Source of the DNA: a virus
Strand: one strand, 5' to 3'
IMG/VR virus record: IMGVR_UViG_3300020129_000089
Span: 1-28,936 of that record
Length of the DNA stretch: 28,936 nt
Position 1 is the stretch's first letter. Each line of letters starts with the position of its first letter. Position numbers and translations under genes: made by a program. A model generated the notes under the pieces. That model was given only the letters and a program-made list of their open reading frames with translations. It had not been told where the DNA came from and did no database searches. Below, one piece after another: positions 1 to 28,936 of the stretch.

Positions 1-180
1 CACACTCTGTCAAGCCTATCGTTAACGTGTTTATTTACTTATAGTTGCAAGGAAGAGGGCGTATCCAGGTGAACATCGTTTTTCTAGCTCCTAACTCGTT
101 TAATTTGTTGTATTTAGAGCCAATTTCAGCCATTCTGCACTGATTGGGTTACGTTCATAAACAAAGGGATAGTCGTTGCA

Positions 181-208
181 TTGTACAACTCTATAGTACA
201 CATATAGT
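181..208 (+). promoter_or_regulatory. Possible sigma70-type promoter before the terminase genes
   Basis: TTGTAC (181-186) and TATAGT (203-208) are separated by 16 bases and lie about 70 bases upstream of the first gene. The hexamers are imperfect and the region is AT-rich, so chance matches are likely. The pair overlaps the TGTAC...GTACA inverted repeat, which could be an operator. Confidence 0.3.
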
Positions 209-212
209 ACAC
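192..212. repeat. Short direct repeat TATAGTACAC x2
   Basis: TATAGTACAC occurs at 192-201 and again at 203-212, an 11-base period close to one helical turn. It overlaps the putative -10 element and could be a tandem protein-binding site. Confidence 0.5.
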
Positions 213-277
213 GTTTGATTGGCCCCCTGGATAAAAGGTAGTTCCCTTCCCTTCCCCGTCTGAGCTATGTTCTGACC

Positions 278-925
278 ATGGCGTCCCACCGCTCCAAGCC
301 TAAGCCCAAACCCACCGTCCACCGCCGCTCCTCCAAGATGACCGCCAAGCTCAAGCTCCAGCCCTCGCAACTCGCCGTAGCCTTCCGCCATCTCCAACCC
401 GGCTGGAAGCACTACCTGGACTACGTCGATTCCGCCGCCCGTGAAGGCGACAAGGAGATGGCCCGCTTCCTCAACGCCTACCACTCCCTGACCCGTCACG
501 AGCAGAACGCCATCATGCCTGAGCAACTCTGTGAACTGGCAGGCATCCAAACCGAAGTCCTCTTCGGCGCGGTCTGCGCCCAACTCTGGCGCAACTCCCG
601 CATGGAAGCCAACCTGATCACCGCCGTGAACTTCCCCAAGGTAATTGAGCGTACGGCCAAGACCGCTCTTACCAAAGCGGGCGTCAAGGACCGGGAGATG
701 TTCCACCGCGCCACGGGCTTCATCAAGACCCCAGTCGGCCCCTCCGTCGTGGTCAACAACAACCCCCAAACCGCCATCGTGGGCGGCGAGAACGGGGGCC
801 AGATGCGGAGGGTCATTCTCCCCTCCATGGAAGAGGAAGCCCTGGACATGGAAGAGGCCATTACCGTCCCTGCCCTTCCCTCCCCCGCTCCCCCGGCTGT
901 AGACTCTACACCCGGATCGGCGTAA
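278..925 (+). CDS. Putative terminase small subunit
   Basis: Encodes 215 residues. The assignment rests mainly on position: it lies 3 bases upstream of the large terminase gene, where the DNA-recognition subunit of the packaging motor normally sits. The first 35 residues are very basic and Pro/Lys/Arg-rich, the middle (about 50-150) is a helical region with a possible helix-turn-helix around the segment QLCELAGIQTEVLFGAV, and the end is acidic then Pro-rich. Small-subunit sequences are poorly conserved, so this fold is not proven. The ATG at 278 has no good Shine-Dalgarno sequence; the ATG at 338 is an alternative start, giving 195 residues without the basic tail. A dispersed palindrome sits in the last five codons. 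Confidence 0.6.
   Translation: MASHRSKPKPKPTVHRRSSKMTAKLKLQPSQLAVAFRHLQPGWKHYLDYVDSAAREGDKEMARFLNAYHSLTRHEQNAIMPEQLCELAGIQTEVLFGAVCAQLWRNSRMEANLITAVNFPKVIERTAKTALTKAGVKDREMFHRATGFIKTPVGPSVVVNNNPQTAIVGGENGGQMRRVILPSMEEEALDMEEAITVPALPSPAPPAVDSTPGSA
898..910. repeat. Dispersed palindrome TGTAG-ACT-CTACA
   Basis: Sits in the last codons of the putative small terminase gene (Val-Asp-Ser-Thr), 19 bases before the large terminase start. Confidence 0.8.
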
Positions 926-928
926 TTC

Positions 929-1696
929 ATGTACCACCCTGATGTAGTCAACCGCAAACTCGATGCCGCCGTGCGTGGCGGAAAGCCCGCTCCCGAATAC
1001 CATACCTGCGCCGAAGTGGCCCGCGCCAACCGCCACCTGGATGACACCCGCGAGTATGACCAGGAGACGGGCAAGGTCCGGGTTTTGCGAGAGTTTGAAC
1101 CCGACGAGATTGCCTGGATGCGCAACGAGCGAATGTTGTGCCGCTTCGATTTCGACTACTTTGAGTCCCGCTACATCTGGATCAAAAACCCCCACGATCA
1201 GGTAGTCCAGTTCACCAACTGGGTGTCCCAGGCGATCTTTATGGACGTGATCCGCGAGATGGAGCTAGCTGAAATCGCCATCATGATCCAGCAACTCAAA
1301 GCCCGCCAACTGGGGATCTCGCGCAAGTGCTCTAACCTGATTCTGCACCGCACCATCTTCTTTCCGCACGTCAACGCCATCATTGGCTCCTCCACCCCGG
1401 CCAAGACCCTCAAGCTCCTCGACATGCTGGAATTCCCGCTGGACCGCCTTCCGTTTTGGCTGGTGCCTGAGGTCACGGCAAGGCGTAGGGATGGAGAGGG
1501 CGGGTTCCTCGAATTCGGGCGCATGGACACGGGCATCACCCTGCAACATGGTGCCCAAATGTCCGGTATCGCTCGTGGCTCTACGCCCACCATAGGCCAC
1601 CTACGGAGATGGCGGAATTCGATCATGCGGAGTCCATCGTGGACGCTTCCCTGCTCCGCGCCATGCACGACCATCCGCGCACCATGCTGGTCTTAG
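929..1696 (+). CDS. terL: Terminase large subunit, N-terminal ATPase part (frame-disrupted)
   Basis: This frame encodes the N-terminal half of the DNA-packaging ATPase. A Walker A-like segment KARQLGISRKCS is at about residues 124-135, matching the K-x-R-Q-x-G-[IV]-[ST] style of terminase large subunits, and a conserved RGSTPT segment follows near residue 215. Homology ends at codon CTA (1601-1603); the remaining 31 codons of this frame look like out-of-frame translation. Family members usually continue HLSE-[VIM]-A after the TPT motif. Here the continuation E-M-A-E-F lies in the -1 frame (1606 onward), so one base appears to be missing between 1603 and 1606. No slippery heptamer is visible, so a sequencing error or true mutation is likelier than programmed frameshifting. 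The ATG at 929 has no strong ribosome site. Confidence 0.85.
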   Translation: MYHPDVVNRKLDAAVRGGKPAPEYHTCAEVARANRHLDDTREYDQETGKVRVLREFEPDEIAWMRNERMLCRFDFDYFESRYIWIKNPHDQVVQFTNWVSQAIFMDVIREMELAEIAIMIQQLKARQLGISRKCSNLILHRTIFFPHVNAIIGSSTPAKTLKLLDMLEFPLDRLPFWLVPEVTARRRDGEGGFLEFGRMDTGITLQHGAQMSGIARGSTPTIGHLRRWRNSIMRSPSWTLPCSAPCTTIRAPCWS

Positions 1697-3087
1697 AGGG
1701 AACCGGAGAGGGCTATAACTGGTGGTGGCGCAAATGGCAATCCGCCAAGGAGGGCTGGCCTGAGAAACGCTCCCGCCTGCGCCCCAACTTTCTACCCTGG
1801 TTCACCGGAACCGACCTTTACCCTACCCCGGCTTGGCTCCGTGCCCACCCCATCCCCGATCCCTATCTACCTGATCCCCGCATCATCGAGAACGCCCGCA
1901 AAGCCGCCGAATATGTGGAAGCCAGCGACCTCCTGCGCAAGCACATGGGGACTGGCTGGCGGATGAACCGGGAACAGCAATGGTTCTACGAGGTGGAGTA
2001 TTTCCAGGCCAAGCGCGAAGACCGCCTGCACACCTTCCTGCAAGAAATGCCCGCCAACGATGACGAGGCATTCCAGACTTCCAACTACTCGGTCTTTGAA
2101 ACCGACGTGATCAACGACCACCAGAACCGGGTGCGCAACCCGGTGGGGGTCTACGGCCTGATCGGGCCACCGGACGCAGTTCCCTACCGCCTGCAACCCC
2201 ATGCATCCCTCATCGACGCTTCCCGCCCCATCATCCCCATAACCTGCTCCTGGAACCCGATGCGCCCGATCTCGTACCAACTCGTTCCCATCCGCTGGGA
2301 CGGCTATTCCACCGATTCCGGCCTGGACAAAATCTATCTCTGGGAGCACCCGCAACCCGGCGAGACATACGGCCTGGGCGTGGACACCAGTTACGGCGTG
2401 GGCAAGGACCGCACCACCATCGAGATCATGCGCAAGGGCAACTCCTACCGCCCCGCCGCCCAGGTGGGCGAGTTCTCTAGCGACAAGATCAACGCCATGG
2501 ACGCCACCCCCTTCTGCATGGCGCTGGGCACCTATTTCTCGGTCCCCACCATCAACAAGGAGGACGCCGATATCAACGGCATCAGCAGCCCCGACTTCAC
2601 CCCCCAGTGCCGGGTGGCGATTGAATGCAAGGGCAACGGCGACCAGACCCAGCTACAGATGCGCTTCCGGGGCTGGAGCAACTTCCACCGCTGGCAGCGC
2701 ATCGACAACAAGAAACTCGACCCCTCCCAGTTCAACAAGATCGGCGTCTACACCAATGAGTGGTTCCGCGCCGGGTTGATGGAGTGGATGATCAAAATGC
2801 TGCGCGATAACGAGTTAGAGATTGCTTCCCCCTACTTCATCTGGGAGATGCGCAAACTTGAATCCACTATGGAGAGGCAGAGGATTGCCGCCGCCGTTGG
2901 GGCGCATGATGACCGCTTCATGAGCATGGGCTTCATTATCGTATCTCTCTACCAGTGGGAGCGTGACCGCCCAGTCTCCTTGTCCCGTCCCCGCCCTGTA
3001 GCCCCTACATCCGCGCCCCGCTCCTACCGCGCCCTGCCGCGCAACATCCAGGAGTTGCCGTATGGAATCGAAGAACGATTGGGATGA
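1609..3087 (+). CDS. terL: Terminase large subunit, C-terminal part with nuclease domain (frame-disrupted)
   Basis: Continuation of the packaging motor in the next frame, 492 residues from the first ATG. It begins with the Walker B/coupling region (EMAEFDHAESIVDASLL) and then carries the RNase H-like nuclease: GVDTSYGVGKDRTTIEI with the first acidic residue near position 259, VAIECKGNG near 335, and HDDRFMS near 433, which fit the three acidic clusters of terminase nucleases. The ATG at 1609 has no properly spaced ribosome site (GGAG touches the ATG), so it is probably not a real start; the original gene would run 929-3087, about 719 residues, a normal length. The end overlaps the next gene by 26 bases. 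Both dispersed palindromes occur in its last 280 bases. Confidence 0.88.
   Translation: MAEFDHAESIVDASLLRAMHDHPRTMLVLEGTGEGYNWWWRKWQSAKEGWPEKRSRLRPNFLPWFTGTDLYPTPAWLRAHPIPDPYLPDPRIIENARKAAEYVEASDLLRKHMGTGWRMNREQQWFYEVEYFQAKREDRLHTFLQEMPANDDEAFQTSNYSVFETDVINDHQNRVRNPVGVYGLIGPPDAVPYRLQPHASLIDASRPIIPITCSWNPMRPISYQLVPIRWDGYSTDSGLDKIYLWEHPQPGETYGLGVDTSYGVGKDRTTIEIMRKGNSYRPAAQVGEFSSDKINAMDATPFCMALGTYFSVPTINKEDADINGISSPDFTPQCRVAIECKGNGDQTQLQMRFRGWSNFHRWQRIDNKKLDPSQFNKIGVYTNEWFRAGLMEWMIKMLRDNELEIASPYFIWEMRKLESTMERQRIAAAVGAHDDRFMSMGFIIVSLYQWERDRPVSLSRPRPVAPTSAPRSYRALPRNIQELPYGIEERLG
2808..2817. repeat. Dispersed palindrome TAAC-GA-GTTA
   Basis: Exact TAAC-N2-GTTA copy within the large terminase gene; it supplies a TTA leucine codon (Asn-Glu-Leu). 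Confidence 0.7.
2997..3009. repeat. Dispersed palindrome TGTAG-CCC-CTACA
   Basis: Exact TGTAG-N3-CTACA copy near the end of the large terminase gene, read as Val-Ala-Pro-Thr; it lies 179 bases beyond the previous palindrome of the other type. Confidence 0.8.
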
Positions 3088-3292
3088 AAAGGTCTTCCAG
3101 CATGACCGCATCCACTCCAGCGCCTATTCCCCCTCCCGCCGCACGCTTATCGTGCGCTTCGGACAAGGGAGAACCGAATACGAGTACCAAGTGCCGCCGG
3201 AAGTGTGGGACCAGTTCAAGGACAACCCGCACCCGCACTCGTTCATCCGGACCAAAATCCAGCCGAATTTCTTTGGGAGAAAAGTAGAATGA
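3062..3292 (+). CDS. KTSC-domain protein
   Basis: A 76-residue protein. The segment SSAYSPSRRTLIVRFGQG followed by Y-x-Y-x-VP and ending in a K-x-x-PNF-type tail matches the KTSC domain layout (S-x(n)-L-x-V-x-F-x-x-G-x-x-Y-x-Y-x-x-VP). KTSC proteins are short, widespread in bacteria and phages, and without a settled biochemical role. The gene starts inside the 3' end of the terminase frame (26-base overlap) and ends in an ATGA overlap with the next gene, so translation is probably coupled to both. In phages such proteins often sit near packaging genes, as here, but a structural role is not established. Confidence 0.75.
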   Translation: MESKNDWDEKVFQHDRIHSSAYSPSRRTLIVRFGQGRTEYEYQVPPEVWDQFKDNPHPHSFIRTKIQPNFFGRKVE

Positions 3293-3846
3293 GCACCATC
3301 TGCAATCACTGCGGCGGCGAGATCGAGTTTGGCATGTTTCCCTTCTGCCCGCACGGCTACGCTCTGGGCCGCGAACCCCGCCAGTTCCAGCCCATCGTGG
3401 TGCATCGCAAAATCATGCCCGATGGCCAGTACTGCTACGAATACCCCGGCCAGTCCGATGACCCCATCCCTGCCGGGTACGAGAAGGTGGAACTCTCCAC
3501 CCTGGCCCAGGCAGACCGCTTTGTGAAGGACCGCCAAGGGGAAGAGCAGGAACTTCGCCGTATGGCGATCCAGGGGGAAAGAGCATACTGGAATGAGCGT
3601 GTGCAAGAGCGGCGGGTGAAGGCGAGGGAGGAGTTACAGCGGCGTCTCGGCAAGAGCCATTCCTTGATCGGGGACCGCGTTGCCGCTCTCATCGACGCCC
3701 GCCGCGAGAAGAAGTTTCAGGATCTGGAGCGCAAGAGCGTCAACTTCCACAACCAAGCCCTCTCCTACGATTCCCGCAACCGCCCGGAGTATCACGAGGA
3801 AGGCAAGCGGAAAATTTCTGTGGTGGTGAACCGCTCTGACCGATAA
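3289..3846 (+). CDS. Hypothetical protein with N-terminal Cys/His metal-binding motif
   Basis: Start chosen at the ATG that overlaps the preceding stop (ATGA), preceded by GGGAGA at 3274-3279; 185 residues. The N-terminus has C5-x2-C8-x11-C20-x-H22, which could bind one zinc. A central region is followed by a long charged helical segment (about residues 75-155, rich in Arg, Glu, Lys, Gln) that could form a coiled coil. Small proteins of this kind between terminase and portal occur in several phages but I cannot name a function. The stop codon TAA (3844-3846) is the first half of a dispersed palindrome. Confidence 0.7.
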   Translation: MSTICNHCGGEIEFGMFPFCPHGYALGREPRQFQPIVVHRKIMPDGQYCYEYPGQSDDPIPAGYEKVELSTLAQADRFVKDRQGEEQELRRMAIQGERAYWNERVQERRVKAREELQRRLGKSHSLIGDRVAALIDARREKKFQDLERKSVNFHNQALSYDSRNRPEYHEEGKRKISVVVNRSDR

Positions 3847-3853
3847 CCTGTTA
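3844..3853. repeat. Dispersed palindrome TAAC-CT-GTTA
   Basis: Fills almost the whole 11-base gap before the portal gene: its first three bases are the upstream stop codon and it ends 4 bases before the portal ATG, where a Shine-Dalgarno sequence would be expected and none is seen. Confidence 0.75.
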
Positions 3854-3857
3854 CCTG

Positions 3858-5978
3858 ATGGATGCAAACTACTACCTGTGCCCCGCGCCCTTCGCCAATG
3901 CTCATACCAAGGCAGGCAATGCTGACTCGTATCTCGGCTGGGCCAAGGAGTGCATCCAGCAGGGCAACACCTACCTTCGTCTCCAGCCCGCATTCCCCTT
4001 CATCCAAGAGGGGCTGGACCTGATCAACGGCGATCTGCACAAGACCAAGGTGCAAACCCTCAGTGACGCCAAGACCGACCTAGTAGTCCGCAACATCAAG
4101 GAGCTTGTCGCTTCCATCTCCAACGTCCGGATCATCCCCTCTTTCAAAGCCGAAGCATCGGAATTCCAGGACGCCGGAACGCTCCTCAACAAAACCTACA
4201 TCGCTTGGCAGACCATGACCTTTTCCGACCGCTCGATCCGCCGGGGCTGGCAGTACGCCCTATCCGGCGGCACCGGGTACCTGGGCATCCGCTGGGAGCC
4301 TAACCACTGGTCGAAGGGCAAGGGCGAGATCATCATGGACTCCTACGGCCCCCACGATGTCCTCCCCGTGGGCCTGCCGCGCTCCCACGATCTCCAGAAA
4401 GCCTACTGCGTGGCCGTTAAAGTCGAAACTCCCTGGCATGAGGTAGTCCGCCGCTATCCCCAATACCGCGACCTGATCCGTCCCTCCCGCGAGAACTCCA
4501 AGGGAAGGGCCGGGACCGTGGTTGCCCAAGCCGTCAAATTCGCGTCTGCGGCTTTGCGCAAGTTCGGCCCCGGCTCGACCCTGGACAACGAAGCGGCCCC
4601 GTGGCCCATGTGCGACGTGTACAACCTCTACATTGACGATGACTCAGTCAACAACACGGGCCAGCCCATCCTCATGGGGGAACCGGGCACCAGTTGGGAA
4701 TACCTCGTGCCCTACATCGGCCAAGAGATCGTCCAGGCCCGCGACCCGATGACGGGCAAGCCCACCAGGATCTCTAAAGCCCTTCCCGCCGATTGCCTGC
4801 TTTACCCCAACCGCCGCAAGATCGTCTGCACCGACGATGTCGTTCTCACCCCCGACCCGACCCGCCAAGTCAACGAGTACTGGCATGGGCAAGTCCCTGT
4901 GGTGCAGCTTAGAGGGGATGACTGGCCATGGGGCTTCCTCGGCTTCCCCCTCACCCGGTGCGGCTCCTACCTGGAAAAGGCCAATATCGAGTTATTGCGC
5001 GGCATGGTGGACATGATGAATAACCGCCTGTCCCCCTCCCGTGCTTATGACCGCAATACCATGTCCCAAGCCCTCGCCCAGACGATCAACACGCGCATCC
5101 CTAACCAAGTCGTGGGCCTGGACTTCACCCTCGCCGGGGAACAGATGCGCCCGCTGCTTCCTCCTGAATACCTCAACGTCCCCCAGGTGATCCCCGAAGT
5201 GATGCAGCAGAATGAGCAACGCCTCACCCACCAGATGGGTGTAGTCGATGCCCAAGCCCTGGCCCGCGCCCGTCAACTACCATCCGGTGACTCGTTAGAG
5301 CATCTGATGGACCTGATGGGACCGCTGATCAAAGACCAGTCCCGCAACATGGAATTCTCGGTGACCCAGTTCGGCGGCATGTGGAAGTATTGCGTGTTCC
5401 AGTTCTATACCGCCAGCCGCATGATGGAGATGCACGGCCCCCAAGGTGTCCTGGAGGAAACCTTCCAGTTCCGCCCCGGCGACCTCCTCCCCGGCGAGAT
5501 CCCCGGCACCACCCCGGAAACCCCGCAGCATGAACGCGCCAAGCGCCACGCTTCCAACTTCGTCTTTTCCATCGCGCCCTACTCGCTCCACGAACTCAAC
5601 TCGATCTCGCGCAAGCTCTTCCACCTCCAACTCACGCGCTCCGGGTTCCCCATCGACTGGTGGACCCTTGCAGACGTGTTCGATCTGCGCAACTTCGGCA
5701 AGCCGCCCATGATCGATGACCCCGACGAACCCGGCACCAAGCGCGAGGCCAACACCATCTTTGAGAAGTGGCTGGCCCAGCAGGAAATCATGGCCCGCTT
5801 CCAGGCCGCGCAACAGCCCCCACCGGGCGCAGGCGGCGGTGCTCCCGCTACTCCCGGTCCAGGCGGCAGCGTAGCCAATCCGCACAAGCCCATGGGACGC
5901 CCGCCATCCGGTCAAAACCCCCCGGCCATGGAGGTAAAATCGGACGGTAGACCTATCATCCGGGAGAGCAAGCGATGA
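3858..5978 (+). CDS. Portal protein
   Basis: Encodes 706 residues, in the length range of podovirus portals. The portal forms the dodecameric ring at one capsid vertex through which the terminase pumps DNA. Supporting features: position between terminase and scaffold/capsid genes; an N-terminal region with a conserved-looking stretch RNIKELVASISNVRI near residue 80; a WQYALSGGTGYLGI segment near 130 that resembles the 'second half of wing' signature of P22-like/Gp1-type portals; long helical C-terminal half; and a final 60 residues that are Gly/Pro/Ala-rich and probably disordered. The start at 3858 lacks a visible ribosome site, being immediately preceded by a palindrome; the second ATG nearby (3862) is out of frame. 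It overlaps the next gene by 4 bases. Confidence 0.85.
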   Translation: MDANYYLCPAPFANAHTKAGNADSYLGWAKECIQQGNTYLRLQPAFPFIQEGLDLINGDLHKTKVQTLSDAKTDLVVRNIKELVASISNVRIIPSFKAEASEFQDAGTLLNKTYIAWQTMTFSDRSIRRGWQYALSGGTGYLGIRWEPNHWSKGKGEIIMDSYGPHDVLPVGLPRSHDLQKAYCVAVKVETPWHEVVRRYPQYRDLIRPSRENSKGRAGTVVAQAVKFASAALRKFGPGSTLDNEAAPWPMCDVYNLYIDDDSVNNTGQPILMGEPGTSWEYLVPYIGQEIVQARDPMTGKPTRISKALPADCLLYPNRRKIVCTDDVVLTPDPTRQVNEYWHGQVPVVQLRGDDWPWGFLGFPLTRCGSYLEKANIELLRGMVDMMNNRLSPSRAYDRNTMSQALAQTINTRIPNQVVGLDFTLAGEQMRPLLPPEYLNVPQVIPEVMQQNEQRLTHQMGVVDAQALARARQLPSGDSLEHLMDLMGPLIKDQSRNMEFSVTQFGGMWKYCVFQFYTASRMMEMHGPQGVLEETFQFRPGDLLPGEIPGTTPETPQHERAKRHASNFVFSIAPYSLHELNSISRKLFHLQLTRSGFPIDWWTLADVFDLRNFGKPPMIDDPDEPGTKREANTIFEKWLAQQEIMARFQAAQQPPPGAGGGAPATPGPGGSVANPHKPMGRPPSGQNPPAMEVKSDGRPIIRESKR

Positions 5979-6127
5979 CCACCAACGAGAGACTGTATGA
6001 AGCAGCCCTGGACGCCATCAAGGCGCTGTTTGGCGACACTACGGTTTCCAAAGAGGAAGCCAAGACCAACCTGGAATCCTTGAAAGATGAGATGGACATC
6101 CTCATCAGCACCCTGGAGGATGACTGA
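5975..6127 (+). CDS. Small acidic hypothetical protein (50 aa)
   Basis: Begins with the ATGA overlap at the end of the portal gene and ends in a TGATG overlap with the following gene; GGGAGAG (about 5961-5967) gives a usable ribosome site. The product starts MTTNERLYEAALDAIKALFG and ends in ...LEDD; it is acidic and predicted helical from its residue pattern, so a small helical bundle or coiled-coil protein. The tight coupling on both sides and the absence of stops argue that it is real although it is below common length cut-offs. Function unknown. Confidence 0.7.
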   Translation: MTTNERLYEAALDAIKALFGDTTVSKEEAKTNLESLKDEMDILISTLEDD

Positions 6128-6315
6128 TGCCTATTGACCCCAATGACCCGGTAGGCTCGGAGATGCGCAAGTTCAAATCCGGCTCCCTGCACTCAGGCTC
6201 CCCTTCCGGCCCCATCGTCCGTAACCGCCGCCAAGCCATCGCCATCGGCCTGTCCGAAAAACGCGCCCTGGCCAAGACCCCCAGGCCCAAGCGAGGCGGC
6301 AATGGCAAACGGTAA
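6127..6315 (+). CDS. Small basic phage protein resembling DUF6496
   Basis: Encodes 62 residues. The pattern M-x-K-F-K-x-G-x-LHSGS-x-x-GP-x-V-x-x-R-x-QAIAIGLSE is characteristic of a short phage-borne family (I believe DUF6496) in which a 'G-x-L-H-S-G' segment is followed by 'R-x-QAIAIALSE' and a basic tail. The role is unknown; the strongly basic C-terminus (KTPRPKRGGNGKR) suggests nucleic-acid contact. GGAGG at 6115-6119 lies 7 bases before the ATG. It overlaps the previous gene by one base and the next by 14. Confidence 0.72.
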   Translation: MPIDPNDPVGSEMRKFKSGSLHSGSPSGPIVRNRRQAIAIGLSEKRALAKTPRPKRGGNGKR

Positions 6316-6529
6316 CCGATCCCTGGTTGTGGTGGAGTCCCTCCCCGCCCCGCGTAGAGTCTACACGGAGGTGGAGATCTACTCCCACCACTCCCTGCTG
6401 GATCTGCTACTCCTCATCCTCTCTGAGAAACGCACAGGCTCCCTGACCATAAATTTCGCTGGCGGAAAGCCGGATGGAACGGCAGAATGGAAACGTCATA
6501 TGCGCCAACCGCCAAACATCGAGGCTTAA
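6302..6529 (+). CDS. Small hypothetical protein (75 aa)
   Basis: Starts inside the previous gene and stops two bases before the next ATG. The second half, with LLLLILSEKRTGSLTINFAG followed by G-x-x-x-G-x-x-EWKRHMR, has the layout of short DUF2292-like proteins (helix, then a two-strand unit '-GS-V/L-T-I-x-F/V-x-x-G-' and a 'tE/W-k-x-x-R' end). That resemblance is from memory and weak. Only a GAGG (6293-6296) serves as ribosome site. It carries a near-exact dispersed palindrome at 6353-6365. Confidence 0.6.
   Translation: MANGNRSLVVVESLPAPRRVYTEVEIYSHHSLLDLLLLILSEKRTGSLTINFAGGKPDGTAEWKRHMRQPPNIEA
6353..6365. repeat. Dispersed palindrome cGTAG-AGT-CTACa (one outer mismatch)
   Basis: GTAGAGTCTAC (6354-6364) is an exact 11-base palindrome; only the outermost T is C. 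Read in frame as Arg-Arg-Val-Tyr-Thr, a different frame from the Val-x-x-Thr copies elsewhere. Confidence 0.65.
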
Positions 6530-6530
6530 C

Positions 6531-6857
6531 ATGTTTCCGCAAACCTCCAGCTATCGCACGCAGACCGTCGTGCTGACAACGATCAACACGCCCTATTCCC
6601 TTGCCGCTCTTTTGCTGGCCATTGATCCCAAGTTTCCTCTGGCAGGGCGGGAAGTGACCCTCTCTGTGGATAAGTTCGTTCCCGGAACCATACTATTCGG
6701 TGAAAGCAACCTCTCCAGCACCAATTGCGGCTATGCCCTCACCGAACTCTCTCCCCCGCGCACCTACCGCAGCGACAAATCCGACATCCCGCTGGGCATG
6801 ATCTGGGTCATGGGATCAGCCGCCCTGATGATCGTGAATGTCGAAGTTGTCCAGTAA
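6531..6857 (+). CDS. Small putative virion protein (108 aa)
   Basis: The ATG at 6531 follows GAGG at 6521-6524; a longer in-frame start at 6474 would overlap the previous gene by 56 bases and is less likely. The 108 residues are hydrophobic and beta-rich, with TTINTPYSLAALLLAIDPKF near the start, then V-T-L-S-V-D-K, G-T-I-L-F-G-E-S, a R-T-Y-R-S-D-K-S-D-I-P-L-G segment and a beta-strand end MIVNVEVVQ. This resembles small phage proteins with a single jelly-roll or beta-sandwich domain found near head genes. No function can be named. It is the last gene before a promoter/terminator gap. Confidence 0.65.
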   Translation: MFPQTSSYRTQTVVLTTINTPYSLAALLLAIDPKFPLAGREVTLSVDKFVPGTILFGESNLSSTNCGYALTELSPPRTYRSDKSDIPLGMIWVMGSAALMIVNVEVVQ

Positions 6858-6871
6858 CGCGAAAATTCTTC

Positions 6872-6899
6872 TTGACGTGTTTTCCGTCACGCCTATACC
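6872..6899 (+). promoter_or_regulatory. Sigma70-type promoter in the 6858-7054 gap
   Basis: TTGACG (6872-6877), a 16-base spacer and TATACC (6894-6899) lie in the largest internal gap of the module. The -35 matches consensus at 5 of 6 positions and the -10 at 4 of 6. A start would be expected near 6906, exactly where a 5' hairpin begins. Confidence 0.5.
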
Positions 6900-6905
6900 C
6901 TGCAT

Positions 6906-7023
6906 GTAGGTTTCGGCGCTTATCTACCAAGGGATTCTCCGGGTTTTTGGGGGCTTTAACTAAAGAGGCGGCTGGCTCCTGATTCTTCCGATATGGGGAT
7001 CAGGCGTCCATCCGCCTTTTTTT
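6906..7023 (+). ncRNA. Candidate small RNA or attenuated leader
   Basis: From the predicted start near 6906 to the terminator T-tract is about 118 bases with no coding frame. The first bases form a 6-pair stem, GTAGGT (6906-6911) with ATCTAC (6922-6927), around a 10-base loop; the 3' end is a strong rho-independent terminator. This is the build of a phage small RNA. The alternative is a leader with an attenuator controlling the downstream head genes, because the terminator stands between this promoter and the gene at 7055. I recognise no known RNA family. Confidence 0.4.
6966..7023 (+). terminator. Rho-independent terminator with extended stem
   Basis: AGGCGG (6966-6971) pairs with CCGCCT (7012-7017); inside, TGG pairs with CCA and CCTGAT pairs with ATCAGG, separated by small internal loops. 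Seven consecutive T residues (7017-7023) follow. This is the clearest terminator in the window. Confidence 0.8.
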
Positions 7024-7054
7024 ATTGGGGGTAGCCGGAATCGAAGGAGCACTG

Positions 7055-7402
7055 ATGGGATCGTTAAACACGCCTTCCCCTGGCCCAGGAGGAGGAGGAG
7101 ACTTCGGCCCCAGCCAGTTGGCTGGCCCCCCCGCTTCGGGACAAGATGGCCAGCCAGCCCAGCCTAACCAGGACATGTCCGGGTTACCGGGCAACAATAT
7201 GGATTCCCAAGGGAATGCCCTGGCTGTGGTAGTCGAACAAGTCCGTGGGATGGAGCAGGGTCTTTTGTCCCTCTCCCAGCAGTTCCCCGCCGCCAATAAC
7301 GAAGTGCGTCAGGCGGTGGATGCGATCAGGGCGGTGCTTCAGCGCATCGTATCGTCACCCCCGGCGGGGGCGGAGCCACCCTCTCCACAATCCCTGGCCT
7401 AG
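7055..7402 (+). CDS. Gly/Pro-rich small protein with C-terminal helix (115 aa)
   Basis: ATG at 7055 chosen because AAGGAG (7044-7049) is 5 bases upstream; a TTG start at 7025 would place the beginning inside the terminator. Residues 1-50 are rich in Gly, Pro, Ser and Gln and probably disordered. Residues about 55-98 (LAVVVEQVRGMEQGLLSLSQ and onward) form a likely amphipathic helix or coiled coil. The tail is Pro-rich. It precedes the scaffold gene, so a role in head assembly is possible, but I know no family. Confidence 0.65.
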   Translation: MGSLNTPSPGPGGGGDFGPSQLAGPPASGQDGQPAQPNQDMSGLPGNNMDSQGNALAVVVEQVRGMEQGLLSLSQQFPAANNEVRQAVDAIRAVLQRIVSSPPAGAEPPSPQSLA

Positions 7403-7412
7403 CAGTATTCGA

Positions 7413-7422
7413 TAACCCGTTA
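7413..7422. repeat. Dispersed palindrome TAAC-CC-GTTA
   Basis: Intergenic, in the 49-base gap before the scaffold gene, 13 bases upstream of its ribosome site (AAAGGA, 7435-7440). Confidence 0.75.
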
Positions 7423-7451
7423 CACGACGGGCCGAAAGGAACCTTGAAATC

Positions 7452-8438
7452 ATGGCTGTATCTAGAGAACAACTTGCCGAATACGTCGCGGAATTAGGAC
7501 TCCCTGAGGAGCAAACCAAAACCCTGACGGACACGCTCCTCAGTAACGACAAGGCGGCTACCCAATTTGTCGGCCAGAGGCTGCGTCACGCGGATTACAC
7601 CAAGAAGACCCAGGAGTTGAACCAGCACAAGCAGAGCATCGAGGCCCAGGCGACCCAGCAAATCACGGAGTACGCCACCCAGTTGTCCGCCGCCCAGAAC
7701 AAGATCCAGGCCATTATGGGCGACATGGAAAAGGAATCGATCTCCGCCGCCACCGCCAACGCCCGTCTTCGCAAGGTGAAGGAAACCTATAACTTGTCCG
7801 ACGATGATATCCCCGCTATCGAGGGGGTGGAAAAGCCCGCCGGAACCGCGCCGAATGCCCCCTCCACCGTGGACATCGACGCCAAGCTGAACGATTTCCG
7901 CAACTCCTTGATCAAGACCATCCGCGAAGATCTCATGGCAATGCCTAGAGTCTCGGCCATCCAGGCGGACATCTCCCAGGAGCACCAGGAGCTTACGGGC
8001 AAGCGCCTCACCAGGGCGGAGCACAACGAGCTTTTGGATCTGGCGACCAAGAACAAAATGCGGCTGGAGGATGCGTGGGAGCAGAAGTACGGTATTTCCG
8101 CCCTGCGCTCCTCCAAGTCCGACGAAGAGAAGAAGAAGAAGTGGCAGTCGGAATGGGAAGCGGAACAGCGGGCCAAGAACTCCAACGCCGCTATGGCTGG
8201 AGTCCGCCCCAATGATCCCAACCAGGAGAATTTCCAATCCCCAGTCCTCGGCAAGAAATTTCAAGAGAGTGTGGACCCGGCCCGCCCCGCCGCCGATAAG
8301 TCCCAACCATCCCAACCTGCGCAGCAACCGGGCCAGTCCGGTCCCAAGCTGACGGGAGCGGAGAGGGCGGCGGCGAAGTTCCTGGAACGGCGGAGCAACG
8401 GTATCCCGATGGGGGGCCAGCAGCCGCCAACACCCTGA
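7452..8438 (+). CDS. Putative scaffolding protein
   Basis: Encodes 328 residues directly before the major capsid gene, the usual place for a separate scaffold that guides procapsid assembly and then leaves. The sequence is highly charged, Gln/Glu/Lys/Ala-rich and predominantly helical: a probable coiled coil at about residues 45-115, a second charged helix around 210-245 (EEKKKKWQSEWEAEQRAKNS), and a Pro/Gln-rich then basic C-terminus (AERAAAKFLERRSNG), comparable to the basic tail with which P22- and phi29-type scaffolds contact the coat. No protease motif is seen. AAAGGA is 11 bases upstream, a somewhat long spacing. Confidence 0.75.
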   Translation: MAVSREQLAEYVAELGLPEEQTKTLTDTLLSNDKAATQFVGQRLRHADYTKKTQELNQHKQSIEAQATQQITEYATQLSAAQNKIQAIMGDMEKESISAATANARLRKVKETYNLSDDDIPAIEGVEKPAGTAPNAPSTVDIDAKLNDFRNSLIKTIREDLMAMPRVSAIQADISQEHQELTGKRLTRAEHNELLDLATKNKMRLEDAWEQKYGISALRSSKSDEEKKKKWQSEWEAEQRAKNSNAAMAGVRPNDPNQENFQSPVLGKKFQESVDPARPAADKSQPSQPAQQPGQSGPKLTGAERAAAKFLERRSNGIPMGGQQPPTP

Positions 8439-8453
8439 TATTAGGAGAGAAAC

Positions 8454-9596
8454 ATGGCCGATCCGATCCTTGATGAAATCAACATAACGACTCTCCCGGA
8501 GATTAACGATAGCGCCATCGAGGACAACTTCTTCCTCGGCAGCGTTCTCCAAGCGCACCTCCGGGCGAAATGCTTAGTCCCCTTCACCGGGGGCGCATTC
8601 AGCCGCAACGCCTTCTTGTACAACCCGCTCAACGGGTCCGCGTACCAGAAGGGCGTGGGCGGATTCAACCTCACCAAGCCGCAGACCCTCGGTGCCACGG
8701 TGTTCGATCCGCGCTACTACTGCGTGATGGTGATCGAGTACCTGGAGGATTTGGATGTCCTCAACACAGGCGATCTGAGCGTCTTCTCGCTCCTCGAAAC
8801 TGACGTAGCAAACGCCTACCAGACCATCTCCGCCATCATGGCCCTCGATCTCCAGCAGAGCGGCCAGTCCGGGGTCCGCGCCGGGACCAACATGAACGGC
8901 TGGGTCGAAGCCTTCAACGACGGCATCGTCCCCGGCTGGGATGGCGTCATCTATAACACCTACGGCACCGCTGCTCGTAACGGCGCAGTCCGCAAGGCAT
9001 TAAACGGTAACGTGTTCTGGTGCGGAGACTCCAACGGCAACGCCGGAACCATCTCCTACCCGGTCCTCAACGCCGCCTATAACCTCTGCCGTCGTGGCAA
9101 GGAAGAGCCTGACCTGATCGTAGGCAACAAGCCCGTGATCAGCTTCATCGAGAATCGCATCCAACCGATGCAACGCTTCGGCCAGGAAGCCGCCTCAACC
9201 CGTGACCCGTACTTTGGTGCCACCGGGTTCCGCTTCAAGAATGCCATCGTGATGCAGGACGATTACATGCCGTCCGCCAAGGGCTACCCCTACTCCGATC
9301 CGTCCAACGGCGGGCTGGGCAACAACCAGACGGGCACCTTCGTCTCCCCGGCCTCGGCCACTAACCCCAACAACTTCCCCAACGGCAAGACCTGCACGGT
9401 GGGTGAGGTTCTGTTGATCATCAACACCTCCCGGTTGCGGTTCCGCATTTCCAACAGCAAGGAATTCGGCTTTAACCCGACCGACTTTATCCGCACCCCG
9501 GACACCACCCGTGTGGCTTCGCAACTCAAAGCCGCCGTGAACCTGGAGTGTACGGCCCCGTGGACAAGCTGTCAGATGCTTGGGATCAACGGCTAA
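8454..9596 (+). CDS. Major capsid protein
   Basis: Encodes 380 residues with a good ribosome site (AGGAG, 8443-8447). Position after the scaffold, length and composition fit an HK97-fold coat protein. The C-terminal half has the 'D-L-I-V-x-N-K-x-V' strand near residue 223, an N-R-x-QPMQRF segment, then D-P-Y-F-G-A-T-G-F-R-F near 250, a pattern I recognise from podovirus-type coat proteins. There is no N-terminal delta domain to suggest proteolytic maturation, and no prohead protease gene nearby, consistent with the separate scaffold. It should be the most abundant virion protein. It is followed at 34 bases by the decoration-type gene. Confidence 0.85.
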   Translation: MADPILDEINITTLPEINDSAIEDNFFLGSVLQAHLRAKCLVPFTGGAFSRNAFLYNPLNGSAYQKGVGGFNLTKPQTLGATVFDPRYYCVMVIEYLEDLDVLNTGDLSVFSLLETDVANAYQTISAIMALDLQQSGQSGVRAGTNMNGWVEAFNDGIVPGWDGVIYNTYGTAARNGAVRKALNGNVFWCGDSNGNAGTISYPVLNAAYNLCRRGKEEPDLIVGNKPVISFIENRIQPMQRFGQEAASTRDPYFGATGFRFKNAIVMQDDYMPSAKGYPYSDPSNGGLGNNQTGTFVSPASATNPNNFPNGKTCTVGEVLLIINTSRLRFRISNSKEFGFNPTDFIRTPDTTRVASQLKAAVNLECTAPWTSCQMLGING

Positions 9597-9629
9597 CCGA
9601 TTAACCCTCATTGAAAGGAGATAACGAAT

Positions 9630-10250
9630 ATGAGCCATGAACTCGGTGGAAACCAAGCCCCTCGCATCACTCAGCTTTACCTCAACAACGTCAACGACCC
9701 GGCTGCGGGCCAGTTGCTCTCGTCCCCTTCCGGCTCCATTGTCCAGCCCTACGGTGGACAGGTTGGCGGCAAGCTCACCCTCTCCGTCAAGGAAGCCAAG
9801 CAACTCTCCGACCCCAACACGGGCACGCTCTACGGCGGCGTCTATCAGTATGTCCAGTTTCTCGCGACCTCTACTGCCAGCACGAATCGCGGCCAGATGA
9901 TGTTCTGGTTTGATCGTGACAACTTCATCGTCACTCCCGATGTGAACGTAGCCACCGCCAGCAAGATGGCTGGCATCGCTATCAACATCGTGGGCAAGGG
10001 CAACTACGGCTTCATCCAGGTTGGCGGCAAGGCTGGCGTCAGGATGCGTCTTGCCTTGACCAAGGCGGCGTTGGACGGCGATCTGGTGGTTCTCGACGGC
10101 ACCCCCGGTCCTTTCGGGGATGTTCTTGCGGATGCCACCGCCTTGACCTCTCCCCTCGCCAAGACGATCATTGGCGTGGCGGATACGCCGCCGACCAACA
10201 ACACGGTGTCCCCGGTGTTCCTCAACTTCATCGGTGGGTGGGCGTACTAA
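9630..10250 (+). CDS. Putative capsid decoration / head structural protein
   Basis: Encodes 206 residues; AAAGGAG at 9614-9620 is optimally placed. It sits immediately after the coat gene. The sequence is beta-rich, with GQMMFWFDRDNFIVTPDV near residue 90, then a compact G-K-G-N-Y-G-F-I-Q-V-G-G-K-A segment near 130 that resembles the decoration domain found in capsid-stabilising proteins of DUF2190 type, and it ends in hydrophobic aromatic residues. Likely a virion protein on the outer capsid surface. The assignment is from position plus pattern; sequence identity to a named family cannot be checked here. Confidence 0.65.
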   Translation: MSHELGGNQAPRITQLYLNNVNDPAAGQLLSSPSGSIVQPYGGQVGGKLTLSVKEAKQLSDPNTGTLYGGVYQYVQFLATSTASTNRGQMMFWFDRDNFIVTPDVNVATASKMAGIAINIVGKGNYGFIQVGGKAGVRMRLALTKAALDGDLVVLDGTPGPFGDVLADATALTSPLAKTIIGVADTPPTNNTVSPVFLNFIGGWAY

Positions 10251-10259
10251 CCAGTTGGC

Positions 10260-10289
10260 GGGGGGAAGGGGCCGACCTCTTCCCTCCCC
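10260..10289 (+). promoter_or_regulatory. GC-rich intergenic hairpin
   Basis: GGGGGGAAG (10260-10268) can pair with CTTCCCTCCCC (10279-10289) with a small bulge, just after the decoration gene. No T-tract follows, so it is more likely an mRNA-stabilising or attenuating structure than a terminator. A near-exact palindrome (TAACCAGTTG, 10248-10257), starting at the stop codon, precedes it. Confidence 0.4.
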
Positions 10290-10306
10290 TTGGAAAGGAA
10301 TAAACT

Positions 10307-10648
10307 ATGCCGAATCTAGCAGGATATCCATCGCCCCCCGGCAATCTGAACCAAGTGGTTGCTACCGTCCCCGGCCCATCGAACTACGCCACCGTGGTGG
10401 TGGGTAGCCCTCCCAGCGGCGGCTTTGTGGTCACCGCCCAACAGCTTGGACTCACCTCCATCCATTGGGCGGAGGGTGGCCTCTCCGACGATGGAGCCTT
10501 TGGACTCCAGGCCATCTTCGACAACAACCCGGCAACCGACGTGCAGCAGATCCGGTTTTTGGCGTACACCGTCAACACTGGTGCCCAGGTATCGGCGGTC
10601 ACGAACCTCTCCGCCCGTACCTTCCGCGTCTATGCGTTTGGCTATTGA
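10307..10648 (+). CDS. Small putative virion protein (113 aa)
   Basis: Preceded by GGAAAGG (10292-10298). The protein is beta-rich and hydrophobic without transmembrane segments: Pro/Gly-rich start, then V-V-V-G-S-P-P-S-G-G-F-V-V-T, a Trp-containing centre, and repeated short strands up to the C-terminal ...FRVYAFGY. Likely a minor capsid or head-surface protein from its location between decoration and connector genes. No family recognised. It ends immediately before a dispersed palindrome. Confidence 0.65.
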   Translation: MPNLAGYPSPPGNLNQVVATVPGPSNYATVVVGSPPSGGFVVTAQQLGLTSIHWAEGGLSDDGAFGLQAIFDNNPATDVQQIRFLAYTVNTGAQVSAVTNLSARTFRVYAFGY

Positions 10649-10661
10649 TGTAGAGTCTACA
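10649..10661. repeat. Dispersed palindrome TGTAG-AGT-CTACA
   Basis: Intergenic and perfectly symmetric around the central base. It starts at the base after a stop codon, and its last base is the first base of the AGGAG ribosome site (10661-10665) of the next gene, so a bound protein would cover that site's edge. Confidence 0.85.
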
Positions 10662-10672
10662 GGAGACAAGGG

Positions 10673-11680
10673 ATGGCTTTCCGCGATTACTGCTCCGAAC
10701 TCGTTGGAACCATCCCTAACCTGCCCTATCCCCTCGCCCAGACCCTGGTGAACCGCGCCTGGAAGGATCTGCGCGACCTCCGCCTGTGGTCCTGGCTGGT
10801 GGACACCGATGACATCGTAACCCCCATGGTGATCAACGCCGGGACGGTTACCGTGTTCAACGGCTCCTTCACCGTGGCCTGTGACGCCACTGCCAGCGCG
10901 GCCCTCATGCCTTACATCTTCGGCAACCCCCCTCTGGCTTCCACTGTTCTCGGCCAAGGGCGGCAGATCCGCATCGGCCTGACCAGTTCATCCGGCCCCA
11001 TCTTCAACATCGTGGGCGTGGACGCTACCGACCCCACCGCCCTCACGCTGGTGATTGACCGCCAGTACGCCAACGACAGCATCCTAAACGCGCCTTACCA
11101 AGTCTACCGATGCTATATCGCTCCTCCGGGAGACGATTTCCTGCAATACATCACCATCACTCACGTCCGCGCCGGGTACAACATCCGGGCCAAGAAGCTC
11201 TTCTACACGCAACACAGGCTCAACTCCATCGATCCGCAGCGGGGAGCACACGGCGATGCCTATGTGGTTTCCGCTTTCAAGAGCGACAGAGACGGGCGAC
11301 CAGTGCATGAATGGTACCCTCATCCCACCAACTTCGGGGTATACTCCGCCGTCTACCGAAAGCGCGGGAAGGATCTTTCGGGCACTACCGACCTCCCGGT
11401 GACCTTTCCCAACTCCGTGCTGATGGCCCGGTCCTACCAGCACGCGGCGGACTGGGCAATCGCCAACGTGGGGCGCTATCCGCAACTCGGCCAGACCAAC
11501 TGGGCCATGTTCCGCGAAGCCAAAGGCAGTCTCCTCAAGGAAGAGCTAGTCCAGGCCATCAAACAGGACGATGAGATCTCGCCGCTTCTCCCGATGCTCC
11601 AGGGATCTTACTCGGACTTCCCGCTGGGCGGCGAGTTTATGCAGGGGCACGATGTAAGCTCCCTGCTCGGAGGTTTGTAA
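10673..11680 (+). CDS. Putative head-tail adaptor protein
   Basis: Encodes 335 residues with AGGAG 7 bases upstream. The N-terminus (Y-C-S-E-L-V-G-T-I-P-N-L-P-Y-x-L-A-x-x-L-V-N-R-A-W-x-D-L) is a helical pair of the kind seen in connector proteins that clamp below the portal (gp4/gp11-like role in podoviruses). The middle (about 60-240) is beta-rich, and the C-terminal third is helical again and ends in a Gly-rich tail. The position between head genes and fibres supports a neck role. The family is not securely identified. It overlaps the next ATG by one base (TAATG). Confidence 0.55.
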   Translation: MAFRDYCSELVGTIPNLPYPLAQTLVNRAWKDLRDLRLWSWLVDTDDIVTPMVINAGTVTVFNGSFTVACDATASAALMPYIFGNPPLASTVLGQGRQIRIGLTSSSGPIFNIVGVDATDPTALTLVIDRQYANDSILNAPYQVYRCYIAPPGDDFLQYITITHVRAGYNIRAKKLFYTQHRLNSIDPQRGAHGDAYVVSAFKSDRDGRPVHEWYPHPTNFGVYSAVYRKRGKDLSGTTDLPVTFPNSVLMARSYQHAADWAIANVGRYPQLGQTNWAMFREAKGSLLKEELVQAIKQDDEISPLLPMLQGSYSDFPLGGEFMQGHDVSSLLGGL

Positions 11681-11979
11681 TGATCCATCTACGTGGCATG
11701 AAATCCGGCTTTGGCGCGGGGTCCAATCCCTTCCCCGCCGCCAACGCCCAGCCCTACTCGCTGAATACCGACAGCCCCGCCGAAGAGCGCGGCGAGACTA
11801 CCCATATGACCAGCGGCAAACGCAAGCGTCCGGGTGGCAAGAAACGCTCCCTCTCCGCCCCGGACAAGACTCCCAAACTGAGCGACTCGATGGGGGCAGG
11901 CTCCCGCGCCGGGGAAAGCTCCCGGCTGTTCACCCCCAGCAGCACGCCCAAGCGCGGCTTCCCGCAAAAAAGATACTGA
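11680..11979 (+). CDS. Small basic disordered protein (99 aa)
   Basis: Start overlaps the preceding stop by one base, a translational-coupling arrangement. The product is rich in Ser, Pro, Gly, Lys and Arg, with the strongly basic stretch GKRKRPGGKKRS near residue 45 and no hydrophobic core, so it is probably disordered and could bind nucleic acid. It may be a packaged or ejected accessory protein. No homologue recognised. Confidence 0.6.
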   Translation: MIHLRGMKSGFGAGSNPFPAANAQPYSLNTDSPAEERGETTHMTSGKRKRPGGKKRSLSAPDKTPKLSDSMGAGSRAGESSRLFTPSSTPKRGFPQKRY

Positions 11980-11991
11980 CGATTCAACCCG

Positions 11992-12001
11992 TAACTGGTT
12001 A
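11992..12001. repeat. Dispersed palindrome TAAC-TG-GTTA
   Basis: Intergenic, 12 bases upstream of the AAAGGAG ribosome site (12014-12020) of the next small gene. Weak flanking arms (ACCCG / CGGGT) would put the palindrome in a loop in RNA. Confidence 0.75.
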
Positions 12002-12029
12002 TCATGCCGGGTGAAAGGAGATCTCTAAC

Positions 12030-12203
12030 ATGAGCAAGACCAAGACTTCCCATGGCGTCCGCAGCCCGATGCAGGGATGCACCCCTCCGATGAAGACGCC
12101 TTCGCTGGACGGTTCCGGCGGCGGCACGGTGATTCAGGGTTCCTCGCCCAAGAGCGCCCCGATCCAATCGCCGCTGAATGCCCCGGCGAAACCCAAAGAC
12201 TAA
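12030..12203 (+). CDS. Very small Pro/Ser/Lys-rich protein (57 aa)
   Basis: Supported by an excellent ribosome site (AAAGGAG, 12014-12020, 9 bases before ATG) and by filling the space between two neighbours. The product begins MSKTKTSHGVRSPMQGCTPP and ends ...APAKPKD; it has no hydrophobic core and is low-complexity. It resembles the preceding 99-residue protein in composition, and both may be disordered accessory virion proteins. Function unknown. Confidence 0.65.
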   Translation: MSKTKTSHGVRSPMQGCTPPMKTPSLDGSGGGTVIQGSSPKSAPIQSPLNAPAKPKD

Positions 12204-12218
12204 GGTTGTCAGGGGGCT

Positions 12219-13562
12219 ATGCCCTATACACACACCACCCTTAATGAGGCCATCGCCGCTCTGTCAATTCGTCTCGTGGACCCGGAGTTCCGCTACTGGT
12301 CTGGCGACGAGATGGGGCGGCGGATTGTCCAGGCCATGCGGATGTTCCAGTCCCTGACGAGCTTCTACACGCTGCGGACTTCCTTCGTACTCAATGCCGG
12401 GGATTCCATCGTGGATCTGCACGGCGTGATTGCCCCTCTCTTCGGTTTCACCATCACCGACCAGGACACCATCCGCCAAATCCAATACGCCCTCCTGGAG
12501 CCTCCCACGGGCAGTTCCTGGATGGGGAGCGAGCAATTCTCTTTTGCAATGGTGGTTAATGCGTTGCAACGACGTAGAAACCAGTTCCTGTACGACACGG
12601 GCATCGTCCTTCTGCATTCCCGCCAGGATGTCCCTCCCCAGCCCATCGGGAGAGTTCCCCTCCCCGAAGAGATTACGGCGGTCAAGCGGCTGGCCTGGGT
12701 AGACATTGACGGCCTGATTACCCCGCTCTTCCGCGATGACGAGTTCAGCGCCCAAGCCTACAACCCCGGCTGGCCGCAGGAGCCTGGACTGCCCCTGGTG
12801 TACTCCGCCGCCATCACGCCCCCGGTGAGTGTACAGCTAGTCCCCCCGCCGCTCGACAAGGGCGCGTTGGACATGATCACCATCCCCGCCGCCCCGGACC
12901 TCGATCCCACGAACGGCCCCGGCTTCCCGATGTCGGTCCCAGACGATCTGTGCTGGGCGGTGGAGTTTGGGGCTTTGGCGGATTTGTTGAGCGTGGATGG
13001 CCTTACCCATGATCCAGGCAGGGCTGCGTACTGCGAGGGGATTTACCGCATGGGTGTGGAGTTGGCCAAGAGCAACGCCTCGGTGCTGGCGGTGCAGATC
13101 AACGATGAGCCAGTCTTCACAGGATCGATCTACGAGATAGACACCTTCTCCCCGGACTGGCAGAATGTCCGCGACAAGCCTGAGTTCACCGGGTTGGCTG
13201 GGCGCAATATCCTGGCCTTCTCCCCTACCCCGGACATCGACTATGGGGTGAGCCTGGATCTGCTCCCCAACCTCCCCGTGCCGCATACCGGGGAGGACGT
13301 GCTCCAGATCGGGCTGGAGCATCTGGAAGGCGTGTTGGATATGGCCCAGCACCTCTGCGCCTTCAAGCAGGGCGGCGGCGAGTTCAACGAAACCCAGCCG
13401 CTGTTCAAAAATTTCCTTTCCCTTGCCCACCGCCAGAACGATAAACTCGCGGCAATGGTGTTCTACAAGGACGCAATGTATGCCCTACCTCAACTCCAGG
13501 AGAAGGAAGTCCCGGTTCTGGCTCCCCCAGCCGCGCCCGGTTCGCCCAGCGGGGGTGCCTGA
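12219..13562 (+). CDS. Putative connector/neck structural protein (447 aa)
   Basis: ATG follows CAGGGGG by a few bases. The N-terminal 60 residues (TLNEAIAALSIRLVDPEFRYWSGDEMGRR and onward) match a pattern I associate with phage neck-like proteins of environmental phages: 'L-x-x-A-x-x-x-L-x-x-R-L-x-D-P-x-x-x-x-W-S-x-x-E-x-x-x-x-I-x-x-A-x-R-x-x-x-x-L'. The rest alternates beta-rich and helical segments and ends in a Pro/Ala-rich tail. Location between the adaptor and the first fibre fits a neck or fibre-attachment role. It shares its stop and the next start (TGATG). Not assigned to a named family. Confidence 0.55.
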   Translation: MPYTHTTLNEAIAALSIRLVDPEFRYWSGDEMGRRIVQAMRMFQSLTSFYTLRTSFVLNAGDSIVDLHGVIAPLFGFTITDQDTIRQIQYALLEPPTGSSWMGSEQFSFAMVVNALQRRRNQFLYDTGIVLLHSRQDVPPQPIGRVPLPEEITAVKRLAWVDIDGLITPLFRDDEFSAQAYNPGWPQEPGLPLVYSAAITPPVSVQLVPPPLDKGALDMITIPAAPDLDPTNGPGFPMSVPDDLCWAVEFGALADLLSVDGLTHDPGRAAYCEGIYRMGVELAKSNASVLAVQINDEPVFTGSIYEIDTFSPDWQNVRDKPEFTGLAGRNILAFSPTPDIDYGVSLDLLPNLPVPHTGEDVLQIGLEHLEGVLDMAQHLCAFKQGGGEFNETQPLFKNFLSLAHRQNDKLAAMVFYKDAMYALPQLQEKEVPVLAPPAAPGSPSGGA

Positions 13563-16500
13563 TGAAGCGGTGTAGATTCTACATCCTGCTTTGGGCGCAG
13601 GCGGCAATCTTCGGCCAAACCCCACCCAATACCCAAGCCATCGCTCCTGCCTCGATGAGCTTCTATTCCTATTCCCCGGTGGCTCCAGCCGTGGCCCCGC
13701 CGGGAAGCCAGTTCCTGATCACCTTCCCCGGACAAGCGTCGGGTTCGCAGATCACCCGCCCCGGATGCACCAACTACTCGCAGTTGAAATATGCCCACTA
13801 TACGTATGACGGTACGTGGCATGGCCCCGTCACGGGTCCGGTGTATGGGTACTTCGCCAACTTCTACGCTTCCGCCAACCCGATTAACAACACCTCCGGG
13901 TTGAGCGGCAACATGGCCTTTGCCGGGTCCATCGCATCCAACAACGACACCATCAACCAAGTCTTCATTCAGTCCTACTACTGGAGCGCGGACGCCTGCT
14001 ATGAGTATGGCCCTGAAGTCGGCTTCTACCGTCTCCTCCAAACGCCAGGGAACGCCGCCGAAGAGAGCACGGTGTACTTCTACTACTCGATGCACGCCAA
14101 CTGCTATGGGGATTCCACCGCCGGAACCTGCCGCGACAAGGTCACCGGGGCATCGCTCCAGCCAACCACCATCTCTAAAGCCCTCACCGTCCCAGCCACC
14201 AACTCGCAGGGCGGCAAGAACTGGATCTACAGCGCCTATCTCACCAGCCCCACCAACTTCCGGGTCACCATTACCGACCCCTACAACGGCAATAACGCCG
14301 TCACGCCCGCCAACTATGCGGTAGACCCCAACGGCTTCTTCGGCCCCACCGCCGCCGCCATGTACAATCCTGGCCTAACTGGTTACCTGACCATCACCCA
14401 GCAGCGCAATTCTTCCCTTGGAGGGATCACTGATTCCATGCCTAATCCCCTGAAGATGACCATCATCGGGTTATCCCAGTTGCTGTATCTCAGCACGGTG
14501 ACCCCACCCCCGGTGTTCTCTCAAACCAAGACCTACTCCCGCGCATTCGGCAACTGCGCGGACGGCAACAAGACTATCGTTACCGCTGGCGTGTCCTCCT
14601 CCGCCGCCACGCCCGTGATCCGCTCCTATCCCTCCTGCACGGTCACGGTGTATGTGCCTGGGACCACCACCCCGGCCACGATCTACTCCGATCCCACGGG
14701 CACGTCCAAGGCCAACCCGTTCACCGCCGACACCAGCGGGCGCTGGTTCTTCTACGCCAATAACGGCTCCTACGATATCCGGCTATCCGGCGGCGGCATC
14801 CCCACCCCCTTCACGCTGGGAGATGTCCCGTTGTTCACCACGGGTGCTTACTTCCCTCACGCGGTCCTGGCCTATGCGCAAAGCGGAGCGGCGGGGATTG
14901 TGGGGGCATACAACCCGGCAGGGACGTTCTACTCCTGGTTCACCACGGGCGTGACTACCAGCAACATGCTCTGGACCCTGCCCACCGCCGATAGCGCGGG
15001 GTGCTTGTCCTCCAATGGCTCCTTCGTTCTCAGCTTCGTCCCCTGTGGAACCAGCGGGGGTGGAGGAGGGACCGGGACACCCACTCCCCCCGGCGGGAAC
15101 AACCAGACCATCCAGTTCAACAACGGCGGGGTCTTCGGAGGGGACGGTAACCTGTTATGGGATAAACTCACCCAGGTGATGTCGGTGTCCGGGGTGGCTG
15201 GCACTCCCGCGATCCGCGCCAACGGCGGCTATATTCTCGCCAACGGCGGTCTGGTCAGCAATGTGGGGAGTTGGCAGGGGATCAACTCCGACAAGGACGG
15301 CGCACTCCTGCGTGCATACCATGTAGCCCCTACATCAACGGTTGTTGGCACTGGTAAAGGCGGCTACATCAACTTCGCCCCGCTGGGGTACGCCAATTCC
15401 CCGGTTCCACTGGACGGGCTGGCTAGCTTCGGGCTGCACACCGGGCTGCTTTGGGTAGGTGGGATCAATCCCCTGCCCGCCGATACCACCTACTCGCTGA
15501 ACACTAATCTGTATGTCAACGCCTCTGCCGGGTTCGCTACCGCCAATGGCATCTATAACTCGGTCCAGGCTCCCAATGGCGGGATGGCGGCAAGGAGCTT
15601 CACGGCGTCCGGGTATGTCCAGGTGGGTTCTTCCAACGGCCCTCCCACCGCCACCACCAATGACGCGATCCACGCCGGGGCGCTCTACTTCGACACGGCG
15701 GCGGGCACGTTCCAGGGCTATACCGGAGCGGGCTGGGTGCCTTTATCCGGCGGCGGAACCGGAGGAGGGGGAGGAACCACGCCCCCAGGCGGAGTCAGCA
15801 CCAGCGTGCAGTTTAATTCCGGCGGGAGCTTCAGCGGGGACACCTTCTTCTTTTACTCCAGCGCCTCGCGCCTGCTCACGGTCAGTGCTCTCAATGCCAA
15901 TAGCGCCGGGATTGCCGTAGTGAACGGCTACATGACGGCGGACAACGGCTATCTGAGCGGAGCCTGTATCCGCTACAACTGCTTCCAGGCCGCATCGTCC
16001 GTCACCGGGTCGCTGGTGGGCGGCATGGCTGCGCGTTCCTTCACGGCTACCCAGTACATCCAGGCCGGGAATAACCCTGGCCCTCCCAACACCAGCCTCT
16101 CGGACACCTTCCATGCCGGGGCCATGTTCTGGGACACCACGGGTGCCGGGGGCATGAAGGTCTACGACGGATCGGCCTGGGTGGCTCTGGGCGGGTCCGG
16201 GACGGCGACGGCGGGAGGTCCGGTAACCAGTGTCCAGTTTAATTCTGGCGGAGCACTAGGTGGGGATGCCTCGTTCTTCTGGGACACCGGGGCCAAGCTA
16301 CTCACCATCGTAACCGCCGCCGACGTGAACCCAGGTCTGGCGGTTGGGCCGGGATACATGCAGGCGGATGGCGGCTATATCAGCGGGAGTTGCAACAGGT
16401 ACAACTGCTTCCAGGCGGTGAATTCCCTTAACCAGTTACAGGGTGGAATGTACGCGAAATCCTTTACCGCTCTGAACTACATCCAGGCTGGCAATTACGC

Positions 16501-18223
16501 TGGTGCCCTTGCGTCTGGCCCGACGATGACCACCGCCGATGCGGCCCATGCGGGGGCCATGTCCTGGAGCACGACGGGGGCGTGCATGGCGGTATACAAC
16601 GGCACGGCCTGGGTGTGCATTGGCGGCGGCGGAGGGAGCGGCACACCGGGGGGAGCCAACACCAATATCCAGTTCAATAACAGCGGGGCGTTTGGCGGAT
16701 CTGCCAACCTCACCTGGAATAACAGCCTTGCCCAGTTGGTCATTACGGGGATCGGCGGCTCCACCGACACCCAGAACTCCGGGGCCAATTACGTGAACTC
16801 CCTGGCGGGAGGAGTTACTAACAAGACGATCTGGGCAGTGGCCAAGGATGCTAATGGGTTCGGGCTGTTCCGGCTTTCCGATGGCACGGGCACGGGAGGA
16901 TTTGACGGCAACGGCGCATGGGTCTATGCCACCGCGAGTAATGGCTTTGTGTATGCTCAGGCATTTAAGGCCGGGACCAGCGCCACCACCGGGATCACGT
17001 TCACCAACAACAATTCCAGCTTCCAGGTGGATGCGGCGGGCAACATGTCCGCCACCGGGGTGGTTGCGCTCACCGGGGGCAGTAGCGGGTTCAACGTCAC
17101 TGCTAATAATGCGGCCAACACGGTCCAGACCACCGGGGGAATGAATACGGGCGCTGGCGGATCGGGGGCTGGCGGGTACTCGGTAAATGGCACTGTTGTC
17201 ATTGATAGCACCGGAACATTCATAGGCAAGGTTTCGACATCGGATCTCGCCGTCACTGGCAAACTGCTGAACTCGATCCGGGTGAATGGCGGCGTCAACG
17301 CATCCGACGATGGCACGGCGGTGGGCGGATATTATGTCCACGGCACCCAGGTGATCAATTCGAGTGGGATGTGGATCGGCGGAGCGGTGCAGTCAACCGG
17401 ACTCATCTCTGGAACATCCCTCAGTATCAGCGGCACGGCCCTCTTCTCCGGGGCAACCTCGTCCACCACCGGGTTTACAGGTAACGGGGGGTCCAGCGTG
17501 TTTGAGATCCTCTCCAACACCGCCCTGGATTCGATCCGGACGGTGGGCGGCGTCAATGTGTCCAGTGGTGGCGATGGCAACGCCGGGTATTTTGTCCATG
17601 GCAGCAAGGTGATCAATGCCAGCGGCGGGTTTGTCGGCTCAACGGTGCAGGCCACCGGGCTGATCTCCGGACCCAGCCTGTCGATTACCGATACGGGCAG
17701 CACCGCGATCTTTGCTGGCCCGGTGATTGCCCAGTCCAGCATGAACGTCACTGGGAACACCAGCATGATCGGCACTCTCGCCTTGACAGGCACGGGCTTA
17801 AATGGCTACATCACCCAGTACCGGGGAATCCCCACTGTGGGATATGGGGTTGCCCCGATGTACTACAACTACTCGGTCACGGGGAACACGGCTTCCACGG
17901 GCGTTGCCCAGGTGGTGATCAACGGGGCCGCTCCCGTGGGTGGCTGGTACCGGGCTAGTGTCACGATGACGTGCCACAACACTGGGGGAACGCCAAACGG
18001 AGTTGCAACCCTATTTTTTGGGACAGTGGACGGGCTTTACGCCGCATACCCAGGCGTAAATCTCAACTGCAATGCTGGGCCATACGTGAACAGCGGGGTT
18101 CTGACGATATATACGGATGGAACAACCAGTGCGGGGTGTAATGGTATGTGCTGGAATGTTTCCGCCAGCAGTTTCAGCAATGCTACTTATCAGCTTGGCG
18201 TGTTTGTTGAAAGGTTGAGGTAA
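13562..18223 (+). CDS. Giant modular tail fibre/spike with N-terminal signal-like peptide
   Basis: Encodes 1553 residues. Residues 1-22 (MKRCRFYILLWAQAAIFGQT) look like a Sec signal: basic start, hydrophobic core and a G-Q junction. Residues about 30-320 form a Tyr/Cys-rich domain with several cysteines. From about residue 505 there are units with the motif (I/V)QFNxxGxFxG at roughly 515, 747, 889 and 1034, linked by Gly/Thr-rich stretches and carrying GYxxADxGYxSGxCxRYNCFQA-type and SFTAxxYIQAGN-type segments. From about 1190 to 1400 a second repeat class (GGVN...GGYxVHGxxVINxSG) occurs three times. The C-terminus is a Cys-containing beta domain. The QFNxxG repeats are typical of phage fibres. 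Likely role is host-surface binding; no catalytic or chaperone motif is visible. Confidence 0.8.
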   Translation: MKRCRFYILLWAQAAIFGQTPPNTQAIAPASMSFYSYSPVAPAVAPPGSQFLITFPGQASGSQITRPGCTNYSQLKYAHYTYDGTWHGPVTGPVYGYFANFYASANPINNTSGLSGNMAFAGSIASNNDTINQVFIQSYYWSADACYEYGPEVGFYRLLQTPGNAAEESTVYFYYSMHANCYGDSTAGTCRDKVTGASLQPTTISKALTVPATNSQGGKNWIYSAYLTSPTNFRVTITDPYNGNNAVTPANYAVDPNGFFGPTAAAMYNPGLTGYLTITQQRNSSLGGITDSMPNPLKMTIIGLSQLLYLSTVTPPPVFSQTKTYSRAFGNCADGNKTIVTAGVSSSAATPVIRSYPSCTVTVYVPGTTTPATIYSDPTGTSKANPFTADTSGRWFFYANNGSYDIRLSGGGIPTPFTLGDVPLFTTGAYFPHAVLAYAQSGAAGIVGAYNPAGTFYSWFTTGVTTSNMLWTLPTADSAGCLSSNGSFVLSFVPCGTSGGGGGTGTPTPPGGNNQTIQFNNGGVFGGDGNLLWDKLTQVMSVSGVAGTPAIRANGGYILANGGLVSNVGSWQGINSDKDGALLRAYHVAPTSTVVGTGKGGYINFAPLGYANSPVPLDGLASFGLHTGLLWVGGINPLPADTTYSLNTNLYVNASAGFATANGIYNSVQAPNGGMAARSFTASGYVQVGSSNGPPTATTNDAIHAGALYFDTAAGTFQGYTGAGWVPLSGGGTGGGGGTTPPGGVSTSVQFNSGGSFSGDTFFFYSSASRLLTVSALNANSAGIAVVNGYMTADNGYLSGACIRYNCFQAASSVTGSLVGGMAARSFTATQYIQAGNNPGPPNTSLSDTFHAGAMFWDTTGAGGMKVYDGSAWVALGGSGTATAGGPVTSVQFNSGGALGGDASFFWDTGAKLLTIVTAADVNPGLAVGPGYMQADGGYISGSCNRYNCFQAVNSLNQLQGGMYAKSFTALNYIQAGNYAGALASGPTMTTADAAHAGAMSWSTTGACMAVYNGTAWVCIGGGGGSGTPGGANTNIQFNNSGAFGGSANLTWNNSLAQLVITGIGGSTDTQNSGANYVNSLAGGVTNKTIWAVAKDANGFGLFRLSDGTGTGGFDGNGAWVYATASNGFVYAQAFKAGTSATTGITFTNNNSSFQVDAAGNMSATGVVALTGGSSGFNVTANNAANTVQTTGGMNTGAGGSGAGGYSVNGTVVIDSTGTFIGKVSTSDLAVTGKLLNSIRVNGGVNASDDGTAVGGYYVHGTQVINSSGMWIGGAVQSTGLISGTSLSISGTALFSGATSSTTGFTGNGGSSVFEILSNTALDSIRTVGGVNVSSGGDGNAGYFVHGSKVINASGGFVGSTVQATGLISGPSLSITDTGSTAIFAGPVIAQSSMNVTGNTSMIGTLALTGTGLNGYITQYRGIPTVGYGVAPMYYNYSVTGNTASTGVAQVVINGAAPVGGWYRASVTMTCHNTGGTPNGVATLFFGTVDGLYAAYPGVNLNCNAGPYVNSGVLTIYTDGTTSAGCNGMCWNVSASSFSNATYQLGVFVERLR
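13571..13583. repeat. Dispersed palindrome TGTAG-ATT-CTACA
   Basis: Lies in codons 4-8 of the fibre gene (Cys-Arg-Phe-Tyr-Ile), 9 bases downstream of the start codon, where a bound protein could affect transcription or translation initiation. Confidence 0.8.
14376..14385. repeat. Dispersed palindrome TAAC-TG-GTTA
   Basis: Within the N-terminal domain of the fibre gene, read as Leu-Thr-Gly-Tyr; this frame differs from the copies that encode TTA leucine. Confidence 0.65.
15148..15157. repeat. Dispersed palindrome TAAC-CT-GTTA
   Basis: Within the first QFN repeat unit of the fibre gene (Gly-Asn-Leu-Leu-Trp); the second leucine is TTA. Confidence 0.65.
15322..15334. repeat. Dispersed palindrome TGTAG-CCC-CTACA
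   Basis: Exact copy with the same CCC centre and the same Val-Ala-Pro-Thr reading as the copy at 2997, in an unrelated protein. Confidence 0.75.
15803..16661 (+). repeat. Tandem ~430-bp modules within the fibre gene
   Basis: Two full units of about 143 codons begin at QFN motifs near 15803 and 16229, and a third motif near 16664 begins a truncated unit. A longer, more divergent unit begins near 15108. Each full unit contains the QFNSGG motif, the RYNCFQA segment, an SFTA-x-x-YIQAGN segment, an HAGAM-type segment and a closing AWV-type strand. They arose by internal duplication and have diverged at the DNA level. Confidence 0.7.
16429..16438. repeat. Dispersed palindrome TAAC-CA-GTTA
   Basis: Within the third fibre module (Leu-Asn-Gln-Leu with a TTA codon). 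The equivalent position in the preceding module lacks it, so it is not simply part of the repeat. Confidence 0.65.
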
Positions 18224-18242
18224 ACAAGAAAGGATGATCCAT

Positions 18243-18590
18243 ATGAAAGATATTAATCTCAAAGGCTTGGCGTTGATCGTGGCGGCGGTAATGCTGTTCA
18301 TCTTCGCGGCGGGCTGGGTGCGGAATGTAAGGGCGCAGGACAAAACCGCCGGGATTCTCAACGAACTGGAGAAGAACGTCCTGCTCAGAACCGATGCGCA
18401 ACTCCAGCTTCTCCAGCAGAAGTTCCAGAAGGAAGCCCAGCCCATCGTGGACGAGCAGACCGCCCTCCTCAAGAAGAAATGCGAAGAGGTCAAGGCCACC
18501 CCCGGCAAGGACTGTGAAGTCAACATCCAGGCCGGGATTGTGAAGAAGCAAGCCCCCTCCACCGCCCCGGCGGCGAAACCGACCAACTAA
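18243..18590 (+). CDS. Small exported coiled-coil protein (115 aa), possible inner-membrane or periplasmic lysis-type factor
   Basis: ATG at 18243 chosen because AAGAAAGGA (18226-18234) is 8 bases upstream; the in-frame ATG at 18234 would overlap that site. Residues about 6-24 are a hydrophobic segment (GLALIVAAVMLFIFAAG) after a basic start, followed by V-R-A-Q, a plausible signal-peptidase site. The remainder is a Gln/Leu/Lys/Glu-rich helix of about 60 residues likely to form a coiled coil, with two cysteines (KKKCEE and GKDCEV), then a Pro/Ala-rich tail. The layout resembles an inner-membrane spanin (Rz) but there is no outer-membrane partner or lysin next to it, and periplasmic chaperone-like proteins (OmpH/Skp type) also look like this. 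Confidence 0.65.
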   Translation: MKDINLKGLALIVAAVMLFIFAAGWVRNVRAQDKTAGILNELEKNVLLRTDAQLQLLQQKFQKEAQPIVDEQTALLKKKCEEVKATPGKDCEVNIQAGIVKKQAPSTAPAAKPTN

Positions 18591-21500
18591 ATGCAACGCC
18601 CTCCCTTCAAATTCATCTGCAAGGGCATCTCCCTCGCCAACCCGGTGGATCTCATGCCGCCGGGGTTCTACCCGGTCCTGATGAACGTCCGGGTGAATGC
18701 CAATGGCGAGATCGACTGCCGCCAAGGCGTGGAGCAGATCCTCAAGACAGGAGGGGGGACTCCGGTACACTCGCTGCGCCGGATGAACAACAGTGTAGAC
18801 TCTACATCGATCCGGCTTTCGGGAACGGGCGGTGACTTGTTTCTGGATAATTCGGTGGTTGACTCGGGGTATTCGGGCAACCCGCTCTCCATCCTGCCCT
18901 TCCGCCCTAACCGCTCCCCTTCCCCCTACGCCTACATCGGGGACGCCAACCGGATGCGCAAGATCGACATGGCCGGGAATGCCTGGGGGGTTGGGATACT
19001 TCCCTGCCCCACTGCCCCGGTGGTGGAGTTGGACGCGCCCAATTTCGAGTTTGTCGATCTGCTCAATAACTCGTTAAGCTGGACTCCCTCCGGTACCGCC
19101 GCTGCCCCGACCAGCGAAAGCCGTCTGGCTACCACCATCGCCCAGATCCTGTTTGACCGGGGCACCAACCGCTGGGCCTGCGTGGTCCCGGACTCGGCGG
19201 ACTTCAACCTCCAGGTGGGGACGTGGGTGAAGGTCAACCCGGTATCGGACGTGGGCGGCGAGGATGCGATTGTGGCGGAGGTGCATAGGCCCATTACGGA
19301 CACCATCGTCCAAGGTATTCTCTACGAGGAGGGAGACACCGGGTACTGCTCCATCGTGCTCAAGGACTCCTCCCCCAACCTCGCGCCCAATTCCGTGATC
19401 ACCGTGGGAGGAGAATACGTCCGGGTAATCGATGTCTATCAGGGCCAGCGTGGGGCCAGCATCCGCTGCTTCACCCTGCTGCACCATCTCAACGGGGAGC
19501 TAATCAAGGGCACCACCAGCTTCCGCGCCTTCCTCACCCTGCCGCATAGCGCCGGGGATAATTTGACCGCTGAGAGCCTGAAGTTCACCGCAGGACTGGG
19601 CATCGGCATGATTGCCAAGCCCGTGACCCTCAAGCTGGATGTGATCACGCCCTACGTAGAAGCCGGAATTGGGGGCCGTCCGCTTGACAAGGATGACTAC
19701 ATCCACATTTCCATGAAGCTGGACAACCCCACCAACCTGCTTGAGGCGCGAGTTGTTTTTGATATCGGGGACGGCTCCTTCCTCCACGACTACTACTACA
19801 AGATCTTCTCTGCCGCCGACCTGCAAGTGACCACCGACATCATCACTGATGACACCGAAAGCGCCCAGGCGAGATGGACGGAATTGAAATTCAAAGTCAG
19901 TGAATTAATTCGTGCTGGTTCAGATAAAACCAAGTCGTTTGCAACGGTTGCCGCCATCGGAATCTACATCAACGCCCTGGCTCCCATCGAGGCTACCGTG
20001 AGCAGTTGGTGGGTGGGCGGGACGTTTGGGCTGGACTCGACGCCTGCCGATGCCCCTGTGCAGTACGCCACAAGGTACCGGGACTCCCGCACCGGGGCCA
20101 GAAGCAACCCCTCCCCCGCCACGCGCACCGGGGTTGTGCCTCAACGTGACCAAGCAGTCATCAAGGTACTGGCGTCCGATGATCCCCAGGTGGACAACAT
20201 TGACCTGTTGCGCTTCGGCGGCGGGCTGAACGTGTGGGTGGTGGTTGGGGCACATCCCAATATTGACCAGACCATCCAAGACTCCCTCCCTACCCTCTAC
20301 ATCCAGTCCAACGAGGTGGTGGAGTTCGACAATTACCCGCCCTTCCCGATCTCCGATCTGCCACATAACTCGTCAGGGGATGTTTGCGGGACCATCGTGC
20401 AGTGGACCGGAGGGGACAAGTTCGATACCCGCTGGGTGCCGGGGAGCGTGGTCTTTGTCGATGGGGTGGCGTGTACGCTCTATGGTTCCCCGCCCTCCGA
20501 TACCATGCTCAACCTGGAGCAATCGGCGGGCAGTGGGACGGATCTGCCGTTGCAGTTACCGGAGCCTACGCTTGCCGGGGTTCCCCTCCCGGCGATGTGG
20601 CAGTTCGGCGGGCAGGGCATAGGGACGTTTATGTTCGGGGTAGGAGATCCCTACAATCCCGGATTTCTAAGATGGACGAAGGGCAACGACCCGGACGCCG
20701 CCAGCGACAAGGGCAACCTGGAGGTCACCTCGCCGTCTGAACCCCTCATGAATGGCTGCGAGTATGACGGCAGGGCGTTTGTCTTCTCCACGGAGCGGCT
20801 GTTCGCGCTCTTCCCCAACTTCGCTGCGGCCACACCCGGCACCAACCAGTTCACCGCCAGCGTGGTGGTGAGTAGCGCAGGGCTGTATTCCAGGTTTGCG
20901 TTCTGCGTGACCCCGTTCGGTATCGCCTGGGTGGGCAAGGATGGGATTTATCTATTCAGCGGAAGCCCCACGCCCAAGAACCTGACCAATGACACCCTCT
21001 ACCCGCTGTTCCTCCATGGAGGGGTGGACTCGATCCCGGTCAACGGCTACTACCCGGTGGACTACGCCAAGGCGCTGCGCCTGTCCTTTGCCGATAACAG
21101 CCTGTTCTTCACCTACACCGACACCCAAGGCACCGTCTGTTGCCTGCGCTTCGACTTCTCGCTGGCGGGCTGGTTCCCTTACTCCTACACTCCCGCCGCC
21201 AGCGTCTTCTACCAGGAGGAAGGCGACCATGTCAACTCGGCGCTGATGGGCGCGGTAGACGGGAATGTGTATCAGTTCGACCGCACCAGGGTGGATCACT
21301 CCGCCTTCTTCGGCCCGGTGGTGATCGCCTGCCATCTGCGCACCTCCTCCCAGGATCTGGGGGATTCCAGGGGCATGAAGTACTTCATCGATACGCTTGT
21401 AGACTCTACAGGAACCTACACCGCCACCCACGGGTTTGATAATCATTCCATAACTGGTGCCCCGATAGTTATCCAGTCGATCACGCGCACCCAGCATATC

Positions 21501-21974
21501 CTCCCGGTTGCGTTGCTCGACCAGGACAGGCTGGGCTTGTATAGGAACATCTCGCTCGACCTCACCTGGACCGGGTCCGACTACCAGCGCCTTTATGAGT
21601 TCCAGCCCGATGCGGTTGTCCAGCCCATGCTTGTGTCCGGACTGGTTACCCAATACACCGACCACGGCTACCCCGGCTTCTCCCACATCAAAGAGGCTTG
21701 GCTGGGCGTGATCTCTACAGCGGACGTGTACTTCAGCGTCTGGGTGGACGGGGTGGAGTATCGGTGGGTGTTGCCCAACACGCAGGGGCGGCTGACCAAG
21801 ACCAAGCTCCTGCTCGGCCCGATCAAGGGCAAGATGTTCCTCTACCGGGCCTCTTCGGAAGTGCCCTTCATTCCCTTCCCCCAGGACATGAGCATCCTGG
21901 TGAAGCCGTGGGGCGTGGAAGACAAGTTCGCCCCCTTCCGCCCGTTCCAAACCCTGCTGGCAAGCGCGGCCTGA
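18591..21974 (+). CDS. Large tail nozzle-like structural protein
   Basis: Encodes 1127 residues starting immediately after the previous stop, with no spacing. The N-terminus (N-P-V-D-L-M-P-P-G-F-Y-P-V-L-M-N-V-R) and the propeller-like strand-turn pattern through about residues 680-900, including a P-G-F-L-R-W-T-K-G-N-D-P-D-A segment, a D-G-R-A-F-V-F-S-T-E-R-L segment and G-I-A-W-V-G-K-D-G-I-Y-L-F-S-G, resemble nozzle proteins of short-tailed phages (T7 gp12 / P22 gp10 type), which close the tail tube. Length is greater than T7 gp12 (about 794), suggesting inserted domains in the first 500 residues. Contains both palindrome types. Confidence 0.6.
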   Translation: MQRPPFKFICKGISLANPVDLMPPGFYPVLMNVRVNANGEIDCRQGVEQILKTGGGTPVHSLRRMNNSVDSTSIRLSGTGGDLFLDNSVVDSGYSGNPLSILPFRPNRSPSPYAYIGDANRMRKIDMAGNAWGVGILPCPTAPVVELDAPNFEFVDLLNNSLSWTPSGTAAAPTSESRLATTIAQILFDRGTNRWACVVPDSADFNLQVGTWVKVNPVSDVGGEDAIVAEVHRPITDTIVQGILYEEGDTGYCSIVLKDSSPNLAPNSVITVGGEYVRVIDVYQGQRGASIRCFTLLHHLNGELIKGTTSFRAFLTLPHSAGDNLTAESLKFTAGLGIGMIAKPVTLKLDVITPYVEAGIGGRPLDKDDYIHISMKLDNPTNLLEARVVFDIGDGSFLHDYYYKIFSAADLQVTTDIITDDTESAQARWTELKFKVSELIRAGSDKTKSFATVAAIGIYINALAPIEATVSSWWVGGTFGLDSTPADAPVQYATRYRDSRTGARSNPSPATRTGVVPQRDQAVIKVLASDDPQVDNIDLLRFGGGLNVWVVVGAHPNIDQTIQDSLPTLYIQSNEVVEFDNYPPFPISDLPHNSSGDVCGTIVQWTGGDKFDTRWVPGSVVFVDGVACTLYGSPPSDTMLNLEQSAGSGTDLPLQLPEPTLAGVPLPAMWQFGGQGIGTFMFGVGDPYNPGFLRWTKGNDPDAASDKGNLEVTSPSEPLMNGCEYDGRAFVFSTERLFALFPNFAAATPGTNQFTASVVVSSAGLYSRFAFCVTPFGIAWVGKDGIYLFSGSPTPKNLTNDTLYPLFLHGGVDSIPVNGYYPVDYAKALRLSFADNSLFFTYTDTQGTVCCLRFDFSLAGWFPYSYTPAASVFYQEEGDHVNSALMGAVDGNVYQFDRTRVDHSAFFGPVVIACHLRTSSQDLGDSRGMKYFIDTLVDSTGTYTATHGFDNHSITGAPIVIQSITRTQHILPVALLDQDRLGLYRNISLDLTWTGSDYQRLYEFQPDAVVQPMLVSGLVTQYTDHGYPGFSHIKEAWLGVISTADVYFSVWVDGVEYRWVLPNTQGRLTKTKLLLGPIKGKMFLYRASSEVPFIPFPQDMSILVKPWGVEDKFAPFRPFQTLLASAA
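18794..18806. repeat. Dispersed palindrome TGTAG-ACT-CTACA
   Basis: Near the start of the nozzle gene, read GTA-GAC-TCT-ACA (Val-Asp-Ser-Thr), the same codons as the copies at 898 and 21398. Confidence 0.8.
19067..19076. repeat. Dispersed palindrome TAAC-TC-GTTA
   Basis: In the nozzle gene (Asn-Asn-Ser-Leu-Ser); uses a TTA leucine codon. Confidence 0.65.
21398..21410. repeat. Dispersed palindrome TGTAG-ACT-CTACA
   Basis: In the last quarter of the nozzle gene (Val-Asp-Ser-Thr). Confidence 0.8.
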
Positions 21975-21975
21975 T

Positions 21976-24900
21976 ATGGAGCAGCCCAACCTCACCGGGG
22001 AAGTTCAGCAGAAGACCGGGCAGACCATCTTCCGGATCGTTGCGGAACTCCAGGCTTTGGGCCAGCGGGTAGACAAGTTCGGGACATTGTTGACTTCCGG
22101 AAAGGCCGGGGGAACCGGGAAAGACGGCAAGGATGGCAAGGACGGGAAGGATGGAAAGGATGGCCCACCGGGACCGCCCGGAACCGCCTCTGCCGGGGGC
22201 GTCCTGGGCCAGTTGCAGATCCATGGGACTGGTGGGGTATTGGCAGGGGGAGATCTCACCGGGGATGTCACCACCGCAACCGGGACCGTAACCACCTTAT
22301 CCACGGTCAACTCCACGCCGGGGACGTATGGGGACTCCACCCATGTGGCCAGGGTTGCGGTGGACGCCAAGGGCCGGGTAACGGCGGTGAGCGCGGTGAG
22401 TATTGACTTCGCTGGTGCGGGAGGGGTTCCGGCGACCCGGCAGGTTATCGCGGGCGCGGGCCTGGGTGGTGGCGGTCCCCTGTCGGCGGATGTCACGTTG
22501 ACCGCGAATGTCAAGACCGTGTTCGGTCGAACGGGTGATGTGGTACTGAACACGAGCGATATTACAGGGGCGGGCGGCGTCCCCGCGACCCGCAAGGTAT
22601 CCACGGGAACGGGATTGACGGGCGGCGGCAATCTCATGTTTGACCTGACGCTGGCGGTTGCCAATGACACGACCAACCAACGCGCCAATTACGCCAAGGA
22701 CGGAGTGTTCGTTGGGTCCAGGCAAGCCCTTAATGTAATTACTGGGGCCAACGTCACGCTCACAATGACCGATGATGTGGCAAATAACCGCGTCAATCTT
22801 ACCATTGCCGCTGCGGCATCAGGCGGCGGCGGCAGTCAGACACCGTGGACTAGCAATATCGATGCGGCGACTTTTAACCTAAGCAACTTAGGGTATCTGG
22901 GCATCAATGCAGCGGCGAATGCAGCGGCGAGAATTTATACCAACCTGGGCACTCTGTCAGGGACGGCGGGAGCGGCACTGATATCGACGCTGGCCTATGG
23001 AGGATCGGCCAACTACGACGAATTGACCACCTCCCTCGTCCGCAATACTGCTGGCACCGACTGGACGAACGCAGGCTGGAGAATCGCCCGCAAGGTGGAC
23101 TCCAGCGCCATCTCATCCATCGACTTTGGATACGTCCAACTTGGCGTCAACGTACAAGGTACGCGGGTAGCAACGGTTACGGCTACCGGACTTGGCATTG
23201 GCACCGCCGCGCCCAGCGTTCCGCTATCTCTGGGAGGTGCTATCGGTGATAAGTTAGCGGTTTACGATGCTGGCATTGGGCAGAGTTATGGGTTCGGAAT
23301 TCAGTCATACCAGTTTCAGATGTATGGAGTGAACAACCCTGCATCCCGTATATCCATCGGTTTTGGATCTAGCTCATCCTTCACCGAAACGTTCACCGTG
23401 AAGGCGAACAATTGCGTCGGCATCAACGTCACAAATCCTGCGGATGTATTCGTTGTTCAAGGTCTTGCGGGTAATTCCTACGGCCAGATCCGTATGGTGT
23501 ATGGCAACTACGGGGTGTTTTTCCGCAACGATGGGGCGTCGTTCTACCTCATGGTGACTGCCAGCGGCGACCCTTACGGGACATGGAGTTCAGTAGTGCC
23601 GTGGTCCTTCGACCTCGCGTCAAAGGCCATGAGCATGACCGCCTTGACCGTGAATGGAGCCACCTATGTTAACGGTGGTCTGGATTCCCCTCTGCACTTC
23701 GTCACATCGAGCAATAACGCGGCTTCCGTCTACTATGCTGCCGCCATCGAGGTGCGCGAAACCAACCGGGTCACCAATACGCAGAACGGCCTTCCGTATG
23801 CGCCAAGGATTGCCTTTCATTGGGCTTCAACAACCGCTGCCCAGATCGGGATGGATGCCGCTGGCCAGATTCGCACCTTCGACAATCCCGGTACGGGTTA
23901 CGCGCCATTCGCCTGCGCGGGGCTGAACGCGAATGGGAATATCACCGCATCGGGAACCATCTCTTTTAACACCGCGCTGTATGGCAACGGGAAAGCCATT
24001 CTGGAAACCAGCGACGGTGCGTACGTCCGACTCAATCAGAACGCCCAGTTCGGCAACGGCGTCTGGTTTGGTCAATCCTTTGTCGGAATGGGCCAGGGCT
24101 ATCTATCCATCGGTTCCGTTGGCGGCAGTGGCAGTATCAACATCTCCGCGACTTCGGCGGATGCAACCCTCCGTGTTGCCATTGACGGCAACGCGAATGG
24201 AAATTGTTATTTCAACACCGGGGGCAAGCTCGGCGTAAACAACAATGCGCCCTCTTCGTTCATCACCGTGCTTGCCTCTCCCGGCTCACTGGACTACAAC
24301 AACCAGCAAATCGCCATAGGAGAGAGTGGCAACAATCCGCAGTACCGCATGACGCAGAGTTACATCATTCTCAACGGTGCTTGGATGAGCGTGATCCAAT
24401 CCTGGGCTGGCGGTGTGGGGAACTACCTGATATTGAATCCGCGTGGGGGGCAGGTATCTATCGGTGCCTCACAGCCGCAAGGAGCGACCCTCTCCATCAC
24501 TCCTCAAACGAACGCGACCAGCGTGGCAACAGCCAAGATGTTCACCATCGGGGAGCAGACCAACTCGCCGGGGTATTACATGGCAATGGGCATGTTCCAT
24601 GACGGCACGAACTGGAACGGCTCCCTTCAAATGTATGATGGCGGCAGTCCCGGCAGGCTCTTACTCAATGGTGTAGGCGGCGGAGTCCGCATCGGATCAG
24701 CAGCAAGCCCAAACTACGCCCTCGACGTGACAGGTGACGTAAATGTGTCGGGCACGTTCCGCGTGAACGGCAGTCCGATCTCGGGCGGTGGCATCAGCAC
24801 CCAGAATGTGGTTACCGGGTCACGCGCCTTAGCCACGGCATACCAAAATGTAAACGGTAAGCCGATGTTCGTTGCAGTGACCATCACGGTTCCAGGCGGA

Positions 24901-25128
24901 GTTGCCGGGGCGACAGGCGGGCTATTCTGCCAAGTGGACGCCGCCAACCCGCCCACCAACACCACCGCGCAGAGCTTGGTCCCCTCGGCGGTGGGAGCGG
25001 TCAACGGGACTTCCTACGCGCATATTGGCTTTTGGGTGTTGCCGAATCACTGGTACAAGGTCTTCGGCGCTTCTTCCGGGACGGCTGGCCTTACCATCAG
25101 CTTGTCCCTTTGGATCGAATGGTTTTAA
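21976..25128 (+). CDS. Second tail fibre with collagen-like stalk
   Basis: Encodes 1050 residues, starting one base after the nozzle stop. Residues about 5-40 are a helical stretch with heptad-like hydrophobics, residues 48-68 are seven Gly-X-Y triplets (five GKD and two GPP) typical of trimeric collagen-like stalks, and residues about 75-300 contain beta repeats of the LTGDVTTATGTVTTL-type and VFGRTGDV-type seen in many phage fibres. The rest resembles receptor-binding fibre shafts with many Asn/Gly/Ser-rich strands, and the C-terminus is a compact beta domain ending ...SLWIEWF. No intramolecular chaperone or enzyme motif is visible. It probably forms a trimeric fibre for host binding, separate from the first fibre. 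Confidence 0.78.
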   Translation: MEQPNLTGEVQQKTGQTIFRIVAELQALGQRVDKFGTLLTSGKAGGTGKDGKDGKDGKDGKDGPPGPPGTASAGGVLGQLQIHGTGGVLAGGDLTGDVTTATGTVTTLSTVNSTPGTYGDSTHVARVAVDAKGRVTAVSAVSIDFAGAGGVPATRQVIAGAGLGGGGPLSADVTLTANVKTVFGRTGDVVLNTSDITGAGGVPATRKVSTGTGLTGGGNLMFDLTLAVANDTTNQRANYAKDGVFVGSRQALNVITGANVTLTMTDDVANNRVNLTIAAAASGGGGSQTPWTSNIDAATFNLSNLGYLGINAAANAAARIYTNLGTLSGTAGAALISTLAYGGSANYDELTTSLVRNTAGTDWTNAGWRIARKVDSSAISSIDFGYVQLGVNVQGTRVATVTATGLGIGTAAPSVPLSLGGAIGDKLAVYDAGIGQSYGFGIQSYQFQMYGVNNPASRISIGFGSSSSFTETFTVKANNCVGINVTNPADVFVVQGLAGNSYGQIRMVYGNYGVFFRNDGASFYLMVTASGDPYGTWSSVVPWSFDLASKAMSMTALTVNGATYVNGGLDSPLHFVTSSNNAASVYYAAAIEVRETNRVTNTQNGLPYAPRIAFHWASTTAAQIGMDAAGQIRTFDNPGTGYAPFACAGLNANGNITASGTISFNTALYGNGKAILETSDGAYVRLNQNAQFGNGVWFGQSFVGMGQGYLSIGSVGGSGSINISATSADATLRVAIDGNANGNCYFNTGGKLGVNNNAPSSFITVLASPGSLDYNNQQIAIGESGNNPQYRMTQSYIILNGAWMSVIQSWAGGVGNYLILNPRGGQVSIGASQPQGATLSITPQTNATSVATAKMFTIGEQTNSPGYYMAMGMFHDGTNWNGSLQMYDGGSPGRLLLNGVGGGVRIGSAASPNYALDVTGDVNVSGTFRVNGSPISGGGISTQNVVTGSRALATAYQNVNGKPMFVAVTITVPGGVAGATGGLFCQVDAANPPTNTTAQSLVPSAVGAVNGTSYAHIGFWVLPNHWYKVFGASSGTAGLTISLSLWIEWF
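22117..22179 (+). repeat. 9-base-register repeats encoding Gly-X-Y triplets
   Basis: Five consecutive Gly-Lys-Asp codon triplets followed by two Gly-Pro-Pro; alternating GGC/GGG/GGA and AAG/AAA choices show some divergence. Repeats like this change length easily, which may alter the stalk. Confidence 0.75.
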
Positions 25129-25142
25129 CAGGAGAACAAACG

Positions 25143-25436
25143 ATGGCTTTAACTTACGATCAATCCGCAGCACTGATGAACGACCTCGCATTCCGGGGCC
25201 GGATCAAAGTGTCCTGCCTACGCTACGCCGATAGCATCATGATCGAGGCGACCAGCACCCCGGCGCACAACACCAGGGAGCGGTGGGCGCTCAACACAAT
25301 GCAAAACCCGGACATGGTGGCGCAACAGATCCAGCCCCCCACCGTGATGGATGCGGCGGTCCAGGAAGCGGGGTCTGCGATTCTGGATTCTGCGCTCCAG
25401 GCTAGTGTGGAGACTGTGGTAAACAAACTGTTGTAA
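25143..25436 (+). CDS. Conserved small phage protein (97 aa)
   Basis: ATG at 25143 chosen: AGGAG (25130-25134) is 8 bases upstream and the longer frame would start inside the fibre gene. The protein begins MALTYDQSAALMNDLAFRGR, followed by K-V-S-C-L-R-Y-A-D and a T-x-x-H-N-T-R-x-R-W-A segment. I recall similar short proteins after fibre genes in podovirus-like phages; their role is unknown to me. It has no membrane segment and is probably a helical virion protein. Confidence 0.7.
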   Translation: MALTYDQSAALMNDLAFRGRIKVSCLRYADSIMIEATSTPAHNTRERWALNTMQNPDMVAQQIQPPTVMDAAVQEAGSAILDSALQASVETVVNKLL

Positions 25437-25445
25437 AGGATGCCT

Positions 25446-25820
25446 ATGCGAATCTCTCTAGATCATCAGCAACGCCTGAACTTAATCGCCCTGATTGGCA
25501 CGCAGCGCGGCACGGTAGCGGACATCCGGACGCTCTGGAAGCTCCAGGACCGGATGGAGTTGAGCGAGGAGGAGAAGCGGGAGATCAACTATCAGGTGAT
25601 TGCCCAGGATGGAGCGGAAGCAGTCCGCTGGGATCTGGGCAAGAGCCTGCCGCCCGTGGAGGTGGAGCTTTCTACCGCTGAATCCCAGCGCCTGCGCAAG
25701 ATCGTGGAGGAGTACCCCAATTTCCAGCTTGGCGACAGGAAATGGATCGAGTCTTTGCTTGACCAGTTAGAGGTTGAATCCCCCGCCCCCACGGAAATGG
25801 TTGCACAAAAGCACGGCTGA
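25446..25820 (+). CDS. Conserved small phage protein (124 aa)
   Basis: ATG at 25446 preferred because AAAGGA (25435-25440) lies 5 bases upstream; the in-frame ATG at 25440 overlaps that site and adds two residues. The sequence is charged and helical, with the pattern L-I-G-T-Q-R-G-T-V-A-D-I-R-T-L-W-x-L-x-D then E-E-K-R-E-I-N-Y and a C-terminal L-R-K-I-V-E-E-Y-P-N-F helix. It resembles proteins I recall from several environmental podovirus-like phages beside the 97-residue neighbour. No function known; no transmembrane segment. Confidence 0.68.
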   Translation: MRISLDHQQRLNLIALIGTQRGTVADIRTLWKLQDRMELSEEEKREINYQVIAQDGAEAVRWDLGKSLPPVEVELSTAESQRLRKIVEEYPNFQLGDRKWIESLLDQLEVESPAPTEMVAQKHG

Positions 25821-25843
25821 GTAGGACTATCAATCGAGAAGGT

Positions 25844-25853
25844 TAACCAGTTA
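25844..25853. repeat. Dispersed palindrome TAAC-CA-GTTA
   Basis: Its final A is the first base of the next gene's ATG (25853), so binding would occlude the start codon and half of the space from the ribosome site GAGAAGG (25836-25842). Confidence 0.8.
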
Positions 25854-26611
25854 TGGATGAATGGACCCGGAACCAGATCGCGGGCACGGGGATTGGGATG
25901 GCGGTGGGCGGTCCCATCGGTGCCCTTGCCGGGTGGGGGATCAGCAGGGCTTTGCCGCATACAGACCCCAGCAGTTTCACGGGCGGTGGTGGTACCTACA
26001 CGCCTGGGGGGCTGGCACCGGAAGGGATAGGCGGCACCCAGGACTCCCTCACCCAGGCCACCCGTGCCCTATCCAATTACACGGGACAAGCAGGCCAGGA
26101 CTTGCTCAAGCGCGGCAGTGCCGTGACGGAATTGGGGCTGGACCGGGAAAAGGCCGGGGAAGACCAGATGGCCCCGGTCATGGACTACTTCCGCAAGCTG
26201 ATGAGTGGGGACAGGTCAGAGGTTGCCAGTGCGATGCAGCCTGAGACAGACCAGATTGCCAATCAGTTCGGCCAGATCCGGCAGATGTTCAGCCAGACTG
26301 GATCGAGAGGTGGCGGGTCCACGTCTACTATGGCGGCGTCTCCTTATGAGCAGACCCGGCAGACGGCGGAGTTGACTGCTAAAGCCCGTAGAGGGGCGGC
26401 GGAACCGCTGGGTACATTGGCGACGGAGAAGGCCAAGCTGGGACTGGGCACGGCTGGGATCGGGTTGACCCAGGAGGGAGTGGGGAGTGGATTAGAGGGG
26501 TTGACGCAACAGACCCTGATGGCGCGGAGGGGGCAGAACATGACTGCCGATACGGCCAACAGGCAGATGGTTGCGCAGGGACTGAACAACGTGTTTACGC
26601 AGTTGGTGTAG
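25853..26611 (+). CDS. Putative internal virion protein with glycine-zipper segment (252 aa)
   Basis: Residues about 9-32 (IAGTGIGMAVGGPIGALAGW) form a glycine-zipper hydrophobic segment that could cross a membrane. The rest is Gln/Gly/Thr-rich and helical, with repeated Gln-Thr and Gly-Leu-rich stretches in the C-terminal half. In podoviruses small proteins that precede a very large one and carry a membrane-active segment are ejected into the cell envelope to form a DNA channel; position and composition agree with that role. No direct homology is claimed. Its stop codon (TAG, 26609-26611) lies inside a dispersed palindrome. Confidence 0.6.
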   Translation: MDEWTRNQIAGTGIGMAVGGPIGALAGWGISRALPHTDPSSFTGGGGTYTPGGLAPEGIGGTQDSLTQATRALSNYTGQAGQDLLKRGSAVTELGLDREKAGEDQMAPVMDYFRKLMSGDRSEVASAMQPETDQIANQFGQIRQMFSQTGSRGGGSTSTMAASPYEQTRQTAELTAKARRGAAEPLGTLATEKAKLGLGTAGIGLTQEGVGSGLEGLTQQTLMARRGQNMTADTANRQMVAQGLNNVFTQLV

Positions 26612-26619
26612 AGCCTACA
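26607..26619. repeat. Dispersed palindrome TGTAG-AGC-CTACA
   Basis: Contains the stop codon of the upstream gene; the ribosome site of the next gene (GAGGAG, 26621-26626) begins two bases after it. Confidence 0.82.
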
Positions 26620-26632
26620 CGAGGAGCAAGCC

Positions 26633-28936
26633 ATGGGAATGTTAAGGGATCTGATTGAGCGCAGGCACACGGACCAGCGGGACCAGATGTTCCGCCAGTA
26701 CGATACCTACAAGGGCATCCTCATGGACCCCCGTGGCGTGGAAGCGGGCGGGTTTAGCGACGAGCAGAAGAAGGATGCGTTGGACCGGATGGTGGATATG
26801 GCATCGCCGTCCAAGCAGCACGCTCAGGCGGTTAAGCCTGTGTTCCAGCATTTGCTGGGGCTGGCGGGTAAGGTTGCACTGGGTGGTGGTGGTGGTGGGA
26901 GTCAAGCCCCAAGGCAACCCATGGGTCCGCCGGAAGCAAGAGCGCCGATGGGTCCGCCCCAGGCTCCGGTGGGTCCGGGAGCGTTGGCGGTGAATGCCGA
27001 TGGTTCACCTAATGCCGGGGCTGTAGCTCCCACTACCACGGGTTCGGTGAGCGGGGATACCACCGCCGCCGCTGCTCCTGCCGCTCCGACTGGAGACGAT
27101 GCAGGAGCGTTTGTACCTCAGTCCGGGCCTGCCGCTATGCCCACCGCGCAGCCCCAATACCAGCCCGTGGAGTCCAGGGTTGATCCTGCCTCGGTCTACA
27201 ACCTCCCCGGCATTACGCCGCCCCACCCCGGCCCACCCGGCACGGAAGGCACGGCGCAGTTCTCCCCGCAGACATTGGTGGACGGGTACAGCCCAGAACA
27301 GGAGGGTCAGGGCTTTCAGCCCTCCTTTCGGGGGGTACAAGGGGTGGGGAGGGCAGAACTGGGGTCAAAAGCTGATGTAGAGCCTACACCGACCCCTGCT
27401 ACCAAAGCGGTGGCGAAGGTTGCGCAGGCTCCCACTCCCACACCTACAGCTACACCAGCGCCAGCAGCAGCAGCGGCGGCTCCGGGAAGGACGGACGGCA
27501 GGACTGGCATACGCGCATTCCCCACCTTTGATGAGCGGCTGCAACGCGCCAGAGCCATCGCGGAGTTCAACGTCAAGATGGAGGGGGAGAGGATGGTGGG
27601 GCTGTTGCCTTACCAGCAACAGGTTGCCAAGGCCCAGATCATGGCGCAGGTGCAACGCTACGAGCAAATACTGACGGAGCATCCCGATATTGGTCCTGCC
27701 TATGCCGCTGTCGCGGCTGGGTTAAAGGTTCCGTCTGGGGCATTCAACCCACGTGCCGTCAACACCAACCAGATGGTTGAGGATGTAGATGCGGCTGGCA
27801 ACAAGACATACGCGATCAACACCACAACCGGGGCGCATGTTCCCGTCAAGGGCACCCCCGTAGTCAAGCCAACCGCCAAGACCGTATCCACGACGGAGGA
27901 AGCCCGGAACGATCAACTGGCGTCCTACGCCGATGAGCTTAACGCGGAGCACCAGGGCGACCCTAACTGGAAACCGCTTACCAAGGAAACTCTCACGGCT
28001 ACCCAGCGGGTGGATGCCGTCCGCCGCGCAGCGGGGCAACTGAAACAGATCTCAGACGCCCTCAAGGACGCCCACCCGGACTGGACCCCGGCGCAGATCC
28101 GCAAAGCAGCGGGGGACCAGATCATCAAGAACCAAGCACAGAGTAACAAGTTAGGGAGCCTGAAGATCGATGTAATGGGCAACACTCTCTCCACCGCCCA
28201 AAACAAAGTCAAGGACGCGCAGAGTGTGGCCGAAGGGATCATGGCGGGCAATGACATCCCCACCCTGACGGGCCTATCCAGGGATCAGGCTGGACAGGTG
28301 AGGGCGATTCTGGACCGCAATAAATACGACTTCGTCAATGCCAGCAAGGACTGGGAGACGATGAAGTCTCACATCCGCACCATGAACGGCCCCGCCATCC
28401 AGAAACAGGTGCAGGCGATCAAGACCGTGGAGGGAACCATTCCACTGGTGCGGCAGGCATACGCGGACTGGCAGAACAGCGCCTTGCCCAGCGGGTACTC
28501 GGACTACAACAAGGCCGCGCTCAATGCCGCCGCGAGACTGGAAGGGCAGGCTGGCGTGGCGGCGAGGGAATTGATTCGCCAAGTGGGCGACTTCTCGGCG
28601 GAGTTGGGCAGTGTGTACATGCAAGGTAACTCCAACACCGATCACTCCCTCGATCTCGCCAAGCAGAATCTGGCGGCGGAGTGGAACGCGGAGCAGTTTG
28701 AAACCGCCTTGCAGAACGTGGAGAAGTTTACCAACATCCGCTTGAATTCCATTTTTCATTCCGGCGTGGTGCAGCCTGGGCAGAACAGATATGACCGGGA
28801 GTGGGCGTTGGACCCCTCGGTTATGGCCCAGAAAGGATCGGATGGAAGGCCAGCGGGAGCGGGGGCAGGAGGGGGAGCTACCAAGCCGCAAGGGGAAAGC
28901 ATTGGCGGTAAGAGCATGGGAGGATACCAGTACACG
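26633..28936 (+). CDS. Large putative internal/ejection protein, partial at window end
   Basis: From the ATG at 26633, preceded by GAGGAG, the frame stays open for 768 codons to the window edge. Order: helical N-terminus (about 1-75), a run of six glycines (nt 26882-26899), a Pro/Ala/Gly/Thr-rich low-complexity region (about 90-290) with an alanine run, then a long, mainly helical charged region (about 300-720) ending in a Gly-rich stretch. There is no catalytic motif or transmembrane segment that I can see. Size and place after the glycine-zipper gene fit the giant internal proteins of podoviruses that are ejected to form a trans-envelope DNA channel. Inferred, not proven. Confidence 0.65.
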   Translation, partial: MGMLRDLIERRHTDQRDQMFRQYDTYKGILMDPRGVEAGGFSDEQKKDALDRMVDMASPSKQHAQAVKPVFQHLLGLAGKVALGGGGGGSQAPRQPMGPPEARAPMGPPQAPVGPGALAVNADGSPNAGAVAPTTTGSVSGDTTAAAAPAAPTGDDAGAFVPQSGPAAMPTAQPQYQPVESRVDPASVYNLPGITPPHPGPPGTEGTAQFSPQTLVDGYSPEQEGQGFQPSFRGVQGVGRAELGSKADVEPTPTPATKAVAKVAQAPTPTPTATPAPAAAAAAPGRTDGRTGIRAFPTFDERLQRARAIAEFNVKMEGERMVGLLPYQQQVAKAQIMAQVQRYEQILTEHPDIGPAYAAVAAGLKVPSGAFNPRAVNTNQMVEDVDAAGNKTYAINTTTGAHVPVKGTPVVKPTAKTVSTTEEARNDQLASYADELNAEHQGDPNWKPLTKETLTATQRVDAVRRAAGQLKQISDALKDAHPDWTPAQIRKAAGDQIIKNQAQSNKLGSLKIDVMGNTLSTAQNKVKDAQSVAEGIMAGNDIPTLTGLSRDQAGQVRAILDRNKYDFVNASKDWETMKSHIRTMNGPAIQKQVQAIKTVEGTIPLVRQAYADWQNSALPSGYSDYNKAALNAAARLEGQAGVAARELIRQVGDFSAELGSVYMQGNSNTDHSLDLAKQNLAAEWNAEQFETALQNVEKFTNIRLNSIFHSGVVQPGQNRYDREWALDPSVMAQKGSDGRPAGAGAGGGATKPQGESIGGKSMGGYQYT
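27300..27326. repeat. GC-rich nested hairpin inside the internal-protein gene
   Basis: AGGAGGG (27300-27306) and CCCTCCT (27320-27326) are exact inverted repeats, and AGGGCT-TTC-AGCCCT (27309-27323) is an alternative perfect hairpin in between, followed by CTTTCGGGGGG. Coding is uninterrupted. Arms like these resemble small interspersed REP-type elements. Confidence 0.5.
27376..27388. repeat. Dispersed palindrome TGTAG-AGC-CTACA
   Basis: Same centre (AGC) as the copy at 26607; read Val-Glu-Pro-Thr within the low-complexity region of the internal protein. Confidence 0.75.
28144..28153. repeat. Dispersed palindrome TAAC-AA-GTTA
   Basis: In the helical region of the internal protein (Ser-Asn-Lys-Leu) and using a TTA leucine codon. 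Confidence 0.65.

Follow-up and report, generated by a model that had tools for sequence, protein, structure and literature searches.

Corndog and the other Cluster O mycobacteriophages carry a 17-bp dispersed palindrome, TGTTCGG-N3-CCGAACA, in dozens of copies, many of them intergenic and about one third within genes, and it has no known function (PMC4351075). In the Cluster A mycobacteriophages (L5), 20-30 dispersed repressor sites per genome, the stoperators, occupy short intergenic spaces as well as other places, and their specificity shifts between relatives; these 13-14 bp sites are asymmetric, follow the direction of transcription and are recognized by a monomer (PMC6550527, PMC9283540). 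On RK2 there are two operators: OB, the 13-bp palindromic site of the ParB-type clamp KorB, centred on C/G, and OA, a palindrome of 10-12 bp for its small HTH partner KorA (PMC2680271, PMC11790492).

Here we analyze TAAC-N2-GTTA, a palindrome with ten exact copies in the window (the whole 28,936-nt stretch of viral DNA, 28.9 kb), all of them where an earlier note had placed them (Table 1). Dinucleotide shuffles give an expectation of 0.09 copies and a maximum of 1, so the enrichment stands, while the chance figure of 0.4 quoted earlier was too generous to chance. A scan of the window for all gapped palindromes with arms of 4-6 and gaps of 0-24 leaves only two motifs standing out: TGTAG-N3-CTACA at a log10 P of -27 and TAAC-N2-GTTA at -17.4, with the third-ranked motif at -3.7. 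The dyad symmetry is exact and the gap is fixed at 2 bases: the same arms at gaps of 0, 1, 3 or 4 do not occur in the window, nor does the reversed arrangement GTTA-N2-TAAC. The centre is variable and the flanks are not conserved, as the earlier note had described. The spacing of the sites shows no significant regularity.

Table 1. Palindrome copies and genes in the window (positions in nt)
Feature	Position	Strand	Remark
TAACGAGTTA	2808..2817	.	within terminase large subunit, codons GAT AAC GAG TTA
TAACCTGTTA	3844..3853	.	starts on TAA stop codon, ORF 3205-3846
TAACCCGTTA	7413..7422	.	intergenic; 11 bp past stop of ORF 7025-7402
TAACTGGTTA	11992..12001	.	intergenic; 13 bp past stop of ORF 11680-11979
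TAACTGGTTA	14376..14385	.	within ORF 13562-18223
TAACCTGTTA	15148..15157	.	within ORF 13562-18223, codons GGT AAC CTG TTA
TAACCAGTTA	16429..16438	.	within ORF 13562-18223, codons CTT AAC CAG TTA
TAACTCGTTA	19067..19076	.	within ORF 18591-21974, codons AAT AAC TCG TTA
TAACCAGTTA	25844..25853	.	short gap, ORFs 25440-25820 / 25853-26611
TAACAAGTTA	28144..28153	.	within ORF 26633-28936, codons AGT AAC AAG TTA
TAACGTGTTT, one mismatch	23..32	.	AT-rich leader ahead of first gene
TAACTCGTTT, one mismatch	92..101	.	AT-rich leader; 69 bp downstream of copy at 23
TAACATGTTT, one mismatch	6527..6536	.	on TAA stop codon, ORF 6302-6529
TAACGTGTTC, one mismatch	9008..9017	.	within major capsid gene
TAACCAGTTG, one mismatch	10248..10257	.	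on TAA stop codon, ORF 9630-10250
TGTAG-N3-CTACA, 9 copies	898..910; starts 2997, 10649, 13571, 15322, 18794, 21398, 26607, 27376	.	
CGTAGAGTCTACA, companion-palindrome site	start 6353		
Terminase large subunit	929..3087	+	two overlapping frames, 929-1696 and 1609-3087
Portal protein	3858..5978	+	query for finding relatives
Major capsid protein	8454..9596	+	query for finding relatives

Like the Corndog palindrome, TAAC-N2-GTTA is a perfect gapped palindrome, symmetric and dispersed, with both intergenic and coding copies, and a ParB-like protein is encoded by the Cluster O phages too. The sequence differs, however, as does the 7-3-7 geometry, and phages of the Corndog type have one palindrome each, whereas there are two here. 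When Streptomyces phage phiC31 was run through the same palindrome scanner, 15 dispersed palindromes were recovered, which we take to be its repressor binding sites. Five of the 15 fall in short intergenic gaps of its late region; as here, late-region copies lie in short gaps past gene stops, but the phiC31 site is longer (core CTACTCACGTGAGTAG) and its late copies are intergenic, whereas 6 of 10 here are coding. The Cluster A stoperators are similar in that a single short site recurs at many scattered places in a genome (in the 28.9 kb here, 10 exact and 5 near copies), but TAAC-N2-GTTA is symmetric, and not an asymmetric site oriented with transcription.

The four non-coding exact copies are intergenic or on a stop codon. 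The zone from -10 to +30 around gene stops, only 3% of the window, holds 4 of the 10 exact copies and 6 of the 15 TAACNNGTT sites. AT-rich intergenic DNA favours an AT-rich motif there. ORF 13562-18223 (1553 aa) is probably the tape measure protein. Five coding copies use the rare TTA leucine codon, as had been claimed, and so account for 5 of the 29 TTA among 676 Leu codons in the window. The enrichment also survives the codon-aware shuffle that the earlier note had proposed: the 6 coding copies compare with a mean of 0.063 and a maximum of 2 in 5000 shuffles that keep both codons and proteins. The motif might otherwise have been an RNA-level signal (terminator, ribosome, processing) or a by-product of codon use, which we consider extremely unlikely. 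Some copies begin on TAA stop codons and the intergenic ones sit close behind stops, but 4-bp arms around a 2-base loop do not fold, and the ten sites as a set fold no better than shuffles (best z -1.92), for which reason a hairpin or terminator was rejected; the codon-use version is refuted by the 0.06 copies found in codon-preserving shuffles.

Copies matching at 9 of 10 positions were also reported earlier, and the window has ten with one mismatch, although the one placed at 20355 truly starts at 20366. Five, those in Table 1, differ at the last A alone and none of the ten at the first T alone, a weak one-sidedness of 5 vs 0.

Related phages, about 1.6 Mb in all, contain 8 copies of TAAC-N2-GTTA, at most 2 per record, and the dispersed set is absent from every relative examined. 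The enrichment sought among relatives is thus missing and the set is private to the window's phage, a lineage-specific feature; the enrichment within the window stands. The window's phage is the only panel member with a second, private palindrome on top of a 13-bp set. At site 2808 the terminase, which a single gene encodes in the homologues (in G005, for example, one of 739 aa), reads DNEL where 12 of 13 relatives have Asp/Asn-x-Glu-Val/Ile. This copy arose together with amino-acid changes, so the DNA word itself seems to be selected. Not every relative turned out to carry its own dispersed motif, as had first been supposed: the G001 motif forms clustered arrays of ~48 bp, and the G007 motif is an 11-bp tandem repeat.

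The accumulation of copies, the coding changes that gain a copy and the placement at gene ends would not be expected of a methylation or restriction recognition motif, a reading we regard as very improbable even though a palindrome with a fixed gap is like many such motifs. Pfam and PHROGs scans gave no methyltransferase among the window's main proteins (about half of the genome), and N6_N4_Mtase, the sole methyltransferase family searched in relatives, occurs in 1 of 23 records, which is not the window. The earlier note had offered a dimeric binding site or a modification site; the second is not supported. A dimeric site is the best reading because of the fixed gap, the dyad symmetry, the free centre, the unconserved flanks, the selection against the codon background and the precedent in the family.

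On balance, the TAAC-N2-GTTA copies probably act as dispersed operators for a dimeric, phage-encoded regulator that silences or blocks transcription of the late region; the binding dimer, its origin in the phage and its silencing effect are what we infer. One subunit of the putative dimer would recognize each 4-base arm, and the gene of this regulator would lie in the early genome section absent from the contig. The regulator would be bound at gene ends, within late genes and near the late-operon leader, and as a stoperator or silencer would shut off or obstruct transcription throughout the late region. The placement at gene stops and the two near copies in the AT-rich leader support the operator reading, as do the phiC31 sites and the 13-bp palindromes, the latter showing that phages of this family habitually carry dispersed operators. 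Since the window holds the late part of the genome only (packaging, head, tail), the binding protein cannot be named: no HTH, winged-helix or other regulator is seen among its main proteins, and the proposed search there for a matching methyltransferase or winged-helix regulator came back empty. We count several observations against the operator reading: 6 of the 10 sites are within genes and not at promoters; no relative shares the motif, hence there is no conservation check of function; with regard to lysogeny, an integrase domain is found in only 10 of the 23 records searched, and a search of 84,980 species genomes with the capsid profile gave no prophage; the early part being missing, the window shows no candidate for the binding protein; and an AT-rich motif is favoured in AT-rich intergenic DNA.

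TGTAG-N3-CTACA is one of a series of 13-bp palindromes that runs through the whole family; each phage carries a single such sequence, dispersed in as many as 43 copies per genome. Across relatives, the palindrome sequence changes together with the helix-turn-helix of a KorB- and Spo0J-like ParB: TGTAG(A) goes with the helix SRA[TQ] in seven records, TGTAA[AT] with PASNS[FH]IN in three, GTTAGT with SKATIY in two, and CGTAGA with SVAWV. The ParB gene usually follows a small XRE gene. The XRE protein was rejected as reader of the 13-bp palindrome, its recognition helices differing among phages with the same palindrome; we prefer ParB because its helices agree among the phages that share one. In 6 of 15 records vs 1.2 expected, a site of the 13-bp series is found a short way upstream of the XRE-ParB genes (P 5e-4, for a search window picked after looking at the data). 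The ParA ATPase PF13614, the sole ParA family searched, is absent from 24 of 24 records; unlike ParABS partition systems, these show no ParA of that family encoded with ParB. TAAC-N2-GTTA would be a second system, TGTAG-N3-CTACA going with the orphan ParB of the KorB/Spo0J kind that stands beside the XRE regulator in relatives.

The covariation of the 13-bp palindromes with such a ParB is reminiscent of RK2, and it is conceivable, though unlikely, that XRE (or a counterpart here) binds TAAC-N2-GTTA and captures sliding ParB-CTP clamps loaded at TGTAG-N3-CTACA. Such capture would parallel the locking of KorB by OA-bound KorA on RK2, and would make the two palindromes halves of a single silencing network. 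XRE and ParB genes adjoin in many relatives, and some records have the upstream 13-bp sites just described; the 13-bp palindrome shares the geometry, and often the G/C centre, of the KorB operator TTTAGC(c/g)GCTAAA, and the core of the KorA operator, TTTAGCTAAA, is palindromic over 10 bp (PMC2680271); KorB is a sliding protein that KorA locks (PMC11790492). However, OA sites adjoin core promoters (PMC11790492), whereas the TAAC-N2-GTTA copies are mostly within genes or at gene ends, and only the near copies at 23 and 92 have a leader placement. Relatives with XRE and ParB have no second dispersed palindrome, the gene pair is found in relatives only and not in the window's late part, and TAAC-N2-GTTA is no closer to the TGTAG sites than chance (P 0.26). 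RK2 also differs in being a plasmid, the phages are without ParA PF13614, and the partner of TAAC-N2-GTTA is only putative. A two-site network, with an orphan ParB clamp loading at the 13-bp sites and a lock protein stopping it at TAAC-N2-GTTA, is an unlikely proposal; if true, the late genes would be coated and kept silent, in a genome-wide version of the plasmid KorA-KorB system.

The reader could also be a host DNA-binding protein (a nucleoid, segregation or repair factor) that the phage recruits through its accumulated sites, which we think quite unlikely. The motif is private to the window's phage, whose host may differ from those of its relatives, but palindromes that change between phages in step with the phage ParB favour readers encoded by phages. 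The host itself was not identified by the capsid and helicase profile searches, the latter matching one MAG contig. The other half of the virus was sought through relatives of the helicase, AAA-wHTH and ParB, and no contig had more than 2 copies of TAAC-N2-GTTA.

Dispersed phage palindromes such as that of Corndog have been described before without a known reader. The family context suggests one, since the 13-bp palindromes shift in step with a ParB/KorB-like recognition helix where no ParA is found, and the function of dispersed phage palindromes thereby becomes directly testable. The second, private palindrome would mark either an immunity specificity in the midst of changing or a second part of the one silencing network.

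The ten copies of TAAC-N2-GTTA that the earlier note had listed are all present at exactly the positions it gave, and its claim of an excess over chance also holds: dinucleotide-keeping shuffles of the window yield 0.09 copies, and permuting synonymous codons inside each gene of the window gives a mean of 0.063 and a maximum of 2 in 5000 shuffles, compared with six coding copies observed. As had been noted, five copies use a TTA leucine codon, of which the window has 29 in all, and the flanks of the palindrome show no conservation. In a scan of all gapped palindromes of the window there are only two outliers, TGTAG-N3-CTACA (9 copies, log10 P –27) and TAAC-N2-GTTA (10 copies, log10 P –17.4), the third-ranked reaching just –3.7. 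The two-base gap is strict, with zero occurrences of TAAC and GTTA at spacings of 0, 1, 3 or 4 bases in the window. Of the inner core alone, AAC-N2-GTT, there are 22 copies vs 6.3 expected.

The window, a 28,936-base IMG/VR record, holds late genes of a tailed phage, all rightward: terminase, portal, capsid, a probable tape measure (1553 aa) and tail fibre. Zones spanning –10 to +30 around gene stops make up only 3% of the window but contain four exact sites, or 6 of 15 when near copies are included; at 3844, 6527 and 10248 the TAA stop codon itself starts the site. The AT-rich leader ahead of the first gene has two near copies, and all remaining sites are within genes. RNA folding around the sites showed nothing remarkable. 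The leader also carries a direct repeat, TATAGTACAC, twice at 191–215, about 11 bp apart. Separately, the terminase large subunit (929–3087) is read as two overlapping frames, 929–1696 and 1609–3087, where homologues are single genes; this may be an assembly error, a frameshift or real.

Relatives, retrieved via portal, capsid, helicase, AAA-winged-helix protein and ParB, are 45–75% identical in their principal proteins for head and packaging. The enrichment in relatives that the earlier note had looked to is absent: their joined records (∼1.63 Mb) hold eight copies, at most two per record. The terminase site of the window encodes Asp-Asn-Glu-Leu, and the same place in 12 of 13 relatives encodes Asp/Asn-x-Glu-Val/Ile with different codons. 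Because copies are few in relatives and this site differs, the set appears, from these comparisons, to have been gained in the window's lineage, with an amino-acid change alongside at one place.

TGTAG-N3-CTACA, by comparison, belongs to a family-wide series: many relatives have one dispersed 13-bp palindrome each, laid out as six bases, one centre base (mostly C or G) and six bases, in up to 43 copies, whose spacing in several genomes is more regular than chance. Half-sites vary by phage (TGTAGA, CGTAGA, TGTAAA, TGTAAT, GTTAGT, TTTAGA and others). GTTAGTNACTAAC occurs 43 times in G026 (L237–L240) and 39 times in G027 (L241–L244), records of 66–67 kb, again more evenly than chance. Other relatives carry different repeats. 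In G001 (L038–L040) an asymmetric motif resembling CTCGGCTTCGTCTC recurs about every 48 bp within clusters at 50129–50583, 56478–57149 and 58988–59233, and the start of the G007 contig (L031, 49–226) has a tandem repeat with an 11-bp unit made up of TTTGCTTC and three variable bases.

Among known systems, the same scanner recovers 15 copies of dispersed palindromes in phiC31, five of them in short late-region gaps. The nearest published case is Corndog, which has 34 dispersed palindromes of unknown function and encodes a ParB-like protein (PMC4351075). Cluster A stoperators (PMC6550527) resemble TAAC-N2-GTTA in number and spread but are asymmetric. In the library searched, no paper has TAACNNGTTA alongside 'phage'. 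Since dispersed operators are a habit of this family, and given the parallel with phiC31, the TAAC-N2-GTTA copies most likely form a second set of dispersed operators, to which a dimeric phage regulator would bind and so silence or block late transcription; we infer the protein binding, its phage-encoded origin and the silencing alike. No gene for such a regulator is seen in the window; binding by a host factor is less likely, as is a DNA modification motif.

Many relatives encode a ParB_N protein, usually directly downstream of a small XRE gene; for that of G005, the PDB matches are Spo0J, KorB and Noc. G005, G006 and G026 combine the gene pair with dispersed palindromes and lack a PF13614 ParA, a family found in none of the phage records searched.

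Coordinates of the companion palindrome and of XRE–ParB gene pairs
Feature	Record	Position	Remark
TGTAG-N3-CTACA	window	898, 2997, 6353, 10649, 13571, 15322, 18794, 21398, 26607, 27376	first dispersed palindrome; nine copies plus a further sequence at 6353
small XRE gene, then KorB/Spo0J-like ParB gene	G005	L015:16912-18420	
small XRE gene, then KorB/Spo0J-like ParB gene	G006	L021:17220-18597	
small XRE gene, then KorB/Spo0J-like ParB gene	G026	L237:5915-7483	

Judged by sequence, the ParB recognition helix covaries with the 13-bp palindrome, a link that comes from relatives rather than the window's own phage: SRA[TQ] goes with TGTAG(A), PASNS[FH]IN with TGTAA[AT], SKATIY with GTTAGT and SVAWV with CGTAGA. 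The XRE recognition helix does not track the palindrome among relatives. In 6 of 15 records, vs 1.2 expected, the XRE gene has a copy of that phage's own palindrome upstream of it, for an upstream interval chosen after looking. The RK2 KorB operator, TTTAGC(c/g)GCTAAA (PMC2680271), has the same geometry as the relatives' palindromes. The KorA operator has a 10-bp palindromic core (PMC2680271), and KorB is a sliding clamp locked by KorA (PMC11790492). By this analogy, a hypothetical KorA-like partner of a ParB clamp that would bind TAAC-N2-GTTA is an attractive alternative to the operator set; however, most sites are away from promoters, and relatives show no second palindrome set.

Two further features of relatives were seen: the sole N6_N4 methyltransferase in the 23 records searched, in G018 (27028–27867), and a phage integrase in G014 (37703–39285) whose match is split in two, with an in-frame TGA in one of the parts.
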